Source: Arachis hypogaea
Lineage: Eukaryota; Streptophyta; Magnoliopsida; Fabales; Fabaceae
DNA length: 64,000 nt
Direction: 5' to 3'
Assembly (NCBI RefSeq): GCF_003086295.3
Contig: NC_092048.1
Span: 91,492,626-91,556,625 of the forward strand
Both the position numbers and the translations under genes were made by a program. Positions 1 to 64,000 of this stretch are shown here, one piece after another (within the stretch, counting starts at the first letter, position 1; every line of letters starts with the position of its first letter). The notes under the pieces are model-generated. The model ran no database searches. It saw only the letters and a program-made list of their open reading frames with translations, and was not told the DNA's origin.

Positions 1-753
1 GGCGATAAGTAAGTAATTGGTTGAATATTCATTAATGCTTTGATTCAAGTAAACATTGTGAATTTTACATGATTTCATGGGAATAATGCATGAATTAAAT
101 GATAAAATAGATGATTTATAATCTCTTGATCTAAGGCAGGACTTTGATGCACTTTGTTTGTTTGATTTCAGAAAAAAAGAAGCAAAGAAGAGCCGCGTTA
201 GTGGCCACGTTAATGCCACTAACGTGGCTATTAACGTAGAAGAGAAGCAAGCTTGCAACGTTAGTGGTGAAGTTAATACCACTAACGTCTTCGAAGGCCA
301 TTGTAGCCCACGTTAGTGCCACTAACGTGGAAGAAAAGAGAAGCTCCAACGTTAGTGGTAAAGTTAACACCACTAACGTTAGAAAGGCCAACATAAGCCC
401 ACGTTAGTGCCACTAATGTGGGCATTAACGTGGAGAATGAAGGGGAGCCAACGTTAGTGACACTAACATTGTCACTAATGTTGAAAATGGCCTAGGATAC
501 CCACGTTAACGCCACTAACGTGGGTATTAACATGGAGCAAGGAGAGAAGAGACAACGTTAGTGACACTAACTTTATTACTAACGTTGGAAATGGCCAAGA
601 AGCCCACGTTAGTGGCCATGTTAGTGCCACTAACGTGGGCACTAATGTAGAAGGGTAAAAGGTTTGCAATGTTAGTGACAAAGTTAGTGTCACTAACGTC
701 TTCGAGTCATAGTACACCCACGTTAATGGCCATGTTAGCACCACTAACGTGGG
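1..753 (+). mobile_element. LTR Z, left segment (partial)
   Basis: This is the U3-like left part of an LTR whose start lies before the window. It is AT-rich, has a TTTGATTTCAG stretch near 165-175 like that in the other LTRs, then a palindrome array. It is cut at 753 by solo LTR X and resumes at 2318. No coding sequence is supported; the minus-strand reading frames here simply traverse the repeats. Confidence 0.7.
193..753. repeat. Palindrome array, ACGTTAGTG word (LTR Z)
   Basis: There are many copies of an interrupted palindrome of the form ACGTTAGTGCCACTAACGT, often extended by CC...GG, separated by purine-rich spacers of about 20-40 bp. Variants replace G by A at CG sites. The array resumes at 2318 after the X insertion. 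It occupies the same LTR position as the other family-specific arrays in this window. Confidence 0.85.
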
Positions 754-871
754 TGATAAGAGAATTTGTTGTTGATCTAGATTTTCACAAAATAGAATTC
801 CATTGTTGAAAGTATAGTCTAAACCAACAATTAATTCCCAAATCAAATGTTTTAACTTCAAATTATAATAA

Positions 872-898
872 CCGAGATTGAGAGTAATTAAACCTCGG
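872..898 (-). other. U5 hairpin of LTR X
   Basis: CCGAG (872-876) pairs with CTCGG (894-898) across a 17-nt loop. Read on the minus strand it directly follows a GGGATAACGACC stretch, as in the other LTRs here. Confidence 0.5.
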
Positions 899-1873
899 GT
901 CGTTATCCCTAGGAGTTGCAATTAAGTGTACATTTATTGGCTATGAGGGAAATGGGGATTGAATGGCATGAGACAAGGAATGTAAATGGCAAGAAATATA
1001 AATTGCAAGAAATTAAAAGTCAAAACAATAAAAGTCAAAACAAGGAAAACTTCAAATGCAAGAAACCTCTTGGCAAGTAATTGAGAGCTAAGGTTACCTA
1101 TCCTAGCCATTGACCACAAACACATGATGATTATGAAGAGTTAATCCTACTTAGTCAACCCTACATCGAGGATAAGTCAAATATGCATAGTTAATTTCAA
1201 TCCATAAGTCCTATGTCAACACTAAGGATCACATAGAGTCAATGGAAACCAAATCAACTAAGTACTCTAATATATCAAACAAGAATGGACATCAATAACT
1301 TAAGGATCACCAAAGTCATCAATTTCAAGCCAAGAGTTAAGAAAAACTAAGTAAAAACTAAGCCAAGCATTTCATCAAACACTTGGTGTGCATGAAAATA
1401 AAATAATATTAAATTGCATTAAAATAAATTCTAAAGCTGCAAAAGCAAGAAAATAGCAATAACAACCAAAGTAAGCAATAAATGACATGGAAACATAAAT
1501 TGCATTAATTGAAAATAAAATTAGCATAGAATGTTCATAACATAAAAATGGCAAAATAAAGGAAATAACAAAGGAAATGAAGAAGAACAAAGATGCAATA
1601 ACAATAAATGACAAGGAACAGTAAATGAAAGCAAGAATTAAAAGTGGAAATTATAAGAAATTAAACTAAAAAAACCTAGGTTCTAGAGAGAAGCTCCCAC
1701 TTCTCTCTCTAGAAAATGAACTACATGACTAAAATCTAATCCTAATTGCTCCCCCCTCACAATGAGGCCTCCTTTGATATAGCACTCAATCAGCTTCAGA
1801 AGGTCCAAAACTGGGCCCTGGAGGCCCAAAAATTGCCCCTAACGATTTGCAATAAATGAGTCACGTGCTGGGA

Positions 1874-2018
1874 CTTGTGCGTACGCACAGGTGTGTGCGT
1901 ACGCACACATGCTGATTTTCTTCTTGTGCGCGCGCACAAAAGGTTGTGCGCATGCACGCATGGTTTTGTGGCTCTTGTGCGTATGCACACTAGGTTGTGC
2001 ACACGCACACTCCAATGT
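1874..2018. repeat. Palindrome array, TGTGCGTACGCACA word (LTR X)
   Basis: About eight copies or half-copies of TGTGCGTACGCACA and variants (TGCGCGCGCACA, TGCGTATGCACA) lie in about 145 bp. The position in the LTR matches B's CG-rich array, but the word is different. Confidence 0.8.
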
Positions 2019-2317
2019 GTGCTTCTCCTTTATTTTCTTCATGTTTTCTCCCAATCCCATGCTTTTCTTTCACTCTTATCAAGCCATTCCAACCTATTAC
2101 ACCTGAAATCACTCATCAAAACCATCAAGGTATCGAATGGGATAAAAGTGGGATAAAATTATTATAATAAGCACAAAATAGCATGTTTTTACAATTAAGC
2201 TTAATTAAGGGATAGAACACAAAAGTATGATGTTTGGATGAATAAATGTGGGTTTATATGATGAAATCTACTCAAATCAAACCAAAATATATCGTCAAAT
2301 ATGGATTCATCAGTGGG

Positions 2318-2552
2318 CCATTAACGTGGAAGAAAGAATGGATGTAACGTTAATGGTAAAGTTAATACCATTAATGTTATCAAAGGTTAGAAAAGGCTAC
2401 GTTAGTGGTTACGTTAGTGCCACTAACGTTGGGGTTAATGTAGCTCAAGAGGGTTGGGACGTTAGTGACAAAGTTAGTGTCACTAACATCTTCAAACCAG
2501 AATTTACACTTAACGTTAACCACACTAACGCCTTGACTAACGTGAATCATAC
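2318..2552. repeat. Palindrome array, ACGTTAGTG word (continued)
   Basis: This continues the array at 193-753 on the far side of solo LTR X, with the same ACGTTAGTGCCACTAACGT word and a looser TTAACGTTAACC form at the end. Confidence 0.8.
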
Positions 2553-2670
2553 TTGACTCAACTTTTTTCATGCAAGCTGAGCTAAGCCCATTGAGATTAT
2601 AACTGCTTCAACTATGCTTAAAGGCCCACATCCAGAGACTTGCAGACGAAACTGAAGATTAGAGAAGTAG

Positions 2671-2680
2671 TATATATAAG
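2671..2680 (+). promoter_or_regulatory. Probable TATA box of LTR Z
   Basis: TATATATAAG lies 50-120 bp downstream of the array and is followed by an AG-rich leader, as expected for an LTR core promoter. Confidence 0.5.
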
Positions 2681-3593
2681 GGTAGTTTTGAACTATAAAG
2701 GAGATTGGGACTTGGGGGATCCAGGCTTGTAAACACTCTGTCTTTTACTTTCTTTGTAATTCAGTTTATCGGGAATGCACTTTTCATTTCTACTTTCCAT
2801 TTCTAGAGCTATGAATAGCTAAACCCTTTTTCATTGGGTTAAGGAGCTCTGTTGCAATTCGATGGGCCAATAATAGTTTTCATTTTTCTTCTTTTGTCTT
2901 TTCTCTTTATTTTGCTAGAAAGCTTTCAATCTTCATTCAATTGCACAATTATCTCGACAGAGAAATCGTTCATACTTGGATCTCCTCTAAACCTTGAGAG
3001 AGGAATGAGGAAATCATGCTAGAAATGCTTTCTCACATTGGATTAGGTTGGAGGTTGGATGGATATAGTGATATGTAATCCTACCAATACTTTGATCTAT
3101 GAAAGTGTGTGGTATAATCAGTGACCAAACTTCATCTCTTTCCATGAGCAATTAGATTAAGACATTGGGCAATTGTTCAAGCCTAAAGAGATTAGATTGC
3201 CAAGATATTGGGATCCAATCACCTAAGATTGCCAAGAAGATCAATGAATGCATTGATTGAGGAAGAGATGAGAATGAACTTGATCCAGAGAGTGCAATAT
3301 CTCCTAAGCCCAATGAATTCCCACTTCTGATCTTACCCATTCTCTTTAATTTCTACTATTTACTTTGATGTTCATCATCCCCATTCCCATTTAAGTTTAT
3401 GCAATTTAAATTCCTTGCAAATTACTTTATGCTCTTTACATTCCGCCATTTACTTCCAGCTATTTCTATTTCTTGTTATTCAATTTTCCCGCCATTTAAT
3501 TTTCTACAATTCCCAATCCAATTTTGATTCAGTTCAACTAGAAAAATCCTCTAATTAAAGTTGCTCAACCAATCAATCCCTGTGGGATTCGAC

Positions 3594-3609
3594 CTCACTC
3601 TACTGTGAG
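3594..3609 (+). other. U5 hairpin of LTR Z
   Basis: CTCAC and GTGAG pair with a 6-nt loop directly after GGGATTCGAC. It is one of the covarying U5 hairpins. Confidence 0.6.
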
Positions 3610-3677
3610 TTTTTACTTGACGACATTCGGTATACTTGCCGAGGGAAATTTGTAGCAATACAAGTTTTCGTGCATCA

Positions 3678-4236
3678 ACATATAATCCTGTTAGTTATGG
3701 GTAATTGAGGTTTATGTGGTACTAAAGCTAGAATACTGAGCTTCATTCTCCGATCCAAAAGATCTGACCTTGTTTGTGGTGTTTTAAGTAGGATCAAGTG
3801 AGAGTGAATGTGTGAGCTTCATCTTCTTTTATATTAAATGACCACTGACAATGGCGTTTGATGTGGATTAGAGGAGATTAATTGACCACTGACCCTGGCG
3901 TTAATCACTTACAACATTGCCATAGAATGAATCATTCATTATTAAACTAGTCAGTAAGAAGTGCTAATCTGGAAAGATAAAGCATCTCCAAAGCCTTAAC
4001 TGTTTCTATATATTATCTTTTTACCAATCTGTAATTACTTTTCTTCACTATTTTGTTTTATGCGCCGATAACAACAACAACTCCTTTTTTGTTTAACCTG
4101 ACTAAGAAGTGCAGGATATCCATTGCTTGCTCAATCCAACAATCCTCATGGGATCGACCCTCACTCATTTGAGGTATTACTTGGACAACCTGGTGCACTT
4201 GCCGGTGAAGTTGTGCGAGTTCAATTTCGTGCACCA
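3678..4236 (+). mobile_element. LTR Y, 3' portion
   Basis: This is the U5 side of an LTR of the same broad family as C-F: GGGATCGACC, a hairpin, TATTACTTGGACAACC and the terminus TTTCGTGCACCA at 4236. It joins element A's RT directly, and GCGAC (4237-4241) fits the expected target duplication. Its left part was displaced by LTR Z and is outside the window. Confidence 0.72.
4159..4174 (+). other. U5 hairpin of LTR Y
   Basis: CCTCA and TGAGG pair around a 6-nt loop, at the position equivalent to the hairpins in the other LTRs but with a different stem. Confidence 0.6.
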
Positions 4237-4857
4237 GCGACTGAATCCAACCAAGAAAGAGGTGGTCCAGAAGGAAGTTATGAAGCTTTGGAAAGCCGAG
4301 ATCACTTATCCTATTTCTGATAGCCCATGGGTGAGTCTTGTACAAGTAGTTCCCAAGAAAAGGGGTATGACAGTGATTCAAAATGAAAGGAATGACCTTA
4401 TCTCCACAAGAACTATCACAGGATGGTGCATGTGTATTGACTATAGGAGGCTCAATAACGCTACAAGGAAAGACCACTTCCCCCTACCTTTCATTGATCA
4501 GATGCTTGAGAGGCTAGTCGGTCATGCATTCTACTGCTTTTTAGATGGATACTCTAGCTATAATCAGATTACAGTAGACTCTCAAGACCAGGAGAAGACG
4601 ACGATCACTTGTCCCTTTGGAGTATTTGCCTACCAGAGGATGCCAGTTGGACTCTGTAATGCTCCGGTAACTTTTCAGAGGTGTATGCTTTCTATTTTTT
4701 CAGACATGGTTGAAAAGTTCATTGAGGTATTTATGGATGACTTTTCTATTTTTGGTGATTGTTTTAATTGTCGCCTTAAGCATATAGCCTTGGTTTTGAA
4801 ACGTTGTCAAGAAACAAACCTCATTTTGAATTAGGAAAAATGTCACTTTATGGTAAC
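4237..4857 (+). pseudogene. Element A reverse transcriptase, N-terminal part
   Basis: The translation is a Ty3/gypsy Athila-type RT. It runs from the RLNP segment through PISDSPWVS, VPKK, the DYRRLN and DHFPLPFIDQMLERL motifs, GLCNAP and the catalytic FMDD box near 4731-4742. Reverse transcriptase copies element RNA into cDNA in cytoplasmic particles. The frame carries an in-frame TAG near 4832 and is cut at 4857 by element B; homology resumes at 18033. The 5' side is cut by LTR Y. Everything upstream (gag, protease) of A lies outside the window. This is a dead copy. Confidence 0.9.
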
Positions 4858-5155
4858 TGATAAACCATTATTTTATGATTTATATTGTGTTTAATTGTTT
4901 GTTTTATCAAATCTTTACCCACTTATTCATATGATTAGCATGTATTTACAATTCCTTCCCAAAATCACTCCATGGTTAAAAACTTACTTCCTAGAGACCT
5001 TTAATTATGTATTTTAATTCTCCTTTATCCCATTCGATGCCGTAATCCGCGTGTTAAGTGTTTCAGGCTTCATAGGGCATGAATGGCTTAGAAATTGGAG
5101 AGGAGGCTTGCAAAAATCGAAGGAACACAAGAAACTAAGGAGATGACTAGCGAGC

Positions 5156-5345
5156 AATGACGTGAGCGCATGGTCCACACGAACGCGCAAAATGGAGAAT
5201 TCGCAATGACGCGGACGCATGCCTGATGTAAACGCATGGATTGTAGTCTGCACAAGTGACGCAAATGCATGGACGAAGCAAACGCGTGACAAGGAAAATC
5301 GCTGACTGACGCGAGCGCTTAGACAACGCGTACGCGTGACCTGCG
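5156..5345. repeat. CG-rich palindrome array in B 5' LTR
   Basis: There are repeated words around ACGCGTACGCGTGAC, many degraded at CG to TG or CA. The counterpart in the 3' LTR is about 16815-17010. The word resembles that of B's internal array at 12326-12863. Confidence 0.75.
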
Positions 5346-6221
5346 CGATCTGCAAAAATAACAGGATACGTTGGGGGCGATTTTGGACCGCTTTTTGACC
5401 CAGTTTTTAGCCTAGAAACACAAACTAAACCTAGGGAACATGCGAAAACTCAACACGCATCCACGGACATTCAGATTCATCACATTAGGATTACTCTTAG
5501 TTTTAGATCTGAGTTTTGAGAGTTGCATTACATTGATAGTTTATGCTTTTGCTTGGATTTTTGGATGCTGAGAGTCATTACCTCCATTGAAGACATTACT
5601 TTAGTTTGTTTCTTTACTCTCTTATTTTTAATTAGTTACTTATTGACTCTGTCCAGATAATTATGTTGCGTTTTGAATTTATTAATATATAGAGTTATTT
5701 TTATTTTAATTAATTTTAATTCTCTATTTTATTTTAATTAATTATGTCTTCTCATATCTTTATGATTATTAATTTCATGTCAATGGAGTAGAATTTCTAC
5801 TTGACATGGGGTTGATTAAGAGGTGATACTTGAGTTGGAATGCTCAAGTGCTTGGTTAAACTGGACGTTGTTAGCTAATTCCATACCTACTAACACTAGA
5901 CCTCTCCAAGGGAGAGGGCTAGGATCTGAGGGTAAGAGTTAGTTCAATCACCATACTTTCCCTTATTTAGTAAGGGGTAATCGAGTGAGAACAACAACCT
6001 TTTTACACCACACTTGAGAAGATCCCAACAAGGATCGAAGTTCCACTTAATTATTCCCCCAGTCAAGACCTTTTATTCAGAGTATCAATAATTATTTTCT
6101 TAGTTTATTTTTATTGTTTTAATTTTTAATCATTTTAATTACTCATTATCAAAACTCAATTTTTCTGAAAACCCCTAGTTTATAAAATAGCACTCTTTCT
6201 TGCAACTCGTTGGGAGACGAC

Positions 6222-6240
6222 CTGGGACTCATACTCCCAG
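6222..6240 (+). other. U5 hairpin of B 5' LTR
   Basis: CTGGGA and TCCCAG form a 6-bp stem with a 7-nt loop after GGGAGACGAC. The 3' LTR copy (17879-17897) has one mismatch in the stem. Confidence 0.6.
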
Positions 6241-6375
6241 TATTTTATTTCTGAAATTTGTGACAACCCTTTTTAAATTGGTGAGGCAGATCTTAGCCAG
6301 TTAAGAGCTATACGTGCAACGCTGTCTCTTAATTGAAATCTCTAAATTGGTTAACTTCTGCCACGCATCAATTTC

Positions 6376-6393
6376 TGGCGCCGTTGCCGGGGA
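6376..6393 (+). promoter_or_regulatory. Primer-binding site (tRNA-Asp type) of B
   Basis: TGGCGCCGTTGCCGGGGA starts 5 bp after the LTR end. It is complementary to the 3' end of plant tRNA-Asp including CCA, the usual minus-strand primer for Athila elements. Confidence 0.9.
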
Positions 6394-6499
6394 GTTGCAA
6401 TAGTGTTCTAAATTATTAATTAGTGTATATATATTTTATTTTTATTTGCATATTTTATTTTTACTTCTGTTACCATGAGCTATTTATTTTTCTCATTGA

Positions 6500-7591
6500 A
6501 TGACGCGTTCATTGTCTGATCCGAGTTTAGTCCCATTCGATCCTGAAATTGAAAGAACTATTTCACATATTAGACGAACTCGACGTCGGTTAGCCTCCGA
6601 GGGTGGTGAAGTAATTATTATCAATTCACCAGTCTCATCTGAGGGCGAATCTGAACCGCCATCTAAGAGCAAAACAAGCTCCTTTACTACTAATTCAGTT
6701 GATTCACGTGCAGATACCATGGCAGCAGCTAGGAGAATTACCCTCCAGGAAGATGGAGCTCCAGATTTTACACTGCAGCCGTATCAAGTGCATCACCCGA
6801 CTGCAGCTGCAGATTTTGAACTAAAAACCGCACTGATCAACTTGATGCCCAAGTTTCATGGCTTACCTGCTCAAGAGCCTCTCAAGCACCTTAGGAATTT
6901 CCAGACAGCCTGTTCTACTGTTAGGCGTCATGGTGCAGATGAAACTTCCATTCTGTTAACCGCTTTTCTATTTTCTCTTGAGAGAAAGGTAAGGGAGTGG
7001 TACTACTCCCAACCTGAAGTAACTGTTACCAACTGGGATACACTCAGAAGAGAATTTTTGGAAAAATACTTCCCAGCTGAAGTCACAGATAGACTGAGAA
7101 AAGAAATCTCCTGCATTGTTCAAGGTGAATCAGAGACTCTCTATGAATATTGAGACCGCTTCAACAATCTCCTGGACGCATGTCCCTATCACATGATTGG
7201 TAAACTAGTATTGATCAGCTACTTTACTCAAGGCATGAACCCCCAGGATAAGACTACACTGGAAGGTGCCAGTAGTGGTTCTCTAAAAAAGTACAAAACC
7301 GCAGATGAAGCATGGCAGCTGATCAGTGACTTAGCTGAGTCCACTAGGAATCATAGACAGAGGTGCAACCATCCCAAAGCTGTTGCAGAGATTTCCACTA
7401 GCAAAGAGACTACTGCTCTCACTCAGAGTATATGTGAAATGACCAACCTACTGAAGCAGATGCAGTTGAATCAACAACAAGCACAACAAGCTCAGCCTTC
7501 ACCACAACAGAGCCAACAGTTAGTTCCACAAAGAGTATGCAGGATCTGTGCTGATTATAGTCATTATACTGATGAATGTCCACAGCTCTAG
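6500..7591 (+). pseudogene. Element B gag (N-terminal and capsid region)
   Basis: Gag forms the virus-like particle that packages element RNA. The frame opens with ATG at 6500. After a low-complexity N-terminus of about 70 residues comes a plant retrotransposon gag domain with FHGLPAQEPLKHLRNF and REWYYSQP. Near the end is a CRICADYSHYTDECP segment, a zinc-knuckle-like Cys/His cluster (CX2C then H and C). The frame has stops at 7151-7153 (TGA) and 7589-7591 (TAG), yet homology continues in the same frame to about 9080. So it is one gag-protease frame broken by point mutations. Confidence 0.88.
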
Positions 7592-7603
7592 GAAGACAAC
7601 ACT

Positions 7604-9169
7604 GTGGCAGCCACTCACAATTTCTATGACCGCCCGAATCAAGGATACAATCAACAAGGTGGCAACTACAACCAAAGTGGTAACTATAGCCACGGATGGC
7701 AGGAAAACTCCAACCAAGGTTGGAGAGATGATTCTAACCATGGCTGGAGGGATAACTTTAATAGAGGAGGCAGAGACAATAATAGAAACCAGAGGTGGAA
7801 TAACAATAACAACAACAGACAGCAGAATCAGAACCAGCCTTACAGAGCACCTCACCTAAGACAATCACAAGGACCCCAGCAAACCCAACAAGTTTCTCAG
7901 ACTGCTTATTCTAATTCCTCATCAAATGACGAGATGCTCCGTTCTCTTGCGCAAGGACAACAAGACATGCAAGCGCAGCTTAACTCTAGTCTGAATGGCT
8001 TGACTGCCACTTTACAAGCTCTCGTCTCCCGGATGGATTCCTCACTTAATTTCACACATCAACCTTCAAGCTCTAATGGAATTCCTTTTCAACCACTGCC
8101 TAATCCCAAGGGTGGCATCAATGCCATCACTCTAAGGTCCGGAACCACATTACAGGAAAGGAACCATGAAGAGCCAAACCCACCAGAAAACGTGTCAACA
8201 GAGGATGTGGTGGAAGTGGAAGATGCTGAAGAAGAAGAGGACGCACAAGACATAGTTGAAGAAGAGGAAGCTCAGCCACAGAAAGAAGCCCCAAGGGATG
8301 CAGAAGCTACAAATCGTGCCCCTCCTATTCCATTTCCACAACTTGCAAGGAAACCCAGAAAACAGATGGAACTCGATCCCAAAATGGTAGAAATATTCAA
8401 AAAGGTCGAGGTAACTGTTCCCCTTTTTGATGTTATTCAACAGGTACCTAAATATGCAAAGTTTCTAAAGGACTTGTGCATACATAAAGATAAAATTAAT
8501 GAATTAGAAACTATTCCTTTAGGTAGTTCTATATCTGCTTTAATGGAAAATATACCTGAAAAATGTAGTGATCCAGGTCCATGTATGGTTAACTGTACCA
8601 TTGGAGGTGTGATATTTTCTGACTGTATGTGTGATTTAGGAGCATGTGTTAGTATAATTCCTTTGTCTATATATGATACCTTGAGGCTCCCTCCCTTAAA
8701 AAGGTCGGTAGCTCGTTTTGTGTTAGCAGATAAAAGCATTATTACAGTAGTTGAAATTGCTGAAGATGTATTAGTGAGCATTAAGGGGCTTACATTTCCC
8801 ATTGATTTCTTCATCCTAGAAATGCCCCCTAATGACTCAGGAATACCATCATCAATCCTGCTTGGAAGACCATTCCTGAAGACTTCAAAGTTTAAGCTGG
8901 ATGCATTCTCAGAAACTTACTCTTTTGAAATAGATGGCAGAACAGTGAGTTTCAGTTTAAATGAAGCTATGAAGCATCCTCCGGAAGATTATTTTATCTT
9001 CCAATGTGACATTATTGATGAAACTGTAGCTGAATTTCACCAGGAAGAATTAGAAGAGAAGTACATGGACAAGGTCCAAGTGTGGGGACACTTTCTGAAA
9101 ATAATGAGAAGACTTTACCATTATCACCAGCCCCGGATGATCCAAAGCCTAGCTATGAGCAGAAACTAG
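7604..9169 (+). pseudogene. Element B gag C-terminus and aspartic protease
   Basis: This is in the same frame as the upstream gag. Residues 1-90 are Asn/Gln/Gly-rich with repeated W-R-D-N units, followed by an acidic stretch (about 200-225). The retropepsin part has CDLGACVSIIP, with the catalytic Asp at residue 344 (codon 8633-8635), and ends in the LLGRPFL flap-side motif near residue 420. The protease would cut the gag-pol polyprotein. Downstream pol is in another frame, implying a one-base indel near 9060-9090; the stop of this frame is at 9167-9169. Confidence 0.88.
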
Positions 9170-10278
9170 AATTATTATCACCAGTCCCGGATGATCCAGA
9201 GCCTAGCTATGAGCAGAAACTAGAATTAAAGCCCCTTCCTCCACACCTCAAGTATGCTTACCTTGAGGACAAGCAGAAGTTCCTAGTCATCATTGCAAAG
9301 GAACTCACTTCTCAACAGAAAGAACAGTTATTCAGTGTGCTGAGAAAACAAAAGAAAGCAATTGGATGGAGCTTGGCAGATATAGTAGGCATTAGTCCTC
9401 AAGTTTGTGAACACATAATATTCTTAGAAGAAGGAGCAAAGCCTATCCGTCAGCCTTAAAGAAGATTGAATCCCACCATCTTAGAAGTTGTCAAGAAAGA
9501 AGTAACCAAACTACTTGAGGCAGATATCATTTACCCCATCTCAGACAGTGAATGGGTCAGTCCAGTACAAGTGGTGCCCAAGAAGTCTGAAGTCACAACA
9601 ATAAGAAATGAGCACGGAGAGCTCTTGACAACTAGAGTGCAGAATTCATGGAGAGTTTGCATTAACTATAGGCGTCTCAACCAAGCCACTCGCAAGGATC
9701 ATTACCCCTTGCCATTCATTGATCAGATGCTTGATCGCCTGTCAGGTAAATCTCATTATTATTTTTTAGATGGTTATACAGGATACTTCTAAATTTATAT
9801 ATCTCCTGAAGATCAGGAGAAGAATACTTTTACATGTCCTTTTGGGACTTATGCATATAAGAAAATGCCCTTTGGCTTATGCAATGCACCTGCTACTTTC
9901 CAAAGATGCATGTTGAGTCTTTTCTCTGATATGATTGAGAACTGTATGGAATTTTTTATGGATGATTTCAGCATATATGGTGATTCATTTAGCCTTTGCT
10001 TGGACAGTTTATCTAGAGTATTTGACAGATGTGTTAGTACAAACCTTGTATTAAGTTTTGAAAAATGTCACTTTATGGTCAAACAAGGAATTGTACTAGG
10101 ACATGTTGTGTCTAACACTGGCATTTCTGTAGATCCAGCAAAGGTGGATGTTATTTCTAGTTTACCTTACCCCTCCTCTGTGAGGAAAGTCCGTTCGTTC
10201 CTTGGCCACGCAGGTTTTTACAGGAGATTCATTAAGGACTTCAGTAAGGTAGCATTACCTTTATCCAGATTACTGTAG
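9082..10278 (+). pseudogene. Element B reverse transcriptase
   Basis: This is a Ty3/gypsy RT. A linker with the duplicated PDDP unit is followed by LKYAYLE, the RT palm with PISDSEWVSPVQVVPKK, NYRRLNQATRKDHYPLPFIDQMLDRL, FGLCNAPATFQRCM, the catalytic FMDD (9955-9966), and the thumb with LGHVVS and FLGHAGFYRRFIKDFS. In-frame stops at about 9457, 9790 and 10276 break the frame. It converts element RNA to cDNA when intact. The order and spacing match Athila elements. Confidence 0.92.
9121..9228 (+). repeat. In-frame 54-bp tandem duplication in B pol
   Basis: Two adjacent 54-bp copies (9121-9174, 9175-9228) encode the repeated peptide LSPxPDDPxPSYEQKLEL, in the linker between protease and RT. 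They differ at very few positions, so the duplication is recent or held in frame. Confidence 0.85.
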
Positions 10279-11079
10279 AAAGAAATTGAGTTCGAGTTCA
10301 GTGAAAACTGTATGCAAGCGTTTGATAAGCTGAAGACCGCCCTGACTCAAGCTCCAATTGTGAGAGGACCAGACTGGAGCCAGCCATTTGAAATTATGTG
10401 TGATGCTTCCAACCATGCAGTAGGAGCAGCGCTGGCTCAGCGTGAAGGTAAGGACCCTTTTGTAATTACTTATGTATCTAAGACTTTAGATGCTGCTCAG
10501 TCTAATTACACTACTACTGAAAAAGAGCTTCTTGCTATTGTTTTTGCTCTGGATAAATTTCGAGCCTATTTACTTGGTACTAAGGTAGTATTGTACTCAG
10601 ACCATGCAGCTCTAAAATATTTATTGGCTAAAAAGGAGTCCAAACCAAGGCTAATACGTTGGATACTGTTGTTACAAGAATTTGATTTAGAAATTGAGGA
10701 CAGGAGTGGTAACCAGAATTTAGTGGCAGACCACCTGAGTCGCCTTGAGCACATTAAGGGTGACTCCACTCCTATAAATGATAATTTCCCATTTGATAAC
10801 TTACAAGCAGTATCTGAAGTAGTTCCTTGGTATGCACCTGTAGCTAATTATCTAGTTAGCCACACTTTTCCTCCATATTTTACTAAGCACCAGAGAGACA
10901 AGCTGAAAAGCGAGTCTAAATCTTATATATCGGACGATCCATATTTATGGAGGTGTGGTACTGACCAAGTAATTAGACGATGTGTGCCTCAATCAGAATT
11001 CCAGTCCATTTTAGAGGCCTGCCACTCATCTGAGAGTGGAGGACATTTTGGCCCTCAAAGAACAGCTAGAAAATTCTAG
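10279..11079 (+). pseudogene. Element B RNase H and integrase zinc-binding region
   Basis: This continues RT. RNase H degrades the RNA strand of the hybrid; its core is [32 protein letters not shown] and [10 protein letters not shown], ending in [13 protein letters not shown] linker leads to the integrase N-terminal His/Cys region ([23 protein letters not shown]). The frame ends at a stop at 11077-11079; beyond it the integrase N-terminus is scrambled by a frameshift up to about 11190. Confidence 0.9.
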
Positions 11080-12130
11080 ACTGTGGATTCTAGTGGCCTA
11101 ATCTTTTTAAAGATGCTGCTGAATTTTGTAAATCTTGTTCCCCATGACAAAGGTTTGGTAATATATCCAGGAGGGATGAGATGCATCAACGCTTATGCTT
11201 TTCTGTGAAATTTTTTATGTTTGGGGTATTGACTTCATGAGTCCATTTCCAAATTCTAACGGTTATTTTTATATACTGTTAGCCGTAGATTATGTTTCTA
11301 AGTGGGTGGAAGCAATTCCTACCCGTACTGATGATGCTAACACTGTTGTTTCCTTTGTTAGAAACCATATTATCTGTCGCTTTGGATCACCACGAGCAAT
11401 CGTGAGCAATCAAGGCACCCATTTTTGTAACAGGAGACTAACAGGATTACTGAAAAAGCATGGGATAATTCACAAAGTAGCAACAGCTTATCATCCCCAG
11501 ACCAATGGGCAAGCAAAAGTCTCTAACAGAGAGATTAAACATATCCTGGAGAAGATAGTAAAACCCCATAGGAAGGACTGGAGTGCCAGGCTACAAGATG
11601 CACTCTGGGCATATAGAACAGCGTACAAGACATCCATTGGGATGAGCCCCTTCCACTTGGTATACGGAAAGGCTTGCCACCTCCCCGTAGAGGTAGAACA
11701 CAAGGCTTTCGGGACTGTAAGAGAGTGAAACGTGAATCTTACGAAAGCTGGTGCTGAAAGAAAGCTACAACTAGCAGAACTAGAGAACCTCCACCTAGAA
11801 GCATATGACAACTCCAGGCGTTACAAGGAGAAAATGAAGGCTGTCAATGACAAGCACATTAAAAGAAAAGAATTCAGACCAGGGGAGTTAGTCCTACTAT
11901 ATAAGTCCAGACTAAGGTTCATGCCAGGTAAACTGAGATCAAGATGGGAAGGTCCATACAGAGTAGAGAAGGTAGAGCCATACAGAGTTTTCCACCTGCA
12001 TCATCTTACTATCTTCAAATTTCAAAAGTTCAATGGACATCGTTTAAAGCTTTATCATGGTGAGAAGATAAAGAATCAAAAGGAACTAGAGATCTTCCTC
12101 TTGGAAGACCCACCAAGAGAAATAGAATGA
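11080..12130 (+). pseudogene. Element B integrase
   Basis: The DDE integrase core inserts cDNA into the genome. The first Asp lies in [10 protein letters not shown] (near 11230). The second catalytic position reads VSNQGTHF, with Asn where the family has Asp (near 11410). The Glu lies in [11 protein letters not shown]. The C-terminal part includes [13 protein letters not shown], a stop at about 11726, then RRYKEKMK and a GKLRSRWEGPYRV segment, ending in PPREIE at 12130. The lost Asp, stop and upstream frameshift each predict an inactive enzyme. Confidence 0.9.
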
Positions 12131-12140
12131 ACCTAAAGAG

Positions 12141-12191
12141 CGTCCAACTTAAGGACGTAAAAGCAAAGTGTTAGGTGGGAGACAACCCACC
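12141..12191 (+). other. Post-pol hairpins of element B
   Basis: Just after the pol stop are CGTCC/GGACG (12141-12157) and GGTGGG-AGACAA-CCCACC (12174-12191). The second has equivalents with different stems in A, C, D and E. Confidence 0.6.
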
Positions 12192-12325
12192 ATGGTATGA
12201 ACGTTCCGTTTCAGTCTTAGTTTTGTTTTTACTTTATTTTTATGATGTTAATGACTCTTCTCATCATCCCTGCATATAGCTGCATATAGTTTGCATGAGC
12301 ATTCTGCATTTTATTTAAAAAAAGG

Positions 12326-12863
12326 CACGCACGCGACGCGGCAGCGTCGCTGATGCGTCCGCATCACCAAGGCGTATTGAAGAAAAGAGAATCGGAAAGA
12401 GAGTCACGCGAAAGCGTGGCTGGAGGCGTGCCTTAGACACAAACATGCCCACGCGTCCGCGTCACCACGCGGCCGCGTCATTTGGAAAATAAGCCTCCCA
12501 TGGGTCCGCGTCGCCCACGCGAATGCGTGCCCTTAAAAATCGACGTAAAAGAGGTGTATGGCAGAAAGTTATGATGGAGTGAGGCTGGAATGATGCTAGA
12601 AGCACCAGCCACGTCACGCGACCACGTGCCCCACGTGTTCGCGTCATCCTCCAGAAATGGCCATCCACGCGATCGCGTGAACCACGCGATCGCGTCACCA
12701 AACATTTTGGCAAATTCAGTTTGAGACAGAGAGTTGCGCAAATGCGTCGCTGCCCTCCCGCCATTCGCACAAATCAAGTCACACGACCGCGTGACCCACG
12801 CGTCCGCGTCGCTTGACAAAAATCACACACCACGCGATCGCGTGACTCACGCGTCCGCGTCAC
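12326..12863. repeat. CG-rich palindrome array in B interior
   Basis: There are many copies of words like CACGCGATCGCGTGAC and CACGCGTCCGCGTCAC in about 540 bp between pol and the aORF. They resemble the word in B's LTR and are better preserved at CG than the LTR copies. The reading frames crossing it are repeat artefacts. Confidence 0.85.
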
Positions 12864-13708
12864 ATGCGGCGCACAGAATCTCCAGATCAGCCAAAATATC
12901 TTATCTTTTCTTCCCCAAATCCTAATTTTTCTTTTCCCCTATTATTTCTTTCTTCCCCCTTCTTCTTACTTCTTTCTCACTTTCTACTTCTTCCTTTTCA
13001 CCATCATTATCAAGATTTTTATTTCCTTCTTTCCCTCTTTCCTTTCCCATTATTATTCTACTTCTTTTTTTCTTTTTACTTTCTTTATCTATATTTTCTT
13101 TTTTTTTCCTTCCTTCTTTTTATTCCTTTTAATTGGTGTTGAAAATGTCACAAAAAAAAATGGTGTTGAAAATCTATTTAGGTCTTTATTTTCTATATTT
13201 TGCTTGTGGTTTATCATGGACTTGTTTGACAATTATATATTACTTTTCAAAAAGGGTCGCTTGCATGACTAAATTTACTACTTCCAATAACATATTCAAC
13301 ATGCATGCCAAGTGTTTATGAAAACGCCCGTATGGAATTACACATTATTTTTACTCATTCTACACTACTACTTTAATGCCTGTTTTTCACAAAACCACTT
13401 TTATATTTTATTAATTTCATATAATTGCCAATACAAACAGATTGCCAGTTTGAAAGACTTGGTAATCTAACTTGGATAATGAATGCTTGATCTGTGCTAC
13501 TGATACCTTTGCCAGCATGCTAATAAACATCTCGCATTCAATTGCCATCACATGCACTTATTATATTACCTTTGATGAACTTTTCACATGTAGTCTAAAC
13601 CATGTGTTAACGACATCCTTCTTCATCGTGCATTGATTATCAACCATCATGTTCACTCCCTTGCTCGAACCCTTCGCTTTACATATTACTTTCTCTTTCC
13701 TTTTCAGG
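12864..13708 (+). promoter_or_regulatory. B aORF leader with likely 3' splice site
   Basis: From about 12893 to 13135 the plus strand is a long pyrimidine-rich tract; 13140-13680 is AT-rich without recognisable genes. At 13686-13707 a run of pyrimidines ends in TTTTCAG, one base before the aORF ATG at 13709. This looks like a splice acceptor, so the aORF could be made from a spliced subgenomic RNA. No TATA box comparable to that of C, D and E is evident. Confidence 0.45.
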
Positions 13709-14962
13709 ATGGCCACCAAGAAAGGCAAGGAGAAAGCTACTCCCAAACAACCAGCATGAAGAGGTACAAAAAGAGCATTAGTGGCAGAGCCATCTTCAAC
13801 AGCAGTAAAGCCCTCAACAAAAAGAATCAAGAGGATCATCAAGGTCAACGAAAAAGAAAAAGCCTTCCCAGCAAAGGACACTGCGCGGTTTTTTAACCGC
13901 TACTGAGAGCAGATGTTCCCCATCCTGGCAGAGAGGAATTACAACAATGAATACCTTCTCATCCTCCCGACCCGCATTGCTGAATTTGTTGAGCCGCAAA
14001 TTGAACGAACACAATGGGGATTCCTATGGAGACAGCCACGACAGGTTAATCTCTCAGGGGTAGTAGAATTCTACTCCAACTTTCACATGCCAACCATGCA
14101 GTCTGTCTATGTCCGTCAGAAGCAAGTCCCCATAACGGAAGAGGCCATTCAACAAGCTTTAGATCTTTTCCCTGCTCCAGAAGGATTGGACGCATTCCAA
14201 GAAGCCTCACTCAAGTGCCAGACATACCAATTTGACCGGGACTCTGTTCTCAGAGTTATAGCACAACCTGGCAGCAGATGGATCTACGGATACCATCGAT
14301 CTCGACCAAAAGGGATATCAGCTTCAGCACTTACCTTGGAGGCTCGAGTATGGGCACATATTATGTCTCATTACGTCTTCACGAGCACTCATGAGTCCTC
14401 CTTCACTGCAGACATGGCTGTTTTACTCTGGTGTATCCTTACAGACCAGCACCTAAACTTACCAAGACACATCCAAAATGCAATGGGACACGTACAAATT
14501 GCAAGAAACTTACCTTTTCCCACCTTAGTTTCAGATCTCGTCTCGGCAGCCGGAGTCTCTTACAGAGCTGGAGACACCAAAGCCTTCCTTCCATGGGATG
14601 ATCAGTATGTCCCTAACGGGAAATATATCAGATCACCAGCAGCCACTACAAGCCAGCCTACAGAACCGGCTGAAGACATTCCTTCTTCAACACCACAAGC
14701 ACCTACAACAAACCAACTGCTCCATCAGATCCTTGAAAGGTTGGATCGGCAGGAACACAAAGCAAAGCTAAGAGAGCGCCGTAATAAGCGCCGATTCACA
14801 TACCTCAAGGAGCTACTTTTGGGAAACTATAAAGACCCAGACACCTCGGAGTCCACTTCATTTACCAGCACAGGGAGCCATGACGATCCCGATGGTGGAG
14901 ATGCTGCTACCAGCCCCCCTTTGTTTCTGACAGATGGCACCGAGGACGGTGCAAAGCCTTAA
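13709..14962 (+). pseudogene. Element B aORF (extra ORF after integrase)
   Basis: The frame runs from ATG 13709 (MATKKGKEK, basic) to 14962, about 417 codons, with TGA stops at 13757-13759 and 13904-13906; the longest open part is 349 codons from 13913. The core (EFVEPQIERTQWG, VVEFYSNFHMP, ITEEAIQQALDLFP, TADMAVLLWCIL, LPFPTLVSDLVSAAGV) lines up in order with the aORFs of D and E. A C-terminal charged helix (LERLDRQEHKAKLRERR) resembles a coiled coil. No signal peptide or membrane segment is visible, so it does not look like an envelope protein. It resembles the family described as putative plant transposon protein; its function is unknown. Confidence 0.75.
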
Positions 14963-15720
14963 GTGTGGGGAGGTCGGTCAGTACCTGACTTCCAGAGGTA
15001 ATTTCTTTTCCTTAAACACCAGTAAAATAGGATATTTAGTTAATTTTTCTTTTGTTTAGGATAGAATAGATTGCATAGTAATAATTAGTTGCATGCATGC
15101 TCTACTTGATTGAAAATAATAAGTTTCTTCTAAGACCCTTCTTTTTGAGGAATTTCACTAATTTAAATCAAAACCTTTTTGTTAAAACTTGTTTGAAGTT
15201 GTATTTGGAACATAGTTTAAAGCTAGAACACACAACCTGTGAGAATTTGAGCTTAATTATATGGTTACATTATTTAACCATAAATATTTTATTCTTGTGT
15301 GTTTACTTCTCTATGATTGTGATCTTCATTTTGTTTCATCCTATATGTCCAATGTTTAATATGTTATATGCATGCATATGATTGAGGCCATTGTTTGATT
15401 TTAGCTCACTTACCCCAAATAAACCTACCCTTTCAATCACCTTTGTTAGCCACTTTGATCCTTTTAATCCCATTTGTTCTATATTTTACCACATTACTAG
15501 CCTTAAGCGGAAAAACAATTAAATATCTCAATTGAATCTTTGGTTAGCTTAAGATAGAAATTGTGTATCAATTAAGTGTGGGAAAACTTTGGGAACATAG
15601 GTTAATAAGGGGATGTGTCATGATAAAATAATGGGAATTTGGGTACCTACTCATGTGAAACTATAAAAAAAAAATTAAAAATCCATGTGCATTGATAAGC
15701 TATATTTATTTTCATGTTCA

Positions 15721-15727
<7 letters not shown>

Positions 15728-15779
<52 letters not shown>
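15728..15779. repeat. (AT)n microsatellite
   Basis: An uninterrupted AT dinucleotide tract of about 50 bp follows a poly-A run. Confidence 0.95.
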
Positions 15780-15782
<3 letters not shown>

Positions 15783-16341
15783 GGACAAAATTACCCCGAT
15801 TCTAAGTTAAGTTAAGTTCAAAGATCAATGCATGTGTAACAAAAATTAAAAGAAAGTTGATGCATGAGTATGTAATGCAAAAGTGAAAACTATGGGTATC
15901 TAGGCATGATTCTAAAGTTATATAGAGTATATGTATGTTAGGTGAAAGCTTAGGTTAATTAAAGATTCAATTTATAAAGCTCACTTAGCCATATACATAT
16001 ACCTTCACCCTTACCTTAGCCCCATTACAACCTTGAAAAGACCTCATGATGTTTGCATTCGTATGTTAAATATTGTTGATTGGTTAGGTGAAGATCAAAT
16101 TTTAGAAAGCATGAATAGAGAAGAGTAGAGTGATTACCCTATACACTTGAGTGATTAGAGTGCACATACACTACCAGTAAGGGTTCAGTGCTTAATTCTA
16201 TGTTCTCTGCTTTCATGAGCTGTCTTCTTACAATGTTACCTGTATTTACTATATAAATTGAGTTAGTCAAATCTAATTTATAATTGTCATGAAGCGCTTA
16301 TTTACTTTTAACCAAGTAGACAAGAATCATATAGTTGCATT

Positions 16342-16343
<2 letters not shown>

Positions 16344-16419
<76 letters not shown>
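16344..16419. repeat. (AT)n microsatellite
   Basis: A second AT tract, of about 75 bp, lies about 100 bp before the polypurine tract. Confidence 0.95.
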
Positions 16420-16421
<2 letters not shown>

Positions 16422-16503
16422 TTGCATTGCATTTCATGATTTTTACATTTTCCTACTCATTTACATTATCTCCTTCCACTAAGCATGAGGACATGCTAAT
16501 GTT

Positions 16504-16518
16504 TAAGTGTGGGGAGGT
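16504..16518 (+). promoter_or_regulatory. Polypurine tract of B
   Basis: TAAGTGTGGGGAGGT abuts the 3' LTR, the usual plus-strand primer position. Confidence 0.85.
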
Positions 16519-18027
16519 TGATAAACCATTATTTTATGATTTATATTATGTTTAATGTGTGGTTTTATATAATCTTTACCCACTTATTCATATGATTAGC
16601 ATGTATTTACAATTCCTTCCCAAAATCACTCCATGGTTGAAAACTTGCTTTCTAGATACCTTTAATTATGTATTTTAATTCTCCTTTATCCCATTCGATG
16701 CCGTGATCGGTGTGTTAAGTGTTTCAGGATTCATAGGGCATGAATGGCTTGGAAATTAGAGAGGAGGCTTGCAAAAATGGAAGGAACACAAGAAACTAAG
16801 GAGATGACTAGCGAGCAATGACGCGAGCGCATGGTCCACGCGAACGTGTAAAATAGAGAATTTGCAATGACGCGGACGGGTTCCTGACGTAAACGCGTGG
16901 ATTGGAGTCTGCACGAGTGACGCGAACGCATAGACGAAACGAACGCGTGACAAGGAAAATCGCTGACTGACACGAACACATGGACGACGCGTACGCGTGA
17001 CCTGCGCGATCTGCAAAAATAACAGAATACGCTGGGGGTGATTTCGGGCCATTTTTTGACTCAGTTTTTGGCCCAGAAACACAGACTAAACCTAGGAAAC
17101 ATGCAGAAACTCAACACGCATCCACAGACATTCAGATTCATCACATTAGGATTACTCTTAGTTTTAGATCTGAGTTTTGAGAGTTTCATTACATTGATAG
17201 TTTATGCTTTTGCTTGGATTTTTGGATGCTGAGAGTCATTACCTCCGTTGAAGACATTACTTTAGTTTGTTTTCTTATTCTCTTATTTTTAATTAGTTAC
17301 TCATTGACTCTGTTCAGATAATTATGTTGCGTTTTGAATTTATTAATATATAGAGTTATTTTTATTTTAATTAATTTTAATTCTCTATTTTATTTTAATT
17401 AATTATGTCTTCTCATATCTTTATGATTATTAATTTCATGTCAATGGAGTAGAATTTCTACTTGACATGGGGATTAAGAGGTGATACTTGAGTTGGAATG
17501 CTCAAGTGCTTGGTTAAACTGGACGTTGTTAGCTAATTCCATACCTACTAACACTTGACCTCCCCAAGGGAGAGAGCTAGGATCTGAGGGTAAGAGTTAG
17601 TTCAATCACCATGCTTTCCCTTATTTAGTAATGGGTAATCGAGTGAGAACAACAACCTTTTTACACCACACTTGAGAAGATCCCAACAAGGATAGAAGTT
17701 CCACTTAATTATTCTCCCAGTCAAGACCTTTTATTCAGAGTATCAATAACTATTCTTAGTCTATTTTTATTGTTTTAATTTTTAATCATTTTAATTACTC
17801 ATTATCAAAACTCAATTTTTCTGAAAAACCTCTAGTTAATAAAATAGCACTCTTTCCTGTAACTCATTAGGAGACGACCTGTGACTCATACTCCCAGTAT
17901 TTTATTTTTAAAATTTGTGACAACCCTTTTTAAATTGGTGAGGCAGATCTTAGCCGGTTAAGAGCTGTACGTGCAATGTTGTCTCTTAATTGAAATCTCT
18001 AAATTGGTTAACTTCTGCCACGCATCA
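16519..18027 (+). repeat. Element B 3' LTR
   Basis: This is 1509 bp with the same ends as the 5' copy. Many of its differences from the 5' LTR are C/T or G/A at CG sites in the palindrome array. GTAAC follows at 18028-18032. Confidence 0.95.
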
Positions 18028-18032
18028 GTAAC

Positions 18033-18963
18033 TCAGGGAATTGTTCTTGATCACCGAATTTCAAACAAGGGAATAGAAGTTGATAAAGCCAAGGTGGAAG
18101 TAATTGAAAACTTACCACCACCCACTAATATTAAGGCAATAAGAAGTTTCTTAGGACATGCAGGATTTTAAAGGAGGTTTATAAAGAATTTTTCCAAGAT
18201 TGTGAAACCTCTGAGCATCCTTTTGGTTGATGACACTCCTTTTGTTTTTGATAAAGAATGCCTACACGCCTTTGAAACTTTAAGTGAAGCTTGTCTTTGA
18301 ATCCATTATTGCCCCCTAACTGGGATTTGCTATTTGAACTAATGTGTAATGCCAATGACTATGCTATTGGGGTTGTCTTGGGACAGTGACAAGATAAGAT
18401 TTTGCACGTCATTTATTATGCCAGTTGTGTTTTGAATGACGCACAAAAGAATTACACCACTGCAGAGAAGGAATTACTAGCTATTATCTATGCAATTGAT
18501 AAGTTTAGATCCTACTTAATTGGTTCCAACGTTATTGTTTATATTGACCATGCTGCTCTTAAGTACCTTCTAACCAAGCAGGATTCTAAACCAAGATTGA
18601 TGAGGCGGGTACTATTTCTTCAGGAATTTGACATTGAGATTAGAGACAGGAAAGGATTTGAAAATCAAGGGGCTGATCATCTGTCCAGGAGTGAACTTGA
18701 AGACGGGACACCACCCCGCTGCTGTGACTGAGACCTTCCCAGATGAGTACCTCTTCATCATCCAGAGGGCTCTATGGTTTGCAGATATTACAAACTATAA
18801 GGCCATGAGGTTTATCCCCAAGGAGTATACTAAGCAACAAGTTAGAAAGCTATTACATGATGCTAAGTACTATTTGTGGGATGAACCCTATCTTTTCAAG
18901 AGATGCTCAGACCAGATGATCAGGCGTTGTGTCTCAAATAAGGAAGCACAGCAGATCCTCTAG
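18033..18963 (+). pseudogene. Element A RT thumb and RNase H
   Basis: This continues A's RT from 4857: QGIVLDHRISNKGIEVDKAKV and FLGHAGF, then a stop at about 18169. The RNase H follows with [33 protein letters not shown] and GADHLSR. A frameshift near 18700-18730 moves the linker to another frame, which ends at about 18961 in RRCVSNKEAQQIL. Confidence 0.9.
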
Positions 18964-19990
18964 CATTGTCACGGTTCTAAGTATGGAGGCCACTTTGGGA
19001 GAGAAAGAACAGCCACCAAGGTCCTTTAGAGCGGGTTCTACTGGCCAACCCTCTTCAGAGACGCACGAGAATTTGTAAGAAACTGTGACAAATGCCAAAG
19101 AGCCGAGAATCTTCGTTAAAATCATGAAATAACATAGCAAGGGATTCTAGAGATTGAGTTGTTTGACGTATGGGGATTGATTTCATGGGACCCTTTCCAC
19201 CCTCATACTCAAACACATACATCTTACTGGTAGTGGATTATGTGTCCAAATGGGTGGAGGCAATAGTATCACCCATTAATGACACCAGAGTCGTGCTAAA
19301 CTTCTTGCAGAGATATATTTTCAGCAGGTTTGGTGTCCCAAGGACACTGATCAGTGATGGAGGCAGCTACTTTTGCAATAAACAGCTAGACTCACTTCTG
19401 CAAAGTTATGGAGTCCGTCATAAAGTGGCAATTCCCTATCACCCACCGACAGGTGGACAGGCTGAGGTTTCAAATTGGGAACTCAAGAAGATCTTAGAGA
19501 GGACAGTGAGCACCTCAAGGAAGGACTGGACAAGGAGACTTGATGATGCTCTCTGGGCATACAGGTCAGCTTTCAAAACCCCTATTTGAATGTCTCCATA
19601 CCAGCTAGTCTATGGTAAGGCTTGTCACTTGCCAGTGGAGTTGGAGCATAGAGCATATTGGGCAACAAAGTTCCTAAATTTTGATGCCAAGGCTGCAAGA
19701 GAGAAAAGGTTGCTCCAGCTAGATGAGCTGGATGAGTTCAGGCACTCTGCATATGAGAACGCCAAGCTCTACAAGGAAAAAGGCCAAAAGGTGACATGAT
19801 AAAAAATAGCTTCAAGAGTATTTGAGCCTGGTCAGAAGGTTCTACTATTCAATTCTCGGCTCAAGCTCTTTCCTGGGAAGCTCAAGTCAAGATGTCAAGA
19901 CCCTTTGTGGTCATTGGAGTGTCACCCTATGATCATGTGGAACTTCAAGATAGGAATTTAGACAGCAAATTCATAGTTAATGGCTAGCGG
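18964..19990 (+). pseudogene. Element A integrase
   Basis: The N-terminal zinc region is frameshifted (18964-19150). The core retains GIDFMGPFPP (Asp 1), ISDGGSYFCN (Asp 2) and the Glu in SNWELKKILE. A TGA at about 19587 splits it from the [20 protein letters not shown] segment. Further stops near 19797 precede a degraded C-terminal GKLKSR region. It integrated element cDNA when intact. Confidence 0.88.
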
Positions 19991-20090
19991 GTAAAATATT
20001 ATCTTGGTGATGAGATTGCCCGTCAGATATTCACCCATCTGCTCACATATCAGATGTGAATGTCAAGCTAATGACAGTAAAGAAGCGCTT

Positions 20091-20108
20091 GTTGGGAGGA
20101 AACCCAAC
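20091..20108 (+). other. Post-pol hairpin of element A
   Basis: GTTGGG-AGGAAA-CCCAAC: a 6-bp stem and 6-nt loop just after A's pol, following an AAGAAGCGCTT stretch shared with C, D and E. Confidence 0.6.
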
Positions 20109-20376
20109 CATCAGTATCCTTTAGTTTGGTTCAGTTTATTTCAGTTTGATTTCATTTCATTTCATTTTTCAATGATTTTCATAGTTTTTCTATGTTTTCT
20201 AATATTTATGATCATGTGCAGAGCTTAGATCAAGGATAGAAGAGCTCAGACAGAAGAATAGAACACCCTGGAGGATCAATGCTGCGGGTGCTAAATGCCA
20301 GGGAGGGCATTTAGCGCTATGAGGGGAGTAGTGGTTTAGGTGTTTTGTACTGGCGTTAAACACCAGTAGTGGCATT
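20109..20376 (+). other. Element A post-pol spacer with degraded palindromes
   Basis: A T-rich stretch is followed at about 20278-20376 by short inverted repeats, including CTGGCGTTAAACACCAG and TGCCAGGGAGGGCA. This is the expected array position. It is cut by element G at 20377; GCATT (20372-20376) is the presumed target duplication. Confidence 0.6.
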
Positions 20377-21403
20377 TGGTGCACGAACTAACTCTGCACG
20401 TTTCGCACAGATAGACCGCCAATTATATCGGGTCGTCCAAGTAATACCTCAGGTAAGTGAGGGTAGATCCCACGAAGATTGTTGGTTTGAGCAAGTAGTG
20501 GATACCTTGCAGATCTTAGTCAGGCAGATAGAAAAAATAGTTGTCTTGAAAAAATGCATAAAACAGATAAATAAATAAAACTTTACTAGATAGGTGTGAA
20601 ATCTAAGGTAAGAGAACGATTGAGGCTTTGGAGATGCTTCTTCCTTTTGGATCAACTTTTTTCACCGTCTACTCCAACTTCTGATTAATTCATTCCATGG
20701 CAGGCTGTATATGATTAACACCGGGTCAGTGGTCATTAATCTCCTCTGTTTTAAATCAAACACTTGGTCAGCGGTCATCCAATCTGAACGGGGGTAAAGC
20801 TCTAACAGTCCATTCCCTTGGTGATTCTACTCAAAGTGCCACAGACAAGGTCGGATCTTTCGGAGCAGAGAATGATGCTTCTTTAGATTCTACCCTATAC
20901 CACAAAGGCTCTAATCACCCCGCACCTCAGCTGAATTGATGTCTCGAGAAGTTCCCAACAAAGTCGTGGATAAGCCGTCTAAGAGATGTATAATCAAGCT
21001 GGTGGTTCAATACTATCCCATCAAGGACTCGCAAGAACCCATGTAGAATGAGGATGATTGTCATGGGTCATTCATGGAAATCTCTAGATGCTAGCTTTCC
21101 ATAGCCGTTGAGAAGGTGCCATTTGGAATTCTGTAGCTCCAGAAATGCTCCTTCGAGTACATGGAGGTCAGATCCTGACAGCATCTGCAGTCCTTTCTCT
21201 GTCTCTGAATCAGACTTATGCTCAAGCTCTTCAATTTCAAATAGAAAATACCTGAAATCATCATAAAACACACAAACTCAAAGTAGAATCCAAAAATGTG
21301 AATTTTGCACTAAAACCTATAAAAATGTAATAAAACTTAAACAAAGCATAATAAAAACTATATGAAAATGATGCCAAAAAGCGTATAAAATATCCGCTCA
21401 TCA
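20377..21403 (-). mobile_element. LTR of element G (3' LTR, minus strand)
   Basis: On the plus strand it begins TGGTGCACGAA and ends ATCCGCTCATCA, the reverse complement of the TGATGAGCGG...TTCGTGCACCA ends of family C-F. It is 1027 bp. Interior sequence continues to the right, so this is the 3' LTR of a minus-strand element. Confidence 0.85.
20447..20462 (-). other. U5 hairpin of LTR G
   Basis: CCTCA and TGAGG pair with a 6-nt loop, equivalent to the hairpins of the other LTRs. Confidence 0.6.
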
Positions 21404-22011
21404 GAACACCAAACTTAAACTGTTGTTTGTCTCCAAGCAACTAAAAACAAAGTAGGATTAAAAAGAAGAGAAGGATACAATAAATTTGAGATTCTTAATG
21501 AAGCTCATTTTCAATTAGATGAGCGGGACTAGTAGCTTTTTGCTTCTGAATAGTTTTGGCATCTCAATTTCCATTGAAGCTCAAAATGGTTGGCATCTTT
21601 AGGAACTTATAATCCAAATGATATTATTGACTCTCCTAGTCCAGTTCTTTTTTATTCTTGAACACAGCTTCTTTTGAGTCTTGGTCGTGACCCTAAGCGC
21701 TTTGTTTTCCACTATTACCACCGGATACATAAATGCCACAGATACTTAACTGGGTGAACCCTTTCGGATTGTGATTCAGCTTTTCTAGAATCCCCAGAGA
21801 GTGGGGTCCAGAGTTCTTAAGCACACTCTTTAACTGCTCAGTCTCAAGCTTTTCACTTGACACCTTCACACCACAAGCATATAGTTAAGGAAGCATCTCA
21901 ATTGAACTGTTTAGGCTATGATATTTCTTTTAGGCCCTCCTAACCATTGATGCTCAAATCCTTGGATCCTTGCTCTAACCTTTTGGTTTAAAGAGCTATT
22001 AGCTTTTACCT
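21404..22011 (-). mobile_element. Element G interior next to its 3' LTR
   Basis: Read on the minus strand this matches the spacers between aORF and 3' LTR in D, E and F (blocks such as GGGCCTAAA and a GTTTAAGTTTGGTGTT stretch next to the LTR). It is cut by C at 22012. The rest of G would lie beyond C, outside the window. Confidence 0.8.
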
Positions 22012-22979
22012 TGATGAGCGGATATTTTATACGCTTTTTGGCATCATTTTCATATAGTTTTTAGTATGTTTTGTTTATTTCTTATTAAGTTTTTATAGGT
22101 TTTAGTATTAAATTCACATTTTTGGGTTCTACTTTGAGTTTTTGTATTTTTGTGCAATTTCAGGTATTATCTGGCTGAAATTGAGGAGCTGGAGCAAAAG
22201 TCTGATTCAGAGACAGAGAAAGCACTGTAGATGCTGTCCGGATCTGACCTCCTTGTACTTGGAAGTGCTTTTCTGGTGCTACAGAAGTATGAATGGAGCA
22301 TCCTCAACGGATATGGAAATATGACTTCCAGAGCTTTCCAACAATATATAATAGTCCATGCTTTGCTTCAGATTAGAAGGCCCAAAACTGGCGTCCAACG
22401 CCAGCCTCCTACCCCCTTTCAGGCATCCAGCGCCCAAGGAGAAGAGACCAGCGTCCAAACGCCCAGAGTGGACCCCCAGCCAGCGTTCAATGCCCTAGAG
22501 GCCTCATAGCACGTGGATATCATCAAAACTCAGCCCAAACACTCACCAAGTGGGCCCTAAAAGTGAATTTTAGCACGAAAAATAATGTTTTACCCTTACT
22601 AGTCATTAGTTTAGTATTTTAAGTGGAAGATCACTCTTTATTAAGGATCTTCGGCCACTTTACACCATTTCTTCGTTTACCATATTGTATTTCCTTTTAG
22701 TATGATTTTTTAAACCTCCTAGGTTGAGGGGAGGAGGCCTACTGAGTTCCATGAATTAATAAAAGTATTACTGTTTTATACCCTTTTCTTTAGACCTTTT
22801 TCACTCTATCAAATAATCAAACTAATTCTTCTATCCGTCTGACTAAAATCTGCAACATAACCATAGCTTGCTTCAAACCACAATCCTCGTGGGATCGACT
22901 CTGACTCACTCAGGTATTACTTGGACGACCCAGTTCACTTGCTGGTACAGTTGTACAGAGTGTAGGGTTTCGTGCACCA
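22012..22979 (+). repeat. Element C 5' LTR
   Basis: This is 968 bp, TGATGAGCGG to GTTTCGTGCACCA. TACCT (22007-22011) is the presumed target duplication; C's other end is outside the window. It contains a palindrome array (about 22387-22500) and a U5 hairpin (22900-22914). Confidence 0.9.
22387..22500. repeat. Palindrome array in C LTR
   Basis: ACTGGCGTCCAACGCCAG and decayed relatives (CATCCAGCGCCC, AGCGTTCAATGCC). This is the GGCGTT/AACGCC word shared by C, D, E and F. Confidence 0.75.
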
Positions 22980-22985
22980 AGTTTT

Positions 22986-23003
22986 TTGCGCCGTTGTCGG
23001 GGA
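22986..23003 (+). promoter_or_regulatory. Primer-binding site of C (two changes)
   Basis: TTGCGCCGTTGTCGGGGA is the tRNA-Asp site with mismatches at positions 2 and 12. Confidence 0.8.
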
Positions 23004-24395
23004 TTGTTCGAGTTTGGACAACTGACGGATTATCTTGTTTCCTAGATCAGGTAATTTTCTTTATTTTATTTGAGTCTTTTATTTTTAGTTTCTTCTTCTT
23101 ATTTTCGAAAGAAATAAAAAAAACGTTTTCAAAAATATTTTTCTTTTCATTGTTTAATCTTTGTTCTTGGTTAAATTTTCAAAATTTTGAGTCATTCTTT
23201 CAAAAAAATTTTCAAAAATAGTTTCTTTGGTTAAGTCTTGTGTCAATCTTCAAGTTTGGTGTCTTCTTGTGTTTTTTCTTTTAAATTTTCGAAAATTTTA
23301 TGTTTGGTTTTCAAAGCTTTTAAGTTCGGTGTCTTTTACATGTTCTTGTATTCTTTGAGTTTTTTGAGTCTTGTTCTTGGTGTTCTTCTTGATCTTCAAA
23401 GTGTTCTTGTGTTTTCTTTTTGTTTTGATCTTAAAAATTTTTAAGTTTATTGTTCATTTGTGTTTTTCTTTAAAGTTTTGAAAACTAGGTGGTTTTGATT
23501 TAAAAATTTCAAGTTTTGTGTCTTTTACTTGTTTTTATCTTTCTTCATGAAATTCAAAAATCTAAAAAATATCTTTTCTATCTTTATCTTTACTTAATTT
23601 TCGAAATTTTTAAATAAAAATTCAAATTTTAATTTCAAAATTTTTATCTTATCTTATCTTAGTTTTAAAAATCAAAATTCAAATCTTTTCAAAAATCTTA
23701 TCTTTTTCAAAATCTTATCTTATCTTTTTATCTTATTTCAAAATTTAAAATCAAATCTTTTTCAAAATCAAATTTCAAATCTTATCTTTTTTAAATCTTT
23801 TCAAACTCTTATCTTATCTTTTCTAATTTCAATATTTAAAATTGAATCTTTTTCAAATATTTTTAGTTTCTTATCTTATCTTTTCTAATTTCGATTTTTA
23901 AAATTAAATCTTTTCTAACCTTCTATCTTATCTTATTTTCAAATCTTTTTAATTTAGATCATATCTTTCTTAACCTCTTTTCATATCTCTATCTTATTTC
24001 TCTTTCTTCTTTTTCAAAACTTCCTAACTAACTCTTCTCTCTTTTAGTTTTCGAAAATTCCTTCTTCTTCTCTCTCTTCTATTTTTGAAAATTTATTAAC
24101 TAATTTTTAATTCTTTTTAATTAATTAACCTTAATTTTTGAAAATAATAAATAAATAAAATAAAAATAAAAATATTTTAATTCTTATTTATCTCTTTTAT
24201 TTCTAATTCTTTTCTTTTTTTTTACTTATATTTATTCGAACTCCACTTCTCATATTTTCAAAGTATTATTCTTTCCCTTCTCCCATCTTCACTTTTCTAT
24301 CTTCTTTTTCTTTCTTCACATCTCACAGGGAGTCCTCTGTTCTTGAACATAGAGCTCCCATTCTCTTTTCTCTCTTGTTTCTTCTTTTCTTGTTT
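23004..24395 (+). other. Element C leader, T-rich low complexity
   Basis: This is the untranslated leader before gag, built of TTTTCAAA, ATCTTATCTT and TTCGAAAA units. It has no gene; peptides read from it are low complexity. Confidence 0.75.
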
Positions 24396-24877
24396 ATGAC
24401 CAGGAATAGAGATAAAGAACCCCTCTTTAATCTTAATCTTGAACCTAGGAAGACCTTAAGGACAAGCTTACAATAGGCTAAAGCACAACACTCCGGAACA
24501 AACTTTTCAGAAAATTTTGAACAAGAAATTAGAGACATGGCCAAACCTGAAGGAGATGCCAGAAAGGTTCTTGGTGACTTCACCATGCCTACCTCTGACT
24601 TTTATGGCAGAAGTTTCTCTGTACCTACCATTGGAGCTAACAGTTTTGAACTTAAGCCTCAGTTGGTCTCTCTCCTACAACAGAACCGCAAATTTTAGGG
24701 ACTTCCAATGGAAGATCCACATCAGTTCTTAGCTAAATTCTTGCAGATCTGTGATACTGTTAAGACTAATGGAGTAAATCCTAAAGTCTACAAGGTTATG
24801 CTCTTTCCCTCTGCTGTAAGAGATAGAGCTAAGATATGGTTGGATTCCCAACCAAAGGAGAGCTTAGACTCTTGGAA
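24396..24877 (+). pseudogene. Element C gag, part 1
   Basis: ATG at 24396 opens MTRNRDKEPL. The frame holds TAG at about 24474 and another stop near 24696, but gag homology is clear: VPTIGANSFELKPQLVSLLQQN, EDPHQFLAKFLQICDTVKTNGV, RAKIWLDSQPKESLDSW. It is cut after 24877 by CACTA-1 and resumes at 29841 at exactly the next residues. It shares this segment with gag of D and E. Confidence 0.9.
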
Positions 24878-24890
24878 GACTACAAGAAAA

Positions 24891-25260
24891 CACGTCTTTT
24901 GCCACGCTTTTTGAACTACCGCCACGCTTTTGAAAGGGTGACCTATCAAAGGGTGGCGGTTGCTCTATCGCCACGCTTTTTGCAGCCTATTGCCACGCTT
25001 TTTGTTTGCCACACTTTTTTACAAATTGCCACTTGGAAAAGCGTGGCTATAGGTGGGAAATATGGCCACGCTTTTAAAGCGTGGCGATAGGTGGAGATAC
25101 GGCCACGCTTTAAAAGCGTGGCGATAGGTGGAGATACGGCCACGCTTTAAAAGCGTGGCGATAGGTGGAGATACGGCCACGCTTTTAAAGCGTGGCGATA
25201 GGTAGAGATACGGCCACGCTCCATAGCAAAATATACAGCCACGCTTTAAAAGCGTGGCGA
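24891..25260. repeat. CACTA-1 left subterminal array
   Basis: There are repeated copies of GCCACGCTTTTAAAGCGTGG with a GCGATAGGTGGAGATAC spacer. Subterminal repeats of CACTA elements are typically bound by their transposase-associated protein. Confidence 0.9.
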
Positions 25261-26023
25261 AAGCCTTGTTAAATTAAAAAAAAAAATTTCTTTTCATTAC
25301 TTGATCTTCATTGCTACACAATATAAATTTTCAATCCTTTTTTATTACCAAACCTACAAATATCGTATGCAATTTTTATTACAAGACAAATCAAACAATA
25401 ATTAGTGAGATATATAATTTACTATAATTGTTTTATACATTAAAAAACTATTACTCAAATACAAAATAAATCTCGAGTTCAAATTCCAAAACTAAAAACC
25501 AAAGAAAAATATAGAAACAATACAAGTTAGAACTGCTCATAATATATCAAATTACACTAATAGAGATGATCATCAACCTAAATACTTAGTAAAAGATCAA
25601 AATCAACCTAAAACTGCTCCACTTTGTGCATTAAGCGTTCAAGTTATCCATTCCAATACTAGCCTGCAGCAAAATATCAAGAACAAATTGAGCCAACAAA
25701 AACAATATATATAAAAATATTATAAAAAATAATCTAATTTATGCATGTATTAACAATTCCAAATTAAACCAGGTTCACATTCCACTATAAAATACTGTTA
25801 GATTGAACCACATATAGCCAGAAATTGAATTGAATGCTCACTGATTGGTAAATGCAAATCTAAAAGTACAATAACACGAAACTAAACTATGCTCAAAATA
25901 CCAAACTAAATTATTGAACAACTATAAAGCAGATGCATTATTAGCTCTTTTTTCAAGCGACAAAATTATTTATTTGCAAAACCAATAAAGCAATAAGGTT
26001 GATGCAGAATGCTTAAGGTATAC
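25261..26023. other. CACTA-1 interior, AT-rich, no gene seen
   Basis: This is AT-rich sequence between the left array and the first recognised exon. Nothing was recognised; it may be host intron or 3' flank. Confidence 0.5.
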
Positions 26024-26122
26024 CGGTGAGGGAAAAAATCTGCATCATGTTGAAGAATCCAAGAAAGCAGTGAGATCAACCATGTCTTTAAGTTTGAACT
26101 TTATGCCAGTCTCCTCTTCAAC
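26024..26122 (-). pseudogene. Captured exon: probable Nudix hydrolase (NUDX14-like)
   Basis: This 99-bp minus-strand exon is bounded by AG (acceptor) and GT (donor). It translates as VEEETGIKFKLKDMVDLT then AFLDSST, a stop, CRFFPSP. The EEETGI piece is the distal part of a Nudix box, and MVDLTAFLD recalls plant ADP-sugar diphosphatase (NUDX14), from memory. The in-frame stop shows it is dead as that enzyme. Confidence 0.6.
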
Positions 26123-26243
26123 CTGTCAGAGGCACAACTAAGCCATGAAGACTAACAGGTTAGTCGGTTACTTAAATTACCACTTAACAAGGCCTAATTA
26201 TCAGAAATCATATCCACTTTTTAAACACTGATGATGCAATTAC

Positions 26244-26340
26244 CTGAATTAGAACTTGTCTCAGAGCCAAGGTGCCATCAGCTAGAATCCCAATCTCACT
26301 TTGCAAGTTATGCAACCATTGAATCAGAATACCAATACTT
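26244..26340 (-). pseudogene. Captured exon: likely upstream exon of the same Nudix gene
   Basis: The minus-strand reading SIGILIQWLHNLQSEIGIL then ADGTLALRQVLIQ ends at a CAG|GTAA donor. The WLHNLQSE and LRQVLIQ pieces fit the N-terminal half of NUDX14-type proteins. Intermediate exons are missing between this and 26122. Confidence 0.5.
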
Positions 26341-26459
26341 CCCTAATATAAAGATAAAAAAAAGTGCAATTTCAATTACAAGAAGTTACAAAAAGAAAGA
26401 AAAAGAATAACTTTGTATAGATCAATATCAGCCAATACAATAAAAAACCATGAACATAA

Positions 26460-26660
26460 GTCTGAGCAAGGGGCATAGATTTTCCCAGTCAATTGGCTTG
26501 GGTTAAAAATAAAACTATTTTCATCAGTAACTTCATTGTTTTGGTCAGACAAATCTAGGCCTGAAAGATCTCGAGATAGCACCCTTTCAAGATCTTCATA
26601 CTCACCTTGTGATGGCGATACTTCAGTTCTATCAACACTTGTAGGAAGGATATTAGAATT
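26460..26660 (-). pseudogene. Captured coding segment, unidentified
   Basis: The open minus-strand reading contains EYEDLERVLSRDLSGLDLS and looks like normal acidic coding sequence rather than intron, but I do not recognise the protein. It lies between the Nudix and kinase exons. Confidence 0.35.
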
Positions 26661-26681
26661 AGTAAAGAAGACTTAGATTAC

Positions 26682-26756
26682 CAGCTCAACTTGTTTGGAG
26701 GCCCCAAAATCTGCAAGTTTAATGCAACCTTTATTATCTACAAGAATATTGGCCCC
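26682..26756 (-). pseudogene. Captured exon: ANP/NPK1-type MAPKKK kinase subdomain VII
   Basis: This 75-bp minus-strand exon (25 codons), flanked by CAG acceptor and GTAATC donor, reads [20 protein letters not shown] followed by KQVEL. It contains the DFG motif and the ANILVDN catalytic-loop end found in plant ANP/NPK1 MAP kinase kinase kinases. The catalytic HRD lies in the missing previous exon. It cannot encode a kinase by itself. Confidence 0.75.
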
Positions 26757-27903
26757 CTGAAATTGATTACAATTGAACATTAGTAACTCAAAAAAGGAGA
26801 TCTGACATGCTAATCAATGATACTACAAGAAAAATCACATTATTATTATTATCAAACTTTGGTGTCAGGATTCAGAACGTTCAAGACACAACTCAAAATA
26901 AGAAAGAATCATCAACAGAAGCAATTGTTTATTAAACAGTAGCAGTAAATAGCATGTTTTCGAGGTTCAAGCAAGCAGCAAACAGAATTCATATGACTTA
27001 ACCAGTTCCACAAACTGAAATCATTGCAGTTCATATAATATGGACCAAGCAACAAGCAAAGCAGCACTCAACAACAACAAACCAAGAAAAATTAATGAAA
27101 CAGTAACACTTTCACAGCATCTATTTTGGACAATGAAAAAAAAATACAATAAACAGCAATCACAAGTCCAGAATTCAACACCAAAACAGCATAATAAACA
27201 AGTTCATCCAGGGCAACATTCAGAGGAAAGACAAATTCATTCCGAACAGCAGCAGTAAACAAAACAAAACCTACATCCACTAACTAGTCCAGATTCTCTA
27301 ACCACCTAATTCAACTAAACTAAATTAGTTGAACTAAACAAGCTAAACAGAATGAGCTAAACCAGATTAAATGAGATGAAAGGGGAACCTGGGAAGCAGG
27401 GAATTGGAACAGGGGAAAGGAAGGGAAAGATTGATGATGATGAGTGAATGGCCGGAGCAACACGGTGGCGGCCTAGTGGTAAAGATTAAAATATTAAAAT
27501 ACAAATCAGAAGATTAAAATGCAAATCAGAAGACATCAAACAAAAATATCCCAGAGTTCACGTCAGTAATAGTTAGTCTTCCAAACTGACGACATTTCTT
27601 GGATTCAATATTTACAAATTGCCTAAAGACTCAAACCCATAAAAGAATTGCTGCATTTAAAGAGAGGAAATTACAATATTGGACCTACCCAAAAGCTTCA
27701 ACCTATTTGAATTCTTTTGGAATGTATCTTCTAGCTTTCTCTGCCTTCACAAGATGGAGTTAATACAAGGCACTGATAAACAAAGAAACAGAACAGTTAA
27801 TTAAAGAAACAATTCCCATTTCCCACAAATTAAAGTTGAACATACATAAACAACACTTAGAGAAAGATTCATTGTTACAATTTTGCAGACTTAATGAATT
27901 ACC
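26757..27903. other. CACTA-1 interior without recognised gene
   Basis: AT-rich sequence with a GA-rich patch at 27370-27475. Open frames here lack motifs. Confidence 0.5.
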
Positions 27904-27996
27904 TTCCTCTAAATACCCATGTGATGTCTTGTAAAGCCACCAAAGTTGTTTCCAACATGTCAAGGCCAGCCTGGTTTGCAAAGATAAACACCGGCA
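27904..27996 (-). pseudogene. Captured exon: HD-ZIP III (REVOLUTA-like), MEKHLA region
   Basis: The minus-strand reading VPVFIFANQAGLDMLETTLV then ALQDIT is the highly conserved C-terminal MEKHLA segment of HD-ZIP III transcription factors. After ALQDIT the reading diverges (WVFRGR), so the capture or a rearrangement ends there. Splice signals flank it. Confidence 0.8.
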
Positions 27997-28090
27997 CTGA
28001 CTATGATCCAGACAGAGAATCATATATATCTTAAATTAAAGGCTTTCATGGAAATGATGAACTCTACTATGAACAAAACATCTGCCATAC

Positions 28091-28196
28091 CTTCAAAGAA
28101 TAGCACAAAATGGCATCCTGATGATGCCACAAATGTTTAAGCACTGACTCACCAATTTGAGAATCAAATCTCAGCAACTCTGCCCCCAAATAATAA
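28091..28196 (-). pseudogene. Captured exon: HD-ZIP III (REVOLUTA-like)
   Basis: The minus-strand exon between AACAG acceptor and GTATGG donor reads YYLGAELLRFDSQIGESVLK then HLWHHQDAILCYSLK. The LWHHxDAILCxSLK motif is diagnostic for HD-ZIP III proteins, and the wording is closest to REVOLUTA among those I recall. Confidence 0.8.
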
Positions 28197-28319
28197 CTGT
28201 TATTAGAAGAAAAAAGAACACAAAAGTGAAGGGCATCATTAGATACTTTTCAAGAATGAATATTCAACAATAAAGCTTGAACACAATACAACAGATGCAG
28301 ACTTGCCTATAACTGCAGC

Positions 28320-28419
28320 AGATCTAGTTGGCTAGTGTAAGAGCCTCTGGAGAACCAGGAGAGAGTTTTGAGCCAACTGCCGGGTTTATACCAGATGGAG
28401 AAATCGCCATGGCAACCCT
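28320..28419 (-). pseudogene. Captured exon: HD-ZIP III (REVOLUTA-like), upstream exon
   Basis: The minus-strand reading RVAMAISPSGINPAVGSKLS then PGSPEALTLA follows a GTGCAG acceptor. It directly precedes the next exon in HD-ZIP III proteins. The end of the exon, after LTLA, is altered and reads into a stop. Gene order and introns are kept, so genomic DNA, not cDNA, was captured. Confidence 0.75.
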
Positions 28420-28688
28420 CTGCACAGAAGGAAGAAAAAGGAAGGCAATTGAAGAATAGAATGAAAGAATGGTAGCATCTCTTGTTTGTTTCTAGATTAT
28501 ATGGTTCAGTAAAAAATTATAACCAACTCACATCATCCATATAAGAAGGCAGAACCTAAGGTATAAAATATAAGCATTTCATTTCCTAGTACTGTTTTAC
28601 CATTTTGTCCTAAATCTTTGAATCTATCTATTCTGCCATTCCAGAAGCCATCTTGTAGAAAAAGCAACAAAAATAAGGGAATCCATAC

Positions 28689-28773
28689 CTGATATTCAAG
28701 TAATGGTTTGACACACTTTGGTTTGCAAGAGTCTTCGAGATATCTCTTTTGATCAACGGGTTCGTCGTCAACC
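28689..28773 (-). pseudogene. Captured exon: QCR6-like (cytochrome bc1 hinge protein)
   Basis: The minus-strand reading VDDEPVDQKRYLEDSCKPKC then VKPLLEYQ, between TTAG acceptor and GTATGG donor, matches the N-terminus of plant complex III subunit 6, a small acidic mitochondrial protein with CX3C cysteines. If the first exon ends AT|GTAAGT at 28876, the start codon is split by the intron. Downstream exons are absent. Confidence 0.75.
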
Positions 28774-28875
28774 CTAAGTGCAGGTCAATAAATAAGAAAA
28801 CAACAAATTAACATAGGATCAGATCCATTGGAGAAATCAAGTACAAAGAGAACAGATCTGACTGAGGAGACTTAC

Positions 28876-29340
28876 ATTGCAGTTAGCGTTGGGAGCAGAG
28901 AGAGAGACGACACTGACGATGCAGAGGAGATCGGCGAGGAGGGCGACCCTAGTGACGAGGGGGAGACGAGGCAGAGGGGAGGCTAATGGCGCAGTGAGGA
29001 CGGTGTTGGTGACGGCGGGGATCTGAGCTCTTCCAGGGTTGAGAGATGGGAGTTGAGAGTGACAGCGTAAGATCGAGTTGAGAGTGAGAGAGGAGAAGAG
29101 ATCATACCTTTGGAATCGGAGGGCTTGGAGGAGAAGAGAGCGTCGCGGATACCTTGCCGTCGCCCATGTTTGGTGGAGCTTGAAGGTGAACAGAGAGATG
29201 AAGAGTATGAAGAAGAAGATGAAGATTAAGAAGATGAAGAAGATGAAGAGTATGAAGAGTATGAACAGTGACGAGGGCGAAGGGCGAAGGAGCTCTTCCA
29301 GGCGAGTGTGGTTTCGAAGGGAAAAGAAGATTAGGGTTAG
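28876..29340 (-). promoter_or_regulatory. Probable captured 5' UTR/promoter of the QCR6-like gene
   Basis: This lies directly upstream of the QCR6-like exon on the minus strand. It ends in a plausible first-exon donor (AT|GTAAGT at about 28870-28877) and is CT-rich on that strand, like many plant 5' UTRs. It could drive transcription through the other captured exons. No sharp TATA box is assigned. Confidence 0.4.
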
Positions 29341-29411
29341 TGTCTAACGGGTTGGGGACCGGGTTGCGGGCCGGGTTGCGGGTCGGGTTGGTGTCAATGG
29401 GTTGGGGACCC

Positions 29412-29826
29412 TCTTGCCACGCTTTTACAACGTAACTGTTTCTCTCTACGGCCACGCTTTCGAAGCGTGGCAGAAAAAAACCTTTTGGCCACGCTTTTAA
29501 AGCGTGCCAAAAGAGGACCAGGATATGGCCACGTTTTCCAAGCGTGGCCTTAATGAAACCCTTTCGCCACGCTTTTAAAACGTCCTTGTTGTTCTCTATG
29601 GCCACGCTTTTGAAGCGTGGCAGTTTTAAAACGTGGCCGTTTCTCTAATCAATTGCCACCCTTATAAAAGCGTGGCCGTTGATCCTTTTCGCCACGCTTT
29701 TGAAGCGTGGCAAAAAAAAAGGTGGCCAAATCTCTAATCTATCGCCACCCTCATAAAAGCGTGGCCATTGACCACTTTTGGCCACGCTTTTAAAGCGTGG
29801 CAAGAAAAAAGCGTGGCCATAGGCCT
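29412..29826. repeat. CACTA-1 right subterminal array
   Basis: This is the same GCCACGCTTTTAAAGCGTGG family as on the left, with spacers of different sequence. The two arrays are about 4.1 kb apart. Confidence 0.9.
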
Positions 29827-29840
29827 TTTTTCTTGTAGTG

Positions 29841-30804
29841 GAAGAAGCTGGTTAATGCTTTTCTGGCTAAATTCTTTCCCCTTCAAAGAATGAGCAAAAT
29901 TAGAGTGAAAGTTCAAACCTTCAGACAAAGAGAAGGTGAATCCCTCTATGAAGCTTGCGAAAGGTACAAGAAGCTGATCAGGAGATGTCCTCTTGATATG
30001 CTCTCAGAATGGTCTATCATAGGCGTGTTCTATGATAGTCTATTTGAGATGTCCAAAATCTCATTGGACAGCTTTGTAGGTGGATCACTCCACTTAAAGA
30101 AAACACCTATAGAAGTAAGAGAACTCATTGAGATGGTTGCAAAAAACCAATTTATGTACACTTCTGAGAGGAATCCTATAAATCATGGGGTCTCTCAGAA
30201 GAAATGAGTTCTTGAAGTTGATACTCTGAATGCCATATTGGCTCAGAACAAGATCTTGACCCAACAGGTCAATATGATCTCTCAGCATTTGACTGGAATG
30301 CAAGCTGCAGCTGGCAGCACCCAAGAAGAATCTTCTGATATAGATGCATATGATCCTGATCAACCCACCATGGAGGAGGTGAATTACATGGGAGAACCTT
30401 ATGGAAACACCTACAATCCTTCATGGAGGAATCATCCTAACCTTTCATGGGAGGATCAACAGAAGCCTCAGCAAGGTTTCAATAACAATCAAGGTGGAAG
30501 GAACCAGAATAGGTTCAACAACAGACCACAATTCCCATCCTCTCAAGAGAACATGGAAACCCCTAAGTAGAGCCTTTCTGGTTTCCAGCCTCTCTAAAAC
30601 CATCCATAGTTTCATAAATGAAACAAGGTCCTCCATTAGAAATTTGGAGGTACAAGTTAGTCAATTGAGCAAGAGAATCCCTGAGACTCCTCCTGACACT
30701 CTTCCAAGCAACACTGAGGTGAACCCAAGAGAAGAGTGTAAGGACATCACCTCTGAGGCTGAGGCCAAATCTGAGGAGACTAGGAAGGCATTGAATGCCC
30801 AGTG
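29841..30804 (+). pseudogene. Element C gag, part 2
   Basis: This resumes gag after CACTA-1: NAFLAKFFPLQRMSKIRVKV, GESLYEACERYKKLIRRCP, SGGS-like and FMYTSERNP segments. The C-terminal part has EVNYMGEPYGNTYNPSWRN and GFNNNQGGRNQNRF. Stops at about 30205 and 30568 and a frameshift near 30570-30600 break it; the later reading (RSSIRNLEVQVSQLSKRIPE) parallels D and E. It ends in a palindrome array. Confidence 0.88.
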
Positions 30805-30805
30805 A

Positions 30806-30997
30806 GCCTCACTGGGCGTTCAACGCCCACAATAGCAGCAGGCCTGGCGCTGAACGCCAGTGAGTAAGCCCTCACTGGGAGTTCAACGCCTATCCTAGCA
30901 GCAAAGCTGGCATTGAACACCAGCCAGGGTGCACTGGCTGGGCGTTCAACGCCCAAATAGGCAGGAACTCTGGCGCTGAACGCCAGTGAGGAACCCC
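30806..30997. repeat. Palindrome array in C, gag-protease junction (left part)
   Basis: There are alternating GGCGTTCAACGCC and CTGGCGCTGAACGCCAG words about 30-45 bp apart. D inserted at its end; it continues at 41842. F has a milder version at the same coding position (51300-51385). Confidence 0.85.
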
Positions 30998-32081
30998 TGG
31001 TATGCGAAATTGCTACTCAGATTAGGTTGTAAAATTATTTGTTCGTTCTTTCCCTGGCAATGGCACCAAAAAATGGAAGCACAGAACCATGGTCCAAACA
31101 TAACTTCACAACTTCGCACAACTAACCAGCAAGTGCACTGGGTCGTCCAAGTAATAAAACCTTACGTGAGTAAGGGTCGATCCCACGGAGATTGTCGGCT
31201 TGAAGCAAGCTATGGTCACCTTGTAAATCTCAGTCAGGCGGATATCAAATGGTTATGGAGTTTTCGAAAATTAATAATAAATAAACAGAAAATAAAGATA
31301 GAAATACTTATGTAATTCATTGGTGAGAATTTCAGATAAGTGTATAGAGATGCTTTCGTTCCTCTGAACCTCTGATTTTCTGCTGTCTTTATCCAATCCT
31401 TCCTACTCCTTTCCATGGCAAGCTTTCTGTAAGGGCATCACCGTTGTCAATGGCTACATCACATCCTCTTGTGAAAAAGGTCCAAATGCTCTGTCACGGC
31501 ATGGCTAATCATGTGAGGTTCTCGATCATACTGGAATAGGATTCACCCTCCTTTTGCGTCTGTCACTACGCCCAGCACACGCGAGTTTGAAGTTCGTCAC
31601 AGCCATCCCTTCCCAGATCCTACTCGGAATACCACAGACAAGGTTTAGACTTTCCAGATCACAGGAATGGCCATCCATGGGTTCTAACTTATACTACGAA
31701 GATACTAATAACTCGGACTCGGTCCCCTGTATTAGATATCTAAGAGATACTCATTCTAGCTTAGTTGCATGTAGAACGGAAGTGTTTGTCAGGCACGCAT
31801 TCATAAGTGAGAATGATGATGAGCGTCACATAATCATCACATTCATCATGTTCTTGGGTGCGAATGGATATCTTAGAAGTGGAATAAGTTGAATTGAATA
31901 GAAAACAGTAGTACTTTGCATTAATTCATGAGGAACAGCAGAGCTCCACACCTTAATCTATGGAGTGTAGAAAGTCTACCATTGAAAATACATAAGTGAA
32001 AGGTTCAGGCATGGCCGAGAGGCCAGCCCCCATGATCTAAGAACAAAACGTCCCAGGATGTCTAATACAATAGTAAAAAGT

Positions 32082-32091
32082 CCTATTTATA
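32082..32091 (-). promoter_or_regulatory. TATA box of D 3' LTR
   Basis: TATAAATAGG on the minus strand. The same site occurs in the 5' LTR (41228-41237) and in E's LTRs (43375-43384, 61389-61398). Confidence 0.65.
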
Positions 32092-32207
32092 CTAAACTAG
32101 ATACTAGGGTTTACAGAAGTAAGTAATTGATGCATAAATCCACTTTCAGGGCCCACTTGGTGTGTGCTTGGGCTGAGCTTGAAGGTTGCATGTGTAGAGG
32201 CTTCTTC

Positions 32208-32320
32208 TGGAGTTGAACGCCAAGTTGTAACGTGTTTTTGGCGTTCAACTCTGGTTCGTGACGTGTTTCTGGCGTTTAACTCCAGACTGCAGCGTAGAAC
32301 TGGCGTTCAACGCCCTTTTG
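32208..32320. repeat. Palindrome array in D 3' LTR
   Basis: GAGTTGAACGCCA, TGGCGTTCAACTC and CTGGCGTTCAACGCC words. The counterpart in the 5' LTR is 41353-41465. Confidence 0.8.
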
Positions 32321-32691
32321 CGTCATCTAAACTCGGCCAAAGTATGGACTATTATATATTTATGGAAAGCCCTGGATGTCTACTTTCCAACGCAATTCGA
32401 AGCGTGCCATTTTGAGTTCTGTAGCTCCAGAAAATTCACTTTGAGTGCAGGGAGGTTAGAATCCAACAGCATCAGCAGTCCTTCTTCAACATCTGAATCT
32501 GATTTTTGCTCAAGTCCCTCAATTTCAGCCAGAAAATACCTGAAATCATAGAAAAACACACAAACTCATAGTAAAGTCCAGAAATGTGAATTTAACATAA
32601 AAACTAATGAAAACATCCCTAAAAGTAACTAGATCCTACTAAAAACATACTAAAAACAATGCCAAAAAGCGTATAAATTATCCGCTCATCA

Positions 32692-33847
32692 CAACACCAA
32701 ACTTAAATTGTTGCTTGTCCCTAAGCAATTGAAAATCAAATAGGATAAAAAGAAGAGAATATACTATAAATTCCAAACTATCAATGAAACATAGCTCCAA
32801 TCAGATGAGCGGGACTTGTAGCTTTTTGCCTCTTGAATAGTTTTGGCATCTCACTTTATCCATTGAGGTTCAGAATGATTGGCATCTATAGGAACTCAGA
32901 GTTCAGATAGTGTTACTGATTCTCCTAGTTCAGTATGTTGATTCTTGAACACAGCTACTTTATGAGTCTTGGCCGTGGCCCTAAGCACTTTGTTTTCCAG
33001 TATTACCACCGGATACATAAATGCCACAGACACATAATTGGGTGAACCTTTTCAGATTGTGACTCAGCTTTGCTAAAGTCCCCAATTAGAGGTGTCCAGG
33101 GTTCTTAAGCACACTCTTCTTTTGCTTTGGACTTTGACTTTAACCGCTTAGTCTCAAGTTTTCACTTGACACCTTCACGCCACAAGCACATGGTTAGGGA
33201 CAGCTTGGTTTAGCCGCTTAGGCCAGGATTTTATTCCTTTAGGCCCTCCTATCCACTGATGCTCAAAGCCTTGGGATCCTTTTTATTTACCCTTGCCTTT
33301 TGGTTTTAAGGGTTATTGGCTTTTTGCTCTTGCCTTTTGGTTTTAAGAGCTTTTGGCTTTTTCTGCTTGCTTTTTCTTTATTTTTATTTTTTTTTCGCCA
33401 TTTTTTTTCTCTTTTTTTTTTCTGCAAGCTTTTGTATTCACTGCTTTTTCTTGCTTCAAGAATCATTTTTATGATTTTTCAGATTATCAAATAACATGTT
33501 TCCTGTTCATCATTCTTTCAAGAGCCAACATATTTAACATTCTAAAACATCAACTTCAAAAGACATATGCACTGTTCAAGCATTCATTCAGAAAAACAAA
33601 AAGTATTGTCACCACATCAATATAATTAAACTAAGTTCAAGGATAAATTCGAAACTCATGTACTTCTTGTTCTTTTGAATTAAAAACATTTTTTATTTAA
33701 GAGAGGTGATGGATTCATAGGACATTCATAACTTTAAGACAAAGTTACTAAATACTAATGATCATGTAATAAGACACAAACATGGATAAGCACTTAACAT
33801 AAAGAAAACGAAAAATAGAGAATGTAAGAACAAGGAATGAGTCTACC
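32692..33847 (-). other. D spacer between aORF and 3' LTR
   Basis: This noncoding spacer is shared with E (59644-60788), F (53466-54611) and G. On the minus strand it has an A-rich stretch with two copies of a unit around CCAAAAGGCAAG, and ends AAGTTTGGTGTTG next to the LTR, where the polypurine tract should be. Confidence 0.75.
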
Positions 33848-35005
33848 TTAGTGATGGTGGCGTTTTCTCCTTGAGGAACCAATGATGTCCTTGAGCTCTT
33901 CTATGTCTCTTCCTTGTCTTTGTTGCTCCTCCCTCATTGCTTTTTGATCTTCTCTAATTTCATGAAGGATGCTGGAGTGTTCTTGATGTTCCACCCTTAA
34001 TTGTCCCATGTTGGAACTTAATTTTCCTAGGGAGGTGTTGATTTGCTCCCAAAAATTCTGTGGAGGAAAGTACATCCCTTGAGGTATCTCAGGGATTTCT
34101 TGATGATGAGCTTCCTCATGTGTTTCTTGAGCTCCATGAGTGGGCTCTCATATTTTCTCCATCCTTTTCTTAGTGATGGGCTTCTCTTCCTCAATGGGAA
34201 TGTCTCCTTCTATGAAAGCTCCAGCTGAGTAACATAGATGGCAAATAAGATGAGGAAAATCTAGCCTTGCCAAGGGAGAGGACTTTTCGGCTATTTTGTA
34301 GAGTTCAAGGGAGATGACTTCATGAACTTCTACTTCCTCTCCAATCATGATGCTATGAATCATGATGGCCCGATCCACAGTAACTTCAGATCGGTTGCTA
34401 ATGGGGATGATGGAGCGTTGGATGAACTCCAACCATCCTCTAGCCACAGGCTTAAGGTCCAGTCTTCTAAGTTGAACCGGTTTGCCTTTTGAGTCAATCT
34501 TCCATTGAGCTCCTTCCACACATATGTCCATGAGGACTTGGTTCAACCTTTGATCAAAGTTGACCCTTCTAGTGTAGGGGCGTGCATCTCCTTGCATCAT
34601 AGGCAAGTCAAATGCCAACCTCACATTTTTCGGACTAAAATCTAAGTATTTCCCCCGAACCATGGTGAGATAATTCTTTGGGTTCGGGTTCTTACTTTGA
34701 TCATGGTTTCTAGTGATCCATGCATTGGCATAGAACTCTTGAACCATTAGGATGCCGACTTGTTGGATAGGGTTTGTTAGAACTTCCCAACCTCTTCTTT
34801 GGATTTCATGTCGGATCTCCGGATACTCATTTCTCTTGAGCTTGAAAGGGACCTCGGGGATCACCTTCTTCTTGGCCACAACATCATAGAAGTGGTCTTG
34901 ATGAGCTTTGGAGATGAATCTTTCCATCTCCCATGACTCAGAGGTGGAAGCTTTTGTCTTCCCTTTCCCTTTTCTAGAGGATTCTCCGGTCTTAGGTGCC
35001 ATCAA
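33848..35005 (-). pseudogene. Element D aORF (one stop)
   Basis: This 1158-nt frame is the same length as E's aORF and near identical to it. It starts MMAPKTGESSRKGKGKTK and contains YPEIRHEIQRRGWEVL, VQEFYANAWITRNHD, GKYLDFSP, FDQRLNQVLMD, VDRAIMIHSIMIGEE and HLICHLCYSAGAF. A single TGA at 34148-34150 (after KKRMEKI) interrupts it; the C-terminal coiled-coil-like part (33848-34075) follows in frame. It belongs to the plant transposon-protein type also seen in B; role unknown. An internal TATA box lies about 190 bp upstream. Confidence 0.85.
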
Positions 35006-35194
35006 TGGTAATGGAAAAACAAAAAGCTTATGCTTTTACCACACCAAACTTAGAATATTGCTCGCCCTCGAGCAAGAGAAGAAAGAATAGATGAAGAAGA
35101 AGAAGAAAATATGGAGGAGATGAGGGAGAGGTGTATTCGGCCAAGAAGAGGAAGAGAGGGTTGTGTTGTGTGAAAATGAGGAAGAATGGAGGGC

Positions 35195-35202
35195 TTTATA
35201 TA
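35195..35202 (-). promoter_or_regulatory. Internal TATA box before D aORF
   Basis: TATATAAA on the minus strand, 190 bp upstream of the aORF ATG. E has the same word at 58291-58298 and C has TATAAATA at 63342-63349. Confidence 0.6.
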
Positions 35203-35446
35203 GGGAGGGGAGGGGGGGTAAGGTTCGGCCATAAGGGTGGGTTTGGGTGGGAAACTGATTTTGAAATTTGAAGGTAGGTGGAGTTTATGAGGTAGGTTTA
35301 TGGGGAAGAGTGGATGGATGTGAGTGGTGAAGTGGTGATAGGGAAGAGAGATTGAGGTGATTGGTGAAGAGTTTTGGGGAAGAATGTTTATTGGGAAGAG
35401 AGGATGAACATTGAGAAGAGGGAAGAGAGTGAGTGGTGGTAGGTGG

Positions 35447-35503
35447 GGATCCTGTGGGGTCCACAGATGCTGAGTTGATCCTGTGGGGTCCACAGATCCT
35501 GAG
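35447..35503. repeat. GGATC palindromes upstream of D aORF
   Basis: Two copies of GATCCTGTGGGGTCCACAGA, a near-perfect inverted repeat. E has two (57990-58050), F one (53149-53177), and C a decayed one near 63131. Confidence 0.7.
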
Positions 35504-35559
35504 GTGTCAAGGATTTGCATCCCTGCACCCATTAGGCATGTAAAATGCCTTTGCATGCA

Positions 35560-35815
35560 ATTCTGGCGTTTAAACGCAGAATTGATGCTTGTTCTGGGCG
35601 TTCAGCGCCCAGATGCAGCATATTTCTGGCGTTGAACGCCAGCTAGATGCTTGTTTCTGGCGTTCAGTGCCAACTCTTCTTCACTGTGCATTTCTGGCGT
35701 CTGAATGCCAGGATGCTGCTTGTTTCTGGCGTTCAACGCCAGATCCATGCTCTGTTCTGGTGTTGAACACCAGCCAGATGCTCCTTACTGGCGTTTAAAC
35801 ACCAGTAAGATCCTC
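35560..35815. repeat. Palindrome array in D interior
   Basis: Successive CTGGCGTTGAACGCCAG-type words with TGCTTGTTT or similar spacers, in the spacer between protease and aORF. Confidence 0.88.
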
Positions 35816-35947
35816 CTCCAGGGTGTGATTTTTCTTCTGCTGTTTTTGATTCCGTTTTCAATTTTTATATTTATTTTATGACTCCACATGATCATGAACC
35901 TAATAAAATATGAAATAACAATAAAAATAAAATTAGATAAGTAAAAA

Positions 35948-35963
35948 TTGGGTTGCCTCCCAA
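35948..35963 (-). other. Post-gag-pro hairpin of D
   Basis: TTGGG-(6 nt)-CCCAA beside AGAAGCGCTT, equivalent to those of A, B, C and E. Confidence 0.6.
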
Positions 35964-36012
35964 CAAGCGCTTCTTTAATGTCAATAGCTTGACAGTGGGC
36001 TCTCATGGAGCC

Positions 36013-38313
36013 TCATAGATGTTCAGAGCATTGTTGAGACTCCACAACACCAAACTTAGAGTTTGGATATGGGAGTTCAACACCCAACTTAGAGTTTGAC
36101 TGTGGGGGCTCTGGTTGACTCTGTTTTGAGAGAAGCTTACTGTGCCTCTTTTCCATGTTTACAGAAGGATGTCCTTGAGTTTTAAACTCAAGGGAGTCCT
36201 TATTCAATTGAAGGACTAATTCACCTCTGTTAACATCAATCACAGCTCTTGCTGTGGCTAGGAAGGGTCTTCCAAGGATGATGGATTAATACTCATCCTT
36301 CCCAGTATCTAGGATTATGAAATCAGCAGGGATGTAAAGGCCTTCAACCTTTACTAATATGTCCTCTACTTGTCCATAAGCCTGTTTTCTGGAATTGTCT
36401 GCCATCTCTAATGAGATTTTAGCAACTTGCACCTCAAAGATTCCCAGTTTCTCCATTACAGAGAGGGGCATGAGGTTTATCCCGGACCCAAGGTCACATA
36501 GAGCATTCTCAAAGGTCATGGTGCCTATGGTACAAGGTATCAGGAACTTTCCAGGATCCTGTTTCTTCTGAGGCAATCTCAGTTGATCCAATGCATTCAG
36601 TTCATTGGTGAACAGGGGAGGTTCATCTCCCCAAGTCTCACTACCAAATAAATTGGCATTCAGCTTCATGATTGCACCAAGGAACTTGGCAACTTGTTCT
36701 TCAGTGACATCCTCATTCTCTTCAGAAGAAGGATACTCATCAGAACTCATGAATGGCATAAGGAGGTTTAATGGAATCTCTATGGTCTCTAGATGAGCCT
36801 CAGAGTCCTTTGGTTCCTCAGAGGAAAACTCCTTATTAATCACTGGACGTCCCAGGAGGTCTTCCTCACTGGGATTCACGTCCTCCTCCTCTCTTGTGGG
36901 TTCGGCCATGATAGTTATATCAATGGCCTTGCACTCTCCTTTTGGATTTTCTTCTGTATTGCTTGGGAGAGCACTAGGAGGGGTTTCAGTGATCTTCTTA
37001 CTCAGCTGCCCCACTTGTGCTTCCAAATTTCTAATGGAAGACCTTGTTTCATTCATGAAACTCACAGTGGCCTTAGATAGATCAGAGACTAAGTTTGCTA
37101 AATTAGAGGTATTTTGTTCAGAGTTCTCTATCTGTTGCTGAGTGGATGATGGAAAAGGCTTGCTATTGCTAAACCTGTTTCTTCCACCATTATTAAAGCC
37201 TTGTTGAGGCTTTTGTTAATCGTTCCATGAGAGATTTGGGTGATTTCTCCATGAGGGGTTATAGGTGTTTCCATAGGGTTCACCCATGTAATTTACCTCT
37301 GCTATTGCAGGGTTCTCAGGATCATAAGCCTCTTCTTCAGCAGATGCCTCTTGAGTACTGTTGGATGCAGCTTGCATTCCATTCAAACTCTGAGAAATCA
37401 TATTGACTTGCTGAGTCAATATTTTATTCTGAGCCAATATGGCATTCAGAGTATCAATTTCAAGAACTCCTTTCTTCTGAGGCGTCCCATTACTCACAGG
37501 ATTCCTCTGAGAAGTGTACATGAACTGGTTATTAGCAACCATGTCAATGAGTTCTTGAGCTTCTGCAGGCATTTTCTTTAGGTGAATGGATCCACCTGCA
37601 GAAGTATCCAATGACATCTTAGCTAATTCAGACAGACCATCATAGAATATATCCAGGATGGTCCATTCTGAAAGCATGTCAGAAGGACACTTTTTGGTCA
37701 GTTCCTTGTATCTCTCCCAAGCTTCATAGAGGGATTCACCTTCTTTCTATCTGAAGGTTTGAACATCCACTCTAAGCTTACTCAGCTTTTGAGGAGGAAA
37801 GAACTTGGCTAAGAAAGCCTTGACCAGCTTATCCCAAGAGTTTAGGCTATCTTTGGGTTGAGAGTCCAACCACACTCTAGCTCTGTCTCTCACAGCAAAA
37901 GGGAAAAGCATGAGCCTGTAGACTTCAGGATCTACTCCATTAGTCTTAACAGTATCACAGATCTGCAAGAATTCAGTTAAGAACTGAAAAGGATCTTCAG
38001 ATGGAAGTCCATGAAACTTGCAGTTTTGTTGCATCAGAGAAACTAATTGAGGTTTCAGCTCAAAATTGTTTGCTCCAATGGTAGGGATGGAGATGCTTCT
38101 TCCATGTAAATTGGAATTAGGTGTAGTAAAGTCACCAAGCATCCTCCTTGCATTATTATTATTTTTGGCTGCCATCTCCTCTTCCTGTTCGAAAATTTCT
38201 GTAAGGTTATCTCTGGATTGTTGTATTTTAGCTTCTCTTAGTTTCCTCTTCAGAGTCCTTTCAGGTTCAGGGTCTGCTTCAACAAGAATGTTCTTGTCTT
38301 TGCTCCTTCTCAT
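36013..38313 (-). pseudogene. Element D gag-protease
   Basis: This is one frame of 767 codons on the minus strand, from MRRSKDKNILVEADPEPERT to the stop at 36013. The gag core has SIPTIGANNFELKPQLVSLM, LPSEDPFQFLTEFLQICD and RARVWLDSQPKDSLNSWDK. The C-terminal gag has EVNYMGEPYGNTYNPSW. The protease has LCDLGSGINLMPLSVMEKL and a PFLATARAVIDV segment. It ends in two PNSKFGV-type repeats. In-frame stops at 37747-37749, 37216-37218 and 36286-36288 break it. No RT follows; the next sequence is the hairpin and array. Confidence 0.9.
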
Positions 38314-40118
38314 ATGAAAAAGAGGGAACAGAAAAATAATAATAATAGGGATCCTTTTTGCCCAGGTATAGAGGTTCCCCTGTGTGAGTAGAAGAAGAAA
38401 AGAATGTAATGTAAAGAAGGGAAGTAGAGAAAATTCGAACACAGATGGAAGAGGGGGTTCGAATTTGTGTGAGATGAAGTGTTAGTAGATGAATAAATAA
38501 ATAGAAGGAGATGAGAGGGAAAGAGGATTTTCGAAAATAAAATTTTGAAAAAGGGTTAGTGATTTTCGAAAATTAGGAATGAAATCAAGTTAAAATTAAA
38601 AATTGAAACAATTAGTTAATTAAAAAGAATTTTTGAAAAAGAGGGAGATATTTTCGAAAATTAGAGAGAGAGAGAGTTAGTTAGGTAGTTTTGAAAAAGA
38701 TAAGAAACAAACAAAAATTCAATTAGTTAGTTGAAAAAGATTTGAAAATCAATTTTGAAAAGATAAGAAGATAAGAAGTTAGAAAAGATATTTGAAAATC
38801 AAATTTTTGAAAAAGATAAGATTTAAAAAAAAAAGATATGATAGAAAGATATGATTAGAATTAGTTTTGAAAAAGATTTGATTTTTAAAATCATAATTAA
38901 TGACTTGACTCACAAGAAATCACAAGATATGATTCTAGAACTTAAAGTTTGAATCTTTCTTGACAAGCAAGTAACAAACTTGAAATTTTTGAATCAAAAC
39001 ATTAATTATTGAGAATATTTTCAAAAATTATAAGATAAAATTAAGAAAATATTTTTGAAAAATATTTTTAAAATTTTTGAAAATAAATAAGAAAAATGAA
39101 AAAGATTTGATTTTTGAAAAAGATTTTGAAAAAGATAAGATTTTTAAATTGAAAATTTGATTTGACTCATAAGAACAACTAGATTTTAAAAATTTTTGAA
39201 AAAGTCAATCCAAATTTTCGAAATTTATGAGTGAAAAAGGGAAAGATATTTTTTTGATTTTTGACTTTTCAATGATGAAAGAGAAAAACATGAAAAAGAC
39301 TCAATGCATGAAAGTTATGGATCAAAACAATGAATGCATGCAAGAATGCTATGAATGTCAAGATGAACACCAAGAACACTTTGAAGATCATGATGAACAT
39401 CAAGAACATATTTTTGAAAAATTTTCAATGCAAAGAAAACATGCAAGACACCAAACTTAGAAATCTTTCATGTTCAGACACTATGAATGCAAAAATGCAC
39501 ATGAAAAACAAGAAAAGACACAAAACAAGAAAATATGAAGATCAAACAAGAAGACTGGCCAAGAACAACTTGAAGATCATGAAGAACACTATGAATGCAT
39601 GAATTTTTGAAAAATGCAAAGAATTTTTAGAAAAAATGCAATTGACACCAAACTTGAAATTGACTCAAGACTCAAACAAGAAACACAAAATATTTTTTTG
39701 ATTTTTTTGATTTTATGAAATTTTTTTGGATTTTTCGAAAATTAGTGTGAAAAAGAAAAATAAGGATTCCAAAATTTTTAAGAAGAATTCCAGGAATCTT
39801 TCAATATTAACCCAAAGCTCCAATCAAAGGGTTGGACATGGCTTAATAGCCAGTCAGCTTTAGCAGTACAAGCAATTCCCTAACATGTGGAGGCCTCAGT
39901 CCAAAAGAATTTAGACATGGCTCTACAGTCAGCCAGGCTTCAACATGCTTCATGAAACACTATAATTCATTCTTAAAAAAATTCTGAAATAATTTTTGAA
40001 AACAGATGAGAAATTTTTTTGAAAGATTTTTGAAATTTTTTTTTTGAAAATAAAACAAAAAGGAAAATTACCTAATCTGAGCAACCAGATGAACCGTCAG
40101 TTGTCCAAACTTGAACAA
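38314..40118 (-). other. Element D leader, low complexity, with paired hairpins
   Basis: This is the 1.8-kb untranslated leader, A-rich on the plus strand, with many TTCGAAAA-like units. Two TGGCT...AGCCA hairpins (39839-39852 and 39918-39935) are conserved with E. No gene. Confidence 0.75.
39839..39935 (-). other. Leader hairpin pair of D
   Basis: TGGCTTAATAGCCA (39839-39852) and TGGCT-(8 nt)-AGCCA (39918-39935), each next to a GCCATGTCYAA-type stretch on the minus strand. They lie roughly 185-300 nt from the primer site, where retroelement packaging or dimer signals often lie. Confidence 0.5.
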
Positions 40119-40136
40119 TCCCCGGCAACGGCGCCA
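40119..40136 (-). promoter_or_regulatory. Primer-binding site of D
   Basis: Perfect reverse complement of TGGCGCCGTTGCCGGGGA (tRNA-Asp type), 6 bp from the 5' LTR. Confidence 0.92.
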
Positions 40137-40142
40137 AAAACT

Positions 40143-41836
40143 TGGTATGCGAAATTGCTACTCAGATTAGGTTGTAAAATTATTTGTTTGTTCTTTCCCT
40201 GGCAATGGCACCAAAAAACGGAAGCACAGAACCATGGTCCAAACATAACTTCACAACTTCGCACAACTAACCAGCAAGTGCACTGGGTCGTCCAAGTAAT
40301 AAAACCTTACGTGAGTAAGGGTCGATCCCACGGAGATTGTCGGCCTGAAGCAAGCTATGGTCACCTTGTAAATCTCAGTCAGGCGGATATCAAATGGTTA
40401 TGGAGTTTTCGAAAATTAATAATAAATAAACAGAAAATAAAGATAGAAATACTTATGTAATTCATTGGTGAGAATTTCAGATAAGTGTATAGAGATGCTT
40501 TCGTTCCTCTGAACCTCTGCTTTCCTGCTGTCTTCATCCAATCCTTCCCACTCCTTTCCATGGCAAGCTTTCTGTAAGGGCATCACCGTTGTCAATGGCT
40601 ACATCCCATCCTCTTGTGAAAAAGGTCCAAATGCTCTGTCACGGCACGGCTAATCATCTGAGGTTCTCGATCATACTGGAATAGGATTCACCCTCCTTTT
40701 GCGTCTGTCACTACGCCCAGCACTCGCGAGTTTGAAGTTCGTCACAGCCATCCCTTCCTAGATCCTACTCGGAATACCACAGACAAGGTTTAGACTTTTT
40801 GGATCTCAGGAATGGCCATCCATGGGTTCTAACTTATACCACGAAGATACTAATAACTTGGACTCGGTCCCCTGTATTAGATATCTAAGAGATACTCGTT
40901 CTAGCTTGGTTGCATGTAGAACGGAAGTGTTTGTCAGGCACGCGTTCATAAGTGAGAATGATGATGAGCGTCACATAATCGTCACATTCATCATGTTCTT
41001 GGGTGCGAATGGATATCTTAGAAGCGGAATAAGTTGAATTGAATAGAAAATAGTAGTACTTTGCATTAATTCATGAGGAACAGCAGAGCTCCACACCTTA
41101 ATCTATGGAGTGTAGAAACTCTACCGTTGAAAATACATAAGTGAAAGGTTCAGGCATGGCCGAGAGGCCAGCCCCCATGATCTAAGAACAAAACGTCCTA
41201 GGATGTCTAATACAATAGTAAAAAGTCCTATTTATACTAAACTAGCTACTAGGGTTTACAGAAGTAAGTAATTGATGCATAAATCCACTTCTGGGGCCCA
41301 CTTGGTGTGTGCTTGGGCTAAGCTTAAATGTTGCACGTGTAGAGGCTTCTTCTGGAGTTGAACGCCAAGTTGTAACGAGTTTTTGGCGTTCAACTCTGGT
41401 TCGTGACGTGTTTCTGGCGTTTAACTCCAGACTGCAGCGTAGAACTGGCATTCAACGCCCTTTTGCGTCATCTAAACTCGGTCAAAGTATGGACTATTAT
41501 ATATTGCTGGAAAGCCTTGGATGTCTACTTTCCAACGCAATTAGAAGCGCGCCATTTTGAGTTTTGTAGCTCCAAAAAATCCACTTTGAGTGCAGGGAGG
41601 TTAGAATCCAACAGCATCAGCAGTCCTTCTTCAACCTCTGAATCTGATTTTTGCTCAAGTCCCTCAATTTCAGCCAGAAAATACCTGAAATCACAGAAAA
41701 ACACACAAACTCATAGTAAAATCCAGAAATGTGAATTTAGCATAAAAACTAATGAAAACATCCCTAAAAGTAACTAGATCCTACTAAAAACATACTAAAA
41801 ACAATGCCAAAAAGCGTATAAATTATCCGCTCATCA
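40143..41836 (-). repeat. Element D 5' LTR
   Basis: This is 1694 bp, the same length as the 3' copy. It has the U5 hairpin at 40305-40320, TATA at 41228-41237 and array at 41353-41465. Confidence 0.95.
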
Positions 41837-41841
41837 ACCCC

Positions 41842-42056
41842 TTATTGGGCATTCAACGCCCACACAGCCAGGGAAGCTGGCGTTGAATTCCAGTAAGGAT
41901 ACCCATGCTGGGCGTTCAACGCCCAAAAGGATAGAGGAACTGGCGTTTAACGCCAGTAAGGGTGCACAGCAAGGGCGTTCAATGCCCAAAGAGCCATCAG
42001 AGCTGGCGTTAAATGCCAGTAAAGGCACACCCTCTGAGTGCTCAATACCCACTCAG
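41842..42056. repeat. Palindrome array in C, gag-protease junction (right part)
   Basis: This continues 30806-30997 on the other side of D: GGCGTTCAACGCCCA and CTGGCGTTTAACGCCAG words. Confidence 0.85.
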
Positions 42057-42137
42057 GAAACTCCTATCCAAGACCTAAAGGAAGCCAAGGCTTATATAGA
42101 GACTATAGAGGTTCCTTTGCATGCACTTCTATAGTTC

Positions 42138-42774
42138 ATGAGTTCTGATGAATACTCATCCTCTGATGAGGATGAAGACACTAGGAAAGATCAAGTTGCT
42201 CAGTACCTAGGAGATCTTATGAAGCTGAATGCCAAGTTATTTGGTACAAATCCTCTGGAGGAAGAACCTCCATTGCTTTCCAATGAGCTCAATACTTTGG
42301 TTCAGCAGAATCTACCTCAGAAGCTTCCAGATCCTGGACGCTTCCTGATTCCTTGCACCATAGGCACCATGACCTTTGAGAAGGCTCTGTGTATAAACCT
42401 TATGCCACTCTCTGTGATGGAGAAGTTGGAAATCTTTGAGGTGCAGGTTGCAAACATCTCACTAGAGATGGCAGACAAGTCAATGAAGAAGCCATATGGC
42501 TTAGTAGAGGATGTCTTGGTAAAGGTTAAGGACCACTATATCCCTACAAACTTCATAGTCTTGGACATAGGAGAGGATGAGGATGATTCTATCACCCTAG
42601 GAAAACCTTTCCTAGCTACTGCAAAAGCCATGATTAATGTGGCAAAGGGAGAAATTGTTTTCCAACTAGGAGAGGACTATATATTGTTCAAGATGTCCAA
42701 TCCCAAATCTCCCTTTAATAAGAAAGAGACAACTGTGCAACACTTAGTGTTCCAATCCTCTATTTCTGTGCAGG
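42138..42774 (+). pseudogene. Element C protease, active-site deletion
   Basis: The open frame reads MSSDEYSSSDEDEDT, then the retropepsin region: PDPGRFLIPCTIGTMTFEKA, LCINLMPLSVMEKLEIFEVQ and GKPFLATAKAMINVAKGEIV. Where D and E have LCDLGSGINLMP, C has LCINLMP: an in-frame loss of 15 bp at about 42392 that removes the catalytic Asp and its loop. The frame is cut by E at 42774 and continues in frame at 62500. There is no RT downstream, so C is non-autonomous too. Confidence 0.88.
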
Positions 42775-43145
42775 TGATGAGCAGATAATTTATACGCTTT
42801 TTGGCATTATTTTTAGTATGTTTTTAGTAAGATCTAGTTACTTTTAGGGATGTTTTCATTAGTTTTTATGTTAAATTCACATTTCTGGACTTTACTATGA
42901 GTTTGTGTGTTTTTCTGTGATTTCAGGTATTTTCTGGCTGAAATTGAGGGACTTGAGCAAAAATCAAATTCAGAGGTAGAAGAAGGACTGCTGATGCTGT
43001 TGGATTCTGACCTCCCTATACTTAAAGTGGATTTTCTAGAGCTACAGAACTCAAATTGGCGTGCTTTCAATTTCGTTGGAAAGTAGACATCCAGAGCTTT
43101 CCAGCAATATATAATAGTCCATACTTTGGCCGAGTTTAGATGACA

Positions 43146-43262
43146 CAAAAGGGCGTTGAACGCCAGTTCTATGCTGCAGTCTGAAGTTAAACGCCAGAAA
43201 CACGTCACAAACCAGAGTTGAACGCCAGAAACACGTTACAAACTGGCGTTCAACTCCAAGAA
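43146..43262. repeat. Palindrome array in E 5' LTR
   Basis: GGCGTTGAACGCCAG, AGTTGAACGCCAGAAACACG and TGGCGTTCAACTCC words. The 3' LTR copy is 61164-61271. Confidence 0.8.
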
Positions 43263-43374
43263 TGACCTCTCCACGTGTAAACTTCATGCTCTGCCCAAGC
43301 ACACACCAAGTGGGCCCCGAAAGTAGATTTATGCATCAATTACTTACTTCTGTAAACCCTAGTAACTAGTTTAG

Positions 43375-43384
43375 TATAAATAGG
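43375..43384 (+). promoter_or_regulatory. TATA box of E 5' LTR
   Basis: TATAAATAGG, about 110 bp after the array; the same in the 3' LTR (61389-61398). Confidence 0.65.
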
Positions 43385-44306
43385 ACTTTTTACTATTTTA
43401 TAAAGGGGGATCTTTGATCAGTTTTATACTATCTTAGACTTTCATGGGGGCTGGCTATTCGGCCATGCCTGGACCATTATCACTTATGTATTTTCAAACG
43501 GTAGAGTTTCTGCACTCCATAGATTAAGGTGTGGAGCTCTGCTGTTCCTCATGATTTAATGCAAAGTACTACTATTTTCTATTCAATTCAGCTTATTCCG
43601 CTTCTAAGATATCCATTCGCACCCAAGAACATGATGAATGTGATGATTATGTGACACTCATCATCATTCTCACTTATGAACACGTGCCTGACAAACACTT
43701 CCGTTCTACATGCAACCAAGCTAGAATGAGTATCTCTTAGATATCTAATACAGGGGACCGAGTCCGAGTTATTAGTATCTTCGTGGTATAAGTTAGAACC
43801 CATGGATGGCCATTCCTGAGATCCGAAAAGTCTAAACCTTGTCTGTGGTATTCCGAGTAGGATCTGGGAAGGGATGGCTGTGACAAACTTCAAACTCGCG
43901 AGTGCTGCGCGTAGTGACAAACGCAAAAGGATAGTAAATCCTATTCCAGTATGATCGAGAACCTCCAGATGATTAGCCATGCCGTGACAGAGCATTTGGA
44001 CCATTTTCATAGAGAGGATGGGATGTAGCCATTGACAACAGTGATGCCCTTACAGAAAGCTTGCCATGGAAAGGAGTAAGACTGATTGGATGAAGACAGC
44101 GGGAAAGCAGAGCTTCAGAGGAACGAAAGCATCTCTATACGCTTATCTGAAATTCTCACCAATGAATTACAAAAGTATTTCTATCTTTATTTTCTGTTTA
44201 TTTATTATTATTATTCGAAAACTCCATATTCATTTGATATCCGCCTGACTGAGATTAACAAGATGACCATAGCTTGCTTCATACCAACAATCTCCGTGGG
44301 ATCGAC

Positions 44307-44322
44307 CCTTACTCACGTAAGG
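44307..44322 (+). other. U5 hairpin of E 5' LTR
   Basis: CCTTAC and GTAAGG with a 4-nt TCAC loop directly after GGGATCGA. Copies also lie in E 3' (62321-62336), D and F LTRs. Confidence 0.65.
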
Positions 44323-44486
44323 TTTTATTACTTGGACGACCCAGTGCACTTGCTGGTTAGTTATGCGAAGTTGTGAAGTTATGTTTGGACCATGGTATTG
44401 TGCACCAGTTATTGGCGCCATTGCCAGGGAGAGAACGAACAACAAATTTTACAACCTCAGAGTAACAATTTCGCATACCAAGTTTT

Positions 44487-44504
44487 TGGCGCCGTTGCCG
44501 GGGA
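44487..44504 (+). promoter_or_regulatory. Primer-binding site of E
   Basis: Perfect TGGCGCCGTTGCCGGGGA, 6 bp after the LTR. Confidence 0.92.
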
Positions 44505-46384
44505 TTGTTCGAGTTTGGACAACTGACGGTTCATCGTGTTGCTCAGATTGGGTAATTTTCTTCTTATTTTGTTTTCAAAAAGTTTTCAAAAAGATTTTTC
44601 AAAAATATTTTCTTCTTTTTTCGTTTTTTCCTAATTAATATTCGAAAAAAAATTTTCAAAATAAAATATATTTTTCTTCAAAATTTTTAAGAATGAATTC
44701 TAGTGTTTCATGAAGCATGTTGAAGCCTAGCTGGCTGTAAAGCCATGTCTAATTTATTTAGACTGAGGCTTCCAAGTCATCATTACAAAAGCAAGCTAGT
44801 TGTTGCTAATCAAATTTGTTATTGTATGACTGATTTGTATCTTCTAAATCTTGACTGGCTATTAAGCCATGTCTAACCCTCAGATTGGAGCTTTAGACTA
44901 AAGAGCACAAGATTCCTGGAATTCATATTAAAAAATTTGGAATCCTTATTTTTCTTTTTCACATTAATTTTCGAAAAAATAAAAAAAATTTTATAAAATC
45001 ATAAAAAATAAAAAATATTTTGTGTTTCTTGTTTGAGTCTTGAGTCAATTTTTAAGTTTGGTGTCAATTGCATTTTTTCTAAAAATTTTATGCATTTTTC
45101 GAAAATTCATGCATTCATAGTGTTCTTCATGATCTTCAAGTCTTTCTTGGCCAGTCTTCTTGTTTGATCTTCATATTTTCTTGTTTTGTGTCTTTTCTTA
45201 TTTTTCATATGCATTCTTGCATTCATAGTGTCTATACATGAAAAATTTCTAAGTTTGGTTTTTTTCATATTTTCTTTTCTTGAAAATTTTTAAAAAATAA
45301 GTTCTTGATGTTCATCTTGACATTCAAAGTGTTCTTGGTGTTCATCTTGACATTCATAGTGTTCTTGCATGCATCATGTGTTTTGATTCATAATTTTTAT
45401 GTTATGAGTCTTTTTCATGTTTTTCTCTTTCATCATTAAAAATTCAAAAATCAAAAAAATATCTTTCCCTTTTTCTTCTCATAAATTCGAAAATTTGAGT
45501 TGACTTTTTCAAAACTTTTTAAAATTTAGTTGTTTCTGATGAGTCAAATCAAATTTTCAATTTAAAAATCATATCTTTTTCAAAATCTTTTTCAAAAATA
45601 AAATCTTTTTCATTTTTCTTATTTATTTTCGAAAATTTTAAAAATATTTTTCAAAAATATTTTTCTTAGTTTTATCTCATAATTTTCGAAAATATTATCA
45701 ATTAATGTTTTGATTCAAAAATTTCAAGTTTGTTACTTACTTGTTAAGAAAGATTCAAACTTTAAGTTCTAGAATCATATCTTGTGATTTCTTGTGAATC
45801 AAGTCATTAATTGTGAATTTAAAAATCAAATCTTTTTCAAAACTAATTTCAATCATATCTTTTCAAAAATATCCTTTTATCTTATCTTTTTTTTCATATC
45901 TTTTTAATCATATCTTTTTAAAACATATCTTTTTCAAAAATTTGATTTTAAAATATCTTTTCTAACTTCTTATCTTCTTATCTTTTCAAAATTGATTTTC
46001 AAATTTGTTTCTCCTTCAAAACTACCTAACTAACTATCCCTCTCTAATTTTCGAAAATATCTCCCTCTTTTTCAAAAAAATTCTTTTTAGTTAATTAATT
46101 GTTTACATTTTAATTTTAATTTTAATTCTCCTTTAATTTTTGAAAATCATCAACTCTTTTTCAAAAATTAATTTTCGAAATTCCCTCTCCCTCATCTTCT
46201 TCTATTTATTTATTCATTTACTAACACTTCTCTTCATCTCATATCTCTGCTCTCCTCACCCTTCTGTTTGGATTCTCCTTTCTTTTCTCTTCTACTCTTC
46301 TTTTCTTCTACTCACAACAAGGGAACCTCTATACTGTGGTAAAAAGGATCCCTATTATTATTTTTCTGTTCTCTTCTCTTTCAT
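44505..46384 (+). other. Element E leader, low complexity
   Basis: This is the T-rich untranslated leader. Two hairpins TGGCTGTAAAGCCA (44732-44745) and TGGCTATTAAGCCA (44856-44869), each followed by TGTCTAA, are shared with D. AAGTTTGGTGTC (about 45053) repeats the motif found next to the 3' LTR. No gene. Confidence 0.75.
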
Positions 46385-47379
46385 ATGAGCAGGAGCAAGG
46401 ACAAGAACATTCTTGTTGAAGCAGATCCTGAACTTGAAAGGACTCTGAAGAGGAAACTAAGAGAAGCTAAAATACAACAATCCAGAGACAACCTTACAGG
46501 AATTTTCGAACAGGAAGAGGAGATGGTAGCCGAAAATAATAATAATGCAAGGAGGATGCTTGGTGACTTTACTGCACCTAATTCCAATTTACATGGAAGA
46601 AGCATCTCCATCCCTACCATTGGAGCAAACAATTTTGAGCTTAAACCTCAATTAGTTTATCTAATGCAACAAAACTGCAAGTTTCATGGACTTCCATCTG
46701 AAGATCCTTTTCAGTTCTTAACTGAATTCTTACAGATATGTGATACTGTTAAGACTAATGGAGTAGATCCTGAAGTCTACAGGCTCATGCTTTTCCCTTT
46801 TGCTGTGAGAGACAGAGCTAGAATATGGTTGGATTCTCAACCTAAAGATAGCCTGAACTCTTGGGATAAGCTGGTCAAGGCTTTCTTAGCCAAGTTCTTT
46901 CCTCCTCAAAAGCTGAGTAAGCTTAGAGTGGATGTTCAAACCTTCAGACAGAAAGAAGGTGAATCCCTCTATGAAGCTTGGGAGAGATACAAGGAACTGA
47001 CCAAAAAGTGTCCTTCTGACATGCTTTCAGAATGGACCATCCTGGATATATTATATGATGGTCTGTCTGAATTAGCTAAGATATTTTTGGATACTTCTGC
47101 AGGTGGATCCATTCACCTAAAGAAAACGCCTGCAGAAGCTCAAGAACTTATTGACATAGTTGCTAACAACCAATTTATGTACACTTCTGAGAGGAATCCT
47201 GTAAGTAATGGGACGCCTCAGAAGAAGAGAGTTCTTGAAATTGATACTCTGAATGCCATATTGGCTCAGAATAAAATATTGACTTAGCAAGTCAATATGA
47301 TTTCTCAGAGTCTGAATGGAATGCAAGCTGCATCCAACAGTACTCAAGAGGCATCTTCTAAAGAAGAAGCTTATGATCC
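46385..47379 (+). pseudogene. Element E gag, part 1
   Basis: ATG 46385 opens MSRSKDKNILVEADPELERT. The gag core is as in D (SIPTIGANNFELKPQ, PSEDPFQFLTEFLQICD, RARIWLDSQPKDSLNSWDK), then GESLYEAWERYKELTKKCP and FMYTSERNP. There is one TAG at 47285-47287. It is cut by F at 47379; the frame resumes correctly at 56161 once F and one GATCC are discounted. Confidence 0.92.
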
Positions 47380-48922
47380 TGATGAGCAGATAATTTATAC
47401 GCATTTTGGCATTGTTTTTACTTAGTTTTTAGTATGATTTAGTTGGTTTTTAGTATATTTTATTAGTTTTTAATTAAAAATTACATTTCTGGACTTTACT
47501 ATGAGTTTGTGTATTTTTCTATGATTTCAGGTATTTTCTGGCTGAAATTGAGGGAGCTGAGCAAAAATCTGATTCAAGCTGAAAAAGGACTGCTGATGCT
47601 ATTGGATTTTGACCTCCCTGCACTCAAAGTGGATTTTCCGGAGCTACAGAACTTCAAATGGTGCGATCTCAATTGCGTTGGAAAGTAGACATCCAGGGCT
47701 TTCCAGCAATATATAATAGTTCATACTTTGCTCAAGGATAGACGACGTAAACTGGCATTCAACGCCAGTTCCATGTTGCAGTCTGGCATCCAGCGCCAGA
47801 AACAAGTTACAAGTTGGAGTTCAACGCCAGAAACAGGTTACAACCTGGCGTTGAACGCCCAAAACAGCCTAGGCACGTGAGAATCTTAAGTCTCAGCCCC
47901 AGCACACACCAAGTGGGCCCCAGAAGTGGATTTCTGTACTATCTATCATAGTTTACTCATTTTCTGTAAACCTAGGTTACTAGTTTAGTATTTAAACAAC
48001 CTTTAGAGATTTATTTTGCATCTCATGAAATTTTTAGATCTGAATTTTATACTCTTTGATGGCATGAGTCTCTAAACCCCATTGTTGGGGGTGAGGAGCT
48101 CTGCAGCGTCCCGATGAATTAATGCAATTATCTCTGTTTTCTATTCAAACCCGCTTGTTCCTATCTAAGATGTTCATTCGCGCTTCACTAAGAAGAAGGT
48201 GATGATCCGTGACACTCATCACCTTCCTCAATCCATGAACGTGTGCCTGACAACCACCTCCGTTCTATATTAGATTGAATGAGTATCTCTTAGATTCTGT
48301 AATCAGAATCTTCGTTGTATAAGCTAGAATTGATGGCGGCATTCATGAGAATCCGGAAAGTCTAAACCTTGTCTGTGGTATTCCGAGTAGGATTCAAGGA
48401 TTGAATGGCTGTGACGAGCTTCAAACTCGCGATTGTTGGGCGTAGTGACAGACGCAAAAGAATCAATGGATTCTATTCTGACATGATCGAGAACCAACAG
48501 ATGATTAGCCGTGCTGTGACAGAGCATTTGGACCATTTTCACTGAGAGGATGGGAAGTAGCCATTGACAACGGTGACACCCTACATACAGCTTGCCATGG
48601 AAGGAGCCTTGCGTGTGTGAAGAGGAGTACAAGAGAAAAGCTGAAATAAAGAGGACAAAGCATCTCCAAAACCCCAACATATTCTCCATTATTGAGTAAC
48701 AAGTATTTATTTTATGCCCTTTGACTTTTTACAATTAAAACTAAGAATTATTATTGATATTATATCCTGACTAAGAGTTACAAGATAACCATAGCTTGCT
48801 TCAAGCCAACAATCTCCGTGGGATTCGACCCTTACTCACGTAAGGTATTACTTGGATGACCCAGTGCACTTGCTGGTTAGTGGTACGAGTTGTAAAAAGT
48901 GTGATTCACAATTCGTGCACCG
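47380..48922 (+). repeat. Element F 5' LTR
   Basis: It includes a palindrome array (47752-47858) and U5 hairpin (48830-48845, CCTTAC/GTAAGG). The terminal dinucleotide has changed from CA to CG. Confidence 0.93.
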
Positions 48923-48928
48923 AGTTTT

Positions 48929-48946
48929 TGGTGCCGTTGCCGGGGA
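48929..48946 (+). promoter_or_regulatory. Primer-binding site of F (one change)
   Basis: TGGTGCCGTTGCCGGGGA, one mismatch to the tRNA-Asp type site. Confidence 0.88.
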
Positions 48947-50291
48947 TTGTTGAGTTTGAACAACTGACGGTTCATCCTGTTGCTTAGATTAGAAAAATTT
49001 TGTCTTTTGGGTCAAAGTCTTTTTACTTTCTTTTCAAAAAAATCTTTCAAAAATTTTTATTTTTCTTTATTAATCTGTAATTTGTCTTTGAGTCTTTTAT
49101 TATTGTTCTTGTTAGAATTTTAGAATCCTTATTTTCTTTTTCAAAATTTATTTTTTTATTTTTTTTTGAAATTTTATTTTTCTTTTACTAATAATTGAAT
49201 TTTTCTTGTTTGATCTTTAGTTTTTCTTGTTCTGTTTCTTTTCTTGTTTTTCTTGTGCCTTTTCAAAACAAGTGTTACATTTACAGCCTAATTGGCTAGA
49301 GTGTTGGTCTATGTTCTTGGTAATTGGGTATCTTCTTTTTAAAATTTTTTTTAAAATAATTTTTCTTTGATTAAATCTTGTGCCAACCTTTAAGTTTGGT
49401 ATTTTCTTGTTAATCTTCTATAATTTTCGAAAATTTTATTGAGGTTTTCTAAAAATTTTAAGTTTGGTGTTCTTTCTTCATGTTCTTGTGTTCTTGTGAG
49501 TCTTCAAAGTGTTCTTGAGTCTTCCTTGTGTTTTGATCTTAAAATTTTTAAGTTTGGTGTTCCTTGGTGTTTTCCCTCCAAAATTTTCGAAAACAAGGAG
49601 CATTAGATCTAAAACTTTTAAGTTGTGTGTCTTTTGTGTGTTTTTCTCTTTCATCATAAAATTCAAAAATAAAAAATATATCTTTTCTAACTATTTTTAA
49701 GCAAATATTTCGAAATTTTTTTCTTAAAATTCAGATTTCAATTTCAAAATTTTATCTTATCTTAGTTTTAAAAAAAAATTTCAAAACTCAAATCTTTTTC
49801 AAAAAAATTCATATCTTTTTCAAAATCTTATCTTATTTCAAATTCAAATTTCAATTTTCAACTTCCAAAATTCAAAATTCAAATTTTAAAATTTCAATTT
49901 TCAAACTTAAAAATCAAATCTTTTCAAAATTTAAATCTCTTTCAAATCCTTATCTTATATCGTTGACTTTTTCAAAATTCAAAATTCAAATTTTCAAATT
50001 TCAAAATTCGAATTTCAAATTTCAAAAATTTAAAAATTCAAATTTTAATTTTCAAATCTAAAATTTAAATTTAAAAACTTCCTAACCACTTTCTCTCTCT
50101 TCATTTTTCGAAAATCCTTACCCCTTATTTTTCAAATCTTTTTAATTAATTAATTATTTTAGTTTTCAATTTCCTTTTAATTTCTAAACTTATAGTCGAA
50201 TTTTCACTTATTTTATTTTATTTTATTTTATTTTAATTTCAGTTTTTTAAAAAAAAATATTTACAATACACATCATCTCCCTTTCTCCATC
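48947..50291 (+). other. Element F leader, low complexity
   Basis: T-rich leader of TTTTCAAA, TTCGAAAA and ATCTTATC units with several AAGTTTGGTGT copies (about 49395, 49460, 49550). No gene. Confidence 0.75.
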
Positions 50292-51650
50292 ATGGACCTA
50301 AGTGGAAATGAACAGTCCAGAAGGACTCTGGGGTCATATGCTAACCCCACTACTGCTTCATATGCGAGTAGTATCTGTATACCCTCCATCGGAGTCAGTA
50401 GCTTTGAGTTGAATCCTCAACTCATTATCATGGTGCAGCAGAGTTGTCAGTATTCTGGTCTTCCACAGGAAGAACCTACAGAGTTTCTGGCACAGTTTTT
50501 ACAAATTGCTGACACAGTATATGATAAGGAAGTAGATCAGGATGTCTACAGATTATTATTGTTTCCATTTGCTGTAAAAGATCAAGCTAAGAGGTGGTTA
50601 AATAACCAACCTAAAGCTAGCATAAGGACACGGAAACAGCTGACAGAAAAATTCCTGAATTAATACTTCCCTCCAAAATGGATGACACAGCTAAGGCTGG
50701 ACATCCAAGGCTTTAAACAAGGAGATAATGAATCTCTTTATGATGCCTGGGAGAGATACAGAGAGATGCTAAGAAAATGCCCCTCTGAAATGTTTTCAGA
50801 ATAGGTGCAGTTAGACATCTTCTATTATGGGCTTACAGAGAAAGCTCAGATTTCTCTAGACCACTCAGCTGGTGGATCTATACATATGAGAAAAATAATT
50901 GAAGAAGCTCAAGAGCTCATTGATACAGTTGCCAGAAATCAGCATCTGTACCTAAGCAGTGAATCTTCCATGAAAGAAGAGGCTAAAACAGTAACTGCTG
51001 AACTCAGTCCTGCAGAACAAATTACAGAATTCAACCAACAATTAGACTTTCTAACAAAATAGCTGGCCGAATTCAAGGAGATACTACAAGACACAAGAAT
51101 GGCTAATCTGAATATGGAAGTACAGTTGAAGCAAACAGAACAGCAGTTATCAAAACAAATAACAGAAGAGTGCCAAGCAGTTCAATTAAGAAGTGGGAAA
51201 ACATTAAATACCTCACTTCAAGGCAGTAGGAAGCCAAGAAATGAACAACCGGCTATCCAAAATCCCTATGAGGACAGTAAGAGCCCAGAGAGGAATAACT
51301 CTGGCGTTCAAACGCCAGGAACAAGTAAGGAGTTGGTGTCCAACGCCACTCCAGCTTCCAACCCTGGCTTTCAAATGCCAGTGAGGGATCAGACACCTGC
51401 AAGTGCTGATAATAAATCCCTCAAGAAGGCTTCTCAACCTACCTCTGTAGGAAATAAACCTGCAGCAACTAAGGTTGAGGAATACAAAGCCAAGATGCCT
51501 TATCCTCAAAAACTCTGCAAAGAGGAGCAGGATAAGCAATTTGCCCGCTTTGCAGACTATCTCAGGACTCTTGAAATAAAGATTCCGTTTGCAGAGGCAC
51601 TTGCAAATACCCTCTTATGCCAAGTTCATGAAAGATATCTTGAGTCATAA
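50292..51650 (+). pseudogene. Element F gag
   Basis: The frame from MDLSGNEQSRRTLGSYANP contains the gag core SICIPSIGVSSFELNPQLII, PQEEPTEFLAQFLQIADTV and KRWLNNQPKASIRT. In-frame stops occur near 50661, 50802 and 51060. The C-terminal part contains two GGCGTT-type palindromes in the coding sequence (51300-51385). A frameshift near 51590-51650 moves protease to the next frame. F's gag is clearly diverged from that of C, D and E. Confidence 0.88.
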
Positions 51651-52305
51651 GAAGGATTGGAGAGAAACTGAAAGAGTTCTCCTCACTGAAGAATGCAGTG
51701 CAGTCATTCTGAAAAGCTTCCTAGAAAAGCTTAAAGATCCCGGGAGCTTTATGATACCATGCATATTAGAGGGTAACTGCACCAAGACAGCTCTATGTGA
51801 TCTTGGGGCAAGCATCAACCTAATCCCTACATCCACTATCAGAAAGCTTGGCTTGACTGAAGAGGTCAAACCAACCCGGATCTGTCTTCAACTTGCTGAT
51901 GGCTCCATTAAATACCCATCAGGCATAATTGAGGACATGATTGTCAAGGTTGGGCCATTTGCCTTCCCTACTGACTTTGTAGTGCTGGAAATGGAGGAGC
52001 ACAAGAGTGCAACTCTCATTCTAGGAAGACCATTCCTAGCAACTGGACGAACCCTCATTGACATCCAAAAAGGGGAGATAACCCTGAGAGTCAATGAGGA
52101 TGAGTTTAAGTTGAATGTTGTCAAAGCTATGCAACATCCAGACACATCAGACGACTGCCTGGGCGTTGATATTATTGACTCCCTGGTGAAAGAGGTCAAT
52201 ATGACTGAGAGTCTCGAATCAGAGCTAGAGGACATTTTTAAAGATGTTCAGCCTGATCTGGAGGAACCAGAGGAAATAAAAGAACCTCTGAAAACTCCTC
52301 AGTAA
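51589..52305 (+). pseudogene. Element F aspartic protease
   Basis: The retropepsin region begins QIPSYAKFMKDILSHKKDW, then CDLGASINLIPTSTIRKLGL with the catalytic Asp, ADGSIKYPSGIIEDMIVKVG and LGRPFLATGRTLIDI. An acidic linker follows, ending in a TAA at 52303-52305. The same frame then continues into RT. Confidence 0.9.
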
Positions 52306-52956
52306 GAGGAGAAACCTCCTAAACCCGAGCTCAAACCACTACCACTATCCCTAAAATATGCATTTCTGGGAGAAGGTGACACTTTTCCTGTAATCATAAG
52401 CTCTGCTTTAGGGCCACAGGAACAGAAAGCACTAATTCAGGTGCTAAGGACACACAAGACAGCTCTTGGGTGGTCCATAAGTGATCTTAAGGGCATTAGC
52501 CCAGCCAGATGCATGCACAAGATCCTATTGGAGGATGATGCTATGCCAGTGGTTCAACGACAGAGGCGACTAAATCCCGCCATGAAGGAGGTGGTGCAGA
52601 AAGAGGTCACTAAGTTACTAGAGGCTGGGATTATCTATCCTATTTCTGATAGCCCCTGGGTGAGCCCTGTCCATGTTGTCCCTAAAAAAGGAGGAATGAC
52701 AGTGGTTCATAACGAAAAGAATGAACTGGTTCCTACAAGAATAGTTACAGGGTGGCGTATGTGTATTTACTACAGAAGGCTCAATACAGCCACCAGGAAG
52801 GATCATTTTCCTTTACCATTCATAGACCAGATGCTAGAGAGACTAGTAGGTCATGAATATTACTGCTTTTTGGATGTCTATTCAGGTTACAACCAAATTG
52901 CAGTAGATCCTCAGGACCAAGAGAAAACAGCATTCACATGTCCTTCTGGCATTTAA
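52306..52956 (+). pseudogene. Element F reverse transcriptase, truncated
   Basis: This continues protease in frame: LRTHKTALGWSISDLKGISP, RRLNPAMKEVVQKEVTKLLE, VPKKGGMTVV, YYRRLNTATRKDHFPLPFID and YSGYNQIAVDPQDQEKTAFT, then CPSGI and a stop. It ends just before the region with GLCNAP and the catalytic FMDD. The DNA passes straight into the palindrome array through a TGGCATTT stretch that could have come from either side. The whole C-terminal RT, RNase H and integrase are missing. Confidence 0.9.
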
Positions 52957-53100
52957 AAGCCAGAAACAAGCACCAAGCTGGCGTTTAACGCCAGAAACAA
53001 GCATCAGTCTGGCGTTAAACGCCAGAAACAGGCTACATTTGGGCGTTTAACGCCAGAAACAGGCAGCAGTCTGGCGTTAAACGCCAGGATTACACAGTAA
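52944..53100. repeat. Palindrome array in F interior
   Basis: CTGGCGTTTAACGCCAG and CTGGCGTTAAACGCCAG words with AAACAAGCA or AAACAGGC spacers, fused to the RT remnant. Confidence 0.88.
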
Positions 53101-53329
53101 GGGCATTTTGTACGCCTAATTGGAGTAGGGATGCTAAATCCTTGACCCCACTGGATCTGTGGACCCCACAGGATCCCCACCTACCTCACCATTCAAATTC
53201 AAACCATTTTCCTCCCAAACCCACCCAACACACTTCTATCTCCTCCATCTTCTCCACTTCTTTCTTCTTTTGCTCAAGGACGAGCAAACCTTTTAAGTTT
53301 GGTGTGGTAAAAGTATTGCTTTTGTTTTT

Positions 53330-53367
53330 CCATAATTCAGTGGTAGAGCAATTGACTGTAGATCAAA
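53330..53367 (+). other. tRNA-Cys-like patch at an internal deletion junction
   Basis: Between the aORF leader and the aORF C-terminus, CCATAATTCAGTGGTAGAGC continues into ATTGACTGTAGATCAA. From memory this matches the D-arm to anticodon-arm part of plant tRNA-Cys(GCA), with only a few changes. CCAT and AGATCAA-AGAG at its ends are also present at the corresponding places in E, so microhomology could have guided both joints. It lacks acceptor and T arms, so it is not a tRNA gene. Confidence 0.6.
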
Positions 53368-53465
53368 GAGCTATGAGGAAAGAGCAACAAAGGCAAGGAA
53401 GAGACATAGAGGAGCTCAAGAGCACCATTGGTTCTTCAAGAAGAGGAAGATGCCACCCTCATTAA
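53361..53465 (+). pseudogene. Element F aORF remnant (C-terminal end)
   Basis: DQRAMRKEQQRQGRDIEELK then STIGSSRRGRC matches the last 35 or so residues of the D and E aORFs. The start and about 1 kb of the ORF are gone and replaced by the tRNA-like patch. Confidence 0.85.
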
Positions 53466-54611
53466 GGTGGACCCATTCCTTAATCTCCTTGTTCTTATTT
53501 TCCTATTTTTCGTTTACTATGCTTCATGTTTAATTATGTTTGTGTCTTTACTATATGATCACTAGTATCTAAGTGTCTATGTCTTAAAGATATGAATGAC
53601 CTATGAATCCATCACCTTTCTTAAATGAAAATTGTTTTCTGAAAAAGAAAAAGAAGTACATGAATTTTGAATTTTAAAATAGTTTAATTATTTTGATGTG
53701 GTGGCAATACTTTTTGTTTTATGAATGAATGCTTGAACAGTGCATATGTCTTTTGAATTTGTTGTTTATGAATGTTAAAATTGTTGGCTCTTGAAAGAAT
53801 GATGAAAAAGGAGAAATGTTATTTGATAATCTGAAAAATCATAAAAATAATTCTTGAAGCAAGAAAAAGCAGTGAAGAATAAAGCTTGCAGGAAAAAAAT
53901 GCAAAAAAAAAGAGAGAGCAAGAAAAAGAAAAAGCAAGCAGAAAAAGCCAAAAGCTCTTTAAACCAAAAGGCAAGAGCAAAAAGCCAATAGCCCTTAAAA
54001 CCAAAAGGCAAGGGTAATAAAAAGGATCCAAGGTTTTGAGCATCAGTGGATAGGAGGGCCTAAAGGAATAAAATCCTGGCCTTAGCGGCTAAACCAAGCT
54101 GTCCCTAACCATGTGCTTGTGGCGTGAAGGTGTCAAGTGAAAACTTGAGACTAAGCGGTTAAAGTCGAGGTCCAAAGCAAAAAGAAGAGTGTTCTTAAGA
54201 ACCCTGGACACCTCTAATTGGGGACTCTAGCAAAGCTGAGTCACAATCTGAAAAGGTTCACCCAGTTATGTGTCTGTGGCATTTATGTAACCGGTGGTAA
54301 TACTGGAAAACAAAGTGCTTAGGGCCACGGCCAAGACTCATAAAGTAGCTGTGTTCAAGAATCAACATACTGAACTAGGAAAATCAATAACACTATCTAA
54401 ATTCTGAGTTCCTATAGATGTCAATCATTCTGAACTTCAAAGGAAAAAGTGAGATGCCAAAACTGTTCAGAAGCAAAAAGCTAATAGCCCCGCTCATCTA
54501 ATTAACACTGATCTTCATAGATGTTTTTGGAATTCATTGTATATTCTCTTCTTTTTATCCTACTTTGTTTTTAGTTGCTTGGGGACAAGCAACAATTTAA
54601 GTTTGGTGTTG
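53466..54611 (+). other. F spacer before 3' LTR
   Basis: This matches the D, E and G spacers and ends AAGTTTGGTGTTG at the LTR. No gene. Confidence 0.75.
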
Positions 54612-56155
54612 TGATGAGTGGATAATTTATACGCTTTTTGGCATTGTTTTTACTTAGTTTTTAGTATGATTTAGTTGGTTTTTAGTATATTTTTATTAAT
54701 TTTTAATTAAAAATCACATTTCTGGACTTTACTATGAGTTTGTGTATTTTTCTATGATTTCAGGTATTTTCTGGCTGAAATTGAGGGAGCTGAGCAAAAA
54801 TCTGATTCAGGCTGAAAAAGGACTGCTGATGCTGTTGGATTCTGACCGTCCTGCACTCAAAGTGGATTTTCTGGAGTTATAGAAGTCCAAATGACGCGCT
54901 CTCAATTGCGTTGGAAAGTAGACATTCAGGGCTTTCCAGAAATATATAATAGTGCATACTTTGCTCAAGGATCGACGACGTAAACTGGCGTTCAATGCCA
55001 GTTCCATGTTGCAGTCTGGCGTCCAGCGCCAGAAACAAGTTACAAGTTGGAGTTCAACGCCAGAAACAGGTTACAACCTGGCGTTGAACGCCCAAAACAG
55101 CCCAGGCACGTGAGAAGCTTAAGTCTCAGCCCCAGCACACACCAAGTGGGCCCCAGAAGTGGATTTCTGCACTATCTATCATAGTTTACTCATTTTCTGT
55201 AAACCTAGGTTACTAGTTTAGTATTTAAACAACTTTTAGAGATTTATTTTGCATCTCATGACATTTTTAGATCTGAATTTTATACTCTTTGACGGCATGA
55301 GTCTCTAAACCCCATTGTTGGGGGTGAGGAGCTCTGCAGCGTCCCGATGAATTAATGCAATTATCTCTGTTTTCTATTCAAACACGCTTGTTCCTATCTA
55401 AGATGTTCATTCGCGCTTCACTAAGAAGAAGGTGATGATCCGTGACACTCATCACCTTCCTCAATCCATGAACGTGTGCCTGACAACCACCTCCGTTCTA
55501 TATTAGATTGAATGAGTATCTCTTAGATTCTGTAATCAGAATCTTCGTGGTATAAGCTAGAATTGATGGCGGCATTCATGAGAATCCGGAAAGTCTAAAC
55601 CTTGTCTGTGGTATTCCGAGTAGGATTCAAGGATTGAATGGCTGTGACGAGCTTCAAACTCGCGATTGTTGGGCGTAGTGACAGACGCAAAAGAATCAAT
55701 AGATTCTATTCTGACATGATCGAGAACCAACAGATGATTAGCCGTGCTGTGACAGAGCATTTGGACCATTTTCACTGAGAGGATGGGAAGTAGCCATTGA
55801 TAACGGTGACACCCTACATACAGCTTGCCATGGAAGGAGCCTTGCGTGTGTGAAGAGGAGTACAAGAGAAAAGCTGAAATAAAGAGGACAAAGCATCTCC
55901 AAAACCCCAACATATTCTCCATTATTGAGTAACAAGTATTTATTTTATGCCCTTTGACTTTTTACAATTAAAACTAAGAATTATTATTGATATTATATCC
56001 TGACTAAGAGTTACAAGATAACCATAGCTTGCTTCAAGCCAACAATCTCCGTGGGATTCGACCCTTACTCACGTAAGGTATTACTTGGATGACCCAGTGC
56101 ACTTGCTGGTTAGTGGTACGAGTTATGAAAAGTGTGATTCACAATTTGTGCACCA
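54612..56155 (+). repeat. Element F 3' LTR
   Basis: TGATGAGTGG to TTTGTGCACCA. It has an array at 54983-55096 and U5 hairpin at 56063-56078. Confidence 0.95.
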
Positions 56156-57475
56156 GATCCTGAGAACCCTGCAATAGTAGAGGTGAATTACATGGGTGAA
56201 CCATATGGAAACATCTATAATCTCTCATGGAAGGATCAACAAAAGCCTCAACAAGGCTTTAATAATGGTGGAAGAAACAGGTTTAGCAATTGCAAACCTT
56301 TTCCATCATCTACTCAGCAACAGACAGAGAACTCTGAACAAAATACCTCTAATTTAGCAAACTTAGTCTCTGATCTATCTAAGGCCACTCTGAGTTTCAT
56401 GAATGAAACAAGGTCCTCCATTAGAAATTTGGAGGCACAAGTGGGCCAGTTGAGTAAAAGGATCAATGAAATCCCTCCTAGTGCTCTCCCAAGCAATACA
56501 GAAGAAAATCCAAAAGGAGAGTGCAAGGCCAATGATATAACCATCATGGCCGAATCCAAGGAGGAAGGGGAGGACGTGAATCCCAACGAGGAAGACCTCC
56601 TGGGACGTCCAGTGATCAACAAGGAGTTTCCCTTTGAGGAACCAAAGGACTCTGAGGCTCATCTAGAGACCATAGAGATTCCATTAAACCTCCTTACGCC
56701 CTTAATGAGCTCTGATGAGTATTCTTCTTCTGAAGAGAATGAGGATGTTACTGAAGAGCAAGTTGCCAAGTTCCTTGGTGCAATCATGAAGCTGAATGCC
56801 AATTTATTTGGTAGTGAGACTTGGGGAGATGAACCTCCCCTGTTCACCAATGAACTAAATGCATTGGATCAACTGAGATTGCCTTAGAAGAAACAGGATC
56901 CTGGAAAGTTCCTAATACCTTGTACCATAGGCACCATGACCTTTGAAAAGGCTCTATGTGACCTTGGGTCAGGAATAAACCTCATGCCACTCTCTGTAAT
57001 GGAGAAACTGGGAATCTTTGAGGTACAAGCTGCTAAAATCTCATTAGAGATGGCAGACAATTCCAGAAAATAGGCTTATAGACAAGTAGAGGACGTGTTA
57101 GTAAAGGTTGAAGGCCTTTACATCCCTGCTGATTTCATAATCCTAGATACTGGGAAGGATGAGGATGAATCCATCATCCTTGGAAGACCCTTCCTAGCCA
57201 CAGCAAGAGCTGTGATTGATGTTAACAGAGGTGAACTAGTCCTTCAATTGAATGAGGACTCCCTTGAGTTTAAAACTCAAGGACATCCTTCTGTAAACAT
57301 GGAAAAGAGGCACAATAAGCTTCTCTCAAAACAGAGTCAACCAGAGCCCCCACAGTCAAACTCTAAGTTTAGTGTTGGGAGGCCACAACCAAACTCTAAG
57401 TTTGGAGTTGAACTCCCATATCCAAACTCTAAGTTTGGTGTTGGGGAGTCTCAACAATGCTCTAAACATCTGTGA
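56156..57475 (+). pseudogene. Element E gag C-terminus and protease
   Basis: This is the in-frame continuation of 46385-47379: EVNYMGEPYGN (through MNYMGEPYGN), GFNNGGRNRFSN, RSSIRNLEAQVGQLSKRI and an acidic stretch. The protease has LCDLGSGINLMPLSVMEKL and PFLATARAVIDVNRGELVLQ. Stops at 56885-56887 and 57071-57073. It ends with three PNSKFGV-type repeats (57350-57445) and the stop at 57475. No RT follows. Confidence 0.9.
57350..57445 (+). repeat. NSKFGV peptide repeats / AAGTTTGGTGTTG DNA repeats
   Basis: Three coding repeats of about 30 bp, each including AACTCTAAGTTTGGTGTTG or a near variant. The last 13 bases equal the sequence that abuts the 3' LTR in D, E and F. Confidence 0.8.
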
Positions 57476-57524
57476 GGCTCCATGAGAACCCACTGTCAAG
57501 CTATTGACATTAAAGAAGCGCTTG

Positions 57525-57540
57525 TTGGGAAGCAACCCAA
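57525..57540 (+). other. Post-gag-pro hairpin of E
   Basis: TTGGG-AAGCAA-CCCAA after AAGAAGCGCTT. Confidence 0.6.
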
Positions 57541-57682
57541 TTTTTATTTATCTAATTTTATTTTTATTTTTGTGGTTCTTTCATGTTTTATTAGGTTCAT
57601 GATCATGTGGAGTCACAAAATAAATAGAAAAATCAAAAACAGAATCAAAAATAGCAGAAGAAAAATCACACCCTGGAGGAAG

Positions 57683-57926
57683 GGCTTACTGGCGTTTAAA
57701 CGGCAGTAAGGAGCATCTGGCTGGCATTCAACGCCAGAACAGAGAATGGATCTGGCGTTGAACGCCCAAAACAAGCAGCATCCTGGCGTTCAGACGCCAG
57801 GAATGCACACTGAGGAAAGCTGGCGCTGAACACCAGAAACAAGCATAGAACTGGCGTTCAACGCCAGAAACATGCTGCATCTGGGCGCTGAACGCCCAGA
57901 ACAAGCATCAATTCGGTGTTTAAACG
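57683..57926. repeat. Palindrome array in E interior
   Basis: Seven or so CTGGCGTTCAACGCCAG-type words spaced about 30-35 bp, with AGAAACAAGCA-like spacers. Confidence 0.88.
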
Positions 57927-58485
57927 CCAGAATTGCATGCAAAGGCATTTTACATGCCTAATTGGTGCAGGGATGCAATTCCTTGACACCTCAGGATCTG
58001 TGGACCCCACAAGATCATCTCAGCATCTGTGGACCCCACAGGATCCCCACCTACCTCCACTCATACTCTTCCCTCTTCTCAATGTTCATCCTCTCTTCCC
58101 AATAAATACCCTTCCCCAAAACCCTTCACCAATCACCTCAAGCTCTCTTCCCTATTACCTATTCACTACTCACATCTACCCACTCTTCCCCATAAACCTA
58201 CTTCATACACCCCACCTACCTTCAAAATTCAAAATCACTTTCCCACCCAAACCCACCCTAAATGGCCGAACCTAACCCCTCTCCCTTCACTATATAAACC
58301 CCTCCATTCTTCTTCAATTTCACACAACACAACCCCCTCCTCCTCTTCTTGGCCGAAACACATCTCTCTCTCCCTCTTCTTCATTTCTTCTTCTTCTTCA
58401 TATATTCTTTCTTTTCTTGCTCGAGGGCGAGCAATATTCTAAGTTTGGTGTGGTAAAAGCATAGCTTTTTGTTTTTCCATTACCA
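57927..58485 (+). promoter_or_regulatory. Internal promoter region and leader of E aORF
   Basis: Two GGATCTGTGGACCCCACA palindromes (57990-58050), a C/T-rich stretch, TATATAAA at 58291-58298 followed by a CCCCTCC sequence, a TC-rich leader, then AAGTTTGGTGTGG and the ATG at 58486. The TATA-to-ATG spacing of 195 bp matches D. Confidence 0.6.
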
Positions 58486-59643
58486 TTGATGGCACCTAAG
58501 ACCGGAGAATCCTCTAAAAAAGGGAAAGAAAAGACAAAAACTTCTACCTCCGAGTCATGGGAGATGGAAATATTCATCTCCAAAGCTCATCAAGACCACT
58601 TCTATGATGTTGTGGCCAAGAAGAAGGTGATCCCTGAGGTCCCTTTCAAACTCAAGAGAAATGAGTATCCGGAAATCCGACATGAAATCCAAAGAAGAGG
58701 TTGGAAAGTTCTAACAAAACCCATCCAACAAGTCAGAATTCTAATGGTTCAAGAGTTCTATGCTAATGCATGGATCACTAGGAACCATGATCAAAGTAAG
58801 AACCAGAACCCAAAGAATTATCTCACCATGGTTCGGGGGAAATACTTAGATTTTAGTCCGGAAAATGTGAGGTTGGTGTTTAACTTGCCTATGATGCAAG
58901 GAGATGCACACCCCTACACTAGAAGGGTCAACTTTGATCAAAGGTTGGACCAAGTCCTCATGGACATATGTGTGGAAGGAGCTCAATGGAAGATTGACTC
59001 AAAAGGCAAACCGGTTCAACTTAGAAGACTGGACCTCAAGCCTGTGGCTAGAGGATGGTTGGAGTTCATCCAACGCTCCATCATTCCCACTAGCAACCGA
59101 TCTGAAGTTACTGTGGATCGAGCCATCATGATTCATAGCATCATGATTGGAGAGGAAGTAGAAGTTCATGAAGTCATCTCCCTTAAACTCTACAAAATAG
59201 CCGAAAAGCCCTCCCCCTTGGCAAGGCTAGCTTTCCCTCATCTTATTTGCCATCTATGTTACTCAGCTGGAGCTTTCATAGAAGGAGACATTCCCATTGC
59301 GGAAGAAAAGCCCATCACTAAGAAAAGGATGGAGCAAACAAGAGAGCCCACTCATGGAGCTCAAGAAACACGTGAGGAAGCTCATCATCAAGAAATCCCT
59401 GAGATACCTCAAGGGATGCACTTTCCTCCACAGAATTTTTGGGAGCAAATCAACACCTCCCTAGGAGAACTAAGTTCCAACATGGGACAACTAAGGGTGG
59501 AACATCAAGAGCACTCCATCATACTCCATGAAATTAGAGAAGATCAAAGAGCTATAAGGGAGGAGCAACAAAGACAAGGAAGAGACATAGAAGAGCTCAA
59601 GGACATCATTGGTTCCTCAAGGAGAAAATGCCACCATCACTAA
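58486..59643 (+). CDS. Element E aORF, intact (385 aa)
   Basis: This is the longest uninterrupted ORF in the window, 385 residues from MMAPKTGESSKKGKEKTKTS. After a basic N-terminus of about 20 residues, the core spans about 25-270: AHQDHFYDVVAKKKVIPEVP, YPEIRHEIQRRGWKVL, VQEFYANAWITRNHD, FSPENVRLVFNLPMM, FDQRLDQVLMDICVEGAQW, VDRAIMIHSIMIGEEVEV, HLICHLCYSAGAF. Residues about 310-375 are rich in Glu, Gln and Arg with heptad-like spacing and probably form a coiled coil. There is no signal peptide or membrane helix. It aligns in order with B's aORF despite low identity. The family resembles the plant transposon-protein domain; function is not known. Retention in elements without RT or integrase suggests a role useful in cis or to the element's transcription. 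Confidence 0.85.
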   Translation: MMAPKTGESSKKGKEKTKTSTSESWEMEIFISKAHQDHFYDVVAKKKVIPEVPFKLKRNEYPEIRHEIQRRGWKVLTKPIQQVRILMVQEFYANAWITRNHDQSKNQNPKNYLTMVRGKYLDFSPENVRLVFNLPMMQGDAHPYTRRVNFDQRLDQVLMDICVEGAQWKIDSKGKPVQLRRLDLKPVARGWLEFIQRSIIPTSNRSEVTVDRAIMIHSIMIGEEVEVHEVISLKLYKIAEKPSPLARLAFPHLICHLCYSAGAFIEGDIPIAEEKPITKKRMEQTREPTHGAQETREEAHHQEIPEIPQGMHFPPQNFWEQINTSLGELSSNMGQLRVEHQEHSIILHEIREDQRAIREEQQRQGRDIEELKDIIGSSRRKCHHH

Positions 59644-60788
59644 GGTGGACTCATTCCTTGTTCTTAAACTTTCTATTTTTCGTTTTCTTATATTAAATGT
59701 TTATCTATGTTTGTGTCTTTATAACATGATCATTAGTGTCTAAGTGTCTATGCCTTAAAGTAGTGAATATGAATCCATCACCTCTCTTAAATGGAAAAAT
59801 GTTTTAATTACAAAAGAACAAGAAGTACATGAGTTTCGAATTTATCCTTGAACTTAGTTTAATTATATTGATGTGGAGAAAATACTTTTTGTTTTCTGAA
59901 TGAATACTTGAACAGTGCATATGTCTTTTGAAGTTGGTGTTTTAGAATGTTAAATATGTTGGCTCTTGAAAGAATGATGAACAGGAGACATGTTATTTGA
60001 TAATCTAAAAAATCATAAAAATGATTCTTGAAGCAAGAAAAAGCAGTGAATACAAAAGCTTGCAGAAAAAAAAAAGAAAAAAATGGAGAAAAAAATAGAA
60101 AAAGAAAAAGCAAGCAGAAAAAGCCAAAAGCTCTTAAAACCAAAAGGCAAGAGCAAAAAGCCAATAACCCTTAAAACCAAAAGGCAAGGGTAAATAAAAA
60201 GGATCCCAAGGCTTTGAGCATCAGTGGATAGGAAGGCCTAAAGGAATAAAATCCCAGCCTAAGCGGCTAAACCAAGCTGTCCCTAACCATGTGCTTGTGG
60301 CGTGAAGGTGTCAAGTGAAAACTTGAGACTGAGCGGTTAAAGTCAAGGTCCAAAGCAAAAGAAGAGTGTGCATAAGAACCCTAGACACCTCTAATTGGGG
60401 ACTTTAGCAAAGCTGAGTCACAATCTGAAAAGGTTCACCCAATTATGTGTCTGTGGCATTTATGTATCCGGTGGTAATACTGGAAAACAAAGTGCTTAGG
60501 GCCACGGCCAAGACTCATAAAGTAGCTGTGTTCAAGAATCAACATACTGAACTAGGAGAATTAGTAACACTATCTGAACTCTGAGTTCCTATAGATGCCA
60601 ATCATTCTGAACCTCAATGGATAAAGTGAGATGCCAAAACTATTCAAGAGGCAAAAAGCTACAAGTCCCGCTCATCTGATTGGAGCTATGTTTCATTGAT
60701 ATTTTGGAATTTATAATATATTCTCTTCTTTTTATCCTATTTGATTTTTAGTTGCTTGGGGACAAGCAACAATTTAAGTTTGGTGTTG
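59644..60788 (+). other. E spacer between aORF and 3' LTR
   Basis: Noncoding. An A-rich stretch (60010-60130) and two CTTAAAACCAAAAGGCAAG units are followed by conserved blocks shared with D, F and G, ending AAGTTTGGTGTTG at the LTR in place of a clear polypurine tract. Confidence 0.75.
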
Positions 60789-62494
60789 TGATGAGCGGAT
60801 AATTTATACGCTTTTTGGCATTGTTTTTAGTATGTTTTTAGTAGGATCTAGTTACTTTTAGGGATGTTTTCATTAGTTTTTATGTTAAATTCACATTTCT
60901 GGACTTTACTATGAGTTTGTGTGTTTTTCTGTGATTTCAGGTATTTTCTGGCTGAAATTGAGGGAATTGAGCAAAAATCAGATTCAGAGGTAGAAGAAGG
61001 ACTGCTGATGCTGTTGGATTCTGACTTCCCTGCACTCAAAGTAGATTTTTTGGAGCTACAGAACTCAAAATGGTGCGCTTCCAATTGCGTTGGAAAGTAG
61101 ACATCCAGGGCTTTCCAGCAATATATAATAGTCCATACTTTGGCCGCGTTTAGACAACGCAAAAGGGCGTTGAACGCCAGTTCTACGCTGCAGTTTGAAG
61201 TTAAACGCCAGAAACACGTCACAAACCAGAGTTGAACGCCAGAAACACGTTACAAACTGGCGTTCAACTCCAAGAATGACCTCTCCACGTGTAAACTTCA
61301 AGCTTAGCCCAAGCAAACACCAAGTGGGCCCTGGAAGTGGATTTATGCATCAATTACTTACTTCTGTAAACCCTAGTAACTAGTTTAGTATAAATAGGAC
61401 TTTTTACTATTGTATAAAGGGGGATCTTTGATCAGTTTTATACTATCTTAGACTTTCATGGGGGCTGGCCATTTGGCCATGCCTGGACCATTATCACTTA
61501 TGTATTTTCAAACGGTAGAGTTTCTGCACTCCATAGATTAAGGTGTGGAGCTCTGCTGTTCCTCATGATTTAATGCAAAGTACTACTATTTTCTATTCAA
61601 TTCAGCTTATTCCGCTTCTAAGATATCCATTCGCACCCAAGAACATGATGAATGTGATGATTATGTGATGCTCATCATCATTCTCACTTATGAACGCGTG
61701 CCTGACAAACACTTCCGTTCTACATGCAACCAAGCTAGAATGAGTATCTCTTAGATATCTAATACAGGGGACCGAGTCCGAGTTATTAGTATCTTCGTGG
61801 TATAAGTTAGAACCCATGGATGGCCATTCCTGAGATCCGGAAAGTCTAAACCTTGTCTGTGGTATTCCGAGTAGGATCTGGGAAGGGATGGCTGTGACGA
61901 ACTTCAAACTCGCAAGTGCTGGGCATAGTGACAGACGCAAAAGGATTGTAAATCCTATTCCAGTATGATCGAGAACCTCCAGATGATTAGCCATGCCGTG
62001 ATAGAGCATTTGGACCATTTTCACAGAGAGGATGAGATGTAGCCATTGACAACGGTGATGCCCTTACAGAAAGCTTGCCATGGAAAGGAGTAAGACTGAT
62101 TGGATGAAGACAGCGGGAAAGCAGAACTTCAGAGGAACGAAAGCATCTCTATACGCTTATCTGAAATCCTCACCAATGAATTACATAAGTATTTCTATCT
62201 TTATTTTCTGTTTATTTATTATTATTATTCGAAAACTCCATAACCATTTGATATCCGCCTGACTGAGATTAACAAGATGACCATAGCTTGCTTCATACCA
62301 ACAATCTCCGTGGGATCGACCCTTACTCACGTAAGGTTTTATTACTTGGATGACCCAGTGCACTTGCTGGTTAGTTGTGCGAAGTTGTGAAGTTATGTTT
62401 GGACCATGGTATTGTGCATCAGTTATTGGCGCCATTGCCAGGGAGAGAACGAACAACAAATTTTACAACCTCAGAGTAACAATTTCGCATACCA
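60789..62494 (+). repeat. Element E 3' LTR
   Basis: This is 1706 bp, the same length as the 5' LTR. It includes an array (61164-61271), TATA (61389-61398) and U5 hairpin (62321-62336). GCAGG follows. Confidence 0.95.
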
Positions 62495-62499
62495 GCAGG

Positions 62500-62786
62500 G
62501 CTTTGCAGAGCCCCCAAACATCAATTCTAAGTTTGTTGTTGGGAAGCCATCAACAAGCTCTAAGCACAAAGGTACCAAGAAGAAAGTACCTAAAGGCTGG
62601 AAGGACAAGAAAGTCCCAACTGAAGGCCTCTCACCTGGCATGAGAGTTGTCTTTACCACGAAACCCGTCATACCACATACAGTGAGTTGTATACTATCTC
62701 TAGAGCATGTGGAGCTCTTTCATGAGAAGACAGGAAGAAAGTTCACTGTAAGGGGCGAATATCTGAGCCCATACTCACCTCCGTAA
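62500..62786 (+). pseudogene. Element C ORF, C-terminal part
   Basis: This continues C's protease frame exactly in phase across the E insertion: GFAEPPNINSKFVVGKPSTS, KKKVPKGWKDKKVPTEGL, then HVELFHEKTGRKFTVRGEYL and SPYSPP. The last part resembles the C-terminal tail of Athila pol (GRKFxVNGxRxxxY type). This suggests that RT-RNase H-integrase was deleted between protease and the pol tail. It contains one NSKF unit like those of D and E. Confidence 0.7.
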
Positions 62787-62826
62787 GGAGCTAACCGTCA
62801 AGCTAGTGATGTTAAAGAAGCGCTTA

Positions 62827-62842
62827 TTGGGAGGCAACCCAA
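62827..62842 (+). other. Post-pol hairpin of C
   Basis: TTGGG-AGGCAA-CCCAA next to AAGAAGCGCTT. Confidence 0.6.
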
Positions 62843-62969
62843 CCTTAATTAATTATTTTTATTTTCTTTTATTTTCTTTTTCTTTAATTTATAATTTAGG
62901 TTCGTGATCATATGCAGCAGTCAGAACAGAGACAGAAATGTCAAAGCAGAGAAAATAGAACACTCTGGA

Positions 62970-63095
62970 TGGAGTGTTACTGGCGTTGAACACCAACCAG
63001 GGAGCAGACCCTGGGCGTCCAACACCGCAAATAGGCAGCATTGCTGGCGTTGAATGCCAGCCAGGGAGTAGACCTTGGGCGTTCAAACGCCAGTG
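62970..63095. repeat. Palindrome array in C, pre-aORF spacer
   Basis: CTGGCGTTGAACACCA, TGGGCGTCCAACACCG and CTGGCGTTGAATGCCAG words. This is the third array site of C, besides the LTR and the gag-protease junction. Confidence 0.8.
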
Positions 63096-63358
63096 CAGAG
63101 GGCAGAAAATCTGGATTACCTAGCCTCTCAGGACCAGTGGGTCCCACAGCATCTTTACCTACCCTACTTATTCCTTCTTACTTTCACACTTCTCCATACA
63201 CACTTCCCTACAAACCCTAGCGCAATCACATCCATATCACTTCCCCAAAACCATCATAACTCCCACCAACCCCACCCACTTCAAAATCAAATTTCCCACC
63301 CAATTCCCCACCCATGACCGAACCCAACCCTACCCCCCTCATATAAATACCCCTCTTC
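63096..63358 (+). promoter_or_regulatory. Internal promoter region of C (TATA 63342-63349)
   Basis: This is the same layout as upstream of the D and E aORFs: a decayed GGTCCCACAG palindrome near 63131, a C/A-rich stretch, then TATAAATACCCCTC. The aORF itself would lie beyond CACTA-2, which inserted about 10 bp after the TATA box. Confidence 0.55.
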
Positions 63359-64000
63359 CACTACAAGAAAAAGCAATATTTGTAACAAAAATATTGTTAC
63401 AAAAAATTGGAATTTTGAAACAAAAGGATTTTGTAACAAAAAAAGGGGCCGTTGCAGTATGTCCCGTTACAAAAATTTTTTGTAACAAAAAATGAAACTG
63501 TTATAATTCAAAGTAATATTTTGTAACAAATTTTTCTGATACAAAAAACCAAAAGTCATTACAAAAGTGATAACAAATTTTGATCTTCAAAATATTTTTG
63601 GTGACAATATATTTTTTCCTATCATAAAATTTTGTTACAAAATGTAACTTGATTTTGTAACATTTTTTTCTTTAGTTACAAAACACTATATATTTTGTAA
63701 TAATTTTTTTAAATAAAAATTACACACATAATTTGCCAAATTATATTAGTTTTTTAATTAATTAATATATTAACTAATTTACTCAACAAGTCAACATTTA
63801 TATAATATATAATAACATAGATAGTTCAAATATCTTTTATTTAACTAAGATTGTTTTATAAGTCTTCAACATATATACTTTAAAGTACAAACTAACAAGA
63901 CACATTGAAGAACCCTAATGAACTAGATAGATACATAGGACAAGAAAAACAAGGAATTATAAATCTTCAAAATGTAAACTACAAATTACGAACTCCATCA
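63359..64000. mobile_element. CACTA-2, left end (continues outside the window)
   Basis: It begins CACTACAAGAAAAAGC, the perfect terminal form. TTTTGTAACAAAA-type inverted words repeat through about 63680 as a subterminal array. CCA or TCC-type 3-bp flank cannot be tested because the other end is not present. From 63690 to 64000 it is AT-rich without recognised genes. Confidence 0.8.

Follow-up and report, generated by a model that had tools for sequence, protein, structure and literature searches.

Retrotransposons in the window (the whole 64,000-nucleotide stretch of Arachis hypogaea DNA analysed here), whose lineage we take to be Athila, in part from their PF20167 content, carry ordered arrays of short palindromic words in their LTRs and, in elements B and C-G, also before the aORF. 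The arrays occur more often than expected by chance and are more ordered than the earlier note described. The PF20167 domain encoded by the aORF has a predicted fold resembling VANC21, an Arabidopsis protein that frees a transposon from silencing. We give roughly an even chance to the reading that the arrays are site clusters for a dimeric, sequence-specific protein on duplex DNA, most likely the aORF protein itself.

The word of elements C-G, GGCGTTNAACGCC, repeats every 31-32 bp and was found in the LTRs, in the stretch before the aORF and in the gag-PR coding stretch. The B word, ACGCGNNCGCGT, forms pairs 17 bp apart with a pair period of about 50 bp, in both LTR and interior. Genome-wide, 92,757 pairs of the C-G word and 55,259 of the B word were counted, against 0 and 11, respectively, for the reversed controls. 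In viral_contigs the C-G word matched in 17 stretches, each with a single palindromic hit, and none was found in the prokaryote genomes searched. Within the words the arms are fixed and the centres free, a pattern suited to dimeric binding of a protein to duplex DNA; covariation between the arms gave too faint a signal to be used as evidence. Coordinates are collected in Table 1.

Table 1. Arrays, genes and promoter elements located in the window.
Feature	Position	Strand	Remarks
Z array, word ACGTTAGTGNCACTAACGT	193..753	.	resumes ~2318-2531 beyond X insertion; presumed LTR
X, probable solo LTR within Z array	754..2312	-	TSD GTGGG (749-753/2313-2317), by eye
X array, word TGTGCGTACGCACA	1876..2010	.	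pairs 18-20 bp apart, period 49-51
B LTRs	4858/16519
B 5' LTR array, word ACGCGNNCGCGT	5160..5337	.	0-4 mismatches; spacings 17,32,17,33,17,33,17
B gag	6500
B PR/RT/RH/INT	7592-12130		RT, INT partly by eye
B interior array, integrase-aORF gap, word ACGCGNNCGCGT	12336..12860	.	pairs 16-17 bp; inter-pair often 33-34 bp
B aORF, Transposase_32 (PF20167)	13907..14962	+
B 3' LTR array	16821..16998	.	spacings identical to B 5' LTR array
CACTA-type DNA transposon inside G gag	24878..29840	.	TSD GAA
G gag-PR linker array, words GGGCGTTCAACGCCC / TGGCGCTGAACGCCA	30787..30990	+	spacing 31/32; interrupted by element E
E 3' LTR array, word TGGCGTTNAACGCCA	32208..32315	-	5' LTR copy 41353-41460; spacing 31
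E aORF, PF20167	34148..35035	-
E interior array, pre-aORF	35564..35772	-
G gag-PR linker array, far side of E	41846..42022	+	open frame 41799-42134
F 5' LTR array	43151..43258	+	3' LTR copy 61165-61272; 31-bp spacing; ~115 bp upstream of TATAAATAG
D 5' LTR array	47753..47860	+	3' LTR copy 54986-55093; 31-bp spacing
D interior array	52979..53086	+
F interior array, pre-aORF	57722..57897	+
F internal TATA box (TATATAA)	58291..58297	+	198 bp upstream of aORF ATG at 58489
F aORF, PF20167	58465..59643	+
G interior array	62981..63091	+	spacing 32
G TATA, ATATAAATAC	63341		~250 bp past G interior array

Element B has the layout of Athila (Ty3/gypsy): gag, PR, RT, RNase H and integrase in gypsy order, followed by the aORF and the 3' LTR. 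No pol was seen in E and F, and the D aORF is mostly missing, with its C-terminus retained as judged by eye. A TATA box is present at most aORFs, so the arrays may serve two promoters. In G, stops break the frame of the first part of the linker array, and matches to the open frame on the far side of E are at the level of protein similarity. No LTR pair was seen for Z; a Z-type array elsewhere in the genome (locus L076) precedes gag, the position expected of a 5' LTR.

The insert in the gag of G has CACTA ends (GACTACAAGAAAA ... TTTTCTTGTAGTG, with G as the first base at one end), a 3-bp TSD and subterminal repeats of its own word, GCCACGCTTTNAAAGCGTGGC, at ~24900-25260 and 29410-29820. Subterminal repeats of CACTA/En-Spm elements are bound by TNPA, and the insert resembles them in having word arrays near both ends; it differs from the retrotransposon arrays in being a DNA transposon with an unrelated word. 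This transposon with its word, the strict spacing, the gag-PR linker array and the aORF TATA box had all gone unnoticed in the earlier note.

The earlier claim that LTR and interior arrays use the same type of word holds for B and for C-G. That the two lie in different sequence is borne out by the spacers of B and of G, which are unlike each other in LTR and interior, but not by C-F, where many 31-bp units of both places have spacers starting with GAAACA. These common starts, together with the 31-bp units returned by a tandem repeat finder in LTR and interior, are what would be expected of neutral tandem repeats, in which a 31-bp or 50-bp unit with an incidental palindrome grew by slippage and was copied from one of the two places to the other through template switching; tandem arrays between pol and the 3' LTR are also described, in excerpts of PMC11963269, for about half of the surveyed Retand elements. 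Yet the spacings of the C-G and B words recur while the spacers diverge widely, with arms and spacing constant across the 65 listed places, where the search pattern itself demanded perfect arms. Nor does slippage predict dyads in successive families, or the symmetric difference between the B and X words, which have a common core. We regard neutral repeats as the least probable of the explanations considered.

The palindromes might instead form hairpins, either in RNA or in single-stranded DNA, that signal packaging, guide reverse transcription or give rise to small RNAs. Some 31-bp units have palindromic spacers, which would let two adjacent words fold into a single long stem, and in maize Sireviruses the palindromes coincide with small-RNA hotspots (Bousios 2016, cited in passages of PMC10760457 and PMC5311732). 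However, centres of 0-2 bp allow no hairpin loop unless pairs open, the B spacers do not look palindromic, and independent hairpins need no rigid spacing of 31 or 17/33 bp. This makes hairpins quite improbable in our estimation.

Elements with PF20167 are abundant in the genome (71,409 first-look candidates, 150 of them scored), and they set limits on word sharing. Half-words were counted at the expected 3' LTR place and before the aORF, with window elements as positive controls (F, 5 versus 9; B, 10 versus 25). Families S and R gave 20 versus 0 and 19 versus 0. The earlier note's placement of arrays at fixed sites in the LTR and before the aORF stands for B and C-G but not for these two, which have no words before the aORF. 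Family K gave 25 versus 0, and its pre-aORF stretch looks interrupted by another element. Within 1,500 bp before the PF20167 domain, CG-bearing palindromes were found at 0 of 30 loci (S 18, R 10, K 2), and by the same rule numbered 2 in F, 3 in E and 7 in B. From their position, the S, R, K and Z arrays probably lie in LTRs; no second LTR was seen in these array regions. Words TTGCATCGATGCAA at locus L080 (715-870) are doubtful as a K interior array, since an opposite-strand TATA suggests the LTR of another element. An ORF in locus L060 matched no Pfam family.

Seven words were distinguished in one genome (B, C-G, Z, X, K, R and S), in agreement with the earlier statement that the word differs by family. 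The rule is not strict: the X word also occurs at L067 and L068, places without detectable similarity to the X LTR (itself weakly homologous to that of B), and the R array additionally contains 12 F-type and 8 K-type half-words. Such sharing, and the S and R words at the LTR place without interior counterparts, would suit sites for host transcription factors, that is, LTR enhancer arrays with one factor per family and an aORF that is not the reader. In Sireviruses, according to sections of PMC2829016, palindromic arrays likewise lie ahead of env and of the TATA box in the LTR, and nuclear factors were considered by the authors who described them. On the other hand, seven words are many for ordinary host factors, and an element's own protein with a VANC21-like predicted fold would be a coincidence. 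We therefore hold host factors to be somewhat unlikely as the readers.

The earlier note's interpretation, that the words are dispersed sites for a family-specific protein with the aORF product (or gag) as candidate reader, is supported in part. The case for the aORF protein as reader draws on its predicted structure. Residues 36-300 of the F aORF were modelled with confidence, and the model appears VANC21-like; the F aORF also has a long C-terminal helix. The domain-only model succeeded, whereas the full-length AlphaFold model was poor (pTM 0.36). Comparison of the F aORF with PDB sequences gave nothing useful, and a structure comparison of the model against BFVD gave no significant match. 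DUF1985 and DUF287 were absent among the best 25 of 47 families in an hmmscan of 67 members, the remaining families having one member each at E > ~0.09.

VANC itself contains DUF1985 and DUF287. The VANC/VANDAL system, as set out in parts of Hosaka 2017 (PMC5735166) and Sasaki 2023 (PMC10398659), is similar in its family-specific, non-coding tandem motif that differs between related elements and in its element-encoded protein, to which the predicted aORF fold may be similar. It differs in that VANDAL is a Mutator-like DNA transposon, while the elements here are LTR retrotransposons with gag and PR; its motif, YAGTATTAY, is non-palindromic; and binding and demethylation have been shown for VANC, whereas binding and anti-silencing by the aORF protein are inferred. 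The Sirevirus RM, in the sections devoted to it by Bousios et al. 2010 (PMC2829016), is also a CpG-rich palindromic word particular to each element, with arrays upstream of the LTR TATA box and clustered upstream of env, an arrangement seen here in B and C-G but not in S or R. Sireviruses, however, are Ty1/copia and the elements here have Ty3/gypsy-type gag and pol; 12 of 13 RMs have a CGG-CCG core, which the words here lack; and those sections give neither a known reader nor a spacing grammar. Excerpts of PMC11728184 and PMC12844716 describe an Athila 3' aORF(+) with Transposase_32, the identical Pfam domain at the identical element position, with predicted nuclear localisation and no function given; the latter, from 2026, leaves for future study whether such Athila ORFs influence the epigenetic landscape of the element. 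The Retand ORF with TRP28 also accompanies tandem arrays, and DNA binding was suggested by its authors, but that ORF is antisense, its domain differs and the arrays are not described as palindromic in the excerpts of PMC11963269. Among the open-access papers searched, which include few of the subscription papers, no prior report of this link between Athila, its palindromes and VANC came to light.

If the aORF protein is the reader, it would bind clustered duplex sites as a dimer through its VANC21-like PF20167 domain. The sites would lie upstream of the promoter in the LTR; B and C-G would have a further set upstream of an internal promoter that would drive the aORF. By binding the word of its own family, the protein would recognise and de-silence or activate copies of that family, and distinct words would keep families separate. 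More tentatively, Athila may thus have a VANC-type system of self-recognition and anti-silencing, its PF20167 aORF being kin to VANC, binding the family palindrome at both promoters and de-silencing its own family only.

These Athila-type elements may therefore carry their own means of switching back on. With a predicted VANC21-like fold and a palindrome before both promoters, the role of the Athila ORF is reduced to the question of whether it binds its own word, and the 31-bp and 17/33-bp spacings provide a sharp, testable binding grammar at tens of thousands of genomic sites. If the protein does bind its own word, retrotransposons may show the same co-evolution of word and reader as VANDALs, and this would help to explain the coexistence of many related families. 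Under the VANC-type reading, the long-puzzling 'env-like' Athila ORF would code for a regulator that binds DNA in the nucleus, and both major classes of plant transposons would include sequence-specific anti-silencing.

The window is a nested stack of LTR retrotransposons, in which elements E and F both sit within a host element, G (see the table). The aORFs (additional ORFs before the 3' LTR) of B, E and F matched Pfam PF20167 (Transposase_32), the domain that PMC11728184 reports for an Athila 3' aORF of sunflower. The named top matches of the F aORF belong to Arachis hypogaea and A. stenosperma, with 73-91% identity among the first ten. An A. hypogaea gene model, P0071, with MYB/trihelix-like Pfam domains and a C-terminus similar to the Athila aORF, may be an annotation chimera or a capture. 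Both ends of the CACTA-type transposon carry a palindromic word specific to it, GCCACGCTTTNAAAGCGTGGC, so that the window also contains a DNA transposon with a word array. A second CACTA-like end (CACTACAAGAAAAAGC), accompanied by repeats of TTTGTAACAAAA type, seems to extend beyond the window edge.

Coordinates of elements and arrays in the window
Feature	Position	Strand	Content or setting
Element B	LTRs 4858-6370, 16519-18027		gag, pol, aORF present
Element E	LTRs 30998-32691, 40143-41836	minus	gag, PR, aORF; no pol seen
Element F	LTRs 42774-44480, 60788-62494		gag, PR, aORF; no pol seen
Element D	LTRs 47380-48946, 54612-56154		inside F
CACTA-type transposon	24878-29840		splits gag of G
G gag-PR linker palindrome array	30787-30990 and 41846-42022		
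X, probable solo LTR	754-2312		interrupts Z array; TSD GTGGG
Second CACTA-like end	63359-64000		within G pre-aORF leader

The earlier note had described arrays of interrupted palindromes (words) at fixed places, and this was borne out: G+C-containing palindromes exceed dinucleotide shuffles about 4- to 7-fold, with array positions set by scanning for the words with mismatches allowed. The word common to elements C-G recurs mostly every 31-32 bp, whether in LTRs, upstream of the aORF or within the G gag-PR linker. The B word forms pairs 17 bp apart with a pair period of ~50 bp; both B LTRs have word spacings of 17, 32, 17, 33, 17, 33 and 17 bp. In the B interior array, paired words are 16-17 bp apart, successive pairs are often separated by 33-34 bp, and larger gaps of 45-53 and 99 bp occur. 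X words are paired at 18-20 bp with a period of 49-51 bp, and those of Z, the array cut by X, lie 40-63 bp apart, often 50-52, one family's array standing inside another's. Within the G gag-PR linker, spacing alternates between 31 and 32 bp, making 63 bp or 21 codons; the reading frame is open at 41799-42134, whereas stops interrupt it on the other side. A genome search with this stretch, in which 150 of 40,533 candidates were scored, gave at least 152 matches at the protein level; dozens lie in open frames 300 codons or longer.

Words were counted in one 2.56-Gb genome, with reversed words as controls. TCTGGCGTTNAACGCCAGA occurred 14,447 times and the Z word 2,393 times, against 0 for either control, and TTGTGCGTACGCACA, with both strands counted, 5,921 times against 1 for its control. 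There were 92,757 C-G word pairs within 17-47 bp and 55,259 B word pairs within 13-43 bp (control 11). The places listed were the first on one contig, C1, a non-random set with some near-identical copies: the C-G spacing was 31 bp in all 65 distinct places among the 100 matches listed, and the B spacing, over 50 distinct places, was 17 bp in 31, 33 in 13, 32, 34 or 35 in 4 and 29-30 in 2. Word centres and spacers differed among these places. Eight cases among the matches listed had two C-G arrays 3.0-3.4 kb apart with a common word and unlike spacers, which looks like a further two-array family. X-type words also occur at L067 and L068, where no similarity to window proteins was found; in L067 they lie inside a 1.1-kb repeat present twice.

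Word sharing between LTR and interior, as claimed earlier, holds for B and C-G but not for two aORF subfamilies from elsewhere in the genome, S and R. The claim that the two arrays lie in different sequence stands for B, where word and pair spacing are common and spacers differ, but only partly for C-F, where word, spacing and often the spacer start are common; unit copying between LTR and interior would therefore be part of the story in C-F. In G, the spacers of the interior and coding arrays are different.

A genome search for PF20167 (150 of 71,409 candidates scored) gave 30 best-scoring loci, a non-random set comprising subfamilies S (18), R (10) and K (2). Domain identity is 35-47% among S, R, K and F, and 24-27% between B and these four. 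In none of the 30 did the 1,500 bp upstream of the domain contain a palindrome with CG, a rule that recovered 2 in F, 3 in E and 7 in B as positive controls. Arrays were found downstream of the aORF, at the expected 3' LTR place, in one S (TGCCCT..AGGGCA), one R (CGTTGCC..GGCAACG) and one K region (GGCGTGGCACGCC). Half-word counts for the LTR place, followed by those upstream of the aORF, were 20 and 0 in S, 19 and 0 in R, 25 and 0 in K (where the stretch before the aORF appears interrupted), 5 and 9 in F, and 10 and 25 in B. The most frequent half-word at each LTR place was the family's own. A distinct main word thus marks the LTR place in every one of the five aORF subfamilies seen, and the additional interior copy characterizes B and C-G. 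The proposal that words differ by family thus holds for the leading word in all five, but not strictly, since the R array also contains 12 F-type and 8 K-type half-words.

The palindrome arms stay constant around 1-2 central bp that vary freely; word spacing is rigid and spacer sequence variable, and 31 bp is about three DNA turns. These features together suggest candidate protein sites on duplex DNA. Hairpins are a possible reading where spacers are palindromic too, as are some C-G spacers in the genome list of word pairs (CAGCCAGGGCACCTGGCTG). The LTRs of B and X share two short collinear segments, one of 80 bp close to the start (71% identity, E 1e-4) and one of 38 bp close to the end (82%, E 5e-5); their arrays lie at equal offset, yet their words differ alike on both arms. 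CpG observed/expected is 1.12 in arrays versus 0.35 elsewhere, a partly circular enrichment because the words contain CG, and 0.5-0.8 in several C-G arrays.

In E, F and G, the stretch from the interior array to the aORF contains a TATA box and a leader rich in CT; inspection of B by eye gave no clear TATA. TATAWA was present in 16 of the 30 PF20167 loci between 450 and 100 bp upstream of the first in-frame ATG, compared with a mean of 2.9 and a maximum of 7 over 300 shuffles. Allowing TATAAG as well raised the number to 26, the shuffle comparison covering the narrower motif; the other 4 had neither in that stretch. Distances are family-typical, for example -195 for S loci and about -320 for R loci, although the ATG taken differs from the usual start in several loci. 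An internal aORF promoter thus seems common, and the interior array of B and C-G may serve this putative promoter as the LTR array would serve the LTR promoter.

According to PMC2829016, Sireviruses carry palindromes in the LTR and before env, with one word per element, a layout shared by B and C-G, with palindromes in the LTR and before an extra gene and a word of their own. In maize, small RNAs are reported to concentrate at Sirevirus-type palindromes (passages of PMC10760457 and PMC5311732). VANDAL DNA transposons have a word-binding (reader) protein; the VANC-like reader here is a predicted candidate. A 2026 sunflower paper (PMC12844716) leaves open whether ORFs of Athila influence the epigenetic state of the element. 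Within the scope of one genome and few full elements, what appears to be new is that a gypsy-type lineage has the layout of Sireviruses together with a strict grammar of spacing and a candidate reader predicted to be VANC-like.
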